DNA of 64,000 nucleotides from positions 20,421-84,420 of IMG/VR virus record IMGVR_UViG_3300042868_013265; one strand, 5' to 3'. This stretch comes from a virus. The position numbers and the translations under genes were made by a program. Of this stretch, positions 1 through 64,000 are shown one piece after another (within the stretch, counting starts at the first letter, position 1; the number at the start of each line of letters is the position of its first letter). The notes under the pieces are model-generated. The model was given only the letters and a program-made list of their open reading frames with translations, did not search any database and was not told the origin of the DNA.

Positions 1-738
1 TCGGGACAAATATATAGAAACGTAATTAAAGAGGCGCAAAGGCACGATTTGGTTGCGGACGCATATCCCACAGGAGGAAATCCTGATTGGCAGGAAATTG
101 ATTATAGGGTGGGATTTGAGCGGTATAAAAATAAATATCAAGAGTATGTAAAAGCAGGTATTTTTAAAGGTAAAGAAGTAAAACCTGAGGCTCAAATTTT
201 ATTTCACTCGATGTCAATTAAGTACTATCAATATGAAATTTTTAATGAGGCCCAAAATATTTATAGATTAAATGAGATTGATAGAATTATAGCGAAGTCT
301 CAATATTATGGTAAATTTATCGAGTGGTGGATGAATTTTTGCGCAATGAAATTACGCGATTATATTCTTTTATTGAACACAAAAGAACCGAGAAAAGAAA
401 TGGAGTATATCGCTAAAGAAATGAAAAACTTTTTGAGCGAATACGTTTATTACGTTAACAATAAAGCGGTAACAGATGAGGATAAACGATTTCGTGACCA
501 AGCGATTTTCCGCTATATGGGTCCTATATGTTCACAAGAATATTTATCCTTAAACGAACAAGTTTCGGGTGTTGATATCAAAATAAATCCTGATATCAAA
601 GGATATATTAGTAATTTGATTAATGATGTTGCGATTTATGCTGAAAATGAGCCATTCCCAACACCCGCAGAACAAATTGAAAAAATGGATGCATTGGCAG
701 AGAATTTATATAATGAATTGGAAAGGGTAAACATATGA
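1..738 (+). CDS. Hypothetical protein, 5' end cut by the window edge
   Basis: The reading frame is open from base 1, with no stop before TGA at 736-738, so at least 245 residues are visible and the true start lies upstream. The TTG at 49 is only an internal codon. The protein looks soluble and mostly helical, rich in Lys, Glu and Tyr, with an aromatic patch (FIEWWMNF) near residue 110 and no membrane segment. I recognise no family. Its stop overlaps the next start (ATGA at 735-738), so it belongs to the same operon as the following large proteins, and a role as a virion-associated or replication accessory protein is possible but unproven. Confidence 0.75.
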   Translation, partial: SGQIYRNVIKEAQRHDLVADAYPTGGNPDWQEIDYRVGFERYKNKYQEYVKAGIFKGKEVKPEAQILFHSMSIKYYQYEIFNEAQNIYRLNEIDRIIAKSQYYGKFIEWWMNFCAMKLRDYILLLNTKEPRKEMEYIAKEMKNFLSEYVYYVNNKAVTDEDKRFRDQAIFRYMGPICSQEYLSLNEQVSGVDIKINPDIKGYISNLINDVAIYAENEPFPTPAEQIEKMDALAENLYNELERVNI

Positions 739-1046
739 AAATAAGTCAAAATGCGTTTAAAACGCTACAAGAAATACTGAAAAACTTGCAAATTGCGAGC
801 ACGAATGGTGCTAAAGTATTGAACCTTTTGGTACTACAGAATCCAATTATCCCTGATACATTTTTCATTAAATATGATATTGAATATATGTCAGGGGGTG
901 ACAGAAAATTTGAACCACGCTTGACCCAAATAACCGACTCAGGTGAGCCAATGGATATTAATGACCAATTCGACAATGTGTATCAGAGATACGCATTTTT
1001 AGGGGATTGTATCCCCGTTAATGTATCTGATTTAAAAATAAAATAA
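735..1046 (+). CDS. Hypothetical 103-residue protein
   Basis: This is a small soluble protein that starts at an ATG overlapping the preceding stop (ATGA) and ends one base into the next ATG (TAATGG), so translational coupling on both sides supports it as a real gene. The N-terminal 40 residues look helical, followed by a probable beta-rich part (TFFIKYDIEYMSGGDRKF) and an acidic C-terminus. No signal peptide, membrane segment or catalytic motif is visible, and I cannot assign a family. An overlapping minus-strand frame at 746-976 is a shadow. Confidence 0.7.
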   Translation: MKISQNAFKTLQEILKNLQIASTNGAKVLNLLVLQNPIIPDTFFIKYDIEYMSGGDRKFEPRLTQITDSGEPMDINDQFDNVYQRYAFLGDCIPVNVSDLKIK

Positions 1047-3955
1047 TGGCTAATCGGGATAAATATAATTTTACACAGAAAACAGACGATTGGGGCTCTA
1101 TTTACTATCAGAATGTCCCATCATATAGCAATACAAGTATTGGAAGTACAGGAAATGCTTATTTAATAAGAAATTTCCTTAAAACTTTTTTTCCATTTTT
1201 GGATGTATCTGTTAACAAAACTTCAGGTGGCTCAGTCAGTGTCAAAATGCTGAATTATGAAGTGAAATTCAAGTTTACTGAAAATGGAGTAAATAAAGAA
1301 TTTTTACTTAATCCAAGAGCGTTGGAGGATATTTTGGAACCACTATTCGAAGGTCAAGGATTCGATGGAATGACCGATTCAACATATTCAAAACCATTGC
1401 CTAAAATGTTGAATGATTTAGGTGATGATACGAGTTATGGATACAATTATCTTTTCATTGGAGCCAACAATCTTGATGGAATATATGAGGTAGAGTTAAA
1501 TGCTAATATTTCCGTATCAGCAGCGTACCCATTTATTGTTGGACGTAGCAATGGTAAAATGGTTGACAAATATATTAAAATTCCTGAGAAAACTCAGGAG
1601 TATATAAGAAAAGTCGCTAATTCAATCAGCAGTTCACCGTCAACTCAAACCAATAAAAGTGATTTGGTCACTTTGGAAAAAGGGGATGCAAAATTATCAT
1701 TGACGACTTTAGAACAAGAAATAATCGATTTTTTGGCAGAAAATAATTCGGGTGTGGAGTTGATTACAATTCGTAATTTTTTCTTAGCGAATAAAAATTA
1801 TGTAGACAGTGATGTTAATCGTGCGATAAGTAATTTGCTTCAAAAAGACTTAGTCGATAATAACCAAGTTAGTAATGTGGGATTACTGTATTATGTCACC
1901 ACAAAAGGTTTGGATTATGTGAGTAATCCCGCTGTACAAATATTAGTGGAGGAGGCTACCCGAAATTTAACTGAAGACGAAGAAGATATTTTAAAATTAT
2001 TAAATCGAGGCCCATCACTTACTCTAAACCAACTTTACCAATTTTTAACAATACCTGACCTACGAATAAATGATGGTGTAAAAGAGTTATTAAAAGATAA
2101 TTTTATAGCATTTGTAGACCCCACAAAAAAAAGACTCAAATATGAAATCACTCAAAAGGGTAAAAATGCCCTTCTGAATACATCGGCTTCACCCGCTGTA
2201 CAAGCAGTAGTGGAAGAGGCCACACCCGTATCAAAGCCTATTCCAATGGCTACAGAAGGAGAAATGGCGAGTTTTAAATTTATAAGTCAAAACATCGACA
2301 CGTTAAAGGATATGGAAAATAATGACCCTGAGTTGTTCGATGCGCTGAGTCAAGGTATTAGATTGTTGCAAAAATTGACGGCAAATACGACGGGAGAACT
2401 TTTACCTTTCACACCTACAGGAGACCAAGAAAAAATTGAATCCGCTTTAATGGATGATGATTTTGATTTGAATGAAGCAGACTTGGCAGAAATTGACTTG
2501 TCAGGAATTGAAGAAGATTTAGAACTAAGTGATGATGAATTAGCCTTTACAGACCTTGGTGAATTCGAGGAGTTAAAAGATTTTGTAGAAAATGAATTAA
2601 TGCCGAGTAAACCCCTGACACCTGAATTATATTCAGTTTTAACTGCAGTTGTAGTAGCAGGTATTGGCAAAGGTGATGAAGCCACAAAAAAAGACATTTT
2701 TGATTTAGCATCAAAGGAAAGGTCAAAAGGTTATCGAATTGACAATGCAGGCTTGAAACCCGAAGAAAACCAAATTAATAATTTGACTTGGGATTTATTC
2801 ACGTTGGAGGAACAGGGATATGTAAATAGAAAGGCTGATAAAACTTTTGGTACAGTTTACTACAGTGTCACAGATAAGGGTGGTGAAGCAATATTGAAGT
2901 ATCCTGAAGAACAAAAACAAGTATCAAACGCACCTTTTGACATCGAAAATTTGAGTGCTCTTGAAAAAAATATTTTGCTCATTTTGGATAAGCCACCCGC
3001 TGCAGAAAAAGGAACATTGTATAATGAAATGACCCTATCTGAAATTTGGGCAGAAGTGGATGAGACAATAGCGTCTCAATATAGTAGAGATTTGGTTGAA
3101 ATTGCATTACATAATCTCATCGACTATCAATTAGTTAATGAATTAAATCGTGTACCTGTAGAATACAGAAATTTTGATGATGCAAGGACAAATTCAACTA
3201 TATCGGAATTAAAAAAGAAACCCACAACTTTAACTCCGACAACATTAAAAATACTTCGAATTTTATACCGTTTTACAGGTAAATTATCCGCTGATAATAT
3301 TAAAGATGATTTATCATTTGAAAATGTTGCATTTCCTCATAAGGCAGTATTTAATCGTTTAATTGAATTGCGAGATATGGGATTAGTTGAAGAAACTAAT
3401 ACATCTTATGGAGGAATCGTGTGGCAAATTACACAGGCAGGAAATGAATATATCGATAAACTCCCAAAAGAAAAAACAGTAAATCAAATTAGGGAAGAGG
3501 AAAAACAACAGAAAGCCAAAAAAACAGGCGATGGACTTGATTACGAATATTACTTGATAGCCAAGATTTTAAATGACGATACAGGATATCTCACTGCAGG
3601 AAGTGTAACAACAATTCTTCAACAGCAATTCAACAAAACCCCAAAGTGGGATGAAAAGGAAATATTACTAAAACTTCAGGTTTTAGCGGCTTTAGGAGTG
3701 GTTGCATCATACATTCAGAACTCGGTTCCCTATTTTGAAATTAATGAATTAGGAGAAGACGTTGTAAAGTATTTAACTGAAAAAGATAATCAAGGTTTAT
3801 TTAGTGCTACAGAAACGAAAGTTTCCTCACGACCATCTCCAACGGACAGTGCCACGATGTACAATGTAGGAACTATAAAAGTAGGTAATGACGGTAACAA
3901 TTGGCAGATAAAAGAAAGTAAAACAGGTGTCAAGCGTTGGGTAAAAATGAAATAA
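1046..3955 (+). CDS. Large protein with about six tandem winged-helix-like units
   Basis: The 969-residue protein has an N-terminal domain of about 200 residues that I do not recognise. It is followed by repeated units built as LT-x-LE-x-x-I-L helix openers, a second helix, then a beta-wing ending in YxVTxKGxxxL, as in MarR/PadR-type winged helices. I place units near residues 217-292, 308-380, 524-625, 635-715, 729-805 and 832-910. The wing motif recurs as YYVTTKGLDYV, YEITQKGKNAL, YYSVTDKGGEAIL and WQITQAGNEYI. A very acidic linker lies near 469-513. The C-terminus is a short basic tail (VKRWVKMK). Tandem winged helices usually mean DNA binding, so it may organise or escort the genome, but no target or enzyme is visible. 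The start overlaps the preceding gene by one base. Confidence 0.8.
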   Translation: MANRDKYNFTQKTDDWGSIYYQNVPSYSNTSIGSTGNAYLIRNFLKTFFPFLDVSVNKTSGGSVSVKMLNYEVKFKFTENGVNKEFLLNPRALEDILEPLFEGQGFDGMTDSTYSKPLPKMLNDLGDDTSYGYNYLFIGANNLDGIYEVELNANISVSAAYPFIVGRSNGKMVDKYIKIPEKTQEYIRKVANSISSSPSTQTNKSDLVTLEKGDAKLSLTTLEQEIIDFLAENNSGVELITIRNFFLANKNYVDSDVNRAISNLLQKDLVDNNQVSNVGLLYYVTTKGLDYVSNPAVQILVEEATRNLTEDEEDILKLLNRGPSLTLNQLYQFLTIPDLRINDGVKELLKDNFIAFVDPTKKRLKYEITQKGKNALLNTSASPAVQAVVEEATPVSKPIPMATEGEMASFKFISQNIDTLKDMENNDPELFDALSQGIRLLQKLTANTTGELLPFTPTGDQEKIESALMDDDFDLNEADLAEIDLSGIEEDLELSDDELAFTDLGEFEELKDFVENELMPSKPLTPELYSVLTAVVVAGIGKGDEATKKDIFDLASKERSKGYRIDNAGLKPEENQINNLTWDLFTLEEQGYVNRKADKTFGTVYYSVTDKGGEAILKYPEEQKQVSNAPFDIENLSALEKNILLILDKPPAAEKGTLYNEMTLSEIWAEVDETIASQYSRDLVEIALHNLIDYQLVNELNRVPVEYRNFDDARTNSTISELKKKPTTLTPTTLKILRILYRFTGKLSADNIKDDLSFENVAFPHKAVFNRLIELRDMGLVEETNTSYGGIVWQITQAGNEYIDKLPKEKTVNQIREEEKQQKAKKTGDGLDYEYYLIAKILNDDTGYLTAGSVTTILQQQFNKTPKWDEKEILLKLQVLAALGVVASYIQNSVPYFEINELGEDVVKYLTEKDNQGLFSATETKVSSRPSPTDSATMYNVGTIKVGNDGNNWQIKESKTGVKRWVKMK

Positions 3956-3974
3956 AAAATAAAGAAATACGAAT

Positions 3975-6900
3975 ATGAATAATCAAGCAAAAATCAAACT
4001 TGAGAAGATAAAAAAACTGAAACTCCCTGAAAAAGTAAGGGCTACAGCAGACAAAATTGAAAAAGGTTTGTCAAGTGAAGACGCGGCTACTCAAAAGAAG
4101 GCTGAAGATGCATTGAATAAACTTTATGAACAAATCAAAGCAGTTGCGGCTAAACAGCGCGAAGAAAAAACGGAAAAAGAAGTCAATGAAAAGACGATTG
4201 TTCCTCAAAACGCTGACATCGCGGCTCCTGAAGTTAAAAAAGAGTTAACAAAAAAAACCACGGTTGCAGATGAGATTATTGATAAGGCATTAAAAAACGA
4301 CCCTGAACTTGCGGGATTTGGAAAATCAGATAAGCGCAGAGACGCGGGTCGTAAAGCACTTCCTGCGGGTAGACGTGTATCTAAAAAAGGATGGAAAAAT
4401 CAATATGGTAAATCTGATGGTGGACGTGTGTATTACGAAAACCGTGAAAACCGTAAAGACCGTAAAAGTCCTGCGTACAAAGCAGGATATCCTTTTTTGG
4501 CCAAAGGGGGTAAAATTCACCCTATGGATGACGAAGACGGAACTTTTTATGTAAACCTTTACAAAACTAAAGGAGACCAAATTGTTTCAGTGGATGAGCG
4601 CGAATACAATTCTAAAGCATCGGCTATGACTTATGCGATGATGAAACGCGATTTTATGAAAGTTGGTGAAAGCATATTTGTTATGAATGATGACGGTGAT
4701 GTGTTGTACACTTCAATCGGTACCAAAAAAATGGCTATGGGAGGCAAATTCCCTTATCAAAATGCTCAAGTGGGAGATAATGCTCGAGTAATTCTTGACA
4801 ATAAAATGGGAACTATTATGGTGGCTTATGGCCGTAGATTCCATTTGAAATTCCCTGATGGAACTGAAAAGACATATTCCGCTGAGGAATTGGAATTTTT
4901 TCCGACGGATGAAATGATGGCTGATGGTGGTAATATTGGAAATCCAACATTCGTAGTTAAAAACTTAGACGGAAAAGTTGTTTTGAAAACTAAAAGTTTA
5001 AATAAAGCATCGGATTATCACGGTTTACTCGGTAGGGATACTCATACGGTTGAAACTCTTGACGGCAGAATATTGAGTGGTTCAAGTGATGATATGGCCG
5101 ATGGTGGAATGATGCCTAATAGTGGTAAAAAATATGATTATTCTGAGTATTTCGACTTTAATGCTAAAGGTAATTTTGCATCTAATTTAAATGGTAAAAA
5201 TTACGAAATAATTTATCGTGATGACAAATCTAAAATGTATGATTTGTTTGAAGATGGGAAAAAGATAAAAAGTAGTATGTATGTTCTAAATTTAATGTTT
5301 TTTCCTGATGAGAGGAGGGAGTATTTTCAAGGTACTATGAGTGATGATGCTTTAAAAAGTATTTTAGATTATGAATATCCTAATAATAGTTTTTCTGTTG
5401 AGTATGATTCAATATCAGGGACAAAAATTTATGGAGCAAAATCCAACCTTTTAAAGGCACAAGCCAAACTCAAAGATATTTATAAAATGAAAACCACATT
5501 GATGGGTGAAAATCAAATAGGTAAGAATTATTTATCCGTTCCTTCACAATTTGTGTATTTTGCTAAAGGTGGTATGATGGCCAAAGGTGGCTATATGGCG
5601 AAAGACGAAAATTATGAGTATGTAAATACATTCAACTATTATGATAGCAATGTTCCTGTACCTCAGGATGATTTTGAAAAATTGATTGATGCTTATCACA
5701 AAAAACTTTCAGGTGATAAACTTGATGAGGCCAAATACAATGTATTGAAAATTCAAATGGGTAACTATTTGGGCCATAAAACAGTTGACAAAATGGAAGA
5801 ATACATTGAAAAAACACACAATGCACACAAAATGGCAAAAGGTGGCTATGTTTCCAAAAGAGATGTTGAAGCAATCACTATCATAAATCCAAATAAAAGT
5901 GATTCCGCAAAGAAATATTTGACATTTAAGAGTGGTGAATTCCTTAATGGATTAAATCAGTTTGAGAAAGGTGGAAAATTGATTGATAATTACACTTACA
6001 TCAAGCGAGGTGATATTTTTGCTGTTTATTACAAGGACAAAACTAAAAAAGCCTATTTCCAAACTACGATGGAAGATAAACCTAAAAATGGTTTTTGGGT
6101 CAGCAAAAAGGCTTTAATTAGAGAGGGTGGAAAAACGCCAAGTAAGTCAAGTGCAACTTTTGATGCTTACGAATCATATGATGAATTATCCAAGTTGAAT
6201 GGCAAAATTTGGGACAAATTAAAAATTGAAAGTGGCAGTCAAATTTATGCTTCGGACTCATTACAAAAGAAATTGGCTATTGAGTATCCAAATTCAGGTA
6301 TTGATGCCAAATTCAAAAGTTTGAAAGCCGCTCAAAGAAAAAAAGTTGCTGAAGTTATGACCGATGAAAACGAGCATAGTTTACGTAATTATTTGACACT
6401 ACGAGGATACCTTGGACCAAAAGAATATGACAGTTATGAAAGAATATTTGACCCAAAAAGTCGGTATGTATTAAATCCTGATAATTTCAAAAATTATACT
6501 GCTGATAAGGTGAAAGTTGGTTCAATTTTAACTACAAAAACAGGTACAAAAGTAAAGGTAGTTGAATACAATCCTCAATACGGAGTGAAGGCTATACGAA
6601 TGGATGCGACTGCAGCCGATAAGCCATCTCAATATATAGAATTGTCAAAATTTAAAGGATTTGAAAAAATGGCTGATGGAGGTTCTATTGGTTTTGAGGC
6701 ACTTTCCAAAAAAGTTGCATCGAGGTATGCGGGCAAAAATGTAAAGCCTAAATATCAAAAAGAATATGGAAAGACCTATGACAAGGCTGAAGCAAAAGAA
6801 GTCGGTGACAAAGTAGCGGCAAAAGTGTACCGTATGCAGCAAGGTAAAATGGCCTCAGGTGGTAAAATTGAATTGCCTCATCAATTGGACAAATACTTTA

Positions 6901-7259
6901 CAAAGCCCGCAGGTACAATCGAAGTTGAAATGAGTAAATTAATTCCGATTCGTGCACGAAAAAGCGGTATTGAGAATGCAGAAGTGTATATGAAAAAGGC
7001 TTACGATGGCGAAATGTCGAAGCGTAAACCTATTGAAATTTACAAGACGCGCAATAAAAAGTATCGCGTGAACGATGGAAATAGCACTTTTGCCGTTGCT
7101 AAAAAGAATGGTTGGGAAACGATTTATGCTACCGTAGTTTCCAATCCAAACGTCACAAAACGCGCGGAAAAAAGTACATTTACAATAGCAAAAGAAATAA
7201 GAAAAGCAGGTGAAAGTTGGTCGGATGCAGTTAAAAGAGTAAAGGAAAACAGAAAATGA
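3975..7259 (+). CDS. Polyvalent-type multidomain protein with MA(x)GG-separated modules and a C-terminal ParB-like domain
   Basis: The 1094-residue protein opens with a charged helical region (1-120), then a Lys/Arg/Tyr-rich stretch with ENRENRKDRK. From about residue 175 it is divided by a recurring motif: LAKGG (175), MAMGG (253), MMADGG (314), DMADGG (374), FAKGG and MAKGG (530-540), KMAKGG (620), FEKGG (664), KMADGG (899) and KMASGG (958). Segments between motifs are 45-235 residues and at least one looks SH3/KOW-like (255-310). The last about 130 residues resemble a ParB/Srx nuclease-fold domain (MSKLIPIRAR, then YRVNDGNSTFAVAKKNG) followed by an IRKAGESW-x-DAVKR tail. Such architectures match polyvalent proteins of phages and conjugative elements that enter the cell with the DNA. 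That the GG motifs are cleavage sites is inference. It overlaps the next gene by ATGA. Confidence 0.8.
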   Translation: MNNQAKIKLEKIKKLKLPEKVRATADKIEKGLSSEDAATQKKAEDALNKLYEQIKAVAAKQREEKTEKEVNEKTIVPQNADIAAPEVKKELTKKTTVADEIIDKALKNDPELAGFGKSDKRRDAGRKALPAGRRVSKKGWKNQYGKSDGGRVYYENRENRKDRKSPAYKAGYPFLAKGGKIHPMDDEDGTFYVNLYKTKGDQIVSVDEREYNSKASAMTYAMMKRDFMKVGESIFVMNDDGDVLYTSIGTKKMAMGGKFPYQNAQVGDNARVILDNKMGTIMVAYGRRFHLKFPDGTEKTYSAEELEFFPTDEMMADGGNIGNPTFVVKNLDGKVVLKTKSLNKASDYHGLLGRDTHTVETLDGRILSGSSDDMADGGMMPNSGKKYDYSEYFDFNAKGNFASNLNGKNYEIIYRDDKSKMYDLFEDGKKIKSSMYVLNLMFFPDERREYFQGTMSDDALKSILDYEYPNNSFSVEYDSISGTKIYGAKSNLLKAQAKLKDIYKMKTTLMGENQIGKNYLSVPSQFVYFAKGGMMAKGGYMAKDENYEYVNTFNYYDSNVPVPQDDFEKLIDAYHKKLSGDKLDEAKYNVLKIQMGNYLGHKTVDKMEEYIEKTHNAHKMAKGGYVSKRDVEAITIINPNKSDSAKKYLTFKSGEFLNGLNQFEKGGKLIDNYTYIKRGDIFAVYYKDKTKKAYFQTTMEDKPKNGFWVSKKALIREGGKTPSKSSATFDAYESYDELSKLNGKIWDKLKIESGSQIYASDSLQKKLAIEYPNSGIDAKFKSLKAAQRKKVAEVMTDENEHSLRNYLTLRGYLGPKEYDSYERIFDPKSRYVLNPDNFKNYTADKVKVGSILTTKTGTKVKVVEYNPQYGVKAIRMDATAADKPSQYIELSKFKGFEKMADGGSIGFEALSKKVASRYAGKNVKPKYQKEYGKTYDKAEAKEVGDKVAAKVYRMQQGKMASGGKIELPHQLDKYFTKPAGTIEVEMSKLIPIRARKSGIENAEVYMKKAYDGEMSKRKPIEIYKTRNKKYRVNDGNSTFAVAKKNGWETIYATVVSNPNVTKRAEKSTFTIAKEIRKAGESWSDAVKRVKENRK

Positions 7260-8371
7260 AACTATTAAAATTAACTAAACAGGAAGTCGCAAAACTTCAA
7301 AAGCAATATAAATTTGGTTCTGATTTGACCAAACAGGATGTAGTTGTCAAAATTTTTAATCCATATGGTCGCGGCAGATGGTATTTGGTAAACCAAGACC
7401 CTGATGACCCTGATTATATTTGGGCAATCGTAGATATGGGAATGGGACCTGAGGTTGGCTCGGTAAGTTTAAGCGAACTACAAAACTTTCGAATGCCTGT
7501 ATATGGGTATAAATTTCCTTTGGAAAAGGACAGGTTTACACAACGGAACGCTGTTGAAGTGATTGAAGGATTACAGCGAGGAAACTATTTTGCAGATGGT
7601 GGTGAAATTAAGGTCAAAGTTGCATCCAAAGATATTTACAACAAAAATCACTACAGGGGTATTTTTCAAGATTCCGATAAGGATGGTGTTCCTGACATAG
7701 ATGATTTGCAGCCTAAAAATCCCAAATTACAGGGTGAAGTTGAAGAGTTAAAGTTTTCTCAAGTCTTTGAACGATTGCTCAGAACAAAAAAGTCTTTGGA
7801 CAAAATTATGAGGGCGGCCATCGCAGAACTTGAAGCAATTTCTCCCGCAGGAAGCACAATTTATGCAAGAACTAAAACTCCATACTCAATTGTCAATAAA
7901 TTGATAAATAAAAAGTCTACAAGTCTTGAAAGGACGAAGTTAGGCGATGTCGAGGGTTTGACGGATTTAATTGGAACTACGGTAGTTGTGAAAAGTTTGG
8001 ATGACATTAATGATGTAGCAAAAGAATTGGATAAGGGAGTATTAGGTGAGATTTTGGAGAAAAAAGATTACTATGAAAAACCAAAAGCGGGATATCGCGC
8101 GATTCACTACATTACAATTTTTGAGGGTGTCGCGATTGAAGTTCAATTAAAAACTTATCGTCAGAAAGAAATAAATGAGGCTTCGCACGAGGCTTATAAA
8201 TATGAAAATCTTGAAGCGGACCGTTTATTGTATTTAACCAATTTGGCAAATGAGGCTGACAAAGGAAATAGAAAAGCACAACTTGCAATTGACAAGATAT
8301 TCCTTGATAAAAAAGCATTGAAGGAATCTTTGTACAAGGACAAAATCAGACGAAATAAATTACCTTCGTAA
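7256..8371 (+). CDS. DUF2958 + Ca-binding loop + RelA/SpoT-like domain protein
   Basis: The 371-residue protein has three parts. Residues about 5-105 match DUF2958 (VVVKIFNPYGRGRWY, EVGSVSLSEL), a module frequent in phage and plasmid polyvalent proteins. A FADGG motif near 113 is the same linker seen in the preceding gene. A calcium-type loop DSDKDGVPDIDD sits at about 139-150. Residues about 165-330 match the RelA/SpoT nucleotidyltransferase fold: ARTKTPYSIVNKL, DLIGTTVVV (about 237-246), KPKAGYRAIHY (about 276-286), IEVQLKT (about 294-300). The Asp and the EVQ glutamate needed for (p)ppGpp synthesis are kept, but the Arg normally found in DxxGxR is Thr. It may make an alarmone-like nucleotide, act as a toxin, or be inactive. 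It is coupled to the upstream gene by ATGA. Confidence 0.8.
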   Translation: MKLLKLTKQEVAKLQKQYKFGSDLTKQDVVVKIFNPYGRGRWYLVNQDPDDPDYIWAIVDMGMGPEVGSVSLSELQNFRMPVYGYKFPLEKDRFTQRNAVEVIEGLQRGNYFADGGEIKVKVASKDIYNKNHYRGIFQDSDKDGVPDIDDLQPKNPKLQGEVEELKFSQVFERLLRTKKSLDKIMRAAIAELEAISPAGSTIYARTKTPYSIVNKLINKKSTSLERTKLGDVEGLTDLIGTTVVVKSLDDINDVAKELDKGVLGEILEKKDYYEKPKAGYRAIHYITIFEGVAIEVQLKTYRQKEINEASHEAYKYENLEADRLLYLTNLANEADKGNRKAQLAIDKIFLDKKALKESLYKDKIRRNKLPS

Positions 8372-8385
8372 TAAAATTTACATAT

Positions 8386-8817
8386 ATGAAAAAAATAACA
8401 GTTATCCTTCAGGAGAAAAATGTGAAATTGAACAGTTTACCTGAGAACATTCAGACAGCAATTGAAAATTCAATTAATTTGTATGATGACATTCAGAATT
8501 TGGAAGCAACATTGACCGAAGAGTCAACTGATGAAGAAAAGGCTGAATTAGTCGAAATGAGAGAGACCCACGATGAATTTAATGAATCTATCGTAGGTGC
8601 TATTGAAAATTTTCAGAAAGAAACTGAGGCTAAGACAAAAGCCGAACAGAAAAACGACCAACCCCCAACTCCCCCACCTGCGCCAATAAACACACCCGCG
8701 CCAATTGGCGAAACTGATGAAAAGAAAAAAGGTTTTGGAATCGGAACCTTTATTCTCGGAGCGGCTGTATTGATTGCAACAGCGGGTGCAGTTAATATGA
8801 TGAGAAACAAAAACTAA
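8386..8817 (+). CDS. Single-pass membrane protein with helical N-terminal domain
   Basis: The 143-residue protein has a helical acidic N-terminal region (1-85), a proline-rich linker (about 95-108, PPTPPPAPINTPAP), and one C-terminal membrane segment (about 118-138, FGIGTFILGAAVLIATAGA) with a short basic tail MMRNKN. This head-linker-anchor design recurs throughout the next 15 kb, and I read it as a virion-membrane protein with its head on one side of the bilayer. It begins the membrane-protein cluster after a 14-base gap and overlaps the next gene by one base. No enzymatic motif is visible. Confidence 0.75.
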   Translation: MKKITVILQEKNVKLNSLPENIQTAIENSINLYDDIQNLEATLTEESTDEEKAELVEMRETHDEFNESIVGAIENFQKETEAKTKAEQKNDQPPTPPPAPINTPAPIGETDEKKKGFGIGTFILGAAVLIATAGAVNMMRNKN

Positions 8818-9026
8818 TGGAAAAATTACCCCAACACTACTTTGCATTTAATCCACAATCCGTCCGTTGGATGGATATGGTATTTGTAGCACCAATAATG
8901 ATTTATGCGGGTGTCAAGGGTGATTTTAAACCGTATGTTAAATTTTCTTTGATTGCTATTGGGTCTTTGACTTTTCTGTACAACGGCATTAATTATGTAA
9001 CCAATTTACAAAACGGAGAGAAATGA
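8817..9026 (+). CDS. Small membrane protein, two hydrophobic segments
   Basis: The 69-residue protein has hydrophobic stretches near 20-32 (MVFVAPIMIYAGV) and 40-56 (VKFSLIAIGSLTFLYNG) joined by a short basic loop. The start overlaps the previous stop by one base and the end overlaps the next ATG, so it is locked into the operon. The function is unknown. A structural membrane protein is the most economical reading given the neighbours. Confidence 0.65.
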   Translation: MEKLPQHYFAFNPQSVRWMDMVFVAPIMIYAGVKGDFKPYVKFSLIAIGSLTFLYNGINYVTNLQNGEK

Positions 9027-9316
9027 GTTACCGTATTACGAGATACACTTTTGAACAGGCCAAAAAATTGGGGGTGACGGTGAAGCCGTCTACGGTCCAA
9101 GGCAAAAAAATTGATGTGTTCAAAAACGGAACTAAAGTCGCTTCGGTTGGAGCAGTTGGCTACAATGATTATCCGACATTTATGCGATTAGAGCGCGAAA
9201 GAAAAGTTCCCGAAGGAACAGCAAATTTGCGTAGGAAAGCATATAAAATCAGACATCAAAAAGACAGGACCGTCCGTGGAAGCAATGGATGGTACGCTGA
9301 TAAACTATTATGGTAA
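9023..9316 (+). CDS. DUF5754-like protein (family also known from eukaryotic large DNA viruses)
   Basis: The 97-residue basic soluble protein has the pattern YRITRYTFEQAKKLGV, then GKKIDVFKNGTKVASVG, then DYPTF, then RRKAYKIRH and a C-terminal GWYADKLLW. From memory this order of motifs is that of the DUF5754 family, which I associate with eukaryotic nucleocytoplasmic large DNA viruses and with some phages. The family's function is unknown, and the name should be checked by profile search. The start at 9023 overlaps the previous stop and is preceded by ggagag, one of the few Shine-Dalgarno-like stretches here. Gene order suggests a virion or genome-associated role. Confidence 0.7.
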   Translation: MSYRITRYTFEQAKKLGVTVKPSTVQGKKIDVFKNGTKVASVGAVGYNDYPTFMRLERERKVPEGTANLRRKAYKIRHQKDRTVRGSNGWYADKLLW

Positions 9317-9468
9317 TGGACAAGAAATTAAAAGTAGTAATCGTAGCATCAATAGGTATTGCCGCAGTTTTGATTGGAGTGTCTTTACTCTTTATTCAAA
9401 GGGGTATTGACCGAAAAGCAATTACAGAGGAAGACCGAAATGTTTTAAGACAAATTAGAATTTCGTAA
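9316..9468 (+). CDS. Mini membrane protein (50 aa)
   Basis: A 50-residue frame starts at the ATG that shares a base with the previous stop (TAATGG) and ends at TAA two bases before the next gene. It has a basic N-terminus (MDKKLK), one membrane segment at about 7-27 (VVIVASIGIAAVLIGVSLLFI) and a charged helical tail with EEDRN and RQIRIS. Tight packing between neighbours and the positive-inside pattern support it as a real gene. It fits the set of small virion-membrane proteins. There are no catalytic residues. Confidence 0.65.
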   Translation: MDKKLKVVIVASIGIAAVLIGVSLLFIQRGIDRKAITEEDRNVLRQIRIS

Positions 9469-9470
9469 TT

Positions 9471-10196
9471 ATGGAAATCAAAATACCCGCAATTCAAAAG
9501 GAGTGGAAAGTCCCATCCAATCAACCACCTTGGAAAAACCAAGCAATATCTGTAATTAAGAAAATTAAAGCAAATTACAGTGTTCAAATGGCAAAAGCAT
9601 CACAATATACAGGTGTTCCTGTGAATATTTTGGTAGCGTTTGCGGCTACGGAGAGTGGAGGTGCTTTGAATCAAACTTTAAATGGACCATCAAAAGGTAT
9701 TATGCAAGTCAATCCGTCATCGGCTTGGCAGGCTTTATCTGACCAAATAAAAGTCGATACAATAGGTCGTTTTTATCCTTTGTATCAATTGGCACCAAAT
9801 GCATTTGTTGTAAAGAAAGCGGTTGCTGCTAATTCTGTAGGAAAGGCTACTGATTATCTCACTTTGAAGCCTGTTTCTACGGCTGCGCCTTACCTTGGAC
9901 AAAGAATGGTGGCAGATGCACAATTCGCTATTTATATGGGGTCGTTATTGTTGGCTCAGTTAATTGCAGGAACTATTGCAAAAACAGGTCAGATTCGTCT
10001 TGACCATATTATTGTAAAGTATAATGCGGGCACGGGTCGATTTAAACAGGTTGTAACAAATCGTGGTTTGGAAAGTGCGAGTGTGGATACCACCCAACTA
10101 TACAGCAAATTAGGGATTCCTGTTTCTCAAGCGTACATTGTCAAGATGATGGGAATCAATGGATATTTAGATGTGCAAAAACAGGGATTGGCGTGA
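9471..10196 (+). CDS. Lytic transglycosylase, SLT/goose-lysozyme-like
   Basis: The 241-residue protein carries SLT-fold signatures: NILVAFAATESGG (about 50-62) holding the probable catalytic Glu, SKGIMQVNPSSAW (about 70-82), a central helical region, and IIVKYNAGTGRF (about 180-191), the YNAG motif of the family. It would cleave the glycan strand of peptidoglycan between MurNAc and GlcNAc. There is no signal peptide, so delivery as a virion component or through a holin is likely. Its place among virion-membrane genes, and not beside the lysis genes at 60-63 kb, favours a role in genome entry. It ends just before a well-formed promoter. Confidence 0.85.
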   Translation: MEIKIPAIQKEWKVPSNQPPWKNQAISVIKKIKANYSVQMAKASQYTGVPVNILVAFAATESGGALNQTLNGPSKGIMQVNPSSAWQALSDQIKVDTIGRFYPLYQLAPNAFVVKKAVAANSVGKATDYLTLKPVSTAAPYLGQRMVADAQFAIYMGSLLLAQLIAGTIAKTGQIRLDHIIVKYNAGTGRFKQVVTNRGLESASVDTTQLYSKLGIPVSQAYIVKMMGINGYLDVQKQGLA

Positions 10197-10210
10197 TAAC
10201 AATAACGGCA

Positions 10211-10240
10211 TTGAACTGTAGAAAAAAGTCACTATTTTTG
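10211..10240 (+). promoter_or_regulatory. Bacteroidota-type promoter
   Basis: TTG at 10211-10213 and TATTTTTG at 10233-10240 (TAnnTTTG) are separated by 19 bp, matching the -33/-7 architecture of Bacteroidota housekeeping promoters. It lies in the only sizeable gap of this cluster and would start the transcript for the 39-residue gene at 10266 and those after it. Confidence 0.6.
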
Positions 10241-10265
10241 TTTTAACAATTTAATTAATAACGCT

Positions 10266-10385
10266 ATGTCAAACACTAAATCAGGATTCGTACCAATGGC
10301 TATTGGAATTGCATTGTCTCTTGCCACAATTTATGTTATTGCATATTTTGCAGGTAAAGGATGGGAAAAGGCAACCGATAAATAA
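10266..10385 (+). CDS. Mini membrane protein (39 aa)
   Basis: A 39-residue frame (120 bases including TAA) begins with MSNTKSGFVP, has one membrane segment at about 10-29 (MAIGIALSLATIYVIAYFAG) and ends in a charged tail GKGWEKATDK. It is the first gene after the promoter at 10211-10240, at a suitable leader distance, which argues for a translated product. It may be a major small membrane protein of the virion. The function is not otherwise visible. Confidence 0.65.
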   Translation: MSNTKSGFVPMAIGIALSLATIYVIAYFAGKGWEKATDK

Positions 10386-10387
10386 TT

Positions 10388-10882
10388 GTGCAAGGAATCT
10401 TTAAACAAATATTGGATGCGACGGAAGGTCGTCACGCAAGTGGAGTTCTCTATGCAGGGGCTGTAGGAATTTTATTGTCTAATATTATACCAACCCCCGC
10501 TGAAGCATTATTCTACCATACTGAAAAGAAACTCAGAAATAAATGGGATAATGATGAAATAACTGCTGAAAAATATTGGCAAAAAACTGCAAGCGCATAT
10601 TACTTGTATAAACCCGTTTGGTGGGGACTTGTAATCAGTGCAATGTATTTTACCAAGGGCGATGTGAAAAACAAAGCAAAAATTGGTTTAATAATTGTAA
10701 CTGCAGGTGCGGTTGTGGGCATAATTTACAAAAATTACACAAAAGACATTCGCGATATACGTCGAGAAGTATTGACTTCTATGGAGCCCAAGAAAAATGT
10801 TACAGGTCCTACAAAACCTGTAAAGGTGGGTCAATATAGGTCAGTTCTCAGAAAAGGCAACGTATTGAAGTTTGTCGCTTAA
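10388..10882 (+). CDS. Multi-pass membrane protein
   Basis: The 164-residue protein starts at GTG, two bases after the preceding stop. Hydrophobic segments lie near 18-37 (SGVLYAGAVGILLSNIIP), 77-92 (VWWGLVISAMYF) and 98-117 (IGLIIVTAGAVVGIIYKN), with amphipathic, charged loops between them and a basic C-terminal tail. It is the most hydrophobic of the early cluster and could be a membrane scaffold or part of a DNA-translocation channel. I recognise no family. An embedded frame at 10618-10839 is a shadow. Confidence 0.65.
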   Translation: MQGIFKQILDATEGRHASGVLYAGAVGILLSNIIPTPAEALFYHTEKKLRNKWDNDEITAEKYWQKTASAYYLYKPVWWGLVISAMYFTKGDVKNKAKIGLIIVTAGAVVGIIYKNYTKDIRDIRREVLTSMEPKKNVTGPTKPVKVGQYRSVLRKGNVLKFVA

Positions 10883-10892
10883 TAAATAAAAA

Positions 10893-11252
10893 ATGGAAAA
10901 TTCAACAGCAACACCTGCAGCAGCAGCACCCGCAACACCCGCAGCACCTGCGGCACCCGCAGCACCCGCGGCACCATCAGCACCCGCTATGGCACACGGT
11001 GGTAGCGTTGCAGACGCAGCACCACAAATGATAGAGGGTGGTGATGTATCATCAATAGAAAATAATTGGGGCACTTGGATAGCCATCGGTTTAGTCTCTC
11101 TTACGCTTGTTGCATTAATTTTACAGATTGCTGTACATCGCAAAAATTTGAAAAAAGTCGATGCAGACGATGAAGCATTGCTTAAAGATGTCAGAGAACT
11201 GAAAATGAATGTGAAGAAACAAATGGGCGAAAAGTATGAAACCTTGGCTTGA
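10893..11252 (+). CDS. Membrane protein with Ala/Pro-rich arm and MAHGG motif
   Basis: The 119-residue protein has an N-terminal low-complexity arm of Ala-Pro repeats (about 7-32), then AMAHGGSV and MIEGGDV, one membrane segment at about 68-90 (WIAIGLVSLTLVALILQIAV), and a charged coiled-coil tail. The MAHGG resembles the MA(x)GG motif of the large protein at 3975-7259, which may mark a shared processing site. The Ala/Pro arm could be a flexible spacer crossing the virion. Its end overlaps the PAP2 gene start by 17 bases. Confidence 0.7.
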   Translation: MENSTATPAAAAPATPAAPAAPAAPAAPSAPAMAHGGSVADAAPQMIEGGDVSSIENNWGTWIAIGLVSLTLVALILQIAVHRKNLKKVDADDEALLKDVRELKMNVKKQMGEKYETLA

Positions 11253-11883
11253 CGAAGTTACATATGGCAACCCAAATGATGAACTACTTCCTTATTTAGA
11301 AAAAGGGGAATTCGATTTCGTTTACGAATCCCTAAAAAAATATCCCTTTCCCAAAAACACTTCGGAGACGACGAGGGATGAAATGAGAGAACTGATTTCA
11401 ATTCAGAACGCTCCCGAACAAAAAAACGAAGAAATTATGTCGAGGTATCTAAACTACGACGAACACTTCGGAGATGTGATAAAAACCTATTGTAAGGAAA
11501 AAATAGGTGTAGATATGGATGAGGTTATTGACTCAATAACAAAAGATGGGTACTATGTTCTTGTTAAATTAAAATTTTTCTATCAGCGACCACGCCCCTA
11601 TCAGTTGGCACAATATTTAAGGGCGCGGCTTTTTCCATATAAGGCCCCTTCTGCACTGACTCCCGCATATCCTTCGGGACATTCATTTGAGTCATATGCG
11701 TTAGCGGAATTTATTGGAAGTAAATATCCTGAACACTATCAGTTTTTAACTGATTTAGCACACGACATATCAATTAGTCGATTATTTCTTGGATTGCATT
11801 TTGCCTCGGATTTGGATTTTGGCAGATTTGCGGCTAAAAAATATGTCGGCTCAAAACAATTTGCAAGTAAATATGGAATATGA
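11236..11883 (+). CDS. PAP2-superfamily phosphatase
   Basis: The 215-residue protein contains the three-part PAP2/acid phosphatase signature in order: KFFYQRPRP (about 113-121), PSGHS (about 145-149) and SRLFLGLHFASD (about 178-189), giving the usual Lys/Arg, the acid-base His, and the nucleophilic His with its Asp. The fold normally removes phosphate from lipids or small phosphoesters. I see no convincing membrane helices, so it resembles the soluble class A acid phosphatases. It overlaps genes on both sides. In a membrane-containing virion it might act on host phospholipid or undecaprenyl pyrophosphate. That role is speculation, while the family call is firm. Confidence 0.85.
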   Translation: MKPWLDEVTYGNPNDELLPYLEKGEFDFVYESLKKYPFPKNTSETTRDEMRELISIQNAPEQKNEEIMSRYLNYDEHFGDVIKTYCKEKIGVDMDEVIDSITKDGYYVLVKLKFFYQRPRPYQLAQYLRARLFPYKAPSALTPAYPSGHSFESYALAEFIGSKYPEHYQFLTDLAHDISISRLFLGLHFASDLDFGRFAAKKYVGSKQFASKYGI

Positions 11884-12286
11884 ATTTCTTGTAACTCCTA
11901 TTGGAAAGCCACGAATGACGCAAAGGGATAAATGGTTGAATCCTCCGCGTAAACCTGTCTTGAATTATAGACTTGCAAAAAATGGTTTGCAATTTTATGC
12001 TTGTGAACAAAAATTTACTTTGCCCGAAATTATTAATGTTATTTTTGTTTTACCTGTTTCACTAACTTGGAGCAAAAAGAAAAAAACATCAATGATTGGG
12101 CACCCACATCGTCAAAAACCTGATTTAGACAACATCCTCAAATTTTTGATGGATGGTTTGATGCCCAACGGTGGTGATGAAGTTGTACATACCATAAACG
12201 CCCGTAAAATTTGGGGTGAAGAAGGTAAAATATTAATTGAAACAAACAATGACCCGACAACGCAAAATCGAAACGAAACCAATTGA
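11873..12286 (+). CDS. rusA: RusA-like Holliday junction resolvase
   Basis: The 137-residue protein is read from ATG 11873. In-frame ATG 11843 and the more upstream TTG would lengthen it into the PAP2 gene without family support. It begins FLVTPIGKPRMTQRD, typical of RusA, and has KPDLDNILKFLMDGL (about 81-95) with the two catalytic Asp residues, followed by NGGDEVVH supplying the third. RusA enzymes cut four-way junctions as dimers and are common in phages, where they resolve replication or recombination intermediates before packaging. It sits just upstream of a DnaA-like protein and the packaging ATPase, consistent with clearing branches from DNA to be packaged. Confidence 0.85.
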   Translation: MEYEFLVTPIGKPRMTQRDKWLNPPRKPVLNYRLAKNGLQFYACEQKFTLPEIINVIFVLPVSLTWSKKKKTSMIGHPHRQKPDLDNILKFLMDGLMPNGGDEVVHTINARKIWGEEGKILIETNNDPTTQNRNETN

Positions 12287-12683
12287 ACAACTATTTTCAG
12301 CATTAAGTGAAACGCTGAATGAAATTGGTTATATGAGAACAATTCACCTTCTGAGGAAGGGGCAAGAAAATGTATGGAATTCTGATTTAAAACTTGCAAC
12401 GGATGCTGTTTGCAAGGTGTTTAATATATCTCCCGACGTAGTATTTGGCAAATCAAGAAAATATCCCCGAAAATATGCTTTTGCAATTTGGGTTTATTTA
12501 TCATACACTAAATTAAATTATACTTTGCCTGACTTAGTGAATTATACACACAAGTCGTTATCCACTATTAGCAAGGCGAAAGGCACAATCGACAATCGAA
12601 GAAACACAACGGCATTTGAAAAAAAGATTAATGACAAACTTGATGAATGCATCACAATCATAAATGAAATTAAACCCGAATAA
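12249..12683 (+). CDS. Stand-alone DnaA domain IV-like DNA-binding protein
   Basis: The 144-residue protein is read from ATG 12249, the first ATG. The C-terminal two thirds match the DnaA domain IV helix-turn-helix: VCKVFNISPDVVFGKSRKYPRKYAFAI, then YTHKSLSTISKAKGTID, where the SRK basic loop and the hKSLSTIS recognition helix correspond to those that read DnaA boxes. No AAA+ domain is present. It could bind DnaA-box-like sites in the viral genome and direct origin firing, repression or packaging. It overlaps RusA by 38 bases and the next gene by one base (TAATGATGG). Confidence 0.75.
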   Translation: MTRQRKIETKPIEQLFSALSETLNEIGYMRTIHLLRKGQENVWNSDLKLATDAVCKVFNISPDVVFGKSRKYPRKYAFAIWVYLSYTKLNYTLPDLVNYTHKSLSTISKAKGTIDNRRNTTAFEKKINDKLDECITIINEIKPE

Positions 12684-13660
12684 TGATGGAAAATACAGAA
12701 AATGTGAATTCAGAAATCTTTGAAGATTTCTCCCCGCTTACGCAAGACAATGTAATTCAACGTGATTACACAAAACCAAACGTAGACTATTCCCAAGTCA
12801 ATGCAAGCCCTATTGAAGAGCCCATATTTACCGCACCTTCTTTTGAGGATATGGATAAACATTGGAACTCAAAAGGAGTTGAAGAGGCGCAAATCATAGA
12901 TGAAAAGGCAAGTGCAAATCCATATACTGAAAACCTTGATAAAAAAGACCAACGGAAAGCGTCAGCGGCTTTAGTCGAGGCTTTATTGGATGGGTATTCT
13001 CAGTTAAATAAATTTGGTAACAAACTTGTTCAATTCAATCCCGAAAAAATTCAAGCGATGATGCGCTCAGGGGAAATAGACCCTGATTTGACCATCCCTA
13101 TTAATGGTAGGAATATTGGAGTGCTCGACTATGTAAACGCATACAATGAGGAAACGTCAACGGTTATTTCTGTGGATGATGACTTCAAAGACAAGGTTCG
13201 TCCTTTGTTAATTGAAGAATTTATGGAGCGGAATATCGGTATGACCCGCCTACAACTTATTGGATATTATTTTGGTACAGATTTGTTGACTAAGGGAACA
13301 TTAATTTATTCATTAAGAAAGCAAAATCAAGCAGTATTGGATTCATTGGTGGAAATAAGTAATAATTCACGTCCTGCGCCAACACCACAAGCAAGTCGTG
13401 TAGAGAAGACTGAACCTAATACTGAAGAGAAGCCTGTTAGGGAGCCACAACGCGAATTTGTAGAACCCGAGGAAGAATACGCTGTGATTGAGGATTTCGA
13501 ACCAATCATTGAAGTGAAAAATGCAAATGACGACGTGAAGCGTTCAAGAAAACCAACAGCAGGACCAAGGTTCGGTGACAGTGCGATTTTAGAACAAATG
13601 GAACAAATTGCCAATGGTGAAACCTCGTCCAAGCGTAGAGGAAGACCAAGGAAAAAATAA
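12683..13660 (+). CDS. Acidic protein with AT-hook-like C-terminus, partner of the packaging ATPase?
   Basis: The 325-residue protein has a disordered acidic N-terminus (1-85), a helical central domain (about 90-225) and a Pro/Glu-rich linker. The last dozen residues (SSKRRGRPRKK) contain the RGRP core of an AT-hook, which inserts into the minor groove of AT-rich DNA. It ends nine bases before the ATPase, so DNA capture for packaging or a scaffolding role is plausible. I recognise no family. Two adjacent ATGs (12683 and 12686) could serve as start. Confidence 0.7.
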   Translation: MMENTENVNSEIFEDFSPLTQDNVIQRDYTKPNVDYSQVNASPIEEPIFTAPSFEDMDKHWNSKGVEEAQIIDEKASANPYTENLDKKDQRKASAALVEALLDGYSQLNKFGNKLVQFNPEKIQAMMRSGEIDPDLTIPINGRNIGVLDYVNAYNEETSTVISVDDDFKDKVRPLLIEEFMERNIGMTRLQLIGYYFGTDLLTKGTLIYSLRKQNQAVLDSLVEISNNSRPAPTPQASRVEKTEPNTEEKPVREPQREFVEPEEEYAVIEDFEPIIEVKNANDDVKRSRKPTAGPRFGDSAILEQMEQIANGETSSKRRGRPRKK

Positions 13661-13669
13661 TTTAAAAAT

Positions 13670-14491
13670 ATGAGAGAACCATTATTGGGCGTAGCCGTCG
13701 GAAAGAAAGGGGTAGGGAAAACCTTTACAACCAATAGGGTGATTAAACAATATGTGATGGGTAATCCCGCTTCGGGAATTATGCCAAGAAAAGTTTTGAT
13801 TTTAGATGCAAACGATGAATATACTGAGTATAAGGCAATTGCATTAAAGGATTTGATGTTGTTTAGTGTACACCCTTTGGTTGAAGCAAGAAGAATTAGA
13901 CCGATTCACCCCGACGGTAAAAAAATGACCTTGGATGATTTGGCTGCTACGTTGAATTATATTTTGGAGGTATTTTCAGGGGGCCTATTATTGATTGAAG
14001 ACATTAATCGATTTACTTCTGATTTTATGCCACAAGATTTAATGGGAGCGATTGCGACGAATCGACATCGTGACTTGGACATCATTTTACACTATCAAGG
14101 TATAGGTCGTATTGGAACGAAGGTATGGCAAAATATCAATTGGCTAAGGATGCATAAAATTACGGAGTCCGCAATCAGGCACGCCAAAAAGTTTGAAGAT
14201 AAATATGAGATAATCCGTATATGCGAATTGATGGTAAACATTCAGTATTTTTTGGGTAACGAAAGGACTTTTCAGTACATCGATTGTGAGAATATGTGTT
14301 TTCAAGGTAAGGTGGATGAAAAACTATTTGCAGATGCTTGTAAGCAATATTTGGAGGAAAATTATCGTAGAATTATTTCACCACTTTTACAGATTCGTGG
14401 TGTGGGTGATAAAAAGAAATTTACTGCAGATACCGCAATGAAGTCTGAGATGGAAAGATTGCGTAAAATGTATTTAAAAAGGCAAGTGTAA
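13670..14491 (+). CDS. FtsK/HerA-type P-loop ATPase, probable genome-packaging motor
   Basis: The 273-residue protein has Walker A GKKGVGKT at 11-18, the early strand VLILDANDEYTEY (about 43-55) typical of HerA-related packaging ATPases, Walker B GGLLLIEDINRF (about 104-115) and a following NRHRDLDIILHYQG region. The length is close to the 200-300 residues usual for packaging ATPases of tailless membrane-containing viruses, and it lacks the nuclease domain of tailed-phage terminases. It would power DNA translocation into a preformed capsid. It is followed by a strong terminator and then the capsid candidate, a gene order seen in PRD1/PM2-like viruses. A plasmid-transfer or Zot-like role is the main alternative. 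Confidence 0.8.
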   Translation: MREPLLGVAVGKKGVGKTFTTNRVIKQYVMGNPASGIMPRKVLILDANDEYTEYKAIALKDLMLFSVHPLVEARRIRPIHPDGKKMTLDDLAATLNYILEVFSGGLLLIEDINRFTSDFMPQDLMGAIATNRHRDLDIILHYQGIGRIGTKVWQNINWLRMHKITESAIRHAKKFEDKYEIIRICELMVNIQYFLGNERTFQYIDCENMCFQGKVDEKLFADACKQYLEENYRRIISPLLQIRGVGDKKKFTADTAMKSEMERLRKMYLKRQV

Positions 14492-14526
14492 GTTACATTA
14501 AGTGTACTATACAAATAATCGATAAG

Positions 14527-14550
14527 CCCCCTTGTAAACAGGGGGTTTTT
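14527..14550 (+). terminator. Rho-independent terminator after the ATPase
   Basis: Stem CCCCCT/AGGGGG (14527-14532 with 14540-14545) and a 7-base loop are followed by a run of five T. It ends the upstream operon and insulates the following, presumably highly expressed, capsid-candidate transcript. Confidence 0.85.
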
Positions 14551-14629
14551 CATTTTATATACTTGTATTTTACCATACAAATATTATTTGCTAAAATAAT
14601 CAATCGATAATAGTACATTTTATCAAAGG

Positions 14630-14637
14630 TATTTTTG
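14630..14637 (+). promoter_or_regulatory. Probable promoter -7 element for the capsid-candidate operon
   Basis: TATTTTTG matches TAnnTTTG and lies between a terminator and the 37-residue gene at 14678, so a promoter is required about here. No good TTG is visible 18-20 bp upstream, so the assignment rests on the -7 element and context. Confidence 0.45.
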
Positions 14638-14677
14638 AAACAATAAGCAGTCTGAACGGCTTATAAAACAAAAACTT

Positions 14678-14791
14678 ATGAACGTAGAATCTTTAAAAAA
14701 AATCGGAGGACAAGTCCTTTTAATTGTAGTCGGTGTTATTGTTGCTAATGAAATTCAAAAGCAAATTGACAAACGTCGCGCAGCAATGTAA
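14678..14791 (+). CDS. Mini membrane protein (37 aa) preceding the capsid candidate
   Basis: A 37-residue frame (MNVESLKKIG...) has one membrane segment at about 11-25 (GQVLLIVVGVIVANE) and a basic tail (KQIDKRRAAM). It has its own A-rich leader after the -7 element and is followed by another A-rich leader and the capsid candidate. The promoter-proximal position suggests high expression, as for a small abundant virion-membrane protein. Confidence 0.65.
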   Translation: MNVESLKKIGGQVLLIVVGVIVANEIQKQIDKRRAAM

Positions 14792-14829
14792 ACTCACAAA
14801 AAAACAAAAACCTTAAAAAAACAAAAACT

Positions 14830-15531
14830 ATGAATAATGTCCGTAAATACCTTGCTGACGCACAAAATCGTGCTCACGAGGGCTTCTTGAATGCCGATGG
14901 CTTCTTTGATGACGATTTGAACTTCACCGCAGGTGATGATTTTATGAATGCAAATGGCAACGACGCTATGCCTGCTGCCGCTCCAACCTCACAACCTTAC
15001 ATCATTCAAATTTCTAACACAGGTTCTGCTGTTGCGAATTTCAGTGTATTGGGTTCTTACGAGCAGTTGGGTGATACTGCAGCATTTACTTCGGGTAACT
15101 TTATATCAGGAGACGTGACTATTTCGTCTGCTATTCCAAACGTAACCTATCAGCAAATGTTGTATCAGTTTATGAACAACCCTTTCAGCACAGGTTTGAC
15201 TTACATTCAGTCTTCTTCAAACACACAGTTGTTGGAAACAATCAGTGTGCAAACTAAAGACGCGAATGGTAACGTGGCCCAAAAGCCTTTGGTGCCTACT
15301 ATTGACCCATATCAGTTTCAGACTACCGTCCTTGCTCTCCGTTTCGGATACAGAATTGACGGTTACACTAAATTGATTTTGAATTCAATTTTGGCTTCAA
15401 CCACCGTGAAGTTGTATCTGTACCCTGCAGACAACATCAACTTGGCTCGTGGATTGTCAGGACGCGCTGTATCAAAAGATTTCAGCAGCCCAGGCATTGT
15501 ACGTGCTCAAACCGTGAAAATCCAAGGTTAA
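14830..15531 (+). CDS. Candidate major capsid protein (beta-rich, jelly-roll-like)
   Basis: The 233-residue protein has a flexible N-terminal arm (1-55) with NADGFF and an Ala/Pro stretch, then a run of short alternating strands (PYIIQISNTGSAVANFSVLG; ETISVQTKDANG; FQTTVLALRFGYRIDG; TTVKLYLYPAD). This is consistent with a single or compact jelly roll. There is no membrane segment and few charged patches. Position supports the call: it has its own transcript between two strong terminators, with an A-rich leader, directly after the packaging ATPase. The C-terminus (SKDFSSPGIVRAQTVKIQ) is echoed at the N-terminus of the membrane protein at 17170. At 233 residues it would be short for a double jelly roll, so the fold needs structure prediction. 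Confidence 0.6.
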   Translation: MNNVRKYLADAQNRAHEGFLNADGFFDDDLNFTAGDDFMNANGNDAMPAAAPTSQPYIIQISNTGSAVANFSVLGSYEQLGDTAAFTSGNFISGDVTISSAIPNVTYQQMLYQFMNNPFSTGLTYIQSSSNTQLLETISVQTKDANGNVAQKPLVPTIDPYQFQTTVLALRFGYRIDGYTKLILNSILASTTVKLYLYPADNINLARGLSGRAVSKDFSSPGIVRAQTVKIQG

Positions 15532-15552
15532 TCCCTTTTTTACGATTTATAG

Positions 15553-15591
15553 AAAAGGGGCGATGGCACACAGCCTCGCCCCTTTTTTTTT
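15553..15591 (+). terminator. Strong rho-independent terminator after the capsid candidate
   Basis: AAAAGGGGCGA pairs with TCGCCCCTTTT, with an extra GGC/GCC inner stem and a single bulged T, followed by a T run. It is among the strongest hairpins in the window and closes the two-gene unit 14678-15531. Confidence 0.85.
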
Positions 15592-15613
15592 AATAGGCTA
15601 AAATCAAATAATT

Positions 15614-15784
15614 ATGGCATATAAAGTCAAATTGGGTAACAAGGATTACTTCTCAGAAGAATTTTCTTCAGAGACGGAAGCAAAAAAAGCAAAGTATTTC
15701 GCCATTGTAGGTGCAAAAACTTTTCGCAGTGCATCGAAATCGATGGACACAAAAATTGTAAAAGTTGTAAAAAAGAAAAAATAA
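15614..15784 (+). CDS. Small basic protein (56 aa)
   Basis: The 56-residue frame starts MAYKVKLGNKDYFS and ends with a poly-basic tail (KVVKKKK), and its stop overlaps the next start (TAATGA). The first half could form a short beta hairpin, followed by a helix with SETEAKKAKYFA. There is no membrane segment. The basic tail suggests contact with DNA or acidic membrane. It lies below usual gene-length cut-offs but is tightly packed. Confidence 0.6.
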   Translation: MAYKVKLGNKDYFSEEFSSETEAKKAKYFAIVGAKTFRSASKSMDTKIVKVVKKKK

Positions 15785-16167
15785 TGACAATCTACGAGTA
15801 TATCGCAAGAAACAATCCGATGGGTGCTAAAAGAGTAATTGAATCTTTTGGCTATGTGGTAACACAACCTAAAAAAATGGGCGATAACCTTCGTATGTTG
15901 GTTGCGCAAGAAGGAGAGCCCGCTTTAAAAGCAGTCGTTGATTTACATCCTGATAAAGACTTAATTTTAGAAGTTTTCGGGAATAGTCAAAGTGTTAAAG
16001 CAACGGGTGAAAATTTCTTTGGAGCCGATGGTCTACTTCAAAGCGCAGTTTTAAATAACAACCAACAGCAAAATGACAGCAACAATAAAATGGTGCTTCA
16101 AACAAACACATTAATTGTGGCCTTATCACTCCTTGTAGTTGCAGGGTTAATATTAAAGAATCGATGA
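15784..16167 (+). CDS. C-terminally anchored membrane protein
   Basis: The 127-residue protein has a helical globular head (1-90; IYEYIARNNPMGAKRVIESFG), a Gln/Asn-rich linker and one C-terminal membrane segment (about 106-123, TLIVALSLLVVAGLIL) ending in KNR. A FFGADGLL motif in the linker region recalls the NADGG-like motifs of other proteins in this cluster. It overlaps its neighbours by one and four bases. It is probably a virion protein whose head contacts the capsid shell. Confidence 0.7.
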   Translation: MTIYEYIARNNPMGAKRVIESFGYVVTQPKKMGDNLRMLVAQEGEPALKAVVDLHPDKDLILEVFGNSQSVKATGENFFGADGLLQSAVLNNNQQQNDSNNKMVLQTNTLIVALSLLVVAGLILKNR

Positions 16168-16766
16168 AAAATTTGAAACCTAACGAAATTTACGCTGTAT
16201 CAGCGATGACAATTGACAACAATACTGAAGGGGTAAAAACCCTGATTACAAAGTATGGTGTCATTTTGCCAAACAATGCAAGTCGAAGTGATATTGACAA
16301 AGCATTTGCAGCCCTTTTAAGAAAGAGTAAATCTTTCCGCAACGATTTTGCTGTATTGGCGGCAAATGAAAGTCAGAAGAGCGAAAACTTCTCAAATTTT
16401 ATGGAATTTTTAGGTATGTCAGGAAGAGGTATTGGAACAGCAAGTGCTCCTTTAAAAACTCCCGACCCAATTCCTGTAAAAACAAGTTTACCGAACACAA
16501 CTGCAAAAAAACCAAGTGCATTTGCGGAAGCATTTGATGCTGACACAATTAGAAACGTCATCAATACGGGATTAAATATTTGGGCTACCCGCTCAGGTAC
16601 TACAGCCTCAACTACAAATGATTTACAATCAGGTAGGGAATCTTTGAATTTACAACCCCAAAGTCAACAAACACGTGGTATTGGAACGACGGGAATCGTT
16701 TTGATTTCAATTGGTGCACTTGCAGCGGTAGGTGTTTTGATTTATTACCTATCTAAAAACAAATGA
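16164..16766 (+). CDS. C-terminally anchored membrane protein
   Basis: The 200-residue protein has an N-terminal helical domain (about 1-85; AFAALLRKSKSFRNDFAVLAA), a long Pro/Thr/Ser linker (about 90-165) and one membrane segment (about 173-195, IVLISIGALAAVGVLIYYL) with the basic end SKNK. It shares its layout with the preceding gene, and the two may be distant paralogues. No catalytic motif is visible. It overlaps the upstream gene by four bases. Confidence 0.7.
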   Translation: MKNLKPNEIYAVSAMTIDNNTEGVKTLITKYGVILPNNASRSDIDKAFAALLRKSKSFRNDFAVLAANESQKSENFSNFMEFLGMSGRGIGTASAPLKTPDPIPVKTSLPNTTAKKPSAFAEAFDADTIRNVINTGLNIWATRSGTTASTTNDLQSGRESLNLQPQSQQTRGIGTTGIVLISIGALAAVGVLIYYLSKNK

Positions 16767-16767
16767 T

Positions 16768-16941
16768 ATGGAAAATAAAGATTATACCAAAGTCGTTGGA
16801 TACTCTCAAATAGGTGGTGCCATAGGTATCATTTATGCATTTTCAACAAAATCAGGATTCTTCAAAGGGGTCGGCTATTATTTAGTTGGGTCTTTTGTTG
16901 CAGGACTGATTGCATCAGGTGTGACCGCAGTAAAGAAATAA
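16768..16941 (+). CDS. Small two-segment membrane protein (57 aa)
   Basis: The 57-residue frame starts at ATG 16768, one base after the previous stop, and its stop overlaps the next ATG. Gly-rich hydrophobic segments lie at about 10-25 (GYSQIGGAIGIIYAFS) and 36-53 (GYYLVGSFVAGLIASGV), with a basic VKK end. Glycine-zipper-like spacing suggests tight helix packing. It is probably a virion-membrane component and could form oligomers. Confidence 0.6.
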   Translation: MENKDYTKVVGYSQIGGAIGIIYAFSTKSGFFKGVGYYLVGSFVAGLIASGVTAVKK

Positions 16942-17165
16942 TGGCAAACGAATTTCAAGACGCTTTAGACAATGTTAAAGAACTGAGTGGACAATCTACT
17001 CACGATACCTTTTTGAAGCAAAGCAAGCGCATTATGAAGGGCAGTGCTACAGGTCTTGTTGTTGGTTTGATGTATGGATGGTACACGAAAAAAAATATTT
17101 ATGTAACTGCAATACTTGGAGTAATTGCAGGAGGCGCGGTTAATTACTTTATTTTCTCAGAATAA
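16941..17165 (+). CDS. Small two-segment membrane protein (74 aa)
   Basis: The 74-residue protein has an N-terminal amphipathic acidic helix (1-30) and a Gly-rich hydrophobic hairpin (about 34-49 GSATGLVVGLMYGWYT and 54-72 VTAILGVIAGGAVNYFIF) separated by KKN. The hairpin resembles that of the preceding gene, so the two probably work together. It follows with a one-base overlap. Confidence 0.65.
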   Translation: MANEFQDALDNVKELSGQSTHDTFLKQSKRIMKGSATGLVVGLMYGWYTKKNIYVTAILGVIAGGAVNYFIFSE

Positions 17166-17169
17166 AATT

Positions 17170-17577
17170 ATGACTTTAGATTCAGCGATAAAATATAAAG
17201 ATTTTTCGAACCCAAATATAGTTCGTGCAAGGCCAATTAATATACAAATGGCCAATGATGACTATTTTTCTGTAGCGGGTCCTGCGGGCGCAACACAATT
17301 AAAACTCACCAAGGTTTTGACTGTAAAAAATGCTCAGGGTAAAAATACGAATTATGAGGTGGGTTCAGTTGTTTGGGCGTTCCCTATTCAAACCATCGCC
17401 AAATCAAATAGTTATGTTTTTACAACGGAAGGTCAAGGGTATATTTTGACTGTAGGTGTTAACGCTGAAATTTATAATCAAAAAGAGTCTAAAGAGACAA
17501 AAAAAGGTTTTCCTTTTTCTTTAGTCGGATTAGCCTTAATCGGAATAGTAATAATTTATACAATGAAAAAATTATGA
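17170..17577 (+). CDS. Membrane-anchored protein sharing a motif with the capsid candidate
   Basis: I choose ATG 17170, giving 135 residues. The longer frame from 17125 would run inside the previous gene. Residues 8-24 (KYKDFSNPNIVRARPINIQ) closely match the C-terminus of the capsid candidate (SKDFSSPGIVRAQTVKIQ). A beta-rich domain follows (about 30-105), then a membrane segment (about 113-131, FSLVGLALIGIVIIYT) with a KKL end. The shared segment could be a common binding peptide or a conserved strand, making this a capsid-to-membrane connector candidate. Confidence 0.7.
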   Translation: MTLDSAIKYKDFSNPNIVRARPINIQMANDDYFSVAGPAGATQLKLTKVLTVKNAQGKNTNYEVGSVVWAFPIQTIAKSNSYVFTTEGQGYILTVGVNAEIYNQKESKETKKGFPFSLVGLALIGIVIIYTMKKL

Positions 17578-17675
17578 AAACAGCGAATGATGAAAAGAAA
17601 AAAGGTGGTGCGTTGATGCTTGTAGGTTTTGCGATGCTCGCCTATGTTGTTTATAAAATAATCGAAAGTAAATGA
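17574..17675 (+). CDS. Mini membrane protein (33 aa)
   Basis: The 33-residue frame starts at an ATG overlapping the previous stop (ATGA) and ends overlapping the next ATG by four bases. It is built as a charged head (MKTANDEKKKGG), one membrane segment (about 13-29, ALMLVGFAMLAYVVYKI) and IESK. Coupling at both ends is the main support. Confidence 0.6.
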   Translation: MKTANDEKKKGGALMLVGFAMLAYVVYKIIESK

Positions 17676-17896
17676 AAAAAGAATATATTGAAGCCCTCGT
17701 TTTAATTGGAGCCATTGGATTGGCTATTTACTTAGCAAGTTCTAAGGACTCCGTATTGAAAAGTGCAAAATCAAATTCTCCAACACCGACAGGACCAAAA
17801 GGCGGTTTTGAGAATTTCACTGCAGACGAATTAACTTATGACGACCATTTGTATGGAAATGCAGATGGAGGATTAAAAGGTTTAACATTTAAATAA
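17672..17896 (+). CDS. N-anchored small protein with NADGG motif
   Basis: The 74-residue protein has one membrane segment near the N-terminus (about 7-23, ALVLIGAIGLAIYLA) followed by a polar tail with a Pro/Thr linker and the end YGNADGGLKGLTFK. The NADGG resembles the MA(x)GG motifs elsewhere in the window. It overlaps the previous gene by four bases. Confidence 0.65.
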   Translation: MKKEYIEALVLIGAIGLAIYLASSKDSVLKSAKSNSPTPTGPKGGFENFTADELTYDDHLYGNADGGLKGLTFK

Positions 17897-17904
17897 ATAA
17901 AACT

Positions 17905-17994
17905 ATGACAAAAAACACAAAAACAATCTTGACTTTAGCCGCTGTTGCTGCGGTATTGTTCTTCGTTTTCAAGAAGCCAAAAACAGACGCTTAA
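17905..17994 (+). CDS. Mini membrane protein (29 aa)
   Basis: The 29-residue frame reads MTKNTKTILTLAAVAAVLFF followed by VFKKPKTDA: a basic head, one membrane segment (7-22), a basic tail. An A-rich leader (aaataaaact) precedes the ATG. It could be the smallest gene here. Support is its spacing between genes and its likeness to neighbours. Confidence 0.5.
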   Translation: MTKNTKTILTLAAVAAVLFFVFKKPKTDA

Positions 17995-18005
17995 TTGTAA
18001 TTGAA

Positions 18006-18500
18006 ATGAATCGTGACGTATTATTAGGCGCGGGGGTCGTTTTGGCCTTCATCGTCCTTGTTAATCGAGCCAAAAAAAACCAAGTAACTGACACCCAAGG
18101 TGGCGGTGGTGGTGGTGGCGGTGGTTTTGGTGGTGGTCCCTTTGTAGGGGGCGTACCCGCAGGACCAATGACTGTCAATACTATTGTTCAACCCGCAGCG
18201 CGTCCTGCAAATCAAGGACGCTCTTACAACGCTGCTGATGTGACTAAAAGTAAAGACACCACTCCAACTGCAGCAGTTACAAGTTCCGCTCAAGCAAAAG
18301 CGATAGAAACAGCCACCAACACGGGTGGAATCGTTCCTATCGGTCAAGGGGGAAGCAGTACACCTACCTACAGCACAGGGACAGTGACTCAAGCAGATTT
18401 AGCGAAAGGTGTTGCAGGTAACACTGTATTCAAACCTTTCAGCGGAGATGCTAAATTCTTGGGATTTGTAGGTTCAAGACCTAAATTTGAATTTAATTAA
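18006..18500 (+). CDS. N-anchored protein with poly-Gly linker
   Basis: The 164-residue protein has an N-terminal membrane segment (about 5-20, VLLGAGVVLAFIVLVN) followed by a basic patch, a poly-Gly stretch (about 32-44, then FGGGPFVGG) and a Thr/Ala-rich region. It ends in a C-terminal part (VFKPFSGDAKFLGFVGSRP) that may be a small folded or binding element. The Gly linker should be very flexible. The role is unknown, probably virion-membrane. Confidence 0.65.
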   Translation: MNRDVLLGAGVVLAFIVLVNRAKKNQVTDTQGGGGGGGGGFGGGPFVGGVPAGPMTVNTIVQPAARPANQGRSYNAADVTKSKDTTPTAAVTSSAQAKAIETATNTGGIVPIGQGGSSTPTYSTGTVTQADLAKGVAGNTVFKPFSGDAKFLGFVGSRPKFEFN

Positions 18501-18501
18501 T

Positions 18502-18783
18502 ATGTTGTCAGCAAATAAACTATACAAGGAATCAGGTACCACTTTGTCTTTCAAAGAATGGTTGGAGCGTGAAAAGGCAAAAGGCAAATTCATTCCCAAC
18601 GTGGAAGCGATGGAAGAGTTTGTGAATGCCGATGGTGGAACTTCAGAGCAAGCCTCTGAGCAACCCGAAATCACAGCGAAATCAGTTGAGAATAAACAGA
18701 TGTTTACCTCGATTGCTCGAGTAGGTTTAATTGTTGTATTGACATACTTCGTTTATCGAACTATCAAAAATGAAATTAAGTAA
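18502..18783 (+). CDS. C-anchored small protein with NADGG motif
   Basis: I choose ATG 18502, just after the previous stop, giving 93 residues. The frame from TTG 18487 would overlap the previous gene. The N-terminal 45 residues include KLYKESGTTLSFKEWLE, a short pattern common in small Bacteroidota-phage proteins, then NADGGTSEQ and one membrane segment (about 73-90, IARVGLIVVLTYFVYRTI). It overlaps the next gene by 14 bases. Confidence 0.65.
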   Translation: MLSANKLYKESGTTLSFKEWLEREKAKGKFIPNVEAMEEFVNADGGTSEQASEQPEITAKSVENKQMFTSIARVGLIVVLTYFVYRTIKNEIK

Positions 18784-18994
18784 TACTCAAATAAAGCGCA
18801 TCATTATTGCAGGGGGATTTTTCTTCCTGCTTTTGCGCTTTAGAGGATACTTAAATCCCTCAAAAGAAACATTGTCGGCAAAAGACGATAGTGTTTCTGC
18901 AAATGGTACCAAATCGGTAATCGACAGAGCGATTCACAAAGTAAAAAGTGGCGCGGTAAAAGTTGCAAGCACACCATCTGAAATAAAAAACTGA
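18770..18994 (+). CDS. N-anchored small protein
   Basis: The 74-residue protein has a basic N-terminus (KLSNTQIKR), one membrane segment (about 10-24, IIIAGGFFFLLLRF) and a polar tail with SANGTKSVID and a helical, basic stretch. Its stop overlaps the start of the metallopeptidase gene (TGATGA). It is probably membrane-structural, with no catalytic motif. Confidence 0.6.
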   Translation: MKLSNTQIKRIIIAGGFFFLLLRFRGYLNPSKETLSAKDDSVSANGTKSVIDRAIHKVKSGAVKVASTPSEIKN

Positions 18995-19776
18995 TGAAAG
19001 AACAAAGAATTGCAACAAAATATGCTCCACTTACGCTGTGTGTGGTTTTGAAAACTGAATTCCCTACCAAATTAAACTTGGTGGTGTTTGATGCAAAAAA
19101 TCCGAAGAGGAAGTTTACTGAGCGTTACAAAACAGTAACAGGGGAAGAAACGCTGTTTGTTCGAATGCCGTTATCTCCTGACACCGCTGTTGTTCAGGTG
19201 TTTGGAGGCGCGGGGATTACAAAAAAGAATGATTCCAATTTTACTATTGTAAGAGTTTACAAAAAAGGGTTGGAGCGTCGATTTGATTTGAATGATATTG
19301 GGAACCCCCAAATACGTTCATTCGTCAAATTCGCGCAGAAATTTTGTTTTAATGTGAGTGAATTAGAGCCTGAAGAAACTTATCGAAGTGATGACGGAGA
19401 ATATTTCATTCAGTTAAAGCAACAAATCAGAGATGCAAATGGAAAAGTGTTGGGTACTCCCGCACGTATTGGCCGTCAGACGGGGGTTATTCAAGTGAGT
19501 AAAACACAATTTGAAGCCTTTACAATTCCTATGCGAATGGCAATATTGCTCCACGAATTTTCACATTTTTACTTAAATGAAAAAATGGATGATGAAATGG
19601 AGGCAGACTTAAATGGATTGTTGATTTATCTCGGACTTGGATATCCAAGGATTGAGGCTTATCAAGCGTTTCTTGAAACATTCAAAAATGCACCAAGCAA
19701 CTTGAATAAAAAACGCTATGATATGATTAATAACTTCATCAACAATTTTGAAAAAATGGACATTGTAATAAAATAG
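18994..19776 (+). CDS. HExxH zinc metallopeptidase, candidate virion protease
   Basis: The 260-residue protein has a beta-rich N-terminal half (about 10-90). The peptidase core has ILLHEFSHFYL with zinc-binding His187 and His191 and catalytic Glu188, followed by DEMEADLNG, where ExxAD supplies the third ligand as in ImmA/IrrE- and M48-like gluzincins. No signal peptide or membrane segment is present. It lies in the middle of the virion-membrane cluster. It could process virion precursors (the GG-motif proteins are candidates) or act on host envelope proteins during entry. Substrate and timing are inferred from position only, but the catalytic motif is clear. Confidence 0.75.
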   Translation: MKEQRIATKYAPLTLCVVLKTEFPTKLNLVVFDAKNPKRKFTERYKTVTGEETLFVRMPLSPDTAVVQVFGGAGITKKNDSNFTIVRVYKKGLERRFDLNDIGNPQIRSFVKFAQKFCFNVSELEPEETYRSDDGEYFIQLKQQIRDANGKVLGTPARIGRQTGVIQVSKTQFEAFTIPMRMAILLHEFSHFYLNEKMDDEMEADLNGLLIYLGLGYPRIEAYQAFLETFKNAPSNLNKKRYDMINNFINNFEKMDIVIK

Positions 19777-19778
19777 AG

Positions 19779-20201
19779 ATGGCAGTTACAACTTGGAATA
19801 CAGCACCTAATTATGATGAATGGGGTCCTGATGACTCTTGGAGTTGCGAGGATTGGATACAATGGCACAAATTGCTAAAATTAAAGTTTGGCAAGGAAAA
19901 GGCTAATTATGTTTGGAATTATGCTTACGCTCAAGGTACGCAAGGAGCATCCCATTGGAGTTGCAGGACAAGCAATACTGCGTTTCGTAATTATACATCC
20001 AAAGAAGGATTGAATCCGTATGAGAGTGCGGGGGCATTCGCTCCAATTTTGAATGTTATTGGAGGAGTGGGCGACGTTGTTAGTGGCACAGGAGATGTAT
20101 TGTCCAATTTGGGAAAAAATTTGAAAATAATCACATATATAGCCGTTTTAGGTGTGGCTATTTATGTAGGTGTAACCGTTTATAAAAAGACGAAACAATG
20201 A
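19779..20201 (+). CDS. Trp-rich protein with C-terminal membrane anchor
   Basis: The 140-residue protein has a compact N-terminal domain with conserved-looking aromatic and Cys residues (PDDSWSCEDWIQWHKLLK; ANYVWNYAYAQG; SHWSCRTSNTAFRNY). A Gly/Val amphipathic stretch (about 85-105) and one membrane segment (about 118-135, ITYIAVLGVAIYVGVTV) follow. The two Cys (about 23 and 61) could pair. The domain vaguely recalls small lysozyme-like or amidase folds, but I see no catalytic set. Probable virion-membrane protein. Confidence 0.65.
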   Translation: MAVTTWNTAPNYDEWGPDDSWSCEDWIQWHKLLKLKFGKEKANYVWNYAYAQGTQGASHWSCRTSNTAFRNYTSKEGLNPYESAGAFAPILNVIGGVGDVVSGTGDVLSNLGKNLKIITYIAVLGVAIYVGVTVYKKTKQ

Positions 20202-20356
20202 AAAAAGAATTTATCTATATCGGTGGTATATTGATTTCGTTAGGTGCAATTTATTATATTTTTAATCAATACAAAAAAAATAAGGATGGTTCAGCCGCTT
20301 TAGAAGATAAAGAAATCATAGCGTTGTTTAAAAAAATTGATTCAGCAAAAAAATGA
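20198..20356 (+). CDS. Mini membrane protein (52 aa)
   Basis: The 52-residue frame overlaps the previous stop (ATGA) and the next start (ATGA). MKKEF is followed by a membrane segment (about 5-22, IYIGGILISLGAIYYIF), then a basic patch and an acidic helical tail (ALEDKEIIALFKKID). Overlap on both sides supports expression. Confidence 0.6.
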   Translation: MKKEFIYIGGILISLGAIYYIFNQYKKNKDGSAALEDKEIIALFKKIDSAKK

Positions 20357-20898
20357 GCGCAGAAAAAGGATTGAAATATGGGTTTTTTGCCTTGGCAGGG
20401 ATTGCAGTAATTCTTGGTGTAGTATTATTGGGCAAAAAGAAACCCGATGACGACGGGGGCGGGGGAGATGAAGTTGAACCTGTAAAACCAAATCAGCCCG
20501 TAATTGACCCAAGGCAAGCGGCAGTACCGTTGGATTTAAAAGCAATTCTTGCAAGCAAAGACCCTATGTCACTATTGAAAGGTCGAAAACTTTATGCAAA
20601 AATTAACAAAGCAAAAGGTAGAAACGAAGCAAGAGTAAATGATGGTTGGGGATTAGGTAGTAATGTAATTTTCGAAAGTACGCCCGAAGGGGAATTTCTT
20701 GGGTATGCACAATTTGTTTCAAATGATAGAAATTCCGCTAAAGATGCTAAGGGTAAAGTGTATAAATGGATTCGCATTACTTTAGACGATAAGGCTTGGA
20801 ATCGATACAATGACACCAAATCTTTCTTGACTCGACAGTTAGTAAAAAATAAAAATAATGATTGGGCTTACTTCAGAGAAGATGTAATTAGATTTTAA
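20353..20898 (+). CDS. N-anchored protein with C-terminal beta domain
   Basis: The 181-residue protein has a membrane segment (about 9-27, YGFFALAGIAVILGVVLLG), an acidic Gly-rich linker (DDDGGGGDE) and a C-terminal domain (about 70-181). The domain is rich in short strands (KLYAKINKAKG; NVIFESTPEGEFLGYAQFVS; YKWIRITL) and may be SH3-like, a fold often used for wall or peptide binding. The exact family is not identified. It sits beside a peptidoglycan-binding-domain gene, so a wall-contact role is possible. Confidence 0.65.
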   Translation: MSAEKGLKYGFFALAGIAVILGVVLLGKKKPDDDGGGGDEVEPVKPNQPVIDPRQAAVPLDLKAILASKDPMSLLKGRKLYAKINKAKGRNEARVNDGWGLGSNVIFESTPEGEFLGYAQFVSNDRNSAKDAKGKVYKWIRITLDDKAWNRYNDTKSFLTRQLVKNKNNDWAYFREDVIRF

Positions 20899-20899
20899 T

Positions 20900-21448
20900 A
20901 TGAAAAAAATAGTACTGAATAAAAATTTACAATATGGCCTTTACGTAGTAGCGGCTATAATTGGTGGTTTTGCAATAGTAAAAATTGTCAAAGCAATTAA
21001 AGACAATGCGGATAAAGGTGATGATGATGACAAAAAGCCTGAACCTGAAACCAAAACGGTTTATGTAGATGCATACTTGTCGAAGTTACCTTTAGGAGTA
21101 GATAATTTGACTTGGGGTTCACGAATCCCCGCGAAGTATTTACCGTCTTTTAATGCTATTTCAGCAGCCAATTCAGATGCTACATTTAAAGCGAATGCTA
21201 TCAGAGTTCAAACTTTGTTGAATCAAAGACTTGCCGCGATTGGTGGTGCTTACCCAAAAATAACAGTTGATGGAAAAATTGGTGAAGAAACAACCAAAGC
21301 GATGTTGGCAGTTGCAAGCCAATATGGTAGATTGAACTTATTACCTTTAACGAAAAAAGAAGACCTGAACAATTGGTTGACTTTTTTCAATGTAAAATCA
21401 ACTTCGGATTCTTCTCCAAAGAATGAATTCCCATTTTTCAACAAATAA
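20900..21448 (+). CDS. Membrane-anchored peptidoglycan-binding-domain protein
   Basis: The 182-residue protein has one N-terminal membrane segment (about 12-30, YGLYVVAAIIGGFAIVKIV), an acidic linker (DKGDDDDKKPEPE) and a domain at about 90-140. That domain has RVQTLLNQRLAAI and ITVDGKIGEETTKAMLAV, the helix-VDGxxGxxT pattern of PG_binding_1 domains. It would hold the virion membrane or an attached enzyme against the cell wall during entry. No hydrolase domain is present in this gene. The lytic transglycosylase at 9471 or the YkuD-like protein could be partners. Confidence 0.75.
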   Translation: MKKIVLNKNLQYGLYVVAAIIGGFAIVKIVKAIKDNADKGDDDDKKPEPETKTVYVDAYLSKLPLGVDNLTWGSRIPAKYLPSFNAISAANSDATFKANAIRVQTLLNQRLAAIGGAYPKITVDGKIGEETTKAMLAVASQYGRLNLLPLTKKEDLNNWLTFFNVKSTSDSSPKNEFPFFNK

Positions 21449-21460
21449 TACGATAAGAAT

Positions 21461-22021
21461 ATGGACATAGATTCTTTTTTCACAGATGGCGACCTAAGTT
21501 TCGGAATGGACGGTGCAAGCCCTAAATTCAAAAACTTTGCAGGAACAGGTCAAAATGTTTCGAGGGGACCTAAATATGGTGAATTTCAATTCAATAAATA
21601 CCCCGAGTATGGGTTTACTGATGATATTTATTCAAACGCTACGGGCGGTTCAAGGTTAAATCAGCCAACGGAATGGTATGTTTCAAAACTTTCCGAAGCC
21701 GATAAAAAAGACTGTAAAAAATTGCAGGGTATTATGGATAATATTTCCATAGATATTGATAAGAACAACAAAAAAATAAGCACTGCAAAAAGAGGTGAAA
21801 GAAGAGTTCTTGAAGAGTATAACAAGGGCTTGGAATTGGCAGGCAAAAGAGTATTGGAATTAATGAACGCTGCAAATTGCACTCTCGTTCAGCAGGAAGA
21901 ATTTAATAAAGCGTTAGGCGCGGCAGGTGCACCATCAAAATCATCGAAAGTTGTTTTGTATGTTGGCATTGGAGTTGCAGCCTTGGCTCTTGGAGTTGTA
22001 CTTTACAAAAAATTTAAGTAA
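21461..22021 (+). CDS. C-anchored protein with coiled coil
   Basis: The 186-residue protein has a Gly/Phe/Tyr-rich disordered N-terminus (1-70), a charged coiled coil (about 75-145; NISIDIDKNNKKISTAK) and one membrane segment (about 165-182, KVVLYVGIGVAALALGVVL) with KKFK. Its stop and the next ATG share a base (TAATGA). It is probably a virion protein projecting from the membrane. Confidence 0.65.
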   Translation: MDIDSFFTDGDLSFGMDGASPKFKNFAGTGQNVSRGPKYGEFQFNKYPEYGFTDDIYSNATGGSRLNQPTEWYVSKLSEADKKDCKKLQGIMDNISIDIDKNNKKISTAKRGERRVLEEYNKGLELAGKRVLELMNAANCTLVQQEEFNKALGAAGAPSKSSKVVLYVGIGVAALALGVVLYKKFK

Positions 22022-22788
22022 TGAGAACAAACATCAGTAAACAATTGGGATTACCCATCGCTCCCCCACAGCCTAAAGCACCGTCTATAGAGGCTCAATT
22101 GGGTTTTGTAGCAGAATATGATAATTCTTTGAATAAAAGTAATTTTAATTTCGTAGCAGAATATGATAAGTCTTTAAACACCAAAAATAATGGTGGCTAT
22201 TTTGACGCTACAGGAGAAGAAAAGAACTTCAAAGAATATTACAAAGGAAATGTTGCAAACGTTCGCGCTTTGTTGGCACAGGAGAAAATTTCTACCTCAG
22301 AGGATTTAGATTTTCTTGAAGCCAAGAAAAAGTTTTATCAAGAAGGAAAGAAATCTTTGGAAAAAGATATCAATGGTATCAAAATAAATCAAGCACAAAA
22401 AGCATTTGGGACGCAAGCCTATACACAGCGCGGAAAATATGTTTCTCAATTATGGAGCGTAGATAAAACAATCGAATTGATTGATGAAAGAATTGCGGAT
22501 GTAAAAGTCATTTTGGAGAAAAGAGCGGCAAAGGCGAAGGCTGATGCAGATGCGGCAGCAGCAAAAATGAAAGCAGAAGCAGAAGCCGCCAAACAAGCAA
22601 AAATCAATGCATTAAAAAAACAAATTGCAGAATCTAATGACCCGAATGCCAAAAAACAACTGAAGGACCAATTGAATGATTTATTGCAGGAAGGAACTGA
22701 AGGAGTGAAATCAAACAAATTTATTTTGATTGGTGGAGCGGTAGCCGTCATTGGAATTTTGTATTACTTTTTTAGAAACAAGGAATAA
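22021..22788 (+). CDS. C-anchored long coiled-coil protein with internal repeat
   Basis: The 255-residue protein has a duplicated motif near the N-terminus (GFVAEYDNSLN then NFVAEYDKSLN, about 30-60). A long Ala/Lys/Glu coiled coil follows (about 130-225), with AKADADAAAAKMKAEAE and KQAKINALKKQI. A membrane segment (about 232-250, FILIGGAVAVIGILYYFF) ends in RNKE. The coiled coil could span roughly 10 nm or more and form a strut or spike base. The repeated FVAEYD unit may be a docking peptide. Confidence 0.7.
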   Translation: MRTNISKQLGLPIAPPQPKAPSIEAQLGFVAEYDNSLNKSNFNFVAEYDKSLNTKNNGGYFDATGEEKNFKEYYKGNVANVRALLAQEKISTSEDLDFLEAKKKFYQEGKKSLEKDINGIKINQAQKAFGTQAYTQRGKYVSQLWSVDKTIELIDERIADVKVILEKRAAKAKADADAAAAKMKAEAEAAKQAKINALKKQIAESNDPNAKKQLKDQLNDLLQEGTEGVKSNKFILIGGAVAVIGILYYFFRNKE

Positions 22789-22790
22789 TT

Positions 22791-23087
22791 ATGTCAATTC
22801 AATATCAAGGTGCAGGTTATAGTTCATTTGAAGAATTTATGAATGATACGGGCGTAGACAAAGATAATTTTGCCGATGCTAAAAAATCAGCAAATCAATT
22901 TGGAACCAAGTTTCAAGAAACATTCAATAAAGAATTTAAAAACCAATATACGGAGGCTAAAGAAAGGGCCAAAAGATTGGATTCGCAACCAAAAGTGTTG
23001 AATCCCATTCCCAACAGTTTATTGTATTTTGGATTGGTGACGGCAGGTATTTATTTGGCATATTCGTTTATTTTCAAATCAGAATGA
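22791..23087 (+). CDS. C-anchored small helical protein
   Basis: The 98-residue protein has an N-terminal YSSFEEFMND helix, a basic/acidic helix (about 28-68) and one membrane segment (about 77-94, LLYFGLVTAGIYLAYSFIF) ending KSE. It overlaps the following gene by four bases. I recognise no family. It is one more head-plus-anchor protein of the cluster. Confidence 0.65.
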   Translation: MSIQYQGAGYSSFEEFMNDTGVDKDNFADAKKSANQFGTKFQETFNKEFKNQYTEAKERAKRLDSQPKVLNPIPNSLLYFGLVTAGIYLAYSFIFKSE

Positions 23088-23596
23088 AGAAAAAATTATT
23101 AATCATTGGAGGTGCTACAATTGTAGCCGCGATAGCGTTCAGGACGTTATATAAGAACTTGTATTTAGCAGGTCAATGGGATTTTAATATGGGTACTTTC
23201 GGCATAAAATCTTTAAAGCCCCTTATAGTAACCCAAACTATTGATTTTATCAACAAAAGCAATTTAAAGTTAACTGTGAAAAACATCAAAATTGGTGTTT
23301 ATAGCAATGATATCAGAATCGGTCAAATCGATAGGGCTAATGAGCAAACTATCGGCCCAAAAGGTATCAGTAAGTTCACTTTAGAGTATGCTTTAACTCC
23401 AACTTTAGGGAATCAAGCCGCTAAAGATGCAATTACAAAAGTCGCGTCTACCTATTTGCAGACAAAAGACTTACCTGTGGACTTTGTTGGTTCCCTTGAC
23501 GTAAAAACTCCATTTGGTTTTGTGACCGTTCCCGTAAGATATTCATCCACGGGGAAAAATTTATACAAATTGTGGTATGAATATATGAACGGATAA
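23084..23596 (+). CDS. N-anchored LEA14/WHy-like domain protein
   Basis: The 170-residue protein has one N-terminal membrane segment (about 4-20, LLIIGGATIVAAIAFRT). A beta-sandwich pattern typical of LEA14/WHy domains follows (TQTIDFINKSNLKLTVKNIKIGVY, NDIRIGQIDR, TIGPKGISKFTLEYAL), in which N-x-S-x-x-x-L and a final strand face of hydrophobics alternate. WHy domains occur in stress proteins and in secretion or virion proteins, and the function is unclear. It ends the long membrane-protein cluster. Confidence 0.7.
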   Translation: MKKKLLIIGGATIVAAIAFRTLYKNLYLAGQWDFNMGTFGIKSLKPLIVTQTIDFINKSNLKLTVKNIKIGVYSNDIRIGQIDRANEQTIGPKGISKFTLEYALTPTLGNQAAKDAITKVASTYLQTKDLPVDFVGSLDVKTPFGFVTVPVRYSSTGKNLYKLWYEYMNG

Positions 23597-23600
23597 TTGC

Positions 23601-23608
23601 TATATTTG
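23601..23608 (+). promoter_or_regulatory. Probable promoter -7 element upstream of the fibre region
   Basis: TATATTTG matches TAnnTTTG and is 21 bases upstream of ATG 23629, the first gene of the fibre/glycosylation block. I see no convincing TTG at the -33 position. Confidence 0.4.
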
Positions 23609-23628
23609 AGCAATAGTTGTGTACATAT

Positions 23629-24006
23629 ATGAATATTAAAAAAGATTTTTTTAAAGGAGTCAGTCTTTATGCTACCGAATCTTCGGTTCAAGAAACAGAA
23701 GTGCAGGTTAGATTGACTATTGGTCAGACCGAATCTGAGCCTATTAATTATCAGTGGTGCATTAATTGGCAGCCCAATCGTGTTACTAATTATAACGAAG
23801 TAATGGGGCGCAAAATTATCAATATCACTGAGGCTTTAGTGGTTCCTATGTTGCATCAAGCAATGGTCAAGTGGGCAAGAACGCTTGACATTTCATTTGA
23901 AGATTTCAGTGGTTTTTTGTTCAAAAAAGACGATGTTATTGGTGTTGCTATCTACGATAAGACAACTCCAAAAAAATTATGTCCAATTGAAGAATTACTT
24001 GGATGA
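23629..24006 (+). CDS. Hypothetical protein at the head of the fibre block
   Basis: I choose ATG 23629, giving 125 residues, because the upstream in-frame start at 23617 would leave almost no leader after the -7 element. The protein looks soluble and alpha/beta (TEVQVRLTIGQTES; INYQWCINWQPN; ALVVPMLHQAMVKWARTLD). There is no membrane segment and no known motif. It overlaps the first fibre gene by four bases, so it may be a fibre-assembly or attachment protein. Confidence 0.6.
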   Translation: MNIKKDFFKGVSLYATESSVQETEVQVRLTIGQTESEPINYQWCINWQPNRVTNYNEVMGRKIINITEALVVPMLHQAMVKWARTLDISFEDFSGFLFKKDDVIGVAIYDKTTPKKLCPIEELLG

Positions 24007-24887
24007 GCATCAAAGTAGCACGAAGTTCACATTGGGTGATTCGAACTCTTGAAGGGAATGGTTTAGCCGTTTACTTAGGAGAAGATGAGCAAATTTATGT
24101 CAAAGACCAAAATGGGACCATTCAATTATTAAAAGAACTTCTCGGGTCGCTATCCTTAGATATTCCCGAAGGTGGTTTTCAAAGTGGAACTTCAGGAACA
24201 TCGGGTAAAACAAACGGAACATCGGGCTCATCGGGAACGAGCGGTTCGAATGGTCAAGACGGAACATCAGGTCAAAACGGAGTCGATGGAACTTCAGGGT
24301 CATCAGGCTCATCAGGGAGTGCGGGTACGAGCGGGGTGGATGGAAGTTCAGGCTCTTCGGGTATTAGTGGTGTGGATGGAAGTTCAGGCTCTTCAGGAAT
24401 TTCAGGTTTCAATGGTGTAGATGGTTCTTCGGGAACAAGCGGTAATGGTGGAACGAATGGTACGAGTGGTATTAATGGTACCTCAGGTTCTTCGGGAAAA
24501 GATGGAGATATTGGGGTTAAAGGAAGTAATGGAACATCGGGTTCTTCGGGTATTTGCGGTTCCTCAGGTACAAGCGGTAAAGGATATTCTTTTGAAGAAA
24601 TTGAAAGTCGTTCTAAGACAATATTGGATTTTACAAAAAGTCAAATACTTTCCTTAAATTTGAATAATAACACGACCCTAAATTTTGCAGGTTTTCCTGT
24701 CGGAATATTTTATCTGATTGTGAAGCAAGGTATTGGTAATTACAGTGTTAATTTGCCTTACGTTGTCAAACAACCAAAAGGTTTTGAATATGTTCCAAGC
24801 ATTTACCCAAATGCTGTAGATGTGTTACAATTTATGTGCGATGGCACATCATTTTATGTGATTGACTGTAAAAAAGAATTGCAATGA
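24003..24887 (+). CDS. Short collagen-like fibre protein
   Basis: The 294-residue protein has three parts. An N-terminal domain (1-55) contains LEGNGLAVYLGEDEQIYV. Gly-X-Y triplets (about 60-198) are dominated by GTS, GSS, GVD and GSN. A C-terminal beta domain (about 205-294) contains TTLNFAGFPVGIFYLIV and DVLQFMCDGTSFYVID, a pattern of phage-fibre tip domains. The N-terminal domain is related to that of the next gene (VEGNGLAIFVDD), suggesting a common virion-attachment module. Collagen-like repeats normally form homotrimeric stalks. It is a small version of the giant fibre at 31541. Confidence 0.8.
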   Translation: MSIKVARSSHWVIRTLEGNGLAVYLGEDEQIYVKDQNGTIQLLKELLGSLSLDIPEGGFQSGTSGTSGKTNGTSGSSGTSGSNGQDGTSGQNGVDGTSGSSGSSGSAGTSGVDGSSGSSGISGVDGSSGSSGISGFNGVDGSSGTSGNGGTNGTSGINGTSGSSGKDGDIGVKGSNGTSGSSGICGSSGTSGKGYSFEEIESRSKTILDFTKSQILSLNLNNNTTLNFAGFPVGIFYLIVKQGIGNYSVNLPYVVKQPKGFEYVPSIYPNAVDVLQFMCDGTSFYVIDCKKELQ

Positions 24888-25651
24888 CCAATATTTTAAC
24901 CACGAGTTTAGGAAGAAACATTAATACCGTAGAGGGTAATGGTCTTGCTATATTCGTTGACGACACGGATTTCGTGTTGAAGTTAAAAGACGTTGATGGC
25001 AATATACAACCTGTAACAGACTTCACAGGTAGCGGTGGAACGAGCGGTGGTGGAATACAATCCATCAATGCCTTGACAGCACCCGCGCAATTTTTGGTGA
25101 CAGGTACTTCAGGAAATGATTTTGCGGTACAGTCTTCAGGCAATACACATACCTTTAATTTGCCAAATGCGAGTACAAGCGCACGAGGTGTAGTTAGCAC
25201 GGGCCCACAAACAATCAAAGGGATAAAAACATTTACAGACAATGCATTTTTTCAAGGCGATGTTGATATTTTAGGTACGCTTACAGCGGAAGCAAAATCG
25301 TTCTTGATTCCACACCCCGACCCTGACAAACAAGGGTGGGATTTACAACACGGAAACTTGGAGGGTGGCGAACACGGTATTTATCACCGTGGCCGTCTTC
25401 AGGGGACAAATATGATATATCTACCTTCATATTGGAAGTTTTTGGTGAGTCAGCATACCATTACGGTACACTTGACAAGTGCCAAAGGCAACTTCAATTA
25501 TTTCGTAGAAGATGTGACTTTAGAAACTATTAGAATTGCAAAATCCGAGGGTGATTGGTACTCTTATGATTGCTATTTTATAATTCACGCTGAAAGACGA
25601 GATATTGGCAAATTGAAGGTGGAAATTACACCTCAAGAAAAGCAATATTGA
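24884..25651 (+). CDS. Fibre/receptor-binding protein
   Basis: The 255-residue protein has an N-terminal attachment module shared with the preceding gene (about 1-45), a short GGTSGGG hinge, and the phage-fibre motif TSARGVVSTGPQTIKGIKTF (about 98-117). The C-terminal domain includes FLIPHPDPDKQGWDLQHGNL and GEHGIYHRGRL, a module I associate with phage structural proteins. It is probably a trimeric spike recognising the host surface. Its stop overlaps the start of the first glycosyltransferase gene by one base, placing the sugar enzymes in the fibre operon. Confidence 0.75.
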   Translation: MTNILTTSLGRNINTVEGNGLAIFVDDTDFVLKLKDVDGNIQPVTDFTGSGGTSGGGIQSINALTAPAQFLVTGTSGNDFAVQSSGNTHTFNLPNASTSARGVVSTGPQTIKGIKTFTDNAFFQGDVDILGTLTAEAKSFLIPHPDPDKQGWDLQHGNLEGGEHGIYHRGRLQGTNMIYLPSYWKFLVSQHTITVHLTSAKGNFNYFVEDVTLETIRIAKSEGDWYSYDCYFIIHAERRDIGKLKVEITPQEKQY

Positions 25652-27627
25652 TGAAAAAAATACTCCATTTAATTCCTCACCTGAGCACGGGTGGGTGCCC
25701 CCAATTCGCTTACGATTTATTAAGAAAAACCAAAGATACCACAGATGCTTATGTGGTTGAATATGCATTTATTGCTTGGGACTATGTTGTGCAAAGAAAT
25801 CGAATTATCGATTTGATGCAAGACAGATTTTTTTCTTTAGGAGAGCAGAAGGAGCAACTCTTTGACATTATTGATACGATTAAGCCCGATGTCATTCATA
25901 TTCAAGAATTCCCTGAATATTTTATGGACGATGAAATCGCGCGTAAATTGTACAATAAGAATCGAGAATATGTAATTGTAGAAACGAGTCACGACAGTGG
26001 ATTTAATCCCGCGAATAAGCGGTTTTTCTCAGACCATTTAGCATTGATAAGCCAATGGCAAATTGATAAATTCAAGGATTATGAAATACCGATTACTCTG
26101 TTAGAAAGTGACATTGAATACAAAACCAAAATTCCCAATCAGAGGGAACAAGGGTTATTAAAACTTGGATTGGACCCCAATAAAAAACACGTTTTGAACG
26201 TGGGTCTTTGGACAAGTAGAAAAAACCAAGCGGAAGCCTTACAGTATGCGAAAGAACTTGAATGGTGTTCTGATATCCAATTTCATTTTATTGGGAATCA
26301 GGCTCCTAATTTTGAGAATTATTGGGCTCCGTTGATGCACGACTTACCATCAAATGTGCAAGTTTGGGGTGAGAGGAGCGATGTGCATTCATTTTATGAG
26401 TGTATGGACCTGTTCCTCTTCACATCGCGAGGCACAAATGGCGATATGGAAACAAGTCCGTTGGTTCTCAGAGAGGCAACAGGACATCAAATGCCGATAC
26501 TGATGTACAACCTCCCTGTGTATCTGAATTACTATGATAGGTTTTCGAACGTTAATTACCTCAGCGATTTCACAACCAACAAAAATTTAATTTTGTCACT
26601 ATTGAAAATTGAAGAAGAATCTTCAAGCGAATTATTCAAATTTGATTACGCAATTGCTGATAATAAAATTTTCATCAACTATCAAAAAGACAGCAAAATC
26701 GAGGTTTGGTTTTCAATATGCGATACTGATACCAAACACGCAATTTATGCTTTCAAAGGGCAATTTGAATACAAATCTTCGATGTGGGTAATCCCTATCC
26801 CAAAAGATACTTTTGACACTATATACAACTCCAAAGGCAATTTCAGAGGTTTTGAAATATCTGTTTGGGACAGTTTGCAAGAGAACAAATTAGACAGCGA
26901 AATTATTTGGTTCAATCAGACTTTACCCATCCCAAATTTTAGAGTATTTGAAACAAATCCTTGGAATTTTACTTGGTCTAATTACAATGAAATGTTCATT
27001 GATAAATATTATGAAAAAACCAACATTGTAGTTGGTAAGGTTTGCTTAGATATTGGGGCAAATGATGGTTTATTTACTGAATGGTTAATTAGTCAAGGTG
27101 TTGAGAAAATTTATGCGATTGAATGCGACCCAAGGTGTATAAAATTTTTAAATAAAAAATTCAACTCAAATAAAAATGTGACTGTAATAAACAAGGCTCT
27201 ATGGAAAGAAAATCAAAGTGAAATGAAACTTTATTATGTTGATGACACCTCGGTTTTTAGTAGTTTGAAAGAAGAAGGTAATTGTAAGGGTAAGAATTAT
27301 TATGATGTTTGTTCTTGGGATTTTGAAACATTAATTAGTAAACACAACATCAATCAAATAGACTTATTTAAAATAGATATCGAGGGTGCGGAATATGAAG
27401 TATTTGAATCGATGACTGATGAGCAAATTAGTAAAATAAATTCGTTTTTGATTGAAATCCATTTAAATACAAATGGTCAAGTTTATAAAATAACTGATAG
27501 ATTCAAAATGTTAGGTTATGAAATACAGTTCAGAGAGCATAAAAATAACAGTTTGATAAATAATGAATTGGAATGGAAAAATTATGAATGGGCTTATTTA
27601 ACAGCAACCAAAAAAGTAAATTATTAA
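25651..27627 (+). CDS. Bifunctional glycosyltransferase - FkbM methyltransferase
   Basis: The 658-residue protein starts at ATG 25651, since the preceding in-frame TTG adds nothing. The N-terminal half (about 1-310) resembles a GT4-like GT-B glycosyltransferase: ILHLIPHLSTGG opening, KHVLNVGLWTSRKNQAEAL and ETSPLVLREATGHQMPIL. A beta-rich domain of about 120 residues (HAIYAFKGQFEYKSSMW) follows. The C-terminal part is an FkbM-type SAM methyltransferase with CLDIGANDGLFTEWL (about 466) and DLFKIDIEGAEYEVFES (about 571). FkbM enzymes usually O-methylate sugars. The beta + FkbM half is paralogous to the start of the next gene. Confidence 0.85.
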   Translation: MKKILHLIPHLSTGGCPQFAYDLLRKTKDTTDAYVVEYAFIAWDYVVQRNRIIDLMQDRFFSLGEQKEQLFDIIDTIKPDVIHIQEFPEYFMDDEIARKLYNKNREYVIVETSHDSGFNPANKRFFSDHLALISQWQIDKFKDYEIPITLLESDIEYKTKIPNQREQGLLKLGLDPNKKHVLNVGLWTSRKNQAEALQYAKELEWCSDIQFHFIGNQAPNFENYWAPLMHDLPSNVQVWGERSDVHSFYECMDLFLFTSRGTNGDMETSPLVLREATGHQMPILMYNLPVYLNYYDRFSNVNYLSDFTTNKNLILSLLKIEEESSSELFKFDYAIADNKIFINYQKDSKIEVWFSICDTDTKHAIYAFKGQFEYKSSMWVIPIPKDTFDTIYNSKGNFRGFEISVWDSLQENKLDSEIIWFNQTLPIPNFRVFETNPWNFTWSNYNEMFIDKYYEKTNIVVGKVCLDIGANDGLFTEWLISQGVEKIYAIECDPRCIKFLNKKFNSNKNVTVINKALWKENQSEMKLYYVDDTSVFSSLKEEGNCKGKNYYDVCSWDFETLISKHNINQIDLFKIDIEGAEYEVFESMTDEQISKINSFLIEIHLNTNGQVYKITDRFKMLGYEIQFREHKNNSLINNELEWKNYEWAYLTATKKVNY

Positions 27628-27637
27628 AATTAAATAT

Positions 27638-29401
27638 ATGACAAACATAGCAACCCCTTTATTTAGAGTAGAGTATGAAAAAGACGGCAACAAAATTTTT
27701 GTTTACTATCAAAATGAAAAACCAATTGATGTAAGTATATCCGTAGCAGACATCGATTCAAAACACGCGATTTATGCATTTGACTCTCATTTTAGAGATT
27801 ATTCAGGCTGTTGGAATGTTCCTGTACCTGTAGCCGCTTTGAATCATTACAATCGGACAGGATACTTTAGGGGATATGAGGTTTCGATTTACACTTCGGA
27901 TAGACTTACTCTGTTGGAACAACATACGATTTGGTATAATGAAAACGCTCCAAAATTTGATAGAGTATTATTCCCTACTGACCCTTGGAATTTGACTTGG
28001 ATTAATTACACGGAAATGTTTGTTGAAGACTTCTACAACCCGCTTCAAATGAACATCAATGGAGTTTGTTTGGATATTGGCGCAAATGATGGTCTATACA
28101 CAGAATATTTGCTTCGTAATGGAGCAGAACGGGTTTATGCAGTAGAATGTGACCCCCGTAGTATAAAGTTCCTTAACAAGCGTTTTAATGGCGATAAAAG
28201 GGTAGTTGTGGTTGACAAAGGATTATGGAATGCAAACCAAAATGGTGTAAAGTTGGCTTACAAAGAGGACACGAGCACAGTTTCATCTATCAAGACTGAA
28301 GTTCATCACTTTGATGAAAACAATTATTTTTACATTGATACTTGGGATTATGCGACTTTGAAGAGCAAAATGAATATCAGTAAAGTTGATTTTTTCAAGA
28401 TTGATATTGAAGGTGCTGAATATGAAGTTTTCGAATCAATGACCGATGATGACATTTGTGAAATTGAAGGTTTTATGGTCGAGATTCATTGGAATTCAAA
28501 TGGCCGTATTTATGGTATCACTGATAGACTTGAGAAATTAGGTTATTCAATTGAACTTCGCAGACATACGGTGGACAATGCCGTAGTAGAGAACCGTGAC
28601 GAATGGAAAGATTACGACCTATGCACATTCTACGCTTCAAAAAAAAAAGAGCCACGGAAGTTTAGTTTAAGCATCCATCATTTGCAAACGAGTCTTTTTA
28701 CTGATGTTGAAAGGCAAAGTCGTGACAAAATTGATTATTTAATTCATTTGTTGAAGAAAGATTCTCGTTTTAGTGAGGTCTATTGGAGTCGTCATATCAA
28801 TACTCCTTGGAAGGAATTACCAACTAAAGAGAATTGTAAAAGACCAAATGCGTTGTCGATGGAAAAATTTCCAAATGGCATAAATGAATATGGAGAAACT
28901 GCGCTGACACCCGCTCACTATGGCTGCTTTAGAGCATTTAATGATGCTATTCAGATGCATTTCAACAAGGACTATTCAGCGACGTTGATATTTGAGGGTG
29001 ACGCGGATATTCGAGATGTGTATTCGTTTATTGAATGCCTATACCTTGCCCTGTGTGAGGCAGACAAAAATGAAATAGATTTCATTTCATTTGGAGGAGC
29101 GTATCATTTGGAGACAGGCGAATTATTAGCACATCCCGTGGAGAGAATTGATTCCTTAAATTTTGGGTGGATTTCAAAACACGTTCCATTTGCACATTCG
29201 ATAATTATTCCTCAGAGATACATCAAACAGATGATGCACGCCTTTGCAACTGAGCCTTGGGATGTTGCTGATTTATTTTTTATGAATCATTTTAATATGC
29301 ATCCAAACAGGAGACAATTTGTAAGCGAAATTCAACTGAGTCATCAAATTGATGGATATTCATTAATCGATAAAAAAGTCAAAAATTACTTAATCAAATG
29401 A
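27638..29401 (+). CDS. Bifunctional FkbM methyltransferase - GT25-like glycosyltransferase
   Basis: The 587-residue protein begins with the same beta-rich domain as the preceding gene (HAIYAFDSHFRDYSGCW; FRGYEVSIY), then FkbM methyltransferase motifs CLDIGANDGLYTEYL (about 145) and DFFKIDIEGAEYEVFES (about 252). From about residue 345 a second enzyme begins: LTPAHYGCFRAFNDAI and TLIFEGDADI fit the LTxxxxGC and acidic (EDDA-like) metal/nucleotide site of GT25/LPS-type glycosyltransferases. It follows the previous gene by ten bases and overlaps the next by four. The most likely acceptors are sugars on the neighbouring fibre, though host or virion glycans are possible. Confidence 0.8.
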   Translation: MTNIATPLFRVEYEKDGNKIFVYYQNEKPIDVSISVADIDSKHAIYAFDSHFRDYSGCWNVPVPVAALNHYNRTGYFRGYEVSIYTSDRLTLLEQHTIWYNENAPKFDRVLFPTDPWNLTWINYTEMFVEDFYNPLQMNINGVCLDIGANDGLYTEYLLRNGAERVYAVECDPRSIKFLNKRFNGDKRVVVVDKGLWNANQNGVKLAYKEDTSTVSSIKTEVHHFDENNYFYIDTWDYATLKSKMNISKVDFFKIDIEGAEYEVFESMTDDDICEIEGFMVEIHWNSNGRIYGITDRLEKLGYSIELRRHTVDNAVVENRDEWKDYDLCTFYASKKKEPRKFSLSIHHLQTSLFTDVERQSRDKIDYLIHLLKKDSRFSEVYWSRHINTPWKELPTKENCKRPNALSMEKFPNGINEYGETALTPAHYGCFRAFNDAIQMHFNKDYSATLIFEGDADIRDVYSFIECLYLALCEADKNEIDFISFGGAYHLETGELLAHPVERIDSLNFGWISKHVPFAHSIIIPQRYIKQMMHAFATEPWDVADLFFMNHFNMHPNRRQFVSEIQLSHQIDGYSLIDKKVKNYLIK

Positions 29402-31548
29402 GAATAGCACATATTCAACCAAGCGTAATTTCAGTCCCCCCTAACGGATGGGGGGCAATTGAAAAAATCATTTGGGAATACAAAATGGTTTTGAATCAGT
29501 TAGGACACGTCTGCGAAGTAGTCAATTTGCAGGATTTGAAGGCTGAAGAATGGGATATCATCCATTGCCATATGTTTGACCAAGCATTATGGTTGGCTGA
29601 ACAAAAAGTTCCATATTTTTATTCGCACCACGACCATCATTCGATGGTTTGGGGTGAAGAAAGTGCTAATTATCAATTAAATCTAAAAGCAATGAGACTT
29701 GCTGAGATTGCCTTTGTTCACGCACAAAGTAGTATTGAGATGTTTAAAAATATCCCTTATTATTTGAGTCACGGTGTGAATACTGAATTCTTTGATTTTA
29801 TAAGGCCGAAAAATATTGATGAACCGAATATTATTATTGTCGGGAACAATGGTTTGGCGGGAACTGAGCAAGTCTTTGACCGAAAAGGTTTCAGGTATGC
29901 AATTGAGGCCGCACGTGAATTAAAATGGACAATTACTATGGTTGGTCCCAAAGCAACCCAAGAACAGTTTCTGAAGGAAAATCCCGATTTGCAGTATGAA
30001 AAACTAAGGTTGGTTTTTGATGCGGACGAGGAGCGGTTGAAGAAAGAATTACAGAATGCTCATTTAATGATTCACGCTACGTTTGTAGAGGCAGGTCATC
30101 CACCTTTAACACCTTTGGAAGCAATGTCTTGCGGGGTCCCTGTAATTGGTACACCAATGGGTATTGATGTGCCTCAAATAATATGTGAAAGAACTACCGA
30201 AAGCGTAGTAGAAGGAATTAAACAATTCGTATTTCAAAGAAATTCATTAATTGCAGAAGCACGCCTAATTGCTGAAAATTACGATTGGAAAATTATTGTT
30301 GAAAATAATTTATTGAAATGGTATTTTCAGGTCTTGGACCGAAACAATATGGCTAATACGGCCCGTAGAATTTACCATCAATCGACCATAAATAAAGTGC
30401 AAGACACTATGATGTTCAAGTACTTAGATGGTGCGAGAGTGGATTTGGTTGGTAGTAGCGATAAAACGTATAAGGCCGAACTTTCGGTTCGGGATGAGCA
30501 CTTAGGAATTATTTTCAGTGCAGATTTAAAATGCGGTATGTATGCTCAGGGTGCAATGAAATATCATAGATATTGGGAATGGAAAATTACGGATGAAAAA
30601 GGGAACGAATTTTTACATCCATATGATGCGACGGACAAACGTGTTTATGTGGCGATTGAAAGTTCAAGTTTAGGAGACTCTTTGGCTTGGGTCCCAATAG
30701 TTGATGAGTTTAGAAAGGTGCACAATTGCAAAATGATTATCAGCACTTTTTGGAACGATATGTTCAGGGATGCATACCCTGAAATGGAATTTATCAGGGC
30801 GGGAACACCCGTTAATAATATTTATGCAATGTACAGGATTGGTTGGTATTACGAGAACGACGGTTTAGAGGTACATTATGGACATCACTCACGCGATTTC
30901 CGCAAATTTTCTTTGCAAGGTACAGCCTGTGATATTTTAGGTCTTCCTGACATCGAAATAAAACCAAAATTAAAGGAAATTGAAGGGCAAAAAAATGATA
31001 AAAAATATGTAGTTATTGCACCTCACGCTTCGAGCCATTGTAAATATTGGCACAACGAAGAAGGATGGTCTAAAGTTGTCGAATTTTTAAACGAGTTAGG
31101 TTATGAGGTTTGGAACATCTCAAAGGAGTCTGCATCAAGCGATTGGGAGAATTCTAAGTTGCCAAAAAATGCATTAAAAAACGTAATTGATAAGACGGGA
31201 GACATACATATAGACGAAAGGATTTCTCAAATAAAATCCTCATCTTTGTTTATTGGATTAGGAAGCGGACTTTCTTGGTTGGCTTGGGCCTGTGATACAC
31301 CTGTTGTTCTGATAAGTGGTTTCTCACGGCCTATAAGCGAATTTAGTGATTGCACCCGCGTTTTTAATCAAAATGTGTGTAATGGATGCTTTAACGATTA
31401 CAGGCTTGACGCGGGTAATTGGAATTGGTGCCCTAAATATGAAAATACTGACAAAATGTATGAATGCAGTAAGTCAATTACACCTGAACAGGTAATTGAC
31501 GCAATTAGGAAAACACTAAACAAGCACCAAACAGCACCCGATGGCTAA
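29398..31548 (+). CDS. GT4-like glycosyltransferase fused to Aah/TibC-type autotransporter heptosyltransferase
   Basis: The 716-residue protein has an N-terminal GT4-like unit (about 1-320; RIAHIQPSVISVPP opening, VEAGHPPLTPLEAMSCGVPV). The C-terminal half (about 335-705) follows the Aah/TibC family order: a small barrel (MMFKYLDGARVDLVGS; YHRYWEWKI), IESSSLGDSLAWVP, TFWNDMF, IAPHASSHCKYWHNEEGW, LFIGLGSGLSWLAWACDTPV and ISGFSRP. Four cysteines, C661-x2-C664, C678 and C690, match the iron-finger of TibC-type enzymes. Known members heptosylate serines in autotransporter adhesin repeats. Here the gene overlaps the giant Ser/Thr-rich fibre gene by 8 bases, making that fibre the obvious acceptor. 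The sugar donor is unknown. Confidence 0.85.
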   Translation: MRIAHIQPSVISVPPNGWGAIEKIIWEYKMVLNQLGHVCEVVNLQDLKAEEWDIIHCHMFDQALWLAEQKVPYFYSHHDHHSMVWGEESANYQLNLKAMRLAEIAFVHAQSSIEMFKNIPYYLSHGVNTEFFDFIRPKNIDEPNIIIVGNNGLAGTEQVFDRKGFRYAIEAARELKWTITMVGPKATQEQFLKENPDLQYEKLRLVFDADEERLKKELQNAHLMIHATFVEAGHPPLTPLEAMSCGVPVIGTPMGIDVPQIICERTTESVVEGIKQFVFQRNSLIAEARLIAENYDWKIIVENNLLKWYFQVLDRNNMANTARRIYHQSTINKVQDTMMFKYLDGARVDLVGSSDKTYKAELSVRDEHLGIIFSADLKCGMYAQGAMKYHRYWEWKITDEKGNEFLHPYDATDKRVYVAIESSSLGDSLAWVPIVDEFRKVHNCKMIISTFWNDMFRDAYPEMEFIRAGTPVNNIYAMYRIGWYYENDGLEVHYGHHSRDFRKFSLQGTACDILGLPDIEIKPKLKEIEGQKNDKKYVVIAPHASSHCKYWHNEEGWSKVVEFLNELGYEVWNISKESASSDWENSKLPKNALKNVIDKTGDIHIDERISQIKSSSLFIGLGSGLSWLAWACDTPVVLISGFSRPISEFSDCTRVFNQNVCNGCFNDYRLDAGNWNWCPKYENTDKMYECSKSITPEQVIDAIRKTLNKHQTAPDG

Positions 31549-34500
31549 AAACATTTTAATAACACCCTATAGGAATTCCACGAATCCTTTAGAGTTGCCG
31601 AAAATAGACTTTATTAATGGCTCGACTGCCATTACACTTCAAGTTGAAGAAACCTCACAGTCGTTAACTTTTGTTGGTTCTGCAGGCACACTGTTGCAAA
31701 TCAATAATGATTTAACAGGCACGACAATATCAACCAAAAACATTGCAATTACAGGTGTAATTAAAAACACAGGTATAACCTCGAATTCGGGGCTCAATGA
31801 TTTTGTGGTAGTTGATATTGCTACGGGTCAGTTTTATTACCGTAGTGCACCAACGGGCACTTCAGGTAGTTCAGGTCAAAGTGGAACAAGCGGAACCTCG
31901 GGAGCAAACGGCTCTTCGGGCACCTCGGGAGCAAGCGGTTCAAGTGGTACTTCAGGAGCAAATGGCTCATCAGGTACTTCGGGAGCAAACGGCTCAAGTG
32001 GTACTTCAGGAGTGAACGGTACATCGGGAACATCGGCATCAAGTGGTACATCAGGAGCAAATGGCTCTTCGGGTACTTCAGGTGATTCAGGTAGTTCAGG
32101 TACGTCAGGAGCAAATGGCTCATCAGGCACTTCGGGAGCAAACGGTTCATCGGGAACATCGGGCGCAAACGGCTCAAGTGGAACATCGGGTAACTCGGGT
32201 TCATCGGGAACATCGGGTGCAAATGGTTCATCAGGTACGTCAGGTGAAAGTGGTTCTTCAGGTACTTCAGGGTCGAATGGTTCATCAGGAACTTCGGGTT
32301 CAAGCGGAACTTCAGGGAACTCAGGCTCTTCAGGTACGTCGGGTGACTCAGGTTCTTCGGGTACTTCAGGTGCTAACGGCACTTCAGGAACTTCGGGTGA
32401 AAGTGGCTCAAGTGGAACATCGGGTAATTCAGGTTCGTCAGGAACATCGGGTAACTCAGGTTCATCAGGCACATCAGGAGCAAACGGTTCTTCGGGAACA
32501 TCAGGTGCAAGTGGTGCAGAAATTACAGATGGTTGGGATTGGGGAACTCCTGTTAACAGTACGAAAATGTATTCAAGTAATGGAAACTTGGATTCATCAA
32601 CTGTATTATTAAATATTTCGGAAACCTCTTTATCATTGACCGATTATGCAAGTCAATTTGCATTGATGGGAGTTGGGTCTCGAATCACTACAAGAGGGGG
32701 CCTTTTTGCGGCAAATGTTACAAATTGGGAAGTTACCTCAGTTACAGATGCGGGAACGTATTACGAATTCGGAGTTGTATATCTTTCAGGTACACAATGG
32801 ACTCCAACTTCAGGAGATGATATTTTATGTGATTTTGCAATTGCAGGTAAATCGGGTTCAAGTGGAACAGCGGGTACCTCAGGGCAAAATGGCTCTTCGG
32901 GTACTTCAGGAGCGAATGGTACATCAGGTACTGCAGGAACAACGGGTTCATCAGGTACTTCAGGTGCAGGTGTAGCAAACTATTATGCTCAATATAGCAG
33001 TAGCCAATCACAACCATTATTGGCTGTAAATACACCTCAGGTAGTTACTTATGACACGGTTGAAATTGAAAATGGTATTTCGTTTTCAGGTGGACAAATC
33101 ACTGTTCAATACTCGGGTATTTACGAATTTACTTTTTCTCCTCAAGTAGAAAAAACGCAAGGTGGTACAGCAGTAAACGTCGACTTTTTTATAAGGAAAA
33201 ATGGCTTTGATGTTATTCGAACGGATTCAATACTCGGATTAGTATCTAATAGTTCGACACAACTTCCGTTTGTTGCATTGACGTTGGAATTATTGCAAAA
33301 TGATTTTATTGAATTATTATTTGCATCAACCACCACCTTTGTACAGTTAACTGCGGTTGGCGCAAAGACAACACCATTTATTGCGCCCGCAGCACCATCA
33401 ATTATTGTTTCATTGAAAAATATTGGTGTAGCCGCAGTTGCATATACATCAACATCAGGTACTTCGGGTCAAAGTGGTACTGCGGGAGTTTCGGGGTCTT
33501 CAGGAACATCAGGTTCTACAGGTTCAAGCGGAACGTCAGGAGAAAGCGGCACAAGTGGTACATCAGGTTCTACAGGTTCAAGTGGTACATCGGGAGAAAA
33601 TGGTTCAAGTGGAACTTCGGGTTCTACAGGTTCAAGCGGTACATCGGGAGAATCAGGTTCAAGCGGAACTTCAGGAGAAAACGGTTCAAGCGGAACTTCG
33701 GGTTCTGCAGGTTCAAGTGGAACATCAGGTTCTACAGGTTCAAGCGGAACTTCAGGAGAAAGCGGCTCAAGCGGTACATCAGGGTCTTCAGGAACATCGG
33801 CATCAAGTGGCACATCAGGTTCTACAGGTTCGAGCGGTACATCGGGTTCTGCAGGTTCAAGTGGAACTTCAGGTTCTACAGGTTCATCAGGAACTTCAGG
33901 AGAAAGCGGCTCAAGTGGAACTTCAGGTTCTACAGGTTCATCAGGAACTTCAGGAGAAAGCGGCTCAAGCGGTACATCAGGTGAAAGTGGTTCAAGCGGT
34001 ACATCAGGTGATAGCGGTTCAAGCGGAACTTCAGGAGAAAGCGGTTCAAGCGGAACTTCAGGAGAAAGCGGTTCAAGTGGAACTTCAGGAGAATCAGGTT
34101 CAAGTGGAACTTCAGGTACATCGGCATCGAGTGGAACGTCAGGTTCTACAGGTAGTTCGGGCACTTCGGGAGAAAATGGTTCAAGTGGAACGTCAGGTTC
34201 TACAGGGACTTCGGGTTCTTCAGGAAGTTCAGGTACTTCAGGAGAAAATGGCTCATCAGGTACAAGCGGTGAATCAGGAACCTCGGGAACTTCAGGTTCG
34301 AGCGGTAGTACGGGTACATCAGGTTCTGCGGGCACAAGTGGCAGCACAGGAACCTCAGGTTCTACAGGTTCATCAGGAACAAGCGGTTCTTCAGGTACTT
34401 CGGGCGAAAATGGCTCAAGCGGTACTTCAGGTTCAGCGGGCTCAAGCGGCACTTCGGGCGAAAATGGCTCAAGTGGTACGTCAGGTTCATCAGGGACTTC

Positions 34501-37500
34501 GGGTTCTACAGGGACAAGCGGTGAATCAGGAACGTCGGGAACTGCGGGTTCAAGCGGTAGTACAGGTACATCAGGTTCTGCGGGCACAAGTGGTAGCACA
34601 GGTACTTCGGGTTCTGCGGGTTCAAGCGGAACAAGCGGCTCTTCAGGCACTTCGGGCGAAAATGGCTCAAGCGGTACTTCAGGTTCAACGGGCTCAAGCG
34701 GAACAAGCGGTAGCACAGGAACTTCAGGTTCTACGGGTACAAGTGGTTCAAGCGGTAGCACAGGCTCAAGTGGGTCTTCGGGCGAATCAGGAACTTCAGG
34801 TTCTACGGGCACTTCGGGTTCTACAGGTTCTTCAGGAACAAGTGGTGAATCAGGAACATCAGGCACTACGGGTTCAAGCGGTTCGACAGGTTCTTCAGGA
34901 ACGTCGGGCTCAAGTGGTACATCGGCATCAAGTGGAACGAGCGGCTCATCAGGTATAAATGGTTCTTCAGGAACTTCAGGAAGCACAGGTACTTCGGGTT
35001 CTGCAGGAACTTCAGGTGCAAATGGCTCTTCAGGAACAAGCGGAAGCGCAGGTTCAAGTGGAACAAGTGGTTCTACGGGTTCTTCAGGCACTTCGGGTAG
35101 TTCAGGAACGTCCGCATCAAGCGGTTCAAGTGGTTCAAGCGGCTCTACGGGGTCAAGCGGAACTTCAGGTTCATCAGGAACTTCAGGCGCAAATGGCTCT
35201 TCAGGAACAAGCGGAAGTGCGGGTTCAAGTGGAACAAGCGGTTCAACAGGTTCTTCAGGGACATCAGGTTCAAGTGGTACATCCGCATCAAGCGGCTCAA
35301 GCGGTTCAACAGGTTCTTCAGGAACATCAGGAAGCGCAGGCTCATCAGGAACTTCAGGCGCGAATGGTTCTTCAGGAACAAGCGGTTCATCAGCAACATC
35401 GGGTTCAGCAGGTTCAAGTGGTTCTGCGGGTACTTCAGGTAGTTCAGCAACATCAGGTTCTTCAGGGTCTTCAGGCACTTCAGGTAGTTCAGGTACCTCA
35501 GGGGCTAACGGTTCATCGGGAACAAGTGGCTCATCAGGAACGAGTGGTTCTACAGGTTCAAGCGGCACATCGGGTGCCAATGGTTCATCGGGAACATCGG
35601 GTTCTTCAGGAACAAGCGGTTCTGCGGGTTCAAGTGGCTCTACAGGCTCATCGGGAACATCAGGCTCTTCAGGAACAAGTGGTTCTGCGGGGTCAAGTGG
35701 CTCTACGGGCTCTTCGGGAACAAGCGGCTCTTCGGGTTCAAGTGGAACATCAGGTGCAAATGGTTCGAGCGGAACTGCAGGTTCAAGTGGTACATCAGGT
35801 TCTTCAGGAACAAGCGGAAGCGCGGGTTCAAGTGGAACATCAGGTGCAAATGGCTCTTCAGGTACTGCAGGTTCGTCAGGAACAAGCGGAAGCGCAGGCT
35901 CAAGTGGTTCTGCAGGTACGTCGGGAGCAAATGGCTCTTCAGGGACTTCGGGTAGTTCAGGTTCAAGTGGCTCCACAGGTTCAAGTGGAACATCGGGAAG
36001 TTCAGGTTCTACAGGAACTTCAGGGTCTTCAGGAACATCGGCATCAAGTGGAACTTCAGGTTCTTCAGGAAGTGCAGGAACGTCAGGAGCAAATGGTTCT
36101 TCAGGAACATCAGGGTCAAGCGGTAGTTCGGGTTCAACAGGTTCGTCAGGAACATCGGGTGCAAATGGCTCATCGGGAACAAGTGGTTCTGCGGGTTCAA
36201 GTGGCTCTACAGGTTCTTCAGGAACATCAGGGTCTTCAGGAACTTCAGGTTCTACAGGTTCAAGCGGTTCTGCAGGTACATCAGGTAGTTCGGCAACTTC
36301 AGGCTCTTCAGGTTCTTCAGGAACAAGCGGAAGTGCAGGAACATCAGGTGCAAATGGCTCTTCAGGGACTTCGGGTTCATCAGGAACAAGCGGAAGCACG
36401 GGTTCAAGCGGTTCTGCGGGTACATCAGGTGCAAACGGCTCTTCGGGCACTTCAGGCTCCACAGGTTCAAGCGGAACTTCAGGTTCTGCAGGTTCAAGTG
36501 GTTCTACAGGCTCTTCAGGAACATCGGGTTCTACAGGTTCAAGTGGTTCAACGGGCTCTTCAGGGACTTCGGGTTCATCAGGAACAAGCGGAAGCGCGGG
36601 TTCAAGCGGTTCTGCGGGCACTTCAGGTGCCAACGGCTCTTCAGGAACTTCAGGCTCTTCAGGTACAAGCGGAAACGCAGGCTCTTCAGGTACATCAGGT
36701 TCATCAGGCTCAAGTGGTTCTGCAGGGACAAGCGGTTCTACAGGTTCATCAGGAACAAGTGGCTCTGCAGGTTCAAGTGGAACATCAGGTTCAGCGGGTT
36801 CAAGTGGTTCAACAGGTTCCTCAGGTACTTCAGGCGCAAATGGCTCTTCAGGTACTTCAGGCTCTTCAGGAACTTCGGGAAGCACAGGTTCAAGTGGCTC
36901 TTCAGGGTCTACAGGCTCATCAGGAACTTCAGGTTCATCAGGAACGAGTGGTTCTACGGGTTCAAGCGGTTCTACAGGTTCTTCAGGAACAAGCGGTAGC
37001 GCAGGTTCATCGGGAACATCGGGCGCAAATGGTTCGAGCGGAACATCGGGCTCATCAGGAACTTCAGGGTCTACAGGTTCTTCAGGAACTGCAGGCTCAT
37101 CAGGTACTTCAGGAACAAGAGGTTCTTCAGGTACAAGCGGAAGTACGGGTTCAAGTGGTTCTACAGGTTCTTCAGGTACTTCAGGCTCAAGCGGCACAAG
37201 TGGAAGCGCAGGCTCTTCGGGCTCTGCAGGTACTTCAGGTGCAAACGGGTCATCAGGAACGTCAGGTTCAAGCGGTACAAGTGGTAGCACGGGCTCAAGT
37301 GGTTCTTCAGGTTCTACAGGCACTTCAGGAACGGCAGGCTCTTCAGGAACAAGTGGAAGCGCGGGTTCAAGCGGTTCAACAGGTTCTTCAGGGTCAAGCG
37401 GAACAGCAGGCTCGTCAGGAACATCAGGAGCGAATGGGTCCTCAGGCACTTCAGGTTCAAGTGGTTCTTCAGGTTCAACAGGTTCTTCGGGAACATCAGG

Positions 37501-40500
37501 GTCTTCAGGAACAAGCGGAAGCGCAGGTTCAAGCGGTTCTACAGGTTCTTCGGGCTCAAGTGGTACTGCAGGTTCTTCAGGAACATCGGCATCAAGTGGT
37601 AGCGCAGGAACTTCAGGTTCATCAGGAACTTCGGGTGCAAACGGTTCAAGCGGAACGAGCGGAAGCGCAGGTTCATCAGGAACCTCGGGCTCTTCAGGTT
37701 CTGCAGGAACTTCAGGTATAAATGGTTCTTCAGGAACATCGGGGTCTTCAGGGACATCGGGTTCTTCAGGTTCAAGTGGTTCAACAGGCTCAAGTGGAAC
37801 AAGCGGTAGCGCGGGTTCAAGCGGTTCTACAGGTTCATCGGGCTCAAGCGGAACTGCGGGTTCATCAGGAACTTCAGGCGCAAATGGTTCTTCAGGAACG
37901 AGCGGAAGCGCAGGTTCATCAGGAACATCAGGTTCAAGCGGAACATCAGGAACTGCAGGTTCAAGCGGAACGTCGGGTACAAGAGGTTCAAGTGGAACGA
38001 GTGGCAGCACAGGTTCAAGCGGTTCTACGGGTTCTTCAGGCACCTCAGGTTCTTCAGGAACTTCAGGAGCAAACGGTTCATCAGGGACTTCAGGTTCAAG
38101 CGGAACAAGTGGTTCTGCGGGCTCTTCAGGCACTTCGGGTTCAAGCGGAACAAGCGGTAGCACAGGGTCAAGTGGGTCAACAGGTTCAAGTGGCACAAGC
38201 GGTAGCGCAGGTTCTTCAGGAACATCAGGTTCTGCAGGTTCCTCAGGTACTTCAGGCGCAAATGGTTCAAGCGGAACAAGCGGAAGCGCAGGTTCTTCGG
38301 GTTCTACGGGCTCATCAGGTACCTCAGGTTCAAGCGGAACAAGCGGTAGCGCAGGCTCAAGCGGTTCTACAGGTTCAAGTGGAACATCAGGCTCGGCAGG
38401 TTCAAGTGGCTCAACAGGTTCATCAGGTTCTTCAGGAACTGCAGGCTCTTCAGGAACATCAGGAGCAAACGGCTCAAGTGGCACATCGGGCTCTTCAGGA
38501 AGCGCGGGCTCTTCGGGTTCTACAGGAAGTTCAGGAACCTCAGGTTCAAGTGGAACGAGCGGTAGCACAGGTTCTTCGGGTTCTACGGGCTCTTCAGGCA
38601 CATCAGGCTCAAGCGGAACATCCGCGTCAAGTGGTTCTTCGGGTACATCGGGTTCCGCAGGTTCTTCAGGAACTTCGGGAGCAAATGGCTCTTCAGGAAC
38701 TTCGGGCTCTGCAGGAAGTGCGGGCTCAAGCGGTTCAACAGGCTCTTCAGGCACATCAGGCTCAAGCGGAACATCAGGAAGTACGGGTTCAAGTGGCTCT
38801 ACGGGTTCGTCAGGAACTTCGGGTTCTTCAGCAACATCAGGCTCTGCGGGTTCTTCGGGAACAGCAGGCTCGTCAGGTTCTTCGGGAACTTCGGGCGCAA
38901 ACGGCTCAAGTGGTACTTCAGGTTCTGCAGGTTCTACAGGCTCAAGTGGTACTTCGGGCTCCTCAGGAACTTCGGGCACAGCGGGTTCAAGTGGTACTTC
39001 GGGCACAGCGGGTTCAAGTGGTACTTCAGGCACAAGGGGTTCGAGCGGTACTTCAGGAAGTACAGGCTCAAGCGGTTCTACGGGTTCATCAGGAACGAGT
39101 GGTTCTTCAGGCACCTCGGGTGCAAACGGTTCAAGCGGAACTTCGGGTTCTTCAGGTAGTGCGGGGTCAAGTGGCTCTACAGGCTCATCAGGAACTTCAG
39201 GTTCAAGCGGTACAAGTGGTAGTACAGGTTCTTCAGGCTCTACGGGTTCTTCAGGGACATCAGGTTCATCAGCAACTTCGGGCTCTGCAGGTTCGTCAGG
39301 GACTTCAGGAAGTGCGGGTTCATCAGGTACTTCGGGGGCAAATGGGTCGAGCGGAACAAGCGGTAGCGCAGGTTCTTCGGGTTCTACAGGTTCATCAGGA
39401 ACCTCAGGTTCAAGCGGAACAAGCGGAAGTGCAGGCTCAAGCGGTTCAACGGGTTCAAGCGGAACATCAGGCTCTGCAGGTTCAAGTGGAACGAGCGGTT
39501 CTGCAGGTTCTTCAGGAAGTGCGGGCTCATCAGGTACATCAGGTGCAAATGGTTCAAGCGGAACAAGCGGAAGCGCGGGTTCTTCAGGAAGCACAGGTTC
39601 ATCAGGAACATCGGGTTCTTCAGGAACAAGCGGTAGCACGGGTTCTTCGGGGTCTACAGGCTCAAGCGGAACAAGCGGTAGCGCAGGTTCTTCAGGAACA
39701 TCGGCATCAAGTGGAAGTTCAGGAAGCGCAGGTACATCAGGAAGTTCAGGAACATCGGGGGCCAACGGCTCAAGCGGTACTTCAGGTTCTGCAGGTAGTG
39801 CGGGCTCAAGTGGTTCTACAGGGTCAAGTGGTACTTCGGGTTCATCAGGAACAAGTGGTAGCACGGGTTCAAGTGGTTCTACAGGCTCATCAGGAACTTC
39901 AGGTTCGAGTGGAACAAGTGGTAGTGCAGGTTCAAGCGGAACTTCAGGTTCTTCGGGAACTTCGGGCACAGCGGGGTCAAGCGGTACTTCAGGAACAAGA
40001 GGTTCGTCAGGAACTTCAGGTTCGACAGGTTCATCAGGTTCTACGGGCTCATCAGGTTCTACAGGAACTTCAGGCTCAAGCGGTTCGTCAGGAACTTCAG
40101 GAGCAAACGGTTCAAGTGGTACAAGCGGTAGTGCGGGCTCATCAGGTTCTACAGGTTCTTCAGGCACATCAGGCTCAAGCGGTACATCAGGAAGCGCGGG
40201 TTCAAGCGGCTCTACGGGGTCATCAGGAACATCAGGTTCTTCAGCAACTTCGGGTTCTGCAGGTTCATCAGGAACTGCAGGCTCTTCAGGTTCTTCGGGA
40301 ACTTCAGGTGCAAATGGCTCAAGCGGTTCAAGCGGAACAAGTGGTAGTTCAGGTTCATCAGGCTCTACAGGTTCTTCAGGAACATCAGGTTCAAGCGGAA
40401 CAAGCGGAAGCGCGGGTTCTTCGGGTTCAACGGGTTCAAGCGGTACAAGCGGCTCTTCAGGAACATCGGCATCAAGCGGAAGTTCAGGAAGCGCAGGCAC

Positions 40501-43500
40501 ATCAGGTAGTTCGGGTACTTCAGGAGCAAATGGTTCAAGTGGCTCAAGTGGAACAAGTGGTTCTTCAGGAAGCGCAGGTTCAACAGGGTCATCAGGTTCA
40601 TCAGGAACTTCGGGTTCGAGCGGTACAAGTGGTTCAACAGGTTCAAGCGGCTCTACGGGCTCAAGTGGGTCTACGGGTACATCGGGTTCAAGCGGTTCAA
40701 GCGGAACTTCGGGAGTAAATGGTTCAAGTGGTTCATCAGGAACAAGTGGTAGTGCAGGTTCAAGTGGAACAAGTGGTTCTGCGGGTTCATCAGGAACATC
40801 AGGCTCTGCAGGCTCTTCGGGAACTTCAGGCACAGCGGGTTCAAGTGGAACATCAGGAACACGTGGTTCTTCAGGTTCATCAGGCTCTACAGGTTCTTCA
40901 GGTACTTCGGGTTCATCAGGAACAAGTGGTAGCACGGGTTCATCAGGCTCTACAGGTTCAAGCGGAACGTCGGGCTCATCAGGAACATCAGCATCAAGCG
41001 GAAGTTCAGGAAGCGCGGGTACATCGGGCTCAAGCGGAACTTCAGGAGCAAATGGCTCGTCAGGTACTTCGGGCTCTTCAGGAAGTGCGGGCTCAAGCGG
41101 TTCAACAGGTTCTTCGGGCACATCAGGCTCAAGCGGTACATCAGGAAGCGCGGGTTCAAGTGGTTCTACAGGTTCTTCGGGAACAAGCGGTAGCGCAGGT
41201 TCTTCAGGCACATCGGGTTCTGCAGGCTCGTCAGGCACGTCAGGTGCAAATGGCTCAAGTGGTACTTCGGGGTCTGCGGGTAGTGCGGGTTCATCGGGCT
41301 CTACGGGTTCATCAGGGACATCAGGTTCAAGCGGTACATCAGGAAGCGCAGGTTCTTCAGGCTCTACAGGTTCTTCAGGAACGAGTGGTAGCGCGGGTTC
41401 TTCAGGTACATCAGGTTCTGCGGGCTCTTCAGGCACATCAGGTGCAAACGGTTCAAGTGGTACAAGCGGAAGCGCAGGTTCAAGCGGTTCTACGGGTTCG
41501 AGCGGTACGAGCGGGTCAAGCGGAACAAGTGGTAGTACAGGTTCAAGCGGTTCAACAGGCTCAAGTGGAACAAGCGGAAGCACAGGCTCTTCAGGCACAT
41601 CGGGCTCGGCAGGTTCTTCAGGAACATCAGGCTCGGCAGGTTCTTCAGGAACATCAGGCACAGCAGGTTCGAGTGGTACTTCAGGAACACGTGGTTCTTC
41701 AGGTTCATCAGGTTCTACAGGAACGAGCGGTTCAAGCGGAACAAGCGGTAGCACAGGTTCAAGCGGTTCAACGGGTTCGAGCGGAACAAGTGGAAGTACA
41801 GGTTCTTCAGGCTCTACAGGCTCAAGTGGAACATCAGGTTCAAGCGGAACAAGTGGAAGCACAGGTTCAAGCGGCTCAACGGGTTCAAGTGGTACTTCGG
41901 GTTCATCAGGAACATCAGCATCAAGCGGAAGTTCAGGAAGTGCGGGTACCTCAGGTAGTTCAGGCACTTCAGGGGCAAATGGGTCGAGTGGCTCAAGCGG
42001 AACAGCAGGTTCTTCAGGAAGCGCAGGTTCTTCGGGTTCTACAGGTTCTTCAGGAACAAGCGGTTCATCAGGAACAAGTGGTAGCGCAGGTTCTTCAGGC
42101 TCTACAGGCTCAAGCGGAACAAGCGGTAGCGCAGGTTCATCAGGCACATCGGGTTCTGCAGGCTCTTCAGGCACATCAGGTGCAAATGGTTCAAGTGGCA
42201 CAAGCGGTTCAAGCGGAAGCGCAGGTTCTTCGGGTTCTACAGGAAGTTCAGGAACCTCAGGTTCAAGTGGCACAAGTGGTAGCACAGGTTCAAGCGGGTC
42301 AACAGGTTCAAGCGGAACGAGCGGTAGCGCAGGTTCTTCAGGAACATCAGGCTCGGCAGGTTCTTCAGGAACATCAGGCACAGCGGGCTCTTCAGGCACG
42401 TCAGGCACAGCAGGTTCAAGTGGTACTTCGGGAACACGTGGTTCTTCAGGTTCATCAGGTTCTACAGGAACAAGCGGTTCAAGCGGAACAAGTGGAAGCA
42501 CAGGCTCAAGCGGCTCTACAGGCTCAAGTGGTACTTCGGGTTCGTCAGGAACATCGGCATCAAGTGGAAGTTCAGGAAGTGCGGGTACCTCAGGTAGTTC
42601 AGGCACTTCAGGGGCAAATGGCTCGAGTGGCTCAAGCGGAACATCAGGGTCTTCAGGAAGCGCAGGTTCTTCAGGTTCTACAGGTTCTTCGGGAACAAGC
42701 GGTTCATCAGGAACAAGTGGTAGCACGGGCTCAAGCGGTTCTACAGGCTCAAGTGGGTCTACGGGAACATCGGGCTCAAGCGGAACTTCAGGGGTAAATG
42801 GGTCAAGTGGTTCTTCAGGAACTTCGGGTTCTGCGGGCTCATCAGGAACGTCAGGTTCTGCGGGCTCTTCGGGAACGAGCGGAAGCGCAGGTTCAAGCGG
42901 AAGCACAGGTTCATCAGGTTCTACAGGCTCATCAGGAACGTCGGGTTCTGCGGGCTCATCAGGAACGTCAGGTTCTGCGGGCTCTTCGGGAACTTCAGGC
43001 ACAGCAGGTTCAAGTGGAACATCAGGAACTCGAGGTTCTTCAGGTTCATCAGGTTCTACAGGCACTTCAGGCTCAAGCGGAACAAGTGGAAGCACAGGTT
43101 CAAGCGGGTCAACGGGCTCAAGCGGAACAAGTGGAAGTACAGGTTCAAGCGGTTCGACAGGTTCAAGTGGAACAAGTGGAAGTACAGGTTCATCGGGTTC
43201 TACGGGTTCAAGCGGTACGAGTGGCTCATCAGGAACATCGGCATCAAGCGGAAGTTCAGGAAGTGCAGGTACGTCAGGTAGTTCAGGAACATCAGGAGCA
43301 AACGGCTCATCAGGCTCATCAGGAACTGCAGGTTCGTCAGGTAGCGCAGGTTCTACAGGTTCTTCAGGTTCCTCAGGAACTTCGGGTTCATCAGGAACAA
43401 GCGGAAGCGCGGGTTCAACAGGTTCATCGGGCTCAAGTGGGTCTACGGGAACATCGGGCTCAAGTGGCTCAAGCGGTACATCAGGTGCAAATGGCTCGAG

Positions 43501-46500
43501 CGGCTCAAGCGGAACAAGCGGTAGTGCGGGCTCATCAGGAACTTCGGGTTCTGCAGGCTCATCAGGAACGTCAGGTTCTGCAGGCTCTTCGGGAACTTCA
43601 GGTACAGCGGGGTCAAGTGGAACGTCAGGAACGCGCGGTTCGTCAGGTTCATCAGGTTCAACGGGTTCTTCAGGAACTTCAGGCTCAAGCGGAACAAGTG
43701 GAAGTACAGGTTCATCAGGTTCAACGGGTTCAAGCGGAACCTCAGGCTCATCAGGAACATCGGCATCAAGCGGAAGTTCAGGAAGCGCGGGAACATCGGG
43801 CTCAAGCGGAACTTCAGGGGCTAATGGCTCGAGTGGAACAAGCGGTTCGAGCGGAAGCGCGGGTTCTTCAGGTAGCACAGGTTCATCGGGAACATCAGGC
43901 TCATCGGGTACGAGCGGAAGCACGGGTTCTTCAGGTTCTACGGGTTCAAGCGGAACAGCGGGTTCAAGCGGTACTTCGGGTTCTTCAGGCTCAAGTGGCT
44001 CTGCAGGTACATCGGGCGCAAATGGTTCTTCAGGAACTTCAGGTTCAAGTGGAAGCGCAGGCTCATCAGGGTCTACGGGCTCAAGCGGAACGAGTGGCTC
44101 TGCGGGTTCATCAGGAACAGCAGGAACTTCGGGGTCTTCGGGTACTTCAGGTACAGCAGGTTCAAGTGGTACTTCGGGTACACGGGGTTCATCAGGTTCT
44201 TCAGGGTCTACAGGAACTTCGGGTTCAAGCGGAACTTCAGGGGCAAATGGCTCAAGTGGAACGAGTGGCTCAAGTGGAAGCGCGGGCTCATCAGGCTCTA
44301 CGGGCTCAAGCGGAACAAGTGGTAGCACGGGTTCTTCGGGCTCTACAGGGTCATCAGGAACAAGTGGTTCTTCAGGTACATCAGGCTCAAGCGGTAGCGC
44401 GGGTTCAAGCGGTAGCGCAGGAACATCAGGAGCAAATGGCTCAAGTGGAACGAGTGGTTCTGCAGGAAGCGCAGGTTCTTCGGGTAGCACAGGTTCATCA
44501 GGAACTGCAGGTTCAAGTGGTACGGCAGGTTCTTCGGGTAGTGCAGGCTCAAGCGGGTCTACGGGTTCAAGCGGAACTTCGGGTTCAAGTGGCTCATCAG
44601 GAACATCAGGAGCGAATGGCTCAAGCGGTTCAAGCGGAACAAGTGGTTCTGCGGGCTCTTCAGGCACATCAGGAACTGCAGGCTCAAGCGGAACATCAGG
44701 AACTCGAGGTTCTTCAGGTTCATCAGGTTCTACAGGCTCAAGTGGGTCTACGGGTACGTCAGGCTCGAGCGGCTCAAGCGGAAGCGCGGGTACCTCAGGG
44801 GCAAACGGCTCAAGTGGTACAAGTGGGTCTTCAGGAAGTGCAGGTTCTACAGGGTCTTCGGGTTCATCAGGAACATCGGGTTCAAGCGGAACAAGCGGAA
44901 GTGCAGGTTCAAGCGGCTCTACAGGCTCAAGTGGCTCTACGGGCACTTCAGGCTCAAGTGGCTCGAGCGGAAGTGCAGGCACATCGGGTGCAAATGGCTC
45001 AAGTGGTACAAGTGGTTCTGCAGGAAGTGCGGGTTCAAGTGGGTCTACGGGTTCGTCAGGAACTGCAGGTTCCTCAGGAACGAGCGGTAGTGCGGGCTCA
45101 AGCGGCTCTACAGGCTCAAGTGGGTCTACAGGTACGTCAGGTTCCTCAGGCTCTTCAGGCACATCAGGAACTGCAGGTTCAAGCGGAACATCAGGAACTC
45201 GAGGTTCTTCAGGTTCTTCAGGTTCTACAGGCTCAAGTGGCTCTACGGGTACTTCAGGTTCAAGCGGAAGCGCGGGTACATCGGGTGCAAACGGTTCTTC
45301 AGGAACATCAGGCTCAAGCGGAAGTACAGGTTCAAGTGGCTCTACAGGGTCAAGTGGAACATCAGGTTCTTCAGGAAGTGCGGGTTCTACAGGTTCTTCA
45401 GGGTCTTCAGGAACAGCGGGTTCATCAGGAACATCGGCATCAAGCGGAAGTTCAGGAAGCGCAGGTACTTCAGGGGCCAACGGTTCTTCGGGTACTTCGG
45501 GCTCATCAGGAAGCGCGGGTTCTACGGGTTCATCAGGCTCAAGCGGAACAGCGGGCTCATCAGGAAGCGCAGGTTCAAGTGGTTCTACGGGTTCAAGCGG
45601 CACCGCAGGTTCAAGCGGAACTTCAGGTACACGCGGTTCATCAGGCTCAAGCGGTTCAGCGGGTACTTCAGGTGCGAATGGTTCAAGTGGTTCAAGCGGA
45701 ACGAGTGGCTCTTCAGGAAGTGCAGGTTCAACAGGTTCGAGCGGTTCTACGGGTACATCAGGCTCAAGCGGCTCAAGTGGAACGAGCGGCTCTTCAGGAA
45801 GTGCAGGTTCAACAGGTTCGAGCGGTTCTACGGGTACATCAGGCTCAAGTGGCTCAAGTGGAAACACGGGTGCTGCGGGTTCATCAGGAACTTCGGGTTC
45901 TTCAGGAAGCGCAGGGTCAAGTGGTTCTACGGGTTCAAGCGGAACGAGCGGCTCATCAGGTAGCGCAGGCTCTACGGGTTCAAGCGGGTCTACGGGTACT
46001 TCAGGCTCAAGCGGCTCAAGCGGAAATACGGGTGCGGCAGGTTCTTCAGGAACGAGCGGCTCATCAGGTAGCGCAGGCTCTACGGGTTCTTCGGGTTCAT
46101 CAGGAACTGCGGGTTCTTCAGGTACGTCAGGTACAAGAGGTTCATCAGGCTCAAGTGGTTCTACGGGTTCAAGCGGCTCTACAGGTACGTCAGGCTCAAG
46201 CGGTTCAAGTGGAAACACGGGTGCGGCAGGTTCTTCAGGAACGAGCGGCTCATCAGGAAGCGCGGGTTCTACGGGTTCTTCAGGTTCTACGGGAACTTCG
46301 GGTTCGAGCGGTTCAAGTGGAAACACGGGTGCGGCAGGTTCTTCAGGAACATCGGGCTCAAGCGGTTCGAGCGGTTCAAGTGGAAACACAGGTGCGGCAG
46401 GTTCTTCAGGAACATCGGGCTCAAGCGGGTCAAGCGGAAACACGGGTGCAGCGGGTTCTTCAGGTACTTCGGGCTCAAGCGGTTCAAGTGGAAACACAGG

Positions 46501-47557
46501 TGCGGCAGGTTCTTCAGGAACTTCGGGTTCGAGTGGAAACACAGGTGCAGCAGGTTCATCAGGAACATCGGGCTCAAGTGGAAACACGGGTGCTGCAGGT
46601 TCTTCAGGTACTTCGGGCTCAAGTGGAAACACAGGTGCAGCAGGTTCTTCAGGCACAAGTGGTGTTAGTGGTGCAGCGGGTTCTTCAGGCACAAGCGGTG
46701 TCAATGGTGCGGCAGGTTCTTCAGGAACTTCGGGCGCGAATGGTGCGGCAGGGTCATCGGGTACGTCAGGAACAAGAGGTTCTTCAGGAACATCAGGTGC
46801 AAACGGTGCGAACGGTTCATCGGGTACAAGCGGTGTCAATGGTGCGGCAGGTTCTTCAGGAACTTCGGGCGCGAATGGTGCGGCAGGGTCATCGGGTACG
46901 TCAGGAACAAGAGGTTCTTCAGGAACATCAGGTGCAAACGGTGCGAACGGTTCATCGGGTACAAGCGGTGCAAACGGTGCAGCGGGTTCTTCAGGAACGT
47001 CAGGCTCAAGTGGTAATACAGGTGCTGCAGGTTCTTCAGGTACGAGCGGTACGAGCGTAGCCGTGAGCGGTACAACAAACAGAATCGTTAAGTTTACGGC
47101 ATCTACGACCATAGGTAACGCAAACGCGTCCGACGATGGAACGACATTCGAAGTCTTGAATACAGTTGGATTTAAGGCGGCCAAGTCGTTAGCAGTAGGT
47201 GCTTTGTCACCGTCAGCAACCACAGGTCGAATTGATGCTTCAAACGACATCGTAGCGTTCTCTACATCAGACAAACGCTTCAAAGAAAACGTGAAGCGAA
47301 TTGAAAACGCCCTCGAGAAAATCAAGACAATCGGTGGATACTCATTCGATTGGCGCGAGGAAGGCTTCGAGGCTCACGGATTCAAGGGAAGTGATGTCGG
47401 AGTAATCGCGCAAGAAATCGAGTCAGTGTTGCCCGAAATCGTGAAGGTAAAAGCAAACGGATTCAAGGGTGTACGTTATGAAAAAATCATCGCCTTGGTA
47501 ATTGAAGCAATCAAGGAGTTGGATGATAAAGTGGAAAAACTAAAAAACAATCAATAA
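31541..47557 (+). CDS. Giant collagen-like fibre with C1q-like island and S74 autocleaving chaperone
   Basis: The 5338-residue protein has an N-terminal virion-attachment region (1-105), a first Gly-X-Y stalk (about 106-325) and a beta domain (about 326-436). A short stalk and a C1q-like jelly-roll (about 485-625; VQYSGIYEFTFSPQV, LLQNDFIELLFAS) come next, then the main stalk (about 642-5172). The C-terminal tip ends in an intramolecular chaperone of the S74 family: TSDKRFKENVKRI, GGYSFDWREEG and DVGVIAQEIESVLPEIV. Ser5243 and Lys5248 have the S-x4-K spacing of the known dyad, so cleavage just before Ser5243 would release about 96 residues after trimerisation. The stalk has no proline. Its start lies inside the heptosyltransferase gene. 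It is probably the host-contact fibre or a glycosylated coat. Confidence 0.9.
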   Translation: MAKNILITPYRNSTNPLELPKIDFINGSTAITLQVEETSQSLTFVGSAGTLLQINNDLTGTTISTKNIAITGVIKNTGITSNSGLNDFVVVDIATGQFYYRSAPTGTSGSSGQSGTSGTSGANGSSGTSGASGSSGTSGANGSSGTSGANGSSGTSGVNGTSGTSASSGTSGANGSSGTSGDSGSSGTSGANGSSGTSGANGSSGTSGANGSSGTSGNSGSSGTSGANGSSGTSGESGSSGTSGSNGSSGTSGSSGTSGNSGSSGTSGDSGSSGTSGANGTSGTSGESGSSGTSGNSGSSGTSGNSGSSGTSGANGSSGTSGASGAEITDGWDWGTPVNSTKMYSSNGNLDSSTVLLNISETSLSLTDYASQFALMGVGSRITTRGGLFAANVTNWEVTSVTDAGTYYEFGVVYLSGTQWTPTSGDDILCDFAIAGKSGSSGTAGTSGQNGSSGTSGANGTSGTAGTTGSSGTSGAGVANYYAQYSSSQSQPLLAVNTPQVVTYDTVEIENGISFSGGQITVQYSGIYEFTFSPQVEKTQGGTAVNVDFFIRKNGFDVIRTDSILGLVSNSSTQLPFVALTLELLQNDFIELLFASTTTFVQLTAVGAKTTPFIAPAAPSIIVSLKNIGVAAVAYTSTSGTSGQSGTAGVSGSSGTSGSTGSSGTSGESGTSGTSGSTGSSGTSGENGSSGTSGSTGSSGTSGESGSSGTSGENGSSGTSGSAGSSGTSGSTGSSGTSGESGSSGTSGSSGTSASSGTSGSTGSSGTSGSAGSSGTSGSTGSSGTSGESGSSGTSGSTGSSGTSGESGSSGTSGESGSSGTSGDSGSSGTSGESGSSGTSGESGSSGTSGESGSSGTSGTSASSGTSGSTGSSGTSGENGSSGTSGSTGTSGSSGSSGTSGENGSSGTSGESGTSGTSGSSGSTGTSGSAGTSGSTGTSGSTGSSGTSGSSGTSGENGSSGTSGSAGSSGTSGENGSSGTSGSSGTSGSTGTSGESGTSGTAGSSGSTGTSGSAGTSGSTGTSGSAGSSGTSGSSGTSGENGSSGTSGSTGSSGTSGSTGTSGSTGTSGSSGSTGSSGSSGESGTSGSTGTSGSTGSSGTSGESGTSGTTGSSGSTGSSGTSGSSGTSASSGTSGSSGINGSSGTSGSTGTSGSAGTSGANGSSGTSGSAGSSGTSGSTGSSGTSGSSGTSASSGSSGSSGSTGSSGTSGSSGTSGANGSSGTSGSAGSSGTSGSTGSSGTSGSSGTSASSGSSGSTGSSGTSGSAGSSGTSGANGSSGTSGSSATSGSAGSSGSAGTSGSSATSGSSGSSGTSGSSGTSGANGSSGTSGSSGTSGSTGSSGTSGANGSSGTSGSSGTSGSAGSSGSTGSSGTSGSSGTSGSAGSSGSTGSSGTSGSSGSSGTSGANGSSGTAGSSGTSGSSGTSGSAGSSGTSGANGSSGTAGSSGTSGSAGSSGSAGTSGANGSSGTSGSSGSSGSTGSSGTSGSSGSTGTSGSSGTSASSGTSGSSGSAGTSGANGSSGTSGSSGSSGSTGSSGTSGANGSSGTSGSAGSSGSTGSSGTSGSSGTSGSTGSSGSAGTSGSSATSGSSGSSGTSGSAGTSGANGSSGTSGSSGTSGSTGSSGSAGTSGANGSSGTSGSTGSSGTSGSAGSSGSTGSSGTSGSTGSSGSTGSSGTSGSSGTSGSAGSSGSAGTSGANGSSGTSGSSGTSGNAGSSGTSGSSGSSGSAGTSGSTGSSGTSGSAGSSGTSGSAGSSGSTGSSGTSGANGSSGTSGSSGTSGSTGSSGSSGSTGSSGTSGSSGTSGSTGSSGSTGSSGTSGSAGSSGTSGANGSSGTSGSSGTSGSTGSSGTAGSSGTSGTRGSSGTSGSTGSSGSTGSSGTSGSSGTSGSAGSSGSAGTSGANGSSGTSGSSGTSGSTGSSGSSGSTGTSGTAGSSGTSGSAGSSGSTGSSGSSGTAGSSGTSGANGSSGTSGSSGSSGSTGSSGTSGSSGTSGSAGSSGSTGSSGSSGTAGSSGTSASSGSAGTSGSSGTSGANGSSGTSGSAGSSGTSGSSGSAGTSGINGSSGTSGSSGTSGSSGSSGSTGSSGTSGSAGSSGSTGSSGSSGTAGSSGTSGANGSSGTSGSAGSSGTSGSSGTSGTAGSSGTSGTRGSSGTSGSTGSSGSTGSSGTSGSSGTSGANGSSGTSGSSGTSGSAGSSGTSGSSGTSGSTGSSGSTGSSGTSGSAGSSGTSGSAGSSGTSGANGSSGTSGSAGSSGSTGSSGTSGSSGTSGSAGSSGSTGSSGTSGSAGSSGSTGSSGSSGTAGSSGTSGANGSSGTSGSSGSAGSSGSTGSSGTSGSSGTSGSTGSSGSTGSSGTSGSSGTSASSGSSGTSGSAGSSGTSGANGSSGTSGSAGSAGSSGSTGSSGTSGSSGTSGSTGSSGSTGSSGTSGSSATSGSAGSSGTAGSSGSSGTSGANGSSGTSGSAGSTGSSGTSGSSGTSGTAGSSGTSGTAGSSGTSGTRGSSGTSGSTGSSGSTGSSGTSGSSGTSGANGSSGTSGSSGSAGSSGSTGSSGTSGSSGTSGSTGSSGSTGSSGTSGSSATSGSAGSSGTSGSAGSSGTSGANGSSGTSGSAGSSGSTGSSGTSGSSGTSGSAGSSGSTGSSGTSGSAGSSGTSGSAGSSGSAGSSGTSGANGSSGTSGSAGSSGSTGSSGTSGSSGTSGSTGSSGSTGSSGTSGSAGSSGTSASSGSSGSAGTSGSSGTSGANGSSGTSGSAGSAGSSGSTGSSGTSGSSGTSGSTGSSGSTGSSGTSGSSGTSGSAGSSGTSGSSGTSGTAGSSGTSGTRGSSGTSGSTGSSGSTGSSGSTGTSGSSGSSGTSGANGSSGTSGSAGSSGSTGSSGTSGSSGTSGSAGSSGSTGSSGTSGSSATSGSAGSSGTAGSSGSSGTSGANGSSGSSGTSGSSGSSGSTGSSGTSGSSGTSGSAGSSGSTGSSGTSGSSGTSASSGSSGSAGTSGSSGTSGANGSSGSSGTSGSSGSAGSTGSSGSSGTSGSSGTSGSTGSSGSTGSSGSTGTSGSSGSSGTSGVNGSSGSSGTSGSAGSSGTSGSAGSSGTSGSAGSSGTSGTAGSSGTSGTRGSSGSSGSTGSSGTSGSSGTSGSTGSSGSTGSSGTSGSSGTSASSGSSGSAGTSGSSGTSGANGSSGTSGSSGSAGSSGSTGSSGTSGSSGTSGSAGSSGSTGSSGTSGSAGSSGTSGSAGSSGTSGANGSSGTSGSAGSAGSSGSTGSSGTSGSSGTSGSAGSSGSTGSSGTSGSAGSSGTSGSAGSSGTSGANGSSGTSGSAGSSGSTGSSGTSGSSGTSGSTGSSGSTGSSGTSGSTGSSGTSGSAGSSGTSGSAGSSGTSGTAGSSGTSGTRGSSGSSGSTGTSGSSGTSGSTGSSGSTGSSGTSGSTGSSGSTGSSGTSGSSGTSGSTGSSGSTGSSGTSGSSGTSASSGSSGSAGTSGSSGTSGANGSSGSSGTAGSSGSAGSSGSTGSSGTSGSSGTSGSAGSSGSTGSSGTSGSAGSSGTSGSAGSSGTSGANGSSGTSGSSGSAGSSGSTGSSGTSGSSGTSGSTGSSGSTGSSGTSGSAGSSGTSGSAGSSGTSGTAGSSGTSGTAGSSGTSGTRGSSGSSGSTGTSGSSGTSGSTGSSGSTGSSGTSGSSGTSASSGSSGSAGTSGSSGTSGANGSSGSSGTSGSSGSAGSSGSTGSSGTSGSSGTSGSTGSSGSTGSSGSTGTSGSSGTSGVNGSSGSSGTSGSAGSSGTSGSAGSSGTSGSAGSSGSTGSSGSTGSSGTSGSAGSSGTSGSAGSSGTSGTAGSSGTSGTRGSSGSSGSTGTSGSSGTSGSTGSSGSTGSSGTSGSTGSSGSTGSSGTSGSTGSSGSTGSSGTSGSSGTSASSGSSGSAGTSGSSGTSGANGSSGSSGTAGSSGSAGSTGSSGSSGTSGSSGTSGSAGSTGSSGSSGSTGTSGSSGSSGTSGANGSSGSSGTSGSAGSSGTSGSAGSSGTSGSAGSSGTSGTAGSSGTSGTRGSSGSSGSTGSSGTSGSSGTSGSTGSSGSTGSSGTSGSSGTSASSGSSGSAGTSGSSGTSGANGSSGTSGSSGSAGSSGSTGSSGTSGSSGTSGSTGSSGSTGSSGTAGSSGTSGSSGSSGSAGTSGANGSSGTSGSSGSAGSSGSTGSSGTSGSAGSSGTAGTSGSSGTSGTAGSSGTSGTRGSSGSSGSTGTSGSSGTSGANGSSGTSGSSGSAGSSGSTGSSGTSGSTGSSGSTGSSGTSGSSGTSGSSGSAGSSGSAGTSGANGSSGTSGSAGSAGSSGSTGSSGTAGSSGTAGSSGSAGSSGSTGSSGTSGSSGSSGTSGANGSSGSSGTSGSAGSSGTSGTAGSSGTSGTRGSSGSSGSTGSSGSTGTSGSSGSSGSAGTSGANGSSGTSGSSGSAGSTGSSGSSGTSGSSGTSGSAGSSGSTGSSGSTGTSGSSGSSGSAGTSGANGSSGTSGSAGSAGSSGSTGSSGTAGSSGTSGSAGSSGSTGSSGSTGTSGSSGSSGTSGTAGSSGTSGTRGSSGSSGSTGSSGSTGTSGSSGSAGTSGANGSSGTSGSSGSTGSSGSTGSSGTSGSSGSAGSTGSSGSSGTAGSSGTSASSGSSGSAGTSGANGSSGTSGSSGSAGSTGSSGSSGTAGSSGSAGSSGSTGSSGTAGSSGTSGTRGSSGSSGSAGTSGANGSSGSSGTSGSSGSAGSTGSSGSTGTSGSSGSSGTSGSSGSAGSTGSSGSTGTSGSSGSSGNTGAAGSSGTSGSSGSAGSSGSTGSSGTSGSSGSAGSTGSSGSTGTSGSSGSSGNTGAAGSSGTSGSSGSAGSTGSSGSSGTAGSSGTSGTRGSSGSSGSTGSSGSTGTSGSSGSSGNTGAAGSSGTSGSSGSAGSTGSSGSTGTSGSSGSSGNTGAAGSSGTSGSSGSSGSSGNTGAAGSSGTSGSSGSSGNTGAAGSSGTSGSSGSSGNTGAAGSSGTSGSSGNTGAAGSSGTSGSSGNTGAAGSSGTSGSSGNTGAAGSSGTSGVSGAAGSSGTSGVNGAAGSSGTSGANGAAGSSGTSGTRGSSGTSGANGANGSSGTSGVNGAAGSSGTSGANGAAGSSGTSGTRGSSGTSGANGANGSSGTSGANGAAGSSGTSGSSGNTGAAGSSGTSGTSVAVSGTTNRIVKFTASTTIGNANASDDGTTFEVLNTVGFKAAKSLAVGALSPSATTGRIDASNDIVAFSTSDKRFKENVKRIENALEKIKTIGGYSFDWREEGFEAHGFKGSDVGVIAQEIESVLPEIVKVKANGFKGVRYEKIIALVIEAIKELDDKVEKLKNNQ
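31857..32515 (+). repeat. First collagen-like Gly-X-Y repeat array
   Basis: About 73 triplets encode GTS, GSS, GAN, GNS, GES and GDS with the heptad-like phrase GSSGTSG repeated. It is an in-frame coding repeat inside the giant fibre gene, interrupted once by GTSASSGTS. Codons for the same residues vary from copy to copy. Confidence 0.9.
33466..47055 (+). repeat. Main collagen-like Gly-X-Y repeat array (about 1500 triplets)
   Basis: A coding repeat of about 13.6 kb is built almost entirely from GSS, GTS, GST, GSA, GAN, GTA, GEN, GES, GTR, GNT and GAA triplets, with no proline. Acidic GES/GEN triplets occur only up to about 34.9 kb, GTR only from 37.1 kb, and GNT-GAA dominates from about 45.8 kb. 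Recurrent Gly-to-Ala interruptions read GTSASSG or GSSATSG. Long stop-free frames on the minus strand and in another plus frame here are by-products of the repeat and are not genes. Confidence 0.9.
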
Positions 47558-48234
47558 TGGCAGTTCCATCATCAAACATAAGTATGACGGCTATCTATCA
47601 GGAGGCGAACGCAGGTTCGCCTCCATCAGATTTAGCGGTGAGCGACTTATTCAAAAAATCATATTTTGAAAGTAATGCATTTGGTGGCTCCCTTACATTT
47701 AATGCTTGGGGACAATATGGGAATGCGAGTGGAGCAGATAGGATTTATGGATTAAGTGCAAGTGATACCAATAACAATTTCAATCAGTTTGCGTCAAAAG
47801 TTTATTATATGGATAATTCAACTTATGCAAACTATGTAGATATTATTAATAATTTGAGTCCCCCCGCTCCCCCCGCGCCTCCTTTTGATAATGACATTGA
47901 TGTATTTTGTAGATTATATGATTCTACAGGTACACATATTTATAGTTCATTTTTCCAAAGCGTATTTGCAGGTGGAAGTGTATCGCAAATATTCAGTAAT
48001 ACCACTGAACCGATTTTGGCAGTAGCATATTGGGAGGTTCAGTTTCAGCCTGTCAGTGGAAGTTTTGGTGGTACAACTTGTAATATTGGCATCAATAATA
48101 CAAGTGTAGTAAGTGGTGGAACTATTAATGCAACAGGTATTACAACTTTTGATTTCAGCACTTTAGGAAGCGTAGCAGTAGGCTCAAGTTCGTCAGGGTA
48201 TATTGGTACTTACTTTGATATTAGTATTGGTTGA
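47557..48234 (+). CDS. Probable virion/fibre-associated structural protein
   Basis: The 225-residue protein opens with NISMTAIYQEANAGSPPSDLAVSDLF, resembling the N-terminal ISMxxIxxE-type module seen in various phage structural proteins. It continues with a Gly/Ser/Thr/Asn-rich beta region and a PPAPPAPP hinge (about 101-108), then a C-terminal beta domain (TTCNIGINNTSVVSGG). It is directly coupled to the giant fibre (TAATGG overlap), so it may be a fibre cap, adaptor or minor tip protein. No catalytic motif is visible. Confidence 0.65.
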   Translation: MAVPSSNISMTAIYQEANAGSPPSDLAVSDLFKKSYFESNAFGGSLTFNAWGQYGNASGADRIYGLSASDTNNNFNQFASKVYYMDNSTYANYVDIINNLSPPAPPAPPFDNDIDVFCRLYDSTGTHIYSSFFQSVFAGGSVSQIFSNTTEPILAVAYWEVQFQPVSGSFGGTTCNIGINNTSVVSGGTINATGITTFDFSTLGSVAVGSSSSGYIGTYFDISIG

Positions 48235-48243
48235 TTAAATTTG
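48214..48243 (+). promoter_or_regulatory. Bacteroidota-type promoter inside the end of the preceding gene
   Basis: TTTG at 48214-48217 and TAAATTTG at 48236-48243 are separated by 18 bp. It overlaps the 3' end of the preceding coding region and places a start site just upstream of ATG 48265. Confidence 0.6.
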
Positions 48244-48264
48244 TACAAAATTAAATATGTAATT

Positions 48265-48522
48265 ATGGAAAAAATATTATTAACCGAAGAGGAATTAAAT
48301 GAAAGCAGAATCATTAGCCAAATTCAGACCGATTTGAATTCACACGTAACAAAGTTTACAAGAGAAATAGAATCGCTAAAATTGAAACGTAAATACGCCC
48401 TTGAAGAATTGAATGAATTGGATGAAAAAAACAAAGTCTTTTTTAAGGGAATCACCAACAAATATGGGTATGTTAAAATAAACCTTGAAACAGGCGAAGT
48501 AACCCCAATAGATGAAAAATGA
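48265..48522 (+). CDS. Hypothetical coiled-coil protein (85 aa)
   Basis: ATG 48265 is preferred over the in-frame TTG at 48241, which lies on the promoter -7 element. MEKILLTEEELNESRIISQ begins a charged helix that continues through EIESLKLKRKYALEELNEL and ends in a short hairpin (YGYVKINLETGEV). This resembles small phage proteins with helix-plus-hairpin tails. The function is unknown. It overlaps the kinase-like gene by four bases. Confidence 0.65.
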   Translation: MEKILLTEEELNESRIISQIQTDLNSHVTKFTREIESLKLKRKYALEELNELDEKNKVFFKGITNKYGYVKINLETGEVTPIDEK

Positions 48523-48992
48523 TAGTTGTTTTTTATGGTAAAAGAAACTCAGGAAAGACAACACTGTGTCGTGAGTTTTACGGTTGGGTGAAGCAAAATT
48601 TACCTCTTAGGTGTCACTATTTAGATGCAGATAAACTGCGATTTGTTTATGGGTTAAAAGGGTTTTCAGAACAGACGGAAAGGGCTTTAATACAAAAAGC
48701 GATGGAAATATCGCGTTATGAGGAAAGTTTAAATGACGTTGTTTTGATTAGTATTTCTTTTGCATATAAAGACCAAAGAGCAATATTCGAAGAAAACAAA
48801 GGGATTTTATGGGTTCCGTTAACACACGATGAGTCTAAAAGACCTACCAATAAAAAAGAATTTGAAAATCCTGAATTTGAAAAATTAGAGAATGAAATTA
48901 ACACATCTGAAAATGATGTTAAATCGGCATTGAATATGGTAATTCAACGCTACAAAGATTTTTGTGTAACTTCGCAATATAAGGGGAAATGA
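48519..48992 (+). CDS. APS-kinase-like P-loop kinase
   Basis: The 157-residue protein has Walker A GKRNSGKT at residues 7-14 and HYLDADKLRF (about 33-42), which corresponds to the LDGD motif of adenylylsulfate kinases and their relatives, followed by ALIQKAMEI and a Val/Ile strand. APS kinases phosphorylate adenosine-5'-phosphosulfate to PAPS, the donor for sulfation. The LDAD variant and short length also fit other small-molecule or sugar kinases. Given the sugar-modifying genes nearby, a role in donor synthesis is conceivable but not shown. Confidence 0.65.
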   Translation: MIVVFYGKRNSGKTTLCREFYGWVKQNLPLRCHYLDADKLRFVYGLKGFSEQTERALIQKAMEISRYEESLNDVVLISISFAYKDQRAIFEENKGILWVPLTHDESKRPTNKKEFENPEFEKLENEINTSENDVKSALNMVIQRYKDFCVTSQYKGK

Positions 48993-49210
48993 CAACTCAA
49001 CAGCAACAAAGCGCAATGATTGAAAAATGGGTAAATCGCATACTTCTTGGAATATGCGCATTTTTCTGTGCTCAATTATTTGCGGATATGAAAACTCAAC
49101 GTCAGGACATAGAAGAAGTGAAATTGAGTAATGCGAGAATTGAAACGGAAATAAAGTACATCAGAGAAATGGTGGAGCCGTATCGAAATAATAAAATAGT
49201 TAACAATTAA
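48989..49210 (+). CDS. Small membrane protein with helical tail
   Basis: The 73-residue protein has a Gln-rich start, one membrane segment (about 17-33, RILLGICAFFCAQLFAD) and a charged helical tail (about 35-67). This pattern is common in small phage membrane proteins adjacent to lysis or fibre genes. It overlaps the upstream gene by four bases. A holin-like role is possible but only one segment is present. Confidence 0.6.
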   Translation: MTTQQQQSAMIEKWVNRILLGICAFFCAQLFADMKTQRQDIEEVKLSNARIETEIKYIREMVEPYRNNKIVNN

Positions 49211-49216
49211 AAAATT

Positions 49217-49519
49217 ATGCCAATACCTGTAGCAATAGCGGCAGCATTAATCACAACGGCAGGTAGTACGGCTGTAGGTGGTTTAGATGTTGTCTCAAAA
49301 CGAAAACTTGAAAAAAACCTTGCTAAATTAAACGCTGCGGAGGCAGAGGCTCTTCAAAAGCAATTAGCAAAAGAAAAGGACGCTCAAACCAAATTGATTT
49401 TATTGCAGGATGCTGCGGATAAAGCGCAAAAAAGGAGCACGACGAATATAATTATTGGCTCTACAATAGGTTTAATCGGCCTCATTGCTGCAATTATCGT
49501 GTTTAAAAAGAAAAAATGA
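49217..49519 (+). CDS. Membrane protein with Ala-rich N-terminus and coiled coil
   Basis: The 100-residue protein has an N-terminal Ala-rich hydrophobic stretch (about 3-21, IPVAIAAALITTAGSTAVGG), a coiled coil (about 28-70) and a C-terminal membrane segment (about 76-95, TNIIIGSTIGLIGLIAAIIVF) ending KKKK. The layout is like the virion-membrane proteins of the 8-23 kb cluster. It overlaps the next gene by four bases. Confidence 0.6.
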   Translation: MPIPVAIAAALITTAGSTAVGGLDVVSKRKLEKNLAKLNAAEAEALQKQLAKEKDAQTKLILLQDAADKAQKRSTTNIIIGSTIGLIGLIAAIIVFKKKK

Positions 49520-49836
49520 TGGAGTTTTCAAAAGAAGTAAAAAACGCTGTAATTATTGCAGTTGCGACAATTACTTTATATATGTTGTTAAAACCTAAAA
49601 AGAATGGTATAAGTAAGCCTATGAAGGCTACTAAAGATGAATTGAGTCAAAAACAAAACGCCCGAACTATTTTGGATGCTTACTTAAACGCGGTTGATGC
49701 AAAAGAATCACCAACAGCATTGCAGAAGTTGAATTCAATTTTTGCAGATGAATATTCGATGAAGGTATTTAAAACCAAAAGTGGTAGTTATGTTGCAAGG
49801 ACTTTAGATGGTAAAGATGTATTGGTAGCAAAATAA
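49516..49836 (+). CDS. N-anchored small protein
   Basis: The 106-residue protein has one membrane segment near the N-terminus (about 9-23, NAVIIAVATITLYMLL), a basic stretch (KPKKNG) and a C-terminal domain of about 70 residues with helices (ARTILDAYLNAVD) and a terminal hairpin (GSYVARTLDGKDVLV). It is coupled on both sides. Likely structural or membrane-associated, family unknown. Confidence 0.6.
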   Translation: MMEFSKEVKNAVIIAVATITLYMLLKPKKNGISKPMKATKDELSQKQNARTILDAYLNAVDAKESPTALQKLNSIFADEYSMKVFKTKSGSYVARTLDGKDVLVAK

Positions 49837-50285
49837 TGGCCACGTTCTCTCCAATCATAACGGTTTATCCTAATGACGCAGTAAGAGTTACGAGCGTTTC
49901 GGATTTGACTTATGAAACGGTGAACGCAAGTGTTGGAACAGGATACTATTACGATTTTAAAAATTTTTATCAGTATTCAACATCCTTAGAACAATTAATT
50001 GAACCAATCTACTTGCTCAAATTTAGTAAACAGGGGGACCGAAATGTTTACTATTTGAATAATACGATTGACCCATATCAAAAATCATCGGCATTGTCTG
50101 TAGATGCTGAATATCTTGATTATAGATTTGACTCTAACAATGCATTCATACCACGAATACTTGCAAACACATCATTATTTTACCGCTTTGATATTCAAGA
50201 ACTTAGTAATGAAGATTTTTTGACTAAAGGTGAAAGTAATTTTGGATTGATTGATTTTTACGAAAACTACGAAATAGACTTCTGA
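49836..50285 (+). CDS. Hypothetical beta-rich protein
   Basis: The 149-residue protein lacks membrane segments. It is rich in Tyr, Asn, Ser and short strands (FSPIITVYPNDAVRVTSV; NVYYLNNTID; ADSLFYRF-like stretches near the end). Its one-base overlap with the neighbours and aromatic, Asn-rich composition suggest a small virion structural protein. I recognise no family. Confidence 0.6.
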   Translation: MATFSPIITVYPNDAVRVTSVSDLTYETVNASVGTGYYYDFKNFYQYSTSLEQLIEPIYLLKFSKQGDRNVYYLNNTIDPYQKSSALSVDAEYLDYRFDSNNAFIPRILANTSLFYRFDIQELSNEDFLTKGESNFGLIDFYENYEIDF

Positions 50286-50647
50286 TGCCCGCCAAAAAAA
50301 TCATATTGAACATAGAAAATCATACGCCCTATCCTGCGTTAATTTCTATTTTAGGTGGACTTCAAGACCCAAACCAATATAATGTGAATTCCGCAACGGA
50401 ATACTTATATGATATTGGAAACTTTAATTGGAATAACTCAAGTACTTGGACAATACAGTTTAAACGAGTTGGAGCAGCAAACTTCAGTATCAAACAAGGT
50501 TCTACAGGTGGTAATCCACAACAATTTTTAATAGCCCTTAATCTTTCGTCTTTGGGTTTATTTAACTATATCAAAATCAGTGCAAACATTTCGTTGATTT
50601 ACACTTTCAACGATTATTACGAGTTTGGTCAACTTACATTAAACTAA
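50285..50647 (+). CDS. Hypothetical beta-rich protein
   Basis: The 120-residue protein begins PAKKIILNIENHTPYPALIS and has alternating strands (STWTIQFKRVGAANFSIKQ; YIKISANISLIYTF), suggesting a beta sandwich. It is the last gene of this plus-strand operon and is followed within one base by a hairpin. Size and pattern are like its neighbour, so the two may form one structural complex. Confidence 0.6.
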   Translation: MPAKKIILNIENHTPYPALISILGGLQDPNQYNVNSATEYLYDIGNFNWNNSSTWTIQFKRVGAANFSIKQGSTGGNPQQFLIALNLSSLGLFNYIKISANISLIYTFNDYYEFGQLTLN

Positions 50648-50669
50648 AAACCACCCCGAAAGGTGGTTT
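50648..50669. terminator. Hairpin between convergent operons
   Basis: AAACCACC pairs with GGTGGTTT around a CCGAAA loop. It lies immediately after the plus-strand stop and about 95 bases beyond the end of the minus-strand recT operon. The flanking A and T runs allow bidirectional termination, though the T tract is short. Confidence 0.65.
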
Positions 50670-50763
50670 ACAGTCTGAAGGAACAGTCACTTCTCAATAG
50701 AATCTTTAAAATCGTCGAATTCAAAATACTTTTATATTTTGCAACAACGACACGAATTTAAAC

Positions 50764-51549
50764 TCAATCCTCTGTATATGCAAGTTTTGCATATAGTCCC
50801 TTTTTCGTAGGCTTTTTGTCATTTACAATAATAACCCTTTCTTCATCATCGAGAGTCAAAACTGCACCACCCTCAACTTGGTCATCAAAACTTAACGCTC
50901 TTGAACCTAAGGAATCTTTTGGCAACAGTTTCGACAATTGTTTCAGGACGATTTTTTTAAGCATCCAAAATTGACTGTCTTTTGCATCATTGAAATACAA
51001 TTCATTCCTGTTTGGTAAATTGGCAACAATAGTTTCTAATTCTTTTTTTGACATCACCTTAAAAACCTTTTCTTCATCGCGGGTTTTTACCATTGCGTAA
51101 ATGTGAGTAAGCGAAATGGATGTTCTCAAATCGTCTTTGGGTTTATGTCGTAAAATTGGCTCAAGTCCAAGTTCATAATCAAATTCATCCGCTTCGTGCA
51201 CAGACTCGCACCAAATCGTTTTTACGCCATTATTTCGCATCAGGAGTGTAATCACACCTTTGTATCCCAAAATAGGCTTAATATGCCCCTTATAAGGCAA
51301 AAAGAAGAACTCTCCAACAGAAGGATTGGGACTCAATCCTAATTCTGCGCAATGAATGATTGCCGCAAATAGGTTGCGTGGATTTTTTTGGAAGGCAAAG
51401 AGCATTTCTTCATTTCTTCTGACTTCAGTTAAAACGACCTGTTTAAATTGCGCAGGTGAAATCGAATGACTTTTTAACAAATCAACCAACACCTTTTGTT
51501 CAAAGGTGTCAAGTTGTATGCTGAATTTAGTTAGTAGTGCGTTATCCAT
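50764..51549 (-). CDS. recT: RecT-family single-strand annealing protein
   Basis: The 261-residue protein has the RecT core NPRNLFAAIIHCAELGLSPNP (about 56-76), LPYKGHIKPILGYKGVITLL (about 84-103), VHEADEFDYELG (about 117-128) and the later K-K-x-L-E-x-I segment, at the usual length for the family. RecT proteins anneal complementary ssDNA exposed by a partner exonuclease during phage recombination. A PD-(D/E)XK nuclease gene lies upstream in the same operon (52991-53785), giving a RecE/RecT-like pair. It is the last gene of the minus-strand operon. Confidence 0.9.
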   Translation of the reverse strand: MDNALLTKFSIQLDTFEQKVLVDLLKSHSISPAQFKQVVLTEVRRNEEMLFAFQKNPRNLFAAIIHCAELGLSPNPSVGEFFFLPYKGHIKPILGYKGVITLLMRNNGVKTIWCESVHEADEFDYELGLEPILRHKPKDDLRTSISLTHIYAMVKTRDEEKVFKVMSKKELETIVANLPNRNELYFNDAKDSQFWMLKKIVLKQLSKLLPKDSLGSRALSFDDQVEGGAVLTLDDEERVIIVNDKKPTKKGLYAKLAYTED

Positions 51550-51556
51550 TTTTATA

Positions 51557-51772
51557 TTATTGCGATTGTAAAATACTAAGAGCCTCTTTCATTAGTCTGA
51601 CTTTCTTTAAGTCATCCTGTGTGTACCCGTGAATGTCAAGGATGCGATTAAATGTTGTCATTTTTTGCTTCAGAATGTCAATTGAATCGGACAATGATTC
51701 ATTTACAAGCAACTCATTTACAATTTGTGTGGCTTCTTTACAATCAGGGAAAGGAATAAAATTTTCGTTCAT
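51557..51772 (-). CDS. Small helical protein in the recT operon
   Basis: The 71-residue, probably all-helical acidic protein (FPDCKEATQIVNELLVNES; DSIDILKQKMTTFNRILD) is tightly packed between the methyltransferase/glycosyltransferase gene (overlapping it by one base) and recT (seven bases). It could be a recombinase accessory or a small regulator. There is no recognisable motif. Confidence 0.55.
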   Translation of the reverse strand: MNENFIPFPDCKEATQIVNELLVNESLSDSIDILKQKMTTFNRILDIHGYTQDDLKKVRLMKEALSILQSQ

Positions 51773-52989
51773 TATGGCTTGGGATTAATATCAATGAGTG
51801 ATTTTTGACCGATGTGAATGAATAAATTGTCTTTGGTTAAAATCTGTTGCCTGTTTGGATATTCATCCGCAAATGTCAATTCCCATCCGTGGTCTTTGTG
51901 AAATATTTTATTCTCGAAAACACGTCTGCGAAAAATTGAAGGATTGTTACCATAGTTGTTCATTTTAACTTCTTGCCATTTTAAAAATCCATTTTGCATT
52001 TCGTAAAAGTGCCTGTAATCTTTAGGGAAAGGGTTTTTCCAATAATATTCGTTCACAGAAGTTTCGGCTTTAATTTCATCCGTCTGAATATCAAATACCT
52101 GTGAAAACATAATTTGGTCAAATGCGGAATGCTTTTTCAAATAGTTAATGTGTTTACCCAAATCAAGAGGTCTTACGGATTCCCAATCATCTTCAAGTAA
52201 AAATACAAACTCACTTGGACCCATCAAATGTTTAATCATATTGAATTTGTCAACGTAATCAAATTGACCATTATTGTTGAAAGTAATCAAATGGGCTTTT
52301 TCACCAAACAAGGCATCCAAATATAATTCCATTTTATATCGCTCTTCAGAAGTACTTCGGTCATCTAAAACCCAAACTTCATTGAACATTGTACGGTAGT
52401 TTGGATTGTGTTTTTGTAGCGATTTGAGAGTCCGCATAAAGTAATCAAAACGTCTCCCTGAAGAAATTATCAAGTTAGGGGCAACGTGAGGCTCATAATT
52501 AATGTAATAGCCATATTCGTCATCTCCGAATAATAACTTCAAATTTGGGTATCGGCTTGCCATTATTTCGGGTGTTAAATCGGGCTGATGGTGTGTCTCA
52601 TAAATATTGCCTTCATATTCACCTTGTTCATCTAAATAAGGAACAGCAACTAAACATTTGATGTTGTACGTCTCGATTTGACCCATCAATAATGTTGCAT
52701 CAGATGGCGTAAGATGTTCAAGTACATCTCCCAAAATAAGATAATCATACATTAAAATATTGACTGTCATAATGTTTTGCTGATAAATGGTATTATATTT
52801 AGAAGCAAGGTTAAATTGAGCAATGTAAGGGTCCCAAATTTCAACAGCATCCATTGGGATTTTTAAAAGGTCTGCATAAGTCCCTGAACCCGCTCCAACA
52901 TCAAGGACGCGGGGATTTGAGGTGTTTTGGAGTTCTAAGAGGATGTGCTCTCGAACATTGTGCTTGAATTTATTGTATGAGTATGGCAT
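51772..52989 (-). CDS. SAM methyltransferase - glycosyltransferase fusion
   Basis: The 405-residue protein has a class I methyltransferase in the first about 170 residues (RVLDVGAGSGTYADLL at about 27-42; LILGDVLEHLTP at about 84-95). A GT-A-like glycosyltransferase follows (about 175-405), with NEVWVLDDRSTSEERY and FVFLLEDDWES, where DD/EDD are likely metal and nucleotide-sugar ligands. It is a fourth bifunctional sugar-modification gene, here embedded in the recombination operon and far from the fibre operon. It might modify DNA, virion glycans or host envelope. I favour glycan modification because of the fibre system, without direct proof. Confidence 0.75.
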   Translation of the reverse strand: MPYSYNKFKHNVREHILLELQNTSNPRVLDVGAGSGTYADLLKIPMDAVEIWDPYIAQFNLASKYNTIYQQNIMTVNILMYDYLILGDVLEHLTPSDATLLMGQIETYNIKCLVAVPYLDEQGEYEGNIYETHHQPDLTPEIMASRYPNLKLLFGDDEYGYYINYEPHVAPNLIISSGRRFDYFMRTLKSLQKHNPNYRTMFNEVWVLDDRSTSEERYKMELYLDALFGEKAHLITFNNNGQFDYVDKFNMIKHLMGPSEFVFLLEDDWESVRPLDLGKHINYLKKHSAFDQIMFSQVFDIQTDEIKAETSVNEYYWKNPFPKDYRHFYEMQNGFLKWQEVKMNNYGNNPSIFRRRVFENKIFHKDHGWELTFADEYPNRQQILTKDNLFIHIGQKSLIDINPKP

Positions 52990-52990
52990 A

Positions 52991-53785
52991 TTAGTAAAAC
53001 ACTTGTTTAATTTTGGGTAACAGGGCGCGTTGAGGGCAAGTCTCGTTTAAATGACATTTGTTGCATCTTTTCATCTCAGGATATGCTTTCCATCCATTTG
53101 CTGATTTGATTTCTCTTTTAAGTGCTTGAGAGACATTTTTCACCCCTTCTAAATGCTCCATCTCCTTGCTTGGGTCTACCAACACTTCAAAAATGCGAAC
53201 ATCCATTGGGTCTTTGGTATTGAATACAAAAAAGTAAAAAGGCACATCCGTGGTTTTAAATTTTTCTTTAGCAATAATTTTGTAATGAACTGCCTGAGTC
53301 AAAATCTTTTCCTTTTGCTCAAGGAAGTCTTCGTGCCAACCCATTTCATTCCATTTGTCATCTACCAAGCCCGAATATTTCAAATCGATGATACACTTCT
53401 TTCCATTCCACTTTGCAATAATATCGGTTGTGCAAGACATATTCAATTTTGAACTCACCAATTTCTTTCCAAAACTGAGAATTTTGATGTTCATCGCTTT
53501 GAAAATTGCTTTGCAAAAAATCGAACTTTGAAATGCTCTTTCGTAATCTTCTGAAAGTTTTTCTTTTGCGGTTCCTTTGTACACTTTATCGGGCTCAGGC
53601 GGTGTTCCATCACCATAAGCGGGAAGTCCTCCCGTGGCCATATATTCGAAATATTGACCAAGTTTCATTGCTTTAGTGGGTGTAGATTGAATACCGTCGA
53701 GGTATTTTGCTTTCACAACTAAGCCACACTCTTCCTTTACCTTGTATTCGGCAAAAGATTTCATAAAGGATTGACTAATTTTCAT
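52991..53785 (-). CDS. Cas4/RecB-like PD-(D/E)XK nuclease with Fe-S cysteines
   Basis: The 264-residue protein has the nuclease core pieces GQYFEYMATGG (about 43-53), TDIIAKWNGKKCIIDLKYSG (D...D-x-K, about 118-137) and QAVHYKII (about 164-171), the order of RecB-type exonucleases. C20 near the N-terminus plus C-x2-C-x5-C in RCNKCHLNETCP near the C-terminus reproduces the 4Fe-4S ligand set of Cas4/AddB nucleases. Beside recT it most likely resects DNA ends for annealing. There is no CRISPR array in the window, so a CRISPR role is unlikely. Confidence 0.85.
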   Translation of the reverse strand: MKISQSFMKSFAEYKVKEECGLVVKAKYLDGIQSTPTKAMKLGQYFEYMATGGLPAYGDGTPPEPDKVYKGTAKEKLSEDYERAFQSSIFCKAIFKAMNIKILSFGKKLVSSKLNMSCTTDIIAKWNGKKCIIDLKYSGLVDDKWNEMGWHEDFLEQKEKILTQAVHYKIIAKEKFKTTDVPFYFFVFNTKDPMDVRIFEVLVDPSKEMEHLEGVKNVSQALKREIKSANGWKAYPEMKRCNKCHLNETCPQRALLPKIKQVFY

Positions 53786-53990
53786 TTGGGTTATGTTTTA
53801 AAAAATAAGTTTTGAAAAATGAATCGCTTACGCTCATTTGTACTAAAATCAGATTGCTCCAATTAATTGCAGCGTAGAATTTGCCGTCTTTTTTTCGGAG
53901 CAGTACATCAAAACGTCGGCATACAAAATATTTGTTCTCTTCTGTCGCTGACAGGGCTTTGGTAAAATACTCTTCTACGGTGTTTTCCAT
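53775..53990 (-). CDS. Hypothetical small protein
   Basis: The 71-residue protein overlaps both neighbours in a minus-strand operon. ENTVEEYFTKALSATEENK is helical, then RRFDVLLRKKDGKFYAAIN forms a probable hairpin. There are no motifs. Overlaps of 11 and 16 bases with adjacent genes make translation plausible. Confidence 0.55.
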   Translation of the reverse strand: MENTVEEYFTKALSATEENKYFVCRRFDVLLRKKDGKFYAAINWSNLILVQMSVSDSFFKTYFLKHNPNEN

Positions 53991-54463
53991 AAGGGTAAAA
54001 TATCAATTAGGGTTTGCCCCTGATTCAATACATAGCAATTTGATTCCCGTTGACGTTCAATCAACCAATCGTCCCAATTGTCCATTACAAGTGTTATCAA
54101 ACTTTGGGGTGATTCACGTTGTTGCATTCTTTTGTAATATTCTTTTTTACAATTCAATGCAGGAATTACAATTGTAAAATCTATGTAGTTTTGCTGCATA
54201 CACTCACGAACATTTTCGTGACTACTCACAAACACGAAATCAAGAAAATCGTGCTTAATTTGAAATTTAATGTGGTCAATATAGTTTTGTGGGAAAGCAG
54301 GATTTGGTATTCTTGCCCCATTATCCGTTTTAAGGAAATCGCCATTAGGGTCCGTAAGCCAATTCCATTGACTTGAATCACAGTCAACACACATAAAATT
54401 GGAATTGCGAGCCGCATAGGTCTTTCCAATCGCGGGAAATCCTGATATTATTTTTGTAGCCAT
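53975..54463 (-). CDS. P-loop nucleoside/polynucleotide kinase-like protein
   Basis: The 162-residue protein has Walker A GFPAIGKT at residues 8-15, FMCVDCDSS on the following strand and FVFVSSHENVRECM as a second core strand, similar to small phage P-loop kinases. The absence of a clear lid motif prevents naming the substrate (a nucleotide, polynucleotide end or small metabolite). It lies among recombination genes, so DNA-end or nucleotide metabolism is most likely. Confidence 0.7.
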   Translation of the reverse strand: MATKIISGFPAIGKTYAARNSNFMCVDCDSSQWNWLTDPNGDFLKTDNGARIPNPAFPQNYIDHIKFQIKHDFLDFVFVSSHENVRECMQQNYIDFTIVIPALNCKKEYYKRMQQRESPQSLITLVMDNWDDWLIERQRESNCYVLNQGQTLIDILPLWKTP

Positions 54464-54717
54464 AAAAAATTACGGGTGTTAAAACCGATTTGATAATTTA
54501 CTTCTTGATTAAATTTTGGGCGATTTTGCTCAATAAATTCAACTTCAAGTTGTTTGACATACACATCAAGCCATTCGCGTGCTTGAGAAGGAGTCTCAAA
54601 ACTGCGGGATGGCTGTTTAATAAGAGGCAACCATAACAGATTAAAAATTCTTCTGTCAATCACGTACCCCCCTTGCGAAAATTCGCGAATTCGGAATTGT
54701 AGTTTTTTTGTTTTCAT
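54448..54717 (-). CDS. Hypothetical basic protein
   Basis: The 89-residue protein is rich in Arg, Lys and aromatic residues: LQFRIREFSQGGYVIDRRIF, then helices with SQAREWLDVYVKQLE. The pattern of a beta hairpin followed by an Ala/Arg helix suggests a small nucleic-acid- or protein-binding fold, but I know no family. It overlaps genes on both sides in the minus-strand operon. Confidence 0.55.
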   Translation of the reverse strand: MKTKKLQFRIREFSQGGYVIDRRIFNLLWLPLIKQPSRSFETPSQAREWLDVYVKQLEVEFIEQNRPKFNQEVNYQIGFNTRNFLWLQK

Positions 54718-54968
54718 ATGTTAGTTGTTTTTTTGGACCAACCCCTTCCATTCCACATCACTTGACCCGTTTTTGTTTCTTTAACGCTCACATCAATCAC
54801 AAGAGTCTCAGAAGTCTCTCTAACCAAATTTGTCAATATATAACCTTTGTCTTTAAAATGGTCATCGTTACATACTTTTTCAAGGACCGCTCTTGCACTG
54901 TGCTTATTATGCGCCTCTACGCTTATTGGCTTGTCGATGTCAAGGAAATAATACTTGTAGATTTTCAT
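54714..54968 (-). CDS. Hypothetical small protein
   Basis: The 84-residue protein reads MKIYKYYFLDIDKPISVEAHN, then a helix SARAVLEKVCND, a typical layout of small phage proteins with an SARAVLE-type signature (beta strand, helix, beta strands). It is the first gene after the terminator at 55007-55040 and probably opens the recombination operon. The function is unknown. Confidence 0.6.
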   Translation of the reverse strand: MKIYKYYFLDIDKPISVEAHNKHSARAVLEKVCNDDHFKDKGYILTNLVRETSETLVIDVSVKETKTGQVMWNGRGWSKKTTNI

Positions 54969-55006
54969 TAACTTCGAAGTGATTTACTGTAATGGTAAGT
55001 CGTGTG

Positions 55007-55040
55007 AAAAGGGGGAGTTTTGCCAACTTACTCCCCTTTT
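55007..55040 (-). terminator. Rho-independent terminator on the minus strand
   Basis: AAAAGGGGGAGT pairs with ACTCCCCTTTT (one bulged G), located directly after the minus-strand stop at 55042. Read on the minus strand it ends in CTTTTC. It separates the 55042-55935 genes from the recombination operon. Confidence 0.75.
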
Positions 55041-55041
55041 A

Positions 55042-55380
55042 TTATTTTCCGTAACCCAAATCTTTTTTTACCACCCTTGTGTGTTTTTGACGCGATAACC
55101 ATTGCTCTCCGCGCAAATTAGGATTCTCTTCTTGAACCTTTTGCCATTGGCGGGCAATAGATGCTTGGTGGTCAAATTTTCCATCAGCATAATGAGTAAA
55201 AAACTCGGTTGCGCTTAATGTCTTAAAATCAATTTGATTGGTGGGGCCATTAATATGAAACCAATAGTTGCATATTGTTCGAAGTAAATTGTCACGGAGG
55301 GTTGCGTCCGATTCCAATAGAAGTTTTACATTGTGTTTTACGTCACCACGTTTTCCGTTTATTTTAAATGCTTGTGTCAT
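55042..55380 (-). CDS. Hypothetical protein
   Basis: The 112-residue helical basic protein (MTQAFKINGKRGDVKHNVK; DNLLRTICNYWFHING) has FHINGPTNQIDFKTL in the middle and a C-terminal basic end. This resembles small phage proteins of replication modules, but no family is certain. It overlaps the upstream gene by four bases and is followed by a terminator. Confidence 0.6.
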   Translation of the reverse strand: MTQAFKINGKRGDVKHNVKLLLESDATLRDNLLRTICNYWFHINGPTNQIDFKTLSATEFFTHYADGKFDHQASIARQWQKVQEENPNLRGEQWLSRQKHTRVVKKDLGYGK

Positions 55381-55760
55381 AAGTCAAATGAATCAATATC
55401 AAAAAATTGAATATGGTCTTTAATGTTGTCAAAAATTTGTCGGTGGGCTACAGACTCACCGTCTTTGTCACAACCGATTATTAAACCGTTGTTAAAAAAT
55501 GGTCCATAGACGTTGTCTTTAGCGGCTTGGAATGCAAACGCACCTTTAATATAGCCGTCGCCTTTGACAAGACTTTCCTCGTCAACAAAACAAGTGTCTA
55601 TATGCGATTTAGATTCAACAGCAGAAACAATTGGTAGGTAAAAACCTTTTTCAATCATTTCGCATTCAAGACCTAACGCATCATACATAGATTGTAGGCC
55701 ACCTTCGATTTCGATTTCGTAAACCTCTTTGCTTACTACGTCAATTTTGATACATTTCAT
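55377..55760 (-). CDS. Phage-type hypothetical protein (DUF3846-like?)
   Basis: The 127-residue protein has a start (KCIKIDVVSKEVYEIEIEGGLQSMYDALG) with a short beta hairpin and helix, then EMIEKGFYLPI, DEESLVKGDGYIKGAF and NGLIIGCDKDGE. This order of motifs is like small phage proteins of the DUF3846 kind, an uncertain memory-based match. The function is unknown. It starts four bases after the zinc-ribbon gene. Confidence 0.6.
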   Translation of the reverse strand: MKCIKIDVVSKEVYEIEIEGGLQSMYDALGLECEMIEKGFYLPIVSAVESKSHIDTCFVDEESLVKGDGYIKGAFAFQAAKDNVYGPFFNNGLIIGCDKDGESVAHRQIFDNIKDHIQFFDIDSFDL

Positions 55761-55764
55761 ATTT

Positions 55765-55935
55765 TTATCTTTTGGGTTTTAAGTTGTTCATCAATATTGA
55801 AATCCTTGCAGGTATGACAAATTCCATATTGCAGGAATCGCAACACTTGCCTAATACGTTTAATGGAAACGAATTGTTTCCGTGGCCCACAAATAGCACG
55901 TGGCAAATAGGGCATTTTTTTAGAGAGTTTCCCAT
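55765..55935 (-). CDS. Small zinc-ribbon protein (56 aa)
   Basis: A 56-residue minus-strand frame reads MGNSLKKCPICHVLFVGHGN, then LGKCCDSCNMEFVIPARI. CPIC and CCDSC form a four-cysteine zinc ribbon, and the GHGNN...CCDxCN...VIPAR pattern is a widespread small phage protein. It fills the gap between 55760 and 56005, has a promoter-like sequence just upstream, and ends four bases before the next gene. An overlapping plus-strand frame (55772-55990) is its shadow. The function is unknown. Confidence 0.75.
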   Translation of the reverse strand: MGNSLKKCPICHVLFVGHGNNSFPLNVLGKCCDSCNMEFVIPARISILMNNLKPKR

Positions 55936-55955
55936 TGTTTTCGATTTTTACAATT

Positions 55956-55986
55956 CAATATTACAAACAAAAACTTATTTTGCAAA
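55956..55986 (-). promoter_or_regulatory. Near-consensus promoter, minus strand
   Basis: On the minus strand TTTG (55986-55983) is followed after 19 bp by TAATATTG (55963-55956), one mismatch from TAnnTTTG. It sits 20 bases upstream of the zinc-ribbon ATG and could drive 55935 to 55042. Confidence 0.5.
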
Positions 55987-56004
55987 ATAATTTTTGTGAA
56001 TGGA

Positions 56005-56412
56005 TTAAAATTTTATTGAAAAGGGTAAAAAGTCGGGTTGAGGCTCCAAATACTTTTTCAATTCGTTGTAAATAACGATTGCCGTAAGTCTATCAGAGGC
56101 CATTTTTTTGCCTTTGAAAAATAACGATGCTTCTTCTTTTACGGTGTCGATGCATCCAAAACAATAAGTTCTTTTAGATACAGGTGATGCATTCAATTGA
56201 TAAGGTTGCAGTACAGCAAACTCTTGTCCACTTTCTTCGTATTTGTAGTAATTAAAGAAATACCCATTCAATCTTATTTCCTTCGCAACTGAGTCATTAA
56301 ATATCAGTCGGTTTCTCTCTACTACATTCTTACCATCATTTGTAAGGTAGTCCAACATTGTTGCTCGGTCCAAAACCTTTTCGAAACGCATAGGTGTAAG
56401 TTGTAAATTCAT
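56005..56412 (-). CDS. Hypothetical protein
   Basis: The 135-residue soluble alpha/beta protein has MRFEKVLDRATMLDYLTNDG, RNRLIFNDSVAKEIRLNGYFF, then a strand YCFGCIDTV and a helix. It is placed five bases after the palm-like gene in the same operon. I recognise no family. A role in replication is suggested only by its neighbours. Confidence 0.6.
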   Translation of the reverse strand: MNLQLTPMRFEKVLDRATMLDYLTNDGKNVVERNRLIFNDSVAKEIRLNGYFFNYYKYEESGQEFAVLQPYQLNASPVSKRTYCFGCIDTVKEEASLFFKGKKMASDRLTAIVIYNELKKYLEPQPDFLPFSIKF

Positions 56413-56417
56413 ATTTT

Positions 56418-57149
56418 TTAATATTCTAACTGTTTATAAGAAAATTGCTCGGCATCCAAGTACTCGTACACTTTACGACGATTATCTGCGGTGTCTCGGT
56501 AATAAATGCAATCAGTTCGGTAAGCCTCAAAATCATTACCAAGTATTTCTGCAATCGATGACATCATTTCAAAGCATTTGTACCTGATACCACGGTACAG
56601 CAGATTAATTCTTGGGTCTTCACATTCAATAATAATAGGTTTGTTTTGCTTGACACCATTTTGAAATTCCTGATAAGCAACGCTTCTGCCTAAAACTGCA
56701 AGTGCAGCCAATCGAATTACTTTCCAATCGTTTCCTTGCGCTTTATTAAAAGTGTTGTCGCTGATGATTCCAAGTTTATGTGCAATTACCCAATATGCAC
56801 TATTGATATCGGTCCCCGTGATAACCCCATAGGAAGCATCGTAATCATAATTGGTTTGGTTTACAGGATATTTATCGGGAACCGTCCAATTTGGATTTTG
56901 CTTCAAAAACTTTATAGCATCATTTTTCACCAACTTGAATATGAACAACTTGTTTGCAGGGAAACTTTTTGTGTCTCGACTTTTGTAAATCGTTTCAACA
57001 CCCTGATAAACAATCTGAGTCATAAACTTAGTTTCGCGGTAAATGAAATTTTCACCCATTTTTACCAAACGATTCATCACCGATTTGGGATTTGCACTTG
57101 GTTGAAAACGACTTTCAATAATGCCAAAGGTTTCGCTCTTTTTTGCCAT
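56418..57149 (-). CDS. Possible mini-palm (family B polymerase-like) protein
   Basis: The 243-residue protein contains VITGTDINSAYWVIAHKLG (about 109-127), which looks like polymerase motif A (D-x-x-S-x-Y). WKVIRLAALAVLGRS (about 142-156) could be motif B, and AYRTDCIYYRD (about 207-217) resembles motif C (the TD pair of YxDTD). The spacing is compact and there is no exonuclease domain. A minimal polymerase- or primase-like enzyme, or an inactive remnant used in replication, is possible. If motif C is really RTDC, only one Asp is present, which weakens activity. No polymerase of normal size occurs in this window. Confidence 0.5.
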   Translation of the reverse strand: MAKKSETFGIIESRFQPSANPKSVMNRLVKMGENFIYRETKFMTQIVYQGVETIYKSRDTKSFPANKLFIFKLVKNDAIKFLKQNPNWTVPDKYPVNQTNYDYDASYGVITGTDINSAYWVIAHKLGIISDNTFNKAQGNDWKVIRLAALAVLGRSVAYQEFQNGVKQNKPIIIECEDPRINLLYRGIRYKCFEMMSSIAEILGNDFEAYRTDCIYYRDTADNRRKVYEYLDAEQFSYKQLEY

Positions 57150-57185
57150 TGTGATTTACGAAATTAAGCAAACAAATATTATTTT

Positions 57186-57193
57186 CAAAAATA
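57186..57193 (-). promoter_or_regulatory. Possible promoter -7 element, minus strand
   Basis: TATTTTTG on the minus strand fits TAnnTTTG and lies in the 49-base gap before ATG 57149. No clear -33 element is seen. Confidence 0.35.
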
Positions 57194-57198
57194 ATTTA

Positions 57199-58242
57199 TC
57201 AAACTTGTCCACCACGTTTGAATTTTTCAATAGCGGCTGTTGTTTGAGCAATAATTGTTGCCCGTTCTGCCAAGAATTCTTTCTTGGTCAAAACCTTCGA
57301 ATCAAAAAGTGCTTTTGAATCAGCCAACAAACGCTCTTGACGGTCAAGTGCTTTTTGAATATTTTCCGCACGACGCTTGTCAAATTTAGGTTCGGCTTTT
57401 ACCTTAGGTTCTTTTTTGACTTCCTCCTCTTTTGGAGCAACTTTTTTTGTCGGTCTCTCTCTTCCACGAATGTCCTTTTTACGAGCCTTTTCCCTTTTTT
57501 GTTTTCCAAGTTCTTTTCTACGTTTGACAATCTCCCTACGTCGCGCCCTACGTTCTTCCAAAGTTTCTTCAGACAAAACCATTGGTTGCGCCTCTTCAAA
57601 AGTCTCAGAAGGCGGTACCTGTTGTCCACCGACAAAAAGAGTGAATTGAATGAAATAAGAATCGGGCCGTCCATCGTCTTGCATATTTGGCCTAACCCGA
57701 ACTTCTCCCTCCCAATATGGCTCCGACTCATTCTCGGGCATTTCCCCCTGAATATAATCGCGAACACTTTCAATGATGTCATTTAACCCACTACCCTCAT
57801 ATGTGTATTCGCTTAATTCTATAATACCTGTGCTACCGTACTCTCCCGCATTGACTTCAAATCGTAAATTTTTACCTCCTGTTTCAGCGGTTAAATCCAC
57901 GTCAATAAAATTGTCCAAATCAAACCAAAACACACCACTCAAAAGAGTGACGGGAATACTCAATGGATTGACAAAATCACCGACGTTAATTACACCTGAA
58001 CCTGTTAAGGCACGGTCAACTGATTCACGGATGTCGGCAACTTTAACTTCACGGCTACTAAGCCCTTTATACTCGGGATAGATTTTTTCTTTAATAAAGG
58101 CGGTCAGGTCTTTTCCCTTTAAAGGTTTTTCCTGTTTTTCAAGTTCTTTAGAAACTGTTTTTCGAACCTTTTGATAAAGTCTCGAGGCCCGCGCAATCTT
58201 TTTGCGAGTTGCTTGGGTTACTTTTTTTTTCTTGTTAGCCAT
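57199..58242 (-). CDS. Basic protein with beta domain and charged coiled coil
   Basis: The 347-residue protein has a very basic N-terminus (ANKKKKVTQATRKKIAR), a helical part, and a beta-rich middle domain (about 90-215; VFWFDLDNFIDVDL; FEVNAGEYGSTGIIEL). An extremely charged Arg/Lys/Glu helix follows (about 228-320), and the end is KFKRGGQV. The basic helices suggest DNA or RNA association, perhaps genome condensation. The terminal RGGQV recalls the GG motifs of the large left-end proteins. I know no family. Several plus-strand frames here are shadows. Confidence 0.65.
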   Translation of the reverse strand: MANKKKKVTQATRKKIARASRLYQKVRKTVSKELEKQEKPLKGKDLTAFIKEKIYPEYKGLSSREVKVADIRESVDRALTGSGVINVGDFVNPLSIPVTLLSGVFWFDLDNFIDVDLTAETGGKNLRFEVNAGEYGSTGIIELSEYTYEGSGLNDIIESVRDYIQGEMPENESEPYWEGEVRVRPNMQDDGRPDSYFIQFTLFVGGQQVPPSETFEEAQPMVLSEETLEERRARRREIVKRRKELGKQKREKARKKDIRGRERPTKKVAPKEEEVKKEPKVKAEPKFDKRRAENIQKALDRQERLLADSKALFDSKVLTKKEFLAERATIIAQTTAAIEKFKRGGQV

Positions 58243-58320
58243 TGGTGAAGGGATGCGAAGTTATAGTTTGTTGTATATGCGAGCAAATAATTTTTTACAC
58301 CATCGTGTTATACCCTGTGT

Positions 58321-58554
58321 TTATGAGGGTTTGTGCTCTAATATACCTTGCTCATTTATATCGACATCAACAAGCATTATTACCAATCGTTTTGCAGGGT
58401 TTTCCGTGTCTTGAAATACTACGGGCCTGTTTTTGGAAAACAATAAACTGACTGACATATCCTTTGGATTGCTTATCGTGTCCGTCCAAGGGTTTGACAT
58501 TACTTCGAAAAATTCTTCGTTACCAAGTGTGATTTTAAATGCGGTGTGTTTCAT
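58321..58554 (-). CDS. Hypothetical small protein
   Basis: The 77-residue protein has KHTAFKITLGNEEFFEVMSN, then a probable beta strand pair (RPVVFQDTENPAKRLVIML) and a Gly/acidic end. No motif is known. It is the first minus-strand gene left of the divergent intergenic region, so it is probably an early gene or regulator. Plus-strand frames at 58202-58451 are shadows. Confidence 0.5.
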   Translation of the reverse strand: MKHTAFKITLGNEEFFEVMSNPWTDTISNPKDMSVSLLFSKNRPVVFQDTENPAKRLVIMLVDVDINEQGILEHKPS

Positions 58555-58587
58555 ATTATGTATTTTTGCGTGTTATCCATTGTGATT

Positions 58588-58622
58588 AAGGGGTGGCCTT
58601 CGCTCAATTTGGCTGCCCCTTT
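58588..58622. other. Hairpin in the divergent intergenic region
   Basis: AAGGGG...GCC pairs with GGC...CCCCTT with a two-base internal mismatch, inside the 158-base gap between the minus-strand gene starting at 58554 and the plus-strand gene starting at 58713. It is upstream of both, so it may be an operator, leader element or isolated terminator. The rest of the gap holds the -7 element at 58698. Confidence 0.4.
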
Positions 58623-58697
58623 TCGATACAAAGATGTATTGAATTTCAAATCATCACCCGCACATTTTAGCCAACGCATACTTTTCTTTGTAAATGT

Positions 58698-58705
58698 TAT
58701 ATTTG
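58698..58705 (+). promoter_or_regulatory. Promoter -7 element for the cell-wall/lysis block
   Basis: TATATTTG (TAnnTTTG) lies only seven bases upstream of ATG 58713, giving an almost leaderless transcript. No good -33 TTG is seen. Confidence 0.45.
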
Positions 58706-58712
58706 TAAGTAA

Positions 58713-59351
58713 ATGAAAGTGAATAAATTTACCCTCATTCTGATTTCTGCCTTTACGGTAGGGATTCTTTATGCTTTGGGGAAAAGCCCTAAAAAATTCA
58801 ATCCGCTTGGTAAAAAGGCGGTTTTTGTAGGGGATTCACATACTGCAGGTTATGGATGGGGATGGCAAGACTCTCTTGCAAAAAAATATGGTTTTACCAT
58901 TCAACAGAATCTTAGTAAAGGTGGTTTAAGAACTGACCAATTGTTGCCCATTTTAGAAAAGTATTTGAAGGAGACCAAATCAACTCCTGATATTTTATTC
59001 ATCTACGCAGGTGCTAATGACAATTTCAGTTTGGTTCAAAATCAGAAAGCAACTGAAAACATACAAAAAATGGTGGGTGCAGGACGTGATGCAGGCATTG
59101 ACAATATTTATGTGATTTCAGGATACAGGTCGAGCAAAGTCATTTATGATTTGAAACGGTATGGGGATTACATCCAAAAGAGTGATGCGTTTAAAGAAGG
59201 TCTGAGTAAAAATATCAAAAAGGCTGTTGTAGTTCCAATTTGGGAAGAAGCAGATTTTAAAATGAGCACTGATTCCTTGCATTTAATTCAATCGGCCCAA
59301 ACCAAATTTGCAGATTACATTGGGACCCAAATTTTTAAAAATACAAAATGA
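58713..59351 (+). CDS. Membrane-anchored SGNH/GDSL hydrolase
   Basis: The 212-residue protein has an N-terminal anchor (about 6-22, TLILISAFTVGILYALG). The SGNH blocks follow in order: VFVGDSHTAGYG (about 37-48, Ser nucleophile), KGGLRTDQLL (Gly), IYAGANDNF (Asn) and STDSLHLI (about 192-199, Asp and His). The fold is an esterase that may deacetylate or deacylate cell-wall or lipopolysaccharide glycans. It is coupled by ATGA to the muramidase gene, so sugar de-O-acetylation that exposes peptidoglycan is a sensible joint role. Confidence 0.85.
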   Translation: MKVNKFTLILISAFTVGILYALGKSPKKFNPLGKKAVFVGDSHTAGYGWGWQDSLAKKYGFTIQQNLSKGGLRTDQLLPILEKYLKETKSTPDILFIYAGANDNFSLVQNQKATENIQKMVGAGRDAGIDNIYVISGYRSSKVIYDLKRYGDYIQKSDAFKEGLSKNIKKAVVVPIWEEADFKMSTDSLHLIQSAQTKFADYIGTQIFKNTK

Positions 59352-60043
59352 AATTGACCGAGACCCAAAAGAAAATTATTTTGATTGTAGCCGCTCTGTT
59401 TGGGGTGGTTATTGCCGTAAATCTCACAGCGGCTCCATCGAATAAAAAGGCAAAAAGCAAGTGGAGGTTTTCAAAGTATCCTTTGCTTTGGGATATAGTT
59501 TTACGTGGTGAAGCAAAAACGTGGAATGATTATAATTTTTACAATAGCAAAGGTTTAAACTCACGTGTCAATGCTAAAAACACACAACCTTTCACAGATA
59601 AATTATTGACGCAAATGACAATTGGAAAGGTTATTCAATATCAGTCTATGTCAAGGTCAGGAATAGGTCAATTATGGGCAACAGGACACTTTCAAATTAT
59701 ACCAACAACCCTTAAAGGTTATTATGGTAAGGCGGGTTTAAATTTAGATTCCATTTATAACGAGGCCAATCAGACTAAAATTGCAGATGCATTGATTGAT
59801 GCAGAATCCACATTGCCAAAATATTTGAATGGAAAAATTGCTGATACGGATGCTAATTTGAAAAAAGCCGCGGTTGATATAGCGACGGTATGGTCAAGTT
59901 TAGGTGTGCCTTATGGACTGACAAACTATAAAGGGGTTTATCGTCCATATAATGCCTCGTATTATGCGGGAGATAAAGCAAGCGTAGATACTGAGTTGGT
60001 TCAAAAAGTTTTACGCGAACAGAGAAAAGCGATAGTAAAATAA
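59348..60043 (+). CDS. Membrane-anchored muramidase-like endolysin
   Basis: The 231-residue protein has an N-terminal anchor (about 9-28, KIILIVAALFGVVIAVNL) and a lysozyme-fold domain. WDIVLRGEAKTWNDYNFY (about 48-63) holds the probable catalytic Glu, TIGKVIQYQ and ATGHFQIIPTTLKGYYG (about 111-127) follow. The E...GHFQIIP..L pattern is that of GH104/lambda-R-like and related phage muramidases. It is coupled to the SGNH hydrolase. The anchor suggests a virion-membrane or signal-arrest form and not a freely soluble endolysin. Confidence 0.8.
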   Translation: MKLTETQKKIILIVAALFGVVIAVNLTAAPSNKKAKSKWRFSKYPLLWDIVLRGEAKTWNDYNFYNSKGLNSRVNAKNTQPFTDKLLTQMTIGKVIQYQSMSRSGIGQLWATGHFQIIPTTLKGYYGKAGLNLDSIYNEANQTKIADALIDAESTLPKYLNGKIADTDANLKKAAVDIATVWSSLGVPYGLTNYKGVYRPYNASYYAGDKASVDTELVQKVLREQRKAIVK

Positions 60044-60092
60044 AATTACGTTCTCGGTGGCGGTTCCGAAGGATGGGTTTAGTATATAAGAA

Positions 60093-60114
60093 GGGCAACA
60101 TTAATTTGTTGCCC
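60093..60114. terminator. Bidirectional terminator between convergent genes
   Basis: GGGCAACA/TGTTGCCC with a six-base loop lies between the muramidase gene (plus) and the 86-residue gene (minus). The hairpin is flanked by A and T stretches. Confidence 0.7.
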
Positions 60115-60120
60115 ATTTTG

Positions 60121-60381
60121 TTAATCGAAATCAGTCATAATAAATATTGGATAATCAATATCATCCCTTAAAGAGCCCAATACGTTGAAATCAAAGTGTT
60201 CAACAGCCTCCTCTTCGGTCATACCATCATCTTCAATTAATACTTTAATTGCTAAGTAGTAATCATAAATCAAACGATAATTTTTTACGTCAACTCCAAT
60301 GACAGCCTTGTCAAAACCATCGGCCTTGAGGAATTCCACATCGGGATACATCTCAAGAATTTGTTCTAATTTGTTTTCCAT
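60121..60381 (-). CDS. Phage-type conserved hypothetical (86 aa)
   Basis: The 86-residue acidic protein has ADGFDKAVIGVDVKNYRLIY, MTEEEAVEHFDFNVLGS and YPIFIM. This pattern is that of a very widespread small phage protein of unknown function (GFDxAxIG ... MxxEEAxEHFxFNVxG). It is the only minus-strand gene in the lysis block and is convergent with the muramidase gene. Confidence 0.75.
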   Translation of the reverse strand: MENKLEQILEMYPDVEFLKADGFDKAVIGVDVKNYRLIYDYYLAIKVLIEDDGMTEEEAVEHFDFNVLGSLRDDIDYPIFIMTDFD

Positions 60382-60433
60382 ACAGCGTAATTTTGATGTA
60401 AATTAAATGAAAATAAATGATTAATTCATTAAT

Positions 60434-60441
60434 TATATTTG
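60434..60441 (+). promoter_or_regulatory. Promoter -7 element for the lysis operon
   Basis: TATATTTG (TAnnTTTG) ends four bases before ATG 60446, giving a near-leaderless start. A TTG at the right -33 spacing is not evident. Confidence 0.45.
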
Positions 60442-60445
60442 TATT

Positions 60446-60958
60446 ATGAACAAAAAACAAATCATACTCTTGGCAGCAACTGCTACAGGATTGTACTTGG
60501 TACTAAGAGGATTGAAAAAAAATACACCAAAAGGCGCGGGTGAAGAATTCAAAAATGCAGTAGGCGATATGCTTAATAATGCAAAATCTTTCGGTCAGAG
60601 AGCAAATGCTACGCGATGTGAAACCAATCTTGAGCGTTTAGGCCGATTATTTCCCAATACAGACCAATACAATGAACAAGTAGGTTTGGCATATCAGAGA
60701 CAGGGTTCTAATTTTACGAATTGGGCACAATCGGATGCGAAGCCTTGTTTTGTAGTTGGTGCAGACCAAGGTGGACTGCAAAGCGGTTTAAAGGGAGTTG
60801 CTCCTAAATCACCGTTATTTGGAAATGCAGGTAAATTACAAAAATTTAAAAAATCATCGTACAATAATTACATCGGTTCCGATGGTCAGGGGGTATATTT
60901 CAATGCAAATGGACCAATGTCATTAGAAAATCTTGTGCGTTCATATAAAAGACCATAA
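60446..60958 (+). CDS. N-anchored hypothetical protein
   Basis: The 170-residue protein has one membrane segment (about 6-21, IILLAATATGLYLVLRG), a helical region, CETNLERLGRLFPNTDQ and a C-terminal Gly/Asn/Ser-rich part (NYIGSDGQGVYFNANGP). The two Cys (about 56 and 110) could pair. It resembles the virion-membrane proteins of the left cluster. The function is unknown. Confidence 0.65.
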   Translation: MNKKQIILLAATATGLYLVLRGLKKNTPKGAGEEFKNAVGDMLNNAKSFGQRANATRCETNLERLGRLFPNTDQYNEQVGLAYQRQGSNFTNWAQSDAKPCFVVGADQGGLQSGLKGVAPKSPLFGNAGKLQKFKKSSYNNYIGSDGQGVYFNANGPMSLENLVRSYKRP

Positions 60959-60960
60959 TT

Positions 60961-61176
60961 ATGAGTTTCGACAATTTAAAAAAGAACACAACAGCAATAG
61001 TTGCAATAATTATTCTAACACTGAGTTATGCTATTTTGTTTAGCATAATTTTTTGGGATTTCCCAACAGACCAAAAAGATATTTACTTCACCATTGCAGG
61101 TGGGGTAACTTCAATTGTTACTATGGTGGTTTCCTTTTACTTTGGAGCCTCTAAAAATCAAAACGAAGAAAATTAA
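60961..61176 (+). CDS. Two-segment holin-like protein
   Basis: The 71-residue protein has membrane segments at about 11-31 (TAIVAIIILTLSYAILFSIIF) and 42-61 (IYFTIAGGVTSIVTMVVSFYFG), a polar N-terminus and the charged end ASKNQNEEN. Size and topology fit class II holins, and it directly precedes the YkuD-like cell-wall enzyme. Proof of pore formation is absent. Confidence 0.7.
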   Translation: MSFDNLKKNTTAIVAIIILTLSYAILFSIIFWDFPTDQKDIYFTIAGGVTSIVTMVVSFYFGASKNQNEEN

Positions 61177-61189
61177 ATCATAATATATT

Positions 61190-61771
61190 ATGGTATTTAG
61201 TAAAGAAAAAATAGAAAAAACTTTAAAAAGTAAAGATTACGTTTTTTTTGAAAACGGAGAGTTAAATATCAATATCGTCGGTATTAGAAATTCGGCAACG
61301 GGTAAAAGAGTCACCAATTTATTTGATGATTGGATGACCATTTCATATCAAGAAAATGGAGAATGGAAATATTTTGAATGGCCTTGTACTGTAGACAATG
61401 GCGATGGTAGTGCGCGTCTCGTAGAGGGACAATATCGTGGTTGCTTTACAATCGGTCTACATCAGGGTAAATACACGGCATTAAAGCAATGTAAACCTTT
61501 AAAAGTCTATCGTGATTGGAATTTGAAAGACGGTACGTATGACGAGAGTAAAATTTACAACGATGTTGCAGGATTAAATATCCATAAGGCAGGTTTAAAC
61601 AGTCAGCAAGTCAACAATTGGAGTGAAGGTTGCCAAGTTTTCAAAATGTCACCCGATTTTGATGCGTTTATGAAAATTGTGTTACAATCTTCCTCAATAC
61701 ACGGGAAAATTTTTACTTACACCCTTATCAATAGCAATGATATTGCAACTGCAAACCCTCCAATAGTTTAA
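61190..61771 (+). CDS. YkuD-like cell-wall enzyme, candidate endolysin
   Basis: The 193-residue protein has GQYRGCFTIGLHQGKYTALKQ (about 82-102), NIHKAG (about 129-134) and WSEGCQVF (about 145-152). His and Cys in an IH...S-x-GC arrangement resemble the catalytic site of L,D-transpeptidases (HG...SxGC), a fold also used by some phage lysis enzymes. No signal peptide is present, so it needs the adjacent holin. Whether it cuts or joins peptides cannot be decided from sequence. It is the best candidate for the lytic endolysin of this cassette. Confidence 0.65.
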   Translation: MVFSKEKIEKTLKSKDYVFFENGELNINIVGIRNSATGKRVTNLFDDWMTISYQENGEWKYFEWPCTVDNGDGSARLVEGQYRGCFTIGLHQGKYTALKQCKPLKVYRDWNLKDGTYDESKIYNDVAGLNIHKAGLNSQQVNNWSEGCQVFKMSPDFDAFMKIVLQSSSIHGKIFTYTLINSNDIATANPPIV

Positions 61772-61774
61772 ATT

Positions 61775-62059
61775 ATGACAGCGGCAAAAAAAGTAAGTGC
61801 TAACACCTTGCCTGTTAGTTTTGACCAATTTAGAAAAAATCCTGTGGCTGCGGTAGCATTTTGTATGCTTGCGGCAGTGGGTTATCTTTATTATGATTTG
61901 AGAGATGGTTATAAAGACCAAATTGACTCTTCAAACAAGAAAATTGATAATTTGGATGTAAAAATTGACAAATTAGGAAACGCATTAAAGAAATCTGATT
62001 CTGCATTAAGTGCAGCAATCACGGAATTAAGAATTATTAATACAATGAAAAAATTATGA
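61775..62059 (+). CDS. Single-pass protein with coiled coil
   Basis: The 94-residue protein has a membrane segment at about 26-42 (AAVAFCMLAAVGYLYYD) followed by a Lys/Asp-rich coiled coil (about 48-86; KKIDNLDVKIDKLGNAL). It may be a second holin or antiholin, or a pinholin-like regulator. It is overlapped by four bases by the next gene, as is usual in lysis cassettes. Confidence 0.6.
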   Translation: MTAAKKVSANTLPVSFDQFRKNPVAAVAFCMLAAVGYLYYDLRDGYKDQIDSSNKKIDNLDVKIDKLGNALKKSDSALSAAITELRIINTMKKL

Positions 62060-62466
62060 AAAAACCATTATTGATTTTTGCAATATTATTCATATTGTTG
62101 GAAATAGTTACACCTTTAGGGGCCATCAATCAGCCTAATGTTGATGATATTGAGTTGATGCTTAAAAAAATTGAAAACAATTTAAAAAGTGCGTCTCAAG
62201 TCACTTCTTTGGCTAAAGCAAATGGTGAAAAATTGGTTGAGAGTAAAGTCCAAGAAAAAAATGAATTGAAACAAAGTGTTCAGGCATTATCTGAGAAAGT
62301 AGAAATATTTGCGGTCAAAATGACTGAGGCGGGTATTGATACTTCTGTAAATACCGATAAATCCGATGATTTTCATTATGAAGGGCCATTATATGAGGAA
62401 TGGCTTGAATATCAGAAGAATGGTGGTGAATCAGATTTTGAATACTACAGATTATACAAGAAATGA
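62056..62466 (+). CDS. Secreted/anchored helical protein of the lysis cassette
   Basis: The 136-residue protein has an N-terminal hydrophobic signal (about 4-22, PLLIFAILFILLEIVTPLG), a coiled coil (about 30-95) and an acidic, aromatic tail (YEGPLYEEWLEYQKN). The signal with a long periplasmic helix resembles an i-spanin-like or periplasmic adaptor. The adjacent lipoprotein gene makes a spanin-system role possible. The C-terminal YEEWLEY...YRLYK pattern recurs in small phage proteins. Confidence 0.55.
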   Translation: MKKPLLIFAILFILLEIVTPLGAINQPNVDDIELMLKKIENNLKSASQVTSLAKANGEKLVESKVQEKNELKQSVQALSEKVEIFAVKMTEAGIDTSVNTDKSDDFHYEGPLYEEWLEYQKNGGESDFEYYRLYKK

Positions 62467-62882
62467 GATTTATTAAAGCAATCTTTATCGTATTAGTGTT
62501 AACGGGTTGCTCCGCTAAATGGCATTTAAATCAAGCAATCAAAAAGAATCCCGCTATGGCGCAAATTAGCGTTTACGGGATTGATACTATTTTTGTTAGA
62601 GACAGTGTTGTAATGACGGATACTTTTACAACGAAAGAAGTTGATACTTTAACTTTGACCAAAGATGGAGTTACAACCATTATTTATCGAGACCACGATG
62701 TTATTCGTGTTAAAACCATTGTAAAGGCTGATACCATTCGTTATACCAAGACTATTACTCTTCCTCCACAAATAAAATTCGTAGAGAGAAAAAAAGGAAT
62801 GGAAAAGTATGCTCCTTACTTGGGCATTTTACTGCTCATTCTTTTGATGATATCAATATTAAAAAATTCAAGGAGAGGTTAA
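62463..62882 (+). CDS. Unimolecular spanin-like lipoprotein
   Basis: The 139-residue protein begins MRFIKAIFIVLVLTGCSAK, a lipoprotein signal with lipobox LTGC and lipidated Cys at residue 16. The middle (about 35-105) is beta-rich (DTIFVRDSVVMTDTF; TLTKDGVTTIIYRDHDVIRV), and a C-terminal membrane segment lies at about 115-133 (APYLGILLLILLMISIL). Lipid anchor to the outer membrane plus an inner-membrane helix is exactly the u-spanin architecture, which fuses the two membranes in the last lysis step. It closes the lysis cassette. Confidence 0.7.
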   Translation: MRFIKAIFIVLVLTGCSAKWHLNQAIKKNPAMAQISVYGIDTIFVRDSVVMTDTFTTKEVDTLTLTKDGVTTIIYRDHDVIRVKTIVKADTIRYTKTITLPPQIKFVERKKGMEKYAPYLGILLLILLMISILKNSRRG

Positions 62883-62884
62883 AT

Positions 62885-63070
62885 ATGGCTTTGATAAAAG
62901 GAAAAGATTATTTTGTCATTGGAAATTTGGGCAAGTTTCAAAGGGAACCTGTTAGACAATGGATGAAAGAAAATAACAAAGTCAGCCCTGTAGTTGCTGA
63001 GGAGGCTATTTCCGCAAATGATTACAGGACGTGGATAAAGACTCAAATATGGCCAATTGGACCAAAGTAA
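62885..63070 (+). CDS. Hypothetical small protein (61 aa)
   Basis: The 61-residue protein (ALIKGKDYFVIGNLGKFQRE; NDYRTWIKTQIW) has no membrane segment or signal. It follows the spanin gene after two bases. It may be a lysis regulator or a small virion protein. It is the last gene before the tRNA. Confidence 0.5.
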   Translation: MALIKGKDYFVIGNLGKFQREPVRQWMKENNKVSPVVAEEAISANDYRTWIKTQIWPIGPK

Positions 63071-63096
63071 ACCTATAGGTTAATAATTTTTGTTCG

Positions 63097-63124
63097 TTTG
63101 CAACTCAAAGGTTTATTAAATTTG
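63097..63124 (+). promoter_or_regulatory. Promoter for the tRNA
   Basis: TTTG at 63097-63100 and TAAATTTG at 63117-63124 are 16 bp apart, and the tRNA starts at 63130, at the expected +1 distance from the -7 element. Confidence 0.6.
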
Positions 63125-63129
63125 CAGAT

Positions 63130-63201
63130 AGCGGGGAAGTGTAGTGGTTGCATTCTTGGCTCATAACCAAGAGGAAGTAGGTTCGATTCCTACCCCCGCT
63201 C
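63130..63201 (+). tRNA. tRNA with CAU anticodon (Met or Ile2)
   Basis: The 72-nt cloverleaf has acceptor AGCGGGG/CCCCGCT, D stem GTGT/GCAT, anticodon stem CTTGG/CCAAG with loop CTCATAA, T stem GTAGG/CCTAC with loop TTCGATT, and discriminator C. CCA is not encoded. A1-U72 pairing differs from bacterial initiator tRNA. CAU could be elongator Met, or Ile if C34 is lysidinylated. It follows its own promoter and precedes the FkbM gene. Confidence 0.85.
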
Positions 63202-63214
63202 CTAAATTACAAAT

Positions 63215-63856
63215 ATGGAACTTGAAAAATATGTGTATCCCGAAAATCACGGTGAATTGGCAGAATCTTTTTATGATGAAATTTATCACGGACACGAGTA
63301 CGACAGGTACTTCAAAATAAATAAATACGACACGATTATTGATTGCGGAGCGTTCATAGGAATGTTTACCAATTATGCTATCACGCAAGGCGCGATGCGT
63401 ATTATCACCGTTGAATGTGAAACCCCATATTACAATTGCTTAATTAAAAACGTCAGCAACATCAGAGTTGAAACTCTTTTTGCAAAAGTGTCTCAAGAAA
63501 ATATACCAAGTGATAATCCCAAGGTTCCACCTTCAATTACAATTGAAGAAATTATGAATCAAAAGAACTTACCTAAAGTCGATATGGTAAAAATGGATAT
63601 TGAGGGTGCAGAATGGGGTGTTTTAATTAATATGGACGATGATGTTATGAAGAGGGTGGATAAGTGGGCTATTGAAGTTCATTTGGATTGGAGTCAAAAC
63701 GATACAGTTTGGGCAGGTCACGGTAGAGACTTTGATGGGCACCTTTTAAGCAAACTTGTATTCGTGATGGAAAAGTTCTCTAAGAATGGCTTTAAAGTCA
63801 ATTACGAGCAGATACACAAAGATTGCAGGCTTGCAATGTTGTATGCGTACAAATAG
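63215..63856 (+). CDS. FkbM-family methyltransferase
   Basis: The 213-residue protein is a single-domain FkbM-type enzyme: DTIIDCGAFIGMFTNYA (about 40-56) forms the SAM site, ITVECETPYYNCL (about 66-78) the acidic ribose-binding turn, and VDMVKMDIEGAEWGVL (about 120-135) the family signature. A probable role is O-methylation of a sugar. It is a third FkbM domain in the window, related to but separate from those in the fibre operon, and ends before a strong terminator. Confidence 0.8.
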   Translation: MELEKYVYPENHGELAESFYDEIYHGHEYDRYFKINKYDTIIDCGAFIGMFTNYAITQGAMRIITVECETPYYNCLIKNVSNIRVETLFAKVSQENIPSDNPKVPPSITIEEIMNQKNLPKVDMVKMDIEGAEWGVLINMDDDVMKRVDKWAIEVHLDWSQNDTVWAGHGRDFDGHLLSKLVFVMEKFSKNGFKVNYEQIHKDCRLAMLYAYK

Positions 63857-63881
63857 GGTTAGTATTTGTTTCGCGAAAATG

Positions 63882-63905
63882 GAGCCCTGAGGGGCTCTTT
63901 TTTTG
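63882..63905 (+). terminator. Rho-independent terminator
   Basis: GAGCCC-TGAG-GGGCTC hairpin is followed by eight T, directly after the FkbM gene. Confidence 0.9.
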
Positions 63906-63910
63906 TTTAA

Positions 63911-63926
63911 GGGGTACTTGTACCCC
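63911..63926. repeat. Perfect inverted repeat near the window edge
   Basis: GGGGTAC-TT-GTACCCC, a 7-bp stem with a 2-base loop, starts a 90-base non-coding stretch rich in TACC motifs. It could be a protein-binding site. Confidence 0.6.
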
Positions 63927-63964
63927 ATTTACCCCTTTTCCTTTCCCTGAGAGCCTCCTTTACC

Positions 63965-63987
63965 CTGTTACCGTTTACTGTTACCGT
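63965..63987. repeat. Direct repeat of TGTTACCGT
   Basis: Two copies of TGTTACCGT (63966-63974 and 63979-63987) with 13-base periodicity lie in a TACC-rich tract that reaches the window end, iteron-like in layout. Further copies, if any, are outside the window. Confidence 0.5.
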
Positions 63988-64000
63988 AACACTCTTCGGT

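Follow-up and report, generated by a model that had tools for sequence, protein, structure and literature searches.

The window, the whole 64,000-nucleotide stretch analysed here, starts at base 20421 of a virus record of 84,420 bases and runs to its end (84420). It contains a gene for a capsid candidate that adjoins the gene of a P-loop ATPase, and small ORFs, most of them with one C-terminal hydrophobic helix, run on downstream (Table 1). The ATPase gave weak matches to AAA_22 and HerA DUF87 in Pfam, below the curated cut-offs, and matched a terminase family in PHROGs (E 0.001). Searches of Pfam, PHROGs, PDB sequences and 50,697 phage records returned no match for the capsid candidate, and the same phage records contained no sequence match for the ATPase or the metallopeptidase. 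The source virus is unclassified and probably tailless, and in the literature searched we found no described group that it matches. The genome has numerous small ORFs with C-terminal anchors as well as PAP2 and GDSL enzymes, which would fit a membrane-containing virion.

The remaining gene content includes a collagen-like protein that matches tail-fibre PHROGs via its repeats. This 5,338-aa GSSGTSG ORF (31541-47557) alone forms a 45-56% GC island in a genome otherwise of 33-41% GC, and the repeats presumably account for the 4,618-aa antisense open frame within it (33469-47325). We also observed, in a virus, a DUF2958 domain fused to a RelA/SpoT synthetase-like domain (7256-8371; Pfam 3.8e-16). 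Many genes of the glycosyltransferase and FkbM-methyltransferase types (25648-29401, 63215-63856 and positions 1-6000 of the related locus L062) perhaps serve to decorate fibres or the host surface.

Table 1. Features of the window discussed in the text, with their positions and supporting observations
Feature	Position	Strand	Basis or remark
P-loop ATPase, candidate packaging ATPase	13670..14491	+	next to capsid gene; conserved family of 40
Capsid candidate, 233 aa	14830..15531	+	ORF, homologues, AlphaFold, jelly-roll-like matches
Capsid domains: N-terminal arm (1-50), jelly-roll-like core (about 52-201), C-terminal arm (202-233)			
Capsid C-terminal segment KDFSSPGIVRAQTVKIQG	15475..15528	+	kept in all full-length close homologues
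p17, 135 aa: N-terminal capsid-tail-like module, ~85-aa middle domain, C-terminal transmembrane anchor	17170..17577	+	
Shared segment KDFSNPNIVRARPINIQ in p17	17197..17247	+	tail profile, 30-aa tail query
Predicted transmembrane helix of p17 (FPFSLVGLALIGIVIIYTM)	17509..17565	+	hydropathy
Small anchor ORF (MKTANDEKKKGGALMLVGFAMLAYVVYKIIESK)	17574..17675	+	relative fused to p17 module in L005
Short capsid-core paralogue, 149 aa	49836..50285	+	without N-terminal arm and tail segment

The capsid candidate and its C-terminal arm

The capsid family in IMG/VR comprised 17 loci when queried with a single sequence and 40 when queried with an alignment, and a further homologue was found on one contig of a Lake Lanier MAG. 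AlphaFold monomer models, run twice (11 sequences, then 36), predicted residues 52-201 as a beta-sandwich (pLDDT mostly 72-94) and both arms as disordered (about 15-52 and 203-233; pLDDT <50). Foldseek and VIA-align matches of the core mixed jelly-roll capsid domains, including the second barrel of PRD1/PR772 P3 and the shells of satellite TMV, comovirus and picornavirus, with unrelated sandwiches, many of which were tied, and the best Z of 7.0 does not rise above background. Because unrelated sandwiches match too, we call the core no more than 'jelly-roll-like', and a jelly-roll capsid identity for the 233-aa protein is inferred.

The short capsid-core paralogue of the window matched a 150-aa family encoded at L014-L017 (E 3e-12) and is possibly a penton or second capsid protein; L017 and L044 share one contig, and hence one genome can carry both capsid forms. 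Extra diverged paralogues without the tail segment lie upstream of the main capsid gene at L013 (4784-5434, just ahead of the ATPase gene) and L049 (3682-4302). Since the short paralogues of the window and L013 have no arm, the arm is an add-on to the capsid core.

The capsid candidate ends in SKDFSSPGIVRAQTVKIQG, of which KDFSSPGIVRAQTVKIQ forms the last 17 aligned residues; the shared part, from K to Q, occupies 15475-15525 and is followed by G and the stop codon (15529-15531). This tail is kept in ~34 distinct capsid homologues, with identity down to 43%, and most of them follow the pattern [KR]x[FY]xxPx[IV]V. P221 is invariant, as are, slightly upstream in the arm, R207, L209 and G211, and Q227 is found in 86%. 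The first-pass annotation had suggested a shared docking peptide or strand, which is plausible in that the tail is conserved yet extended and of low confidence in the monomer, with alternating hydrophobic residues at its end. Such lack of order in monomer models is expected for an arm that a partner orders.

Resemblance of the capsid tail to the N-terminal module of p17

p17 begins at the ATG at 17170 with MTLDSAIKYKDFSNPNIVRARPINIQ, and it has neither a Pfam family nor a PHROG match with E below 0.2. Its highest 19-residue hydropathy (2.21, residues 114-132) agrees with the membrane anchor assigned to it in the first-pass annotation, which had also described a segment shared by the two proteins at opposite ends. 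Both observations hold: the segment is C-terminal in the capsid candidate and close to the N terminus in p17, and KDFSSPGIVRAQTVKIQ and KDFSNPNIVRARPINIQ are identical at 11/17 positions (BLOSUM62 ungapped score 58). The DNA of the two segments agrees at 32/57 bases, and the same codon is used at 5/11 identical residues (4.6 expected from codon usage); with synonymous positions thus randomised, recent DNA duplication or gene conversion is excluded.

We then assessed how far the resemblance exceeds chance. When the 72 proteins called in the window were compared all against all without gaps, capsid/p17 ranked as the best pair after true FkbM-methyltransferase paralogues; the observed score was 58, and three shuffled sets peaked at 58, 50 and 64, so that by this in-window search alone the match is not significant. 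A tail PSSM built leaving out the window's own tail was scanned over the 5,299 ORFs of all loci that do not encode the capsid protein. The window p17 came first (23.7) and its L003 orthologue second (18.1), the next real ORF scoring 12.9. The maximum over 52,990 shuffled ORFs (19.9) was exceeded by the window p17 only, and the L003 hit by itself is not clear of it. Empirical shuffle counts were used here because Gumbel fits of the shuffled scores, which would give a top-hit E of ~0.9, were too heavy-tailed (ORF lengths differ). When a 30-aa tail query was run in six frames against 18 records, it found a second place in its own genome (E=0.0028) and in that of L003 (E=0.026); the remaining 16 records, several of them fragments, gave no second place at E<=10. 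Neither the window nor the record's first 20 kb contains another tail copy. With relatives included, the resemblance is confirmed as real.

Convergence or chance would mean that alike basic-aromatic-proline-hydrophobic segments are each kept for an unrelated reason. Although shuffled sets do reach such scores in the all-pairs search, only three independent p17 sequences exist and the [FY]xxPxIVR core is short, we consider this explanation unlikely in view of the first two profile ranks, a top hit above every shuffle, the E value in the whole genome and the recurrence of the pattern in three genomes.

Two other look-alikes were set aside. The candidate third copy in orf12683 (QRDYTKPNVDYSQVNA) scored 9-10.6 bits individually with a family mean of 1.53 and is not significant. 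LRAT-like proteins of L014-L017 carry YVSPQVLRW before a helix (mean 9.65, n=4) and were not counted as copies because this motif lies in an NCEHFV context, presumably the enzymes' own, and the capsid relatives at L014-L017 have no tail.

Constraint and distribution of the p17 module

The three independent p17 sequences are those of the window (shared with L001 and L002), L003 (64%) and L005 (shared with L004). Between the window and L003, residues 1-26 are identical at 24/26 positions and the remainder at 65/109 (Fisher p ~0.001). Codons 1-26 contain 2 replacements and 8 synonymous changes, compared with 44 replacements in the other 109 positions, which indicates purifying selection on the module; both copies of the segment are under selective constraint. 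The segment is kept in capsid homologues generally and in all three known p17-type homologues, so that the check proposed in the first-pass annotation, conservation in homologues of either protein, did not refute its idea. These data also bear on the idea that the capsid gene was long ago duplicated in part, at its 3' end, and that the p17 N terminus is a relic of this with no docking role now. The two genes do share direction and an operon-like run, with 1.6 kb between them, but the residues have been preserved through randomised codon choice, and no part of p17 is better conserved than the module, which hence has a function; a relic is very improbable.

At L005, just the first 22-30 residues of p17 remain (MTIDSAVIEKSYQDPNIVRPRP; first 22, E 6e-4), directly followed by GADGSL, as is the module in L003. 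The L005 protein aligned with scores of 72 to the window p17 and 87 to the L003 p17, and its module sits on a different body, made up of a short linker plus an anchor whose relative in the window is the small anchor ORF (local alignment score 77; shuffled maximum 41). The module therefore occurs on two different anchored bodies and was kept while the body was exchanged. It has drifted in L005 to a KxYxxPxIVR core, with a profile score (9.4) that is alone within noise. At the aromatic position, F or Y, tail and module agree in all three carrier genomes. The arm's most conserved upper part (R207, L209, G211) is absent from p17, and R replaces the common Q227.

A tail-like segment on a membrane protein is limited to the window/L001/L002, L003 and L004/L005, and these carriers (window, L003, L005) form one clade of the capsid tree (support 96/89). 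L006, L008-L010, L013 and L028-L034 have the capsid tail and no detectable second copy; most relatives are without p17, and the other relatives examined have different ORFs at its position. On present evidence, the membrane-protein segment is a clade-specific addition, an innovation of one clade. The link between capsid and membrane raised in the first-pass annotation is accordingly tenable for the carriers but does not extend further: judged by the relatives without a copy, the segment is not a general capsid-membrane linker.

A possible docking role and comparison with known systems

The usual partner of an extended capsid arm is an adjacent subunit of the virion. We tentatively propose (probability about 0.4) that p17 carries a mimic of the capsid C-terminal arm, docks at the same site and ties the shell to the membrane. 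The conserved extended arm of the capsid candidate, with a turn and a short strand-like stretch last, would bind a partner site in the shell. p17, held in the membrane by its C-terminal helix, would present a near-copy of the arm's distal half and insert it at a capsid site otherwise taken by the capsid arm, and the underlying membrane would be tied to the shell at some positions. The presence of p17 in the virion, a common binding site, a groove and the tethering role are what we infer. To our knowledge, the fixing of shell to vesicle in membrane-containing phages is known for few viruses and mostly involves dedicated vertex or cement proteins. If the proposal is true, a membrane protein with a capsid-arm mimic would join shell and membrane in a simple way that can be read from sequence, and capsid-contacting membrane proteins of uncultured viruses could be predicted by searching for capsid-arm copies.

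The main rival is a shared recognition tag, in which one third protein (an assembly factor, a scaffold-like protein such as orf12683, or a maturation peptidase) would read both peptides and p17 would not occupy the capsid-arm site. Sequence data cannot distinguish the binding partner, and GADGSL right after the module in L003 and L005 would suit a tag, as would the weak RDYTKPNVDYSQ look-alike in orf12683, had it been significant over its family. Another motif, [FY]xxA[DN]G, is also common to virion-type proteins, so shared linear tags do occur in these viruses; processing or targeting tags are, however, less often found at the very C terminus of one protein and N-terminally in another, and we regard this reading as somewhat unlikely.

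[FY]xxA[DN]G was counted 91 times in the virion-type proteins of these viruses against 5.6 expected from shuffles, a count that includes orthologues and overstates the independent cases. It occurs in several unrelated families (the capsid candidate, 15784-16167, 17672-17896, 18502-18783, 60446-60958 and relatives), for example as GFLNADG, DFMNANG, NFFGADG, LYGNADGG and EFVNADGG, and may mark sites of cleavage during maturation or be a further docking motif held in common. Within the virion gene run, a conserved protein with HEFSH, an HExxH-type zinc peptidase signature (18994-19776; no Pfam match), is a candidate maturation protease for these sites. This motif may prove a more interesting lead than the capsid/p17 segment. 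A second shared terminal peptide was observed in relatives of orf18006 (L006:10590-11099, L007:8382-8903, L008:10719-11246 and L010:11577-12146), which end in LxLENLVRSWNRP-like tails; orf60446 of the window (60446-60958) ends in SLENLVRSYKRP, and the window's own orf18006 ends differently, in KFLGFVGSRPKFEFN. The sharing of short peptides between proteins may be characteristic of these viruses. A broader and doubtful extension would be an undescribed lineage of large jelly-roll viruses (contigs to ~100 kb) whose anchored proteins acquire interchangeable capsid-arm copies, an evolvable shell-membrane peptide code movable between bodies.

The window was compared in three respects with Varidnaviria-type tailless membrane-containing phages (single jelly-roll, Helvetiavirae-like). 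Against their vertical jelly-roll major capsid protein stands a core predicted as jelly-roll-like, with Z no higher than 7.0; against their FtsK/HerA-type packaging ATPase beside the capsid gene stand the AAA_22 and HerA DUF87 matches below cut-off and the terminase-family match; and against their internal lipid membrane and tailless virion stand the small anchored ORFs, the PAP2 and GDSL enzymes and the tail-fibre PHROG matches of the collagen-like repeats. Among known viruses, the second jelly-roll of PRD1/PR772 P3 was one of the top core matches (Z 5.7-5.8, rmsd 3.8-4.2, ~105 residues aligned), with a Z within the sandwich-fold background, and the sequences did not match; the protein here has a single barrel and P3 two. 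In the single jelly-roll viruses HCIV-1/HHIV-2, VP7 N-terminal residues lie under neighbouring VP4, and the C-terminally anchored membrane proteins VP10/VP13 organise capsomers and vertices (PMC6414509). The likeness lies in small jelly-roll capsid arms in inter-subunit contacts and small proteins with C-terminal transmembrane helices beneath the shell; the VP7 arm is N-terminal, a peptide shared by capsid and membrane protein is not mentioned in the passages considered, and we found no sequence relation to the virus described here. In adenovirus, the N-terminal peptides of pVI and pVII compete for the same hexon pocket (reviewed in PMC8156859). There, the sites lie in the hexon cavity and neither peptide derives from the capsid protein, whereas here the C-terminal arm of the capsid protein itself is one copy and a membrane-anchored protein carries the other, and their binding to a common site would be the counterpart of the pVI/pVII case. 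As in such shared-docking-peptide pairs, the peptides of two different proteins resemble each other.

What the first reader, a model, noticed from the sequence alone, without database searches (positions are those of the whole stretch)
25651..47557. A dedicated fibre-glycosylation operon coupled to a giant Ser/Thr collagen-like fibre
Three consecutive bifunctional genes (GT4-like + FkbM, FkbM + GT25-like, GT4-like + Aah/TibC-type) end with an 8-base overlap into the 16-kb fibre gene. Seen directly: domain motifs, order and overlaps. Known: TibC/Aah enzymes glycosylate serines in adhesin repeats, and FkbM enzymes methylate sugars. Inferred: the virus builds and methylates an O-glycan chain on its own fibre, with heptosylation-like first steps. 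I do not know of a described virus with such a system.
Basis: partly seen in the sequence, partly recalled or inferred. Interest (0 to 1): 0.92.

Follow-up and report, generated by a model that had tools for sequence, protein, structure and literature searches.

The report
Phage sugar-coating kit for collagen-like fibre
A virus of bacteria carries three fused sugar-attaching and methyl-attaching enzymes directly in front of a gene for a giant collagen-like fibre made almost only of glycine, serine and threonine, and the same enzyme-plus-fibre pairing recurs in many unrelated environmental phages and in some bacteria, so viruses probably build and sugar-coat their own proline-free collagen.

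Summary
Three fused genes (GT4+FkbM; FkbM+GT25; GT4+TibC) run into a 16,017-bp fibre gene with an 8-base overlap. The fibre has 1,575 Gly-X-Y triplets, mostly Ser/Thr, without proline, and a C-terminal S74 chaperone. Gene 3 ends in a full TibC/Aah-type domain (302 bits; TibC structure E=4.5e-54); the catalytic Asp, Lys230 and four iron-finger cysteines are conserved in 90 of 90 relatives. The weakest call, GT25, lacks Pfam support, but a confident model (pLDDT 92) matches human collagen galactosyltransferase first. The coupling is real and widespread: TibC occurs in 20 of 50 virus records picked only for Ser/Thr collagen repeats and 0 of 36 random ones; 79 of 79 loci picked only by the GT25 domain have TibC within the fetched flank; all 11 bacterial-genome loci with this TibC type have a Ser/Thr collagen frame nearby. 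Best explanation: virus-encoded O-glycosylation of its own collagen-like fibre, TibC starting, GT4/GT25 extending, FkbM methylating. Chemistry, donor and order are inferred. Virion glycosylation has precedents (mycobacteriophages, mimivirus collagen); a TibC-based system on Ser/Thr collagen fibres was not found described.

The parts
24003..24887 (+). Small collagen-like Ser/Thr-rich Gly-X-Y protein (294 aa) upstream in the same run of overlapping genes
   Evidence: PF01391 Collagen E 2.7e-17; phage tail fibre families
24884..25651 (+). Structural-type protein of unnamed phage families, overlaps both neighbours
   Evidence: phrog_28536 3e-27, phrog_17490 9e-24
25648..27627 (+). Gene 1: GT4 glycosyltransferase (about aa 1-325) + beta-rich domain (331-455) + FkbM methyltransferase (465-624); ATG at 25651
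   Evidence: PF00534 and PF13692, PF05050, TIGR01444 above cut-off
27638..29401 (+). Gene 2: beta-rich domain (1-135) + FkbM (143-304) + GT25-fold domain (about 335-587)
   Evidence: PF05050, TIGR01444; model pLDDT 92, COLGALT1 top fold hit
28640..29398 (+). GT25-fold domain of gene 2
   Evidence: A4 alignment of 41 relatives, structure and Foldseek
29398..31548 (+). Gene 3: GT4 glycosyltransferase (about 1-325) + TibC/Aah-type O-heptosyltransferase domain (333-705)
   Evidence: TIGR04414 302 bits; 4rap E 4.5e-54
30394..31512 (+). TibC-type domain with catalytic Asp, Lys and four-cysteine iron finger conserved
31541..47557 (+). Giant collagen-like fibre, 5,338 aa, proline-free Ser/Thr Gly-X-Y repeats, Peptidase_S74 chaperone at the C-terminus; overlaps gene 3 by 8 bases
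47557..48234 (+). Next gene (225 aa, no family), overlaps the fibre stop by one base

Best explanation
The operon is a self-contained protein-glycosylation module whose acceptor is the virus's own Ser/Thr-rich collagen-like fibre. The TibC-type domain, probably fed with ADP-heptose from a Gram-negative host, puts the first sugar on Ser/Thr side chains of the Gly-X-Y repeats. The GT4 and GT25 domains lengthen the chain and the FkbM domains O-methylate it. The repeats contain no proline, so the glycans probably take over the job of (hydroxy)proline in making a stable, soluble, extended triple helix, and may also tune adsorption or shield the fibre. Shown here: domain identities, intact catalytic and metal-binding residues, gene order, and recurrent coupling with Ser/Thr Gly-X-Y proteins in other phages and in bacterial chromosomes. 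Inferred: acceptor, donor, order of steps, methylation of the glycan, stabilising role.
For: TibC identity: TIGR04414 302 bits, 4rap/4rb4 E 4.5e-54; D110, K230 and C339/C342/C358/C370 of TibC present in 90/90 relatives; the cysteines are needed for iron binding and activity in TibC (PMC4358343). Coupling: operon and fibre kept in relatives down to 55-69% identity. The 735-kb phage LR756501 has GT4+GT25, GT4+TibC and a Ser/Thr Gly-X-Y gene side by side. Microcystis phage Mel-JY01 has an FkbM..TibC gene near a Gly-X-Y frame. TibC in 20/50 GTSG-selected records against 0/36 random (Fisher 3e-6). Gly-X-Y in 24/27 TibC records against 5/18 random. 79/79 GT25 loci have a TibC ORF. 11/11 bacterial-genome loci have Ser/Thr Gly-X-Y frames near TibC, two of them clearly chromosomal. 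Repeats near TibC have Ser/Thr >=30% in 34/36, 42/42 and 11/11 loci and about 1% proline; 1/7 in random loci. GT25 domain: top PDB fold hit is collagen galactosyltransferase. Glycosylated Thr in place of hydroxyproline in Riftia cuticle collagen is a precedent (cited in PMC6953826).
Against: No biochemical or glycoproteomic data. The 636-kb phage record LR756504 has a TibC domain and no Gly-X-Y tract; L339's 87-kb record likewise, though L339's TibC groups with E. coli TibC outside the main clade and LR756504's lies next to it in the tree (long branches). In several large genomes (e.g. L327) the module and the Gly-X-Y gene lie tens of kb apart. Known TibC acceptors are beta-helical autotransporters, not collagen. 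Association loci are not phylogenetically independent and the random set is small. No ADP-heptose synthesis gene was noticed in the virus, but none was searched for systematically.
Confidence: 0.74

Rival explanations
1. The enzymes alter host surface glycans (lipopolysaccharide O-chain or capsule) to block superinfection or help release; their position next to the fibre reflects a shared host-interaction cassette.
For: This is how glycosyltransferases beside tail fibres were read in pelagimyophages (PMC7029224). GT4 and FkbM families are common in surface polysaccharide synthesis (general knowledge), and this virus has further GT/FkbM genes away from the fibre.
Against: The TibC family modifies protein, and its acceptor-binding and iron-finger residues are intact. 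Coupling is to Ser/Thr collagen repeats in particular, also in bacterial chromosomes without phage genes, and repeats near TibC differ in composition from random ones.
Confidence: 0.13
2. TibC-type genes and collagen-like fibres co-occur only because both are frequent in one kind of aquatic phage; there is no enzyme-substrate relation.
For: Many of the loci are related to one another; stand-alone TibC genes sit 4-8 kb from the fibre with other genes between; a few TibC records lack Gly-X-Y.
Against: Linkage recurs with the fibre upstream, downstream and on either strand, in a 735-kb phage, an 84-kb virus and bacterial chromosomes of several phyla; 0/36 random records carry TibC.
Confidence: 0.1
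3. The module glycosylates a different protein, another virion protein or a host autotransporter, and the giant fibre is not the acceptor.
For: Known BAHT acceptors are autotransporters (PMC4358343); several other structural genes lie in the same run.
Against: No autotransporter is encoded here; the directly overlapping gene is the one with 2,873 Ser/Thr residues.
Confidence: 0.06

Closest known systems
Bacterial autotransporter heptosyltransferases (BAHT: TibC, Aah; TIGR04414)
   Same: Whole catalytic domain, N-terminal barrel region, catalytic Asp110, Lys230 and four-cysteine iron finger; enzyme gene directly before the presumed acceptor gene
   Different: Fused to a GT4 domain; partner is a collagen-like Gly-X-Y protein, not a beta-helical autotransporter; accompanied by GT25 and FkbM domains; viral
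Mimivirus L230 and cellular COLGALT1/LH3 collagen glycosylation
   Same: Collagen-like acceptor; GT25 fold shared with COLGALT1; virus-encoded collagen modification
   Different: Those act on hydroxylysine; the repeats here have almost no lysine and no hydroxylase domain was found; the presumed starter here is TibC-type
Mycobacteriophage virion glycosylation (Freeman et al. 2023, cited in PMC12619734)
   Same: Phage-encoded glycosyltransferases that modify virion proteins
   Different: Glycans at C-termini of capsid and tail-tube subunits; no collagen fibre; no TibC-type enzyme known to me
Bacillus BclA and Clostridioides difficile BclA3/SgtA collagen-like glycoproteins (own knowledge)
   Same: Collagen-like Thr-rich Gly-X-Y tracts O-glycosylated by enzymes encoded nearby
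   Different: Other glycosyltransferase families, proline-containing repeats, spore surface and not virus
Riftia cuticle collagen (Mann et al. 1996, cited in PMC6953826)
   Same: Glycosylated Thr stabilises the triple helix in place of hydroxyproline
   Different: Animal protein; an analogy, not homology

Membership tests
TibC/Aah O-heptosyltransferase (BAHT, TIGR04414) | Full-length family profile above the curated cut-off | tested here: met
   302.5 bits against 200; profile 7-373/374
TibC/Aah O-heptosyltransferase (BAHT, TIGR04414) | Asp110 and Lys230 | tested here: met
   Alignment with 4rap; 90/90 relatives
TibC/Aah O-heptosyltransferase (BAHT, TIGR04414) | Iron finger Cys339/342/358/370 | tested here: met
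   All four in the window protein and in 90/90 relatives
TibC/Aah O-heptosyltransferase (BAHT, TIGR04414) | Acceptor is an autotransporter adhesin encoded beside it | tested here: not met
   The neighbour is a collagen-like S74 fibre; so it is filed as TibC-like in domain, not as an autotransporter system
TibC/Aah O-heptosyltransferase (BAHT, TIGR04414) | ADP-heptose donor and dodecameric ring | not testable with these tools
   Needs biochemistry
GT25 glycosyltransferase | Pfam PF01755 match | tested here: not met
   No hit for the window domain; 2 of 41 relatives, best E 0.036
GT25 glycosyltransferase | GT25 fold with an acidic motif | tested here: met
   Model pLDDT 92; COLGALT1 and mimivirus R655 among top PDB hits, many GT25-named viral hits; E119/D121 invariant
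FkbM methyltransferase | PF05050/TIGR01444 above cut-off with SAM-binding motif | tested here: met
   Both domains above cut-off; DIGANDG and KIDIEGAE motifs
FkbM methyltransferase | Methylates a sugar | not testable with these tools
   Needs biochemistry
Collagen-like phage fibre | Gly-X-Y tract plus phage fibre end domain | tested here: met
   1,575 triplets; Peptidase_S74 C-terminus
Collagen-like phage fibre | Proline in the triplets, as in ordinary collagens | tested here: not met
   No proline in the triplets; 15 Pro in 5,338 aa

The most novel reading that the evidence does not exclude
A widespread, undescribed class of proline-free collagens in aquatic phages and some bacteria, each made workable by a dedicated clade of TibC-type O-glycosyltransferases whose glycans replace (hydroxy)proline as stabiliser of the triple helix; phages have expanded it into a multi-enzyme glycan factory with GT4, GT25 and FkbM domains.
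Probability: 0.4. Interest if true: 0.92.

Novelty: new variant of a known kind. Interest (0 to 1): 0.82.

Why it matters
If true, hundreds of environmental phages carry their own protein O-glycosylation pathway, TibC-type enzymes act on collagen-like as well as beta-helical acceptors, and proline-free collagen can be built by glycosylation. Many phage glycosyltransferases now read as O-antigen modifiers would need re-reading, and the pair gives a compact enzyme-plus-substrate system that can be tested in laboratory E. coli.

Tried and rejected
A whole-protein model of gene 2 from three sequences was unusable (pLDDT 54); the GT25 domain alone with 41 relatives worked. Homology of the beta-rich domain of genes 1 and 2 with the TibC N-terminal barrel: hhalign probability 12%, not supported. 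Relatives of the putative capsid gene (14830-15531) and packaging ATPase (13670-14491) in 50,697 phage records: none, so the virus group, and whether it has a tail, stay open. The GT25-domain profile in genomes of 84,980 bacterial and archaeal species: no relative at this sensitivity. That all bacterial TibC/Gly-X-Y pairs are prophages: rejected for L341 and L348, whose neighbours are ordinary chromosomal genes. That TIGR04414 is simply common in bacteria: in 143 gammaproteobacterial genomes only the one used as centre exceeds the cut-off.

Full report
What is there. The window is bases 20,421-84,420 of an 84,420-bp virus record. Three fused genes lie head to tail: 25648-27627 (ATG at 25651), 27638-29401 and 29398-31548. 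The last overlaps the fibre gene 31541-47557 by eight bases. The transcription unit is longer than stated: 24003-24887 is a small Ser/Thr Gly-X-Y protein, 24884-25651 is a protein of unnamed phage families, and 47557-48234 follows with a one-base overlap.

Domains. Gene 1 is GT4 + FkbM and gene 3 is GT4 + TibC/Aah, all over curated cut-offs. Gene 3 residues 337-705 align with the TibC crystal structure at E=4.5e-54. Asp110, Lys230 and Cys339/342/358/370 of TibC are present in all 90 non-redundant sequences compared, including the window protein; PMC4358343 describes the cysteines as needed for iron binding and activity, and the donor-bound crystal is the D110A mutant. Gene 2 is FkbM plus a domain without Pfam support. 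An AlphaFold2 model of that domain from 41 relatives (pLDDT 91.9) finds human collagen galactosyltransferase COLGALT1 first in the PDB and mimivirus R655 soon after, and many GT25-named viral proteins. Few GT25 structures exist, so the collagen enzyme being first should not be over-read.

The fibre. 5,338 aa: an N-terminal region of about 105 aa, about 4,700 aa in Gly-X-Y runs, and a Peptidase_S74 chaperone. X is Ser or Thr in 1,434 and Y in 1,281 of 1,575 triplets; no proline is listed in either place. From general knowledge, such a sequence would not be expected to form a stable triple helix unaided.

Recurrence. Relatives in IMG/VR keep the three genes and the fibre down to 55-69% protein identity. 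In the 735-kb phage LR756501 a GT4+GT25 gene, a GT4+TibC gene and a Ser/Thr Gly-X-Y gene lie side by side. In Microcystis phage Mel-JY01 an FkbM..TibC gene lies near a Gly-X-Y frame. Among 50,697 phage records TibC was found only in these, in LR756503 and in LR756504, yet at least 573 IMG/VR stretches encode it.

Tests of the coupling. (a) Virus records chosen only for a GTSG-type DNA pattern: TibC in 20 of 50, against 0 of 36 records chosen by an arbitrary 15-mer (Fisher 3e-6). Restricted to records of 20 kb or more, my count from the same tables is 19 of 37 against 0 of 18. (b) Gly-X-Y in 24 of 27 large TibC records against 5 of 18 random ones (Fisher 6e-5). (c) Of 54 non-redundant TibC loci with enough flank, 43 contain Gly-X-Y, upstream or downstream and on either strand. 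(d) All 79 loci found only by the GT25 domain have a TibC ORF in the fetched stretch, which reaches at most 10 kb to either side; some are near-duplicates. (e) All 11 bacterial-genome loci with this TibC type contain a Ser/Thr Gly-X-Y frame. L341 (Methylomicrobium) and L348 lie among ordinary chromosomal genes, whereas L340 carries the phage-type GT4-GT25, GT4 and TibC set. (f) The repeats near TibC are Ser/Thr-rich and about 1% proline; in random loci they are mostly of other composition. In the TibC tree viral and bacterial sequences are mixed; E. coli TibC, L350 and L339 (no Gly-X-Y found) lie outside the rest, with LR756504 (no Gly-X-Y found) next (long branches, so positions are unsure).

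Exceptions. The 636-kb phage record LR756504 has TibC and no Gly-X-Y tract. Of 17 records with the module or TibC but no nearby tract, 8 have dense Ser/Thr Gly-X-Y elsewhere in the record, some tens of kb away; of the rest L290's record has one at its end and most others are fragments. Linkage is strong but not absolute.

Reading. The most economical explanation is that TibC-type domains start O-glycans on Ser/Thr of collagen-like repeats, that GT4 and GT25 extend them and that FkbM domains methylate them. In the absence of proline the glycans may stabilise the triple helix, as glycosylated threonine does in Riftia cuticle collagen (cited in PMC6953826). The alternative that such genes alter host O-antigen was proposed for pelagimyophage glycosyltransferases (PMC7029224) and cannot be excluded for the other GT genes of this virus.

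Known or new. Virus-encoded glycosylation of virion proteins is known (mycobacteriophage: Freeman 2023, cited in PMC12619734; mimivirus collagen: Luther 2011, cited in PMC12220804). TibC-type glycosylation of adhesins is known. Ten full-text searches of an open-access library found no description of TibC-type enzymes paired with collagen-like fibres; subscription papers were mostly not covered. Hence: a new variant of a known kind, with an open possibility of a wider new class.

Limits.

Noticed in passing
L006 (record bases 1-20000) 139-5805, minus strand: Second cluster of sugar enzymes at the other end of the record: GT2-like genes, two FkbM genes and a stand-alone, very divergent TibC-like gene (4882-5805).
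   Followed up: partly
L006 16658-18088 and 12193-13419: A further collagen-like protein with GSQ repeats, and a free-standing GT4-like gene.
   Followed up: no
window 51772-52989, minus strand: Another apparently bifunctional gene, methyltransferase plus a GT2-like part, beside a RecT recombinase (50764-51549).
   Followed up: no
window 13670-23087: HerA-like ATPase (below the Pfam cut-off) and many small proteins with one membrane span; no relatives of the ATPase or putative capsid gene in 50,697 phage records. Possibly an undescribed, perhaps tailless, virus lineage.
   Followed up: partly
L009 1-2298 (Microcystis phage Mel-JY01, PP395634): Two deposited minus-strand CDSs (1-651, 739-2298) look like antisense readings of a Ser/Thr Gly-X-Y frame on the plus strand (14-2176).
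   Followed up: partly
L341 11199-11909, minus strand; L348 7706-8940: Chromosomal bacterial loci (Methylomicrobium sp. RS1; an Acidiferrobacterales MAG) pair a 380-420-aa TibC-type enzyme with short Ser/Thr Gly-X-Y frames, without evident phage genes among those checked.
   Followed up: partly
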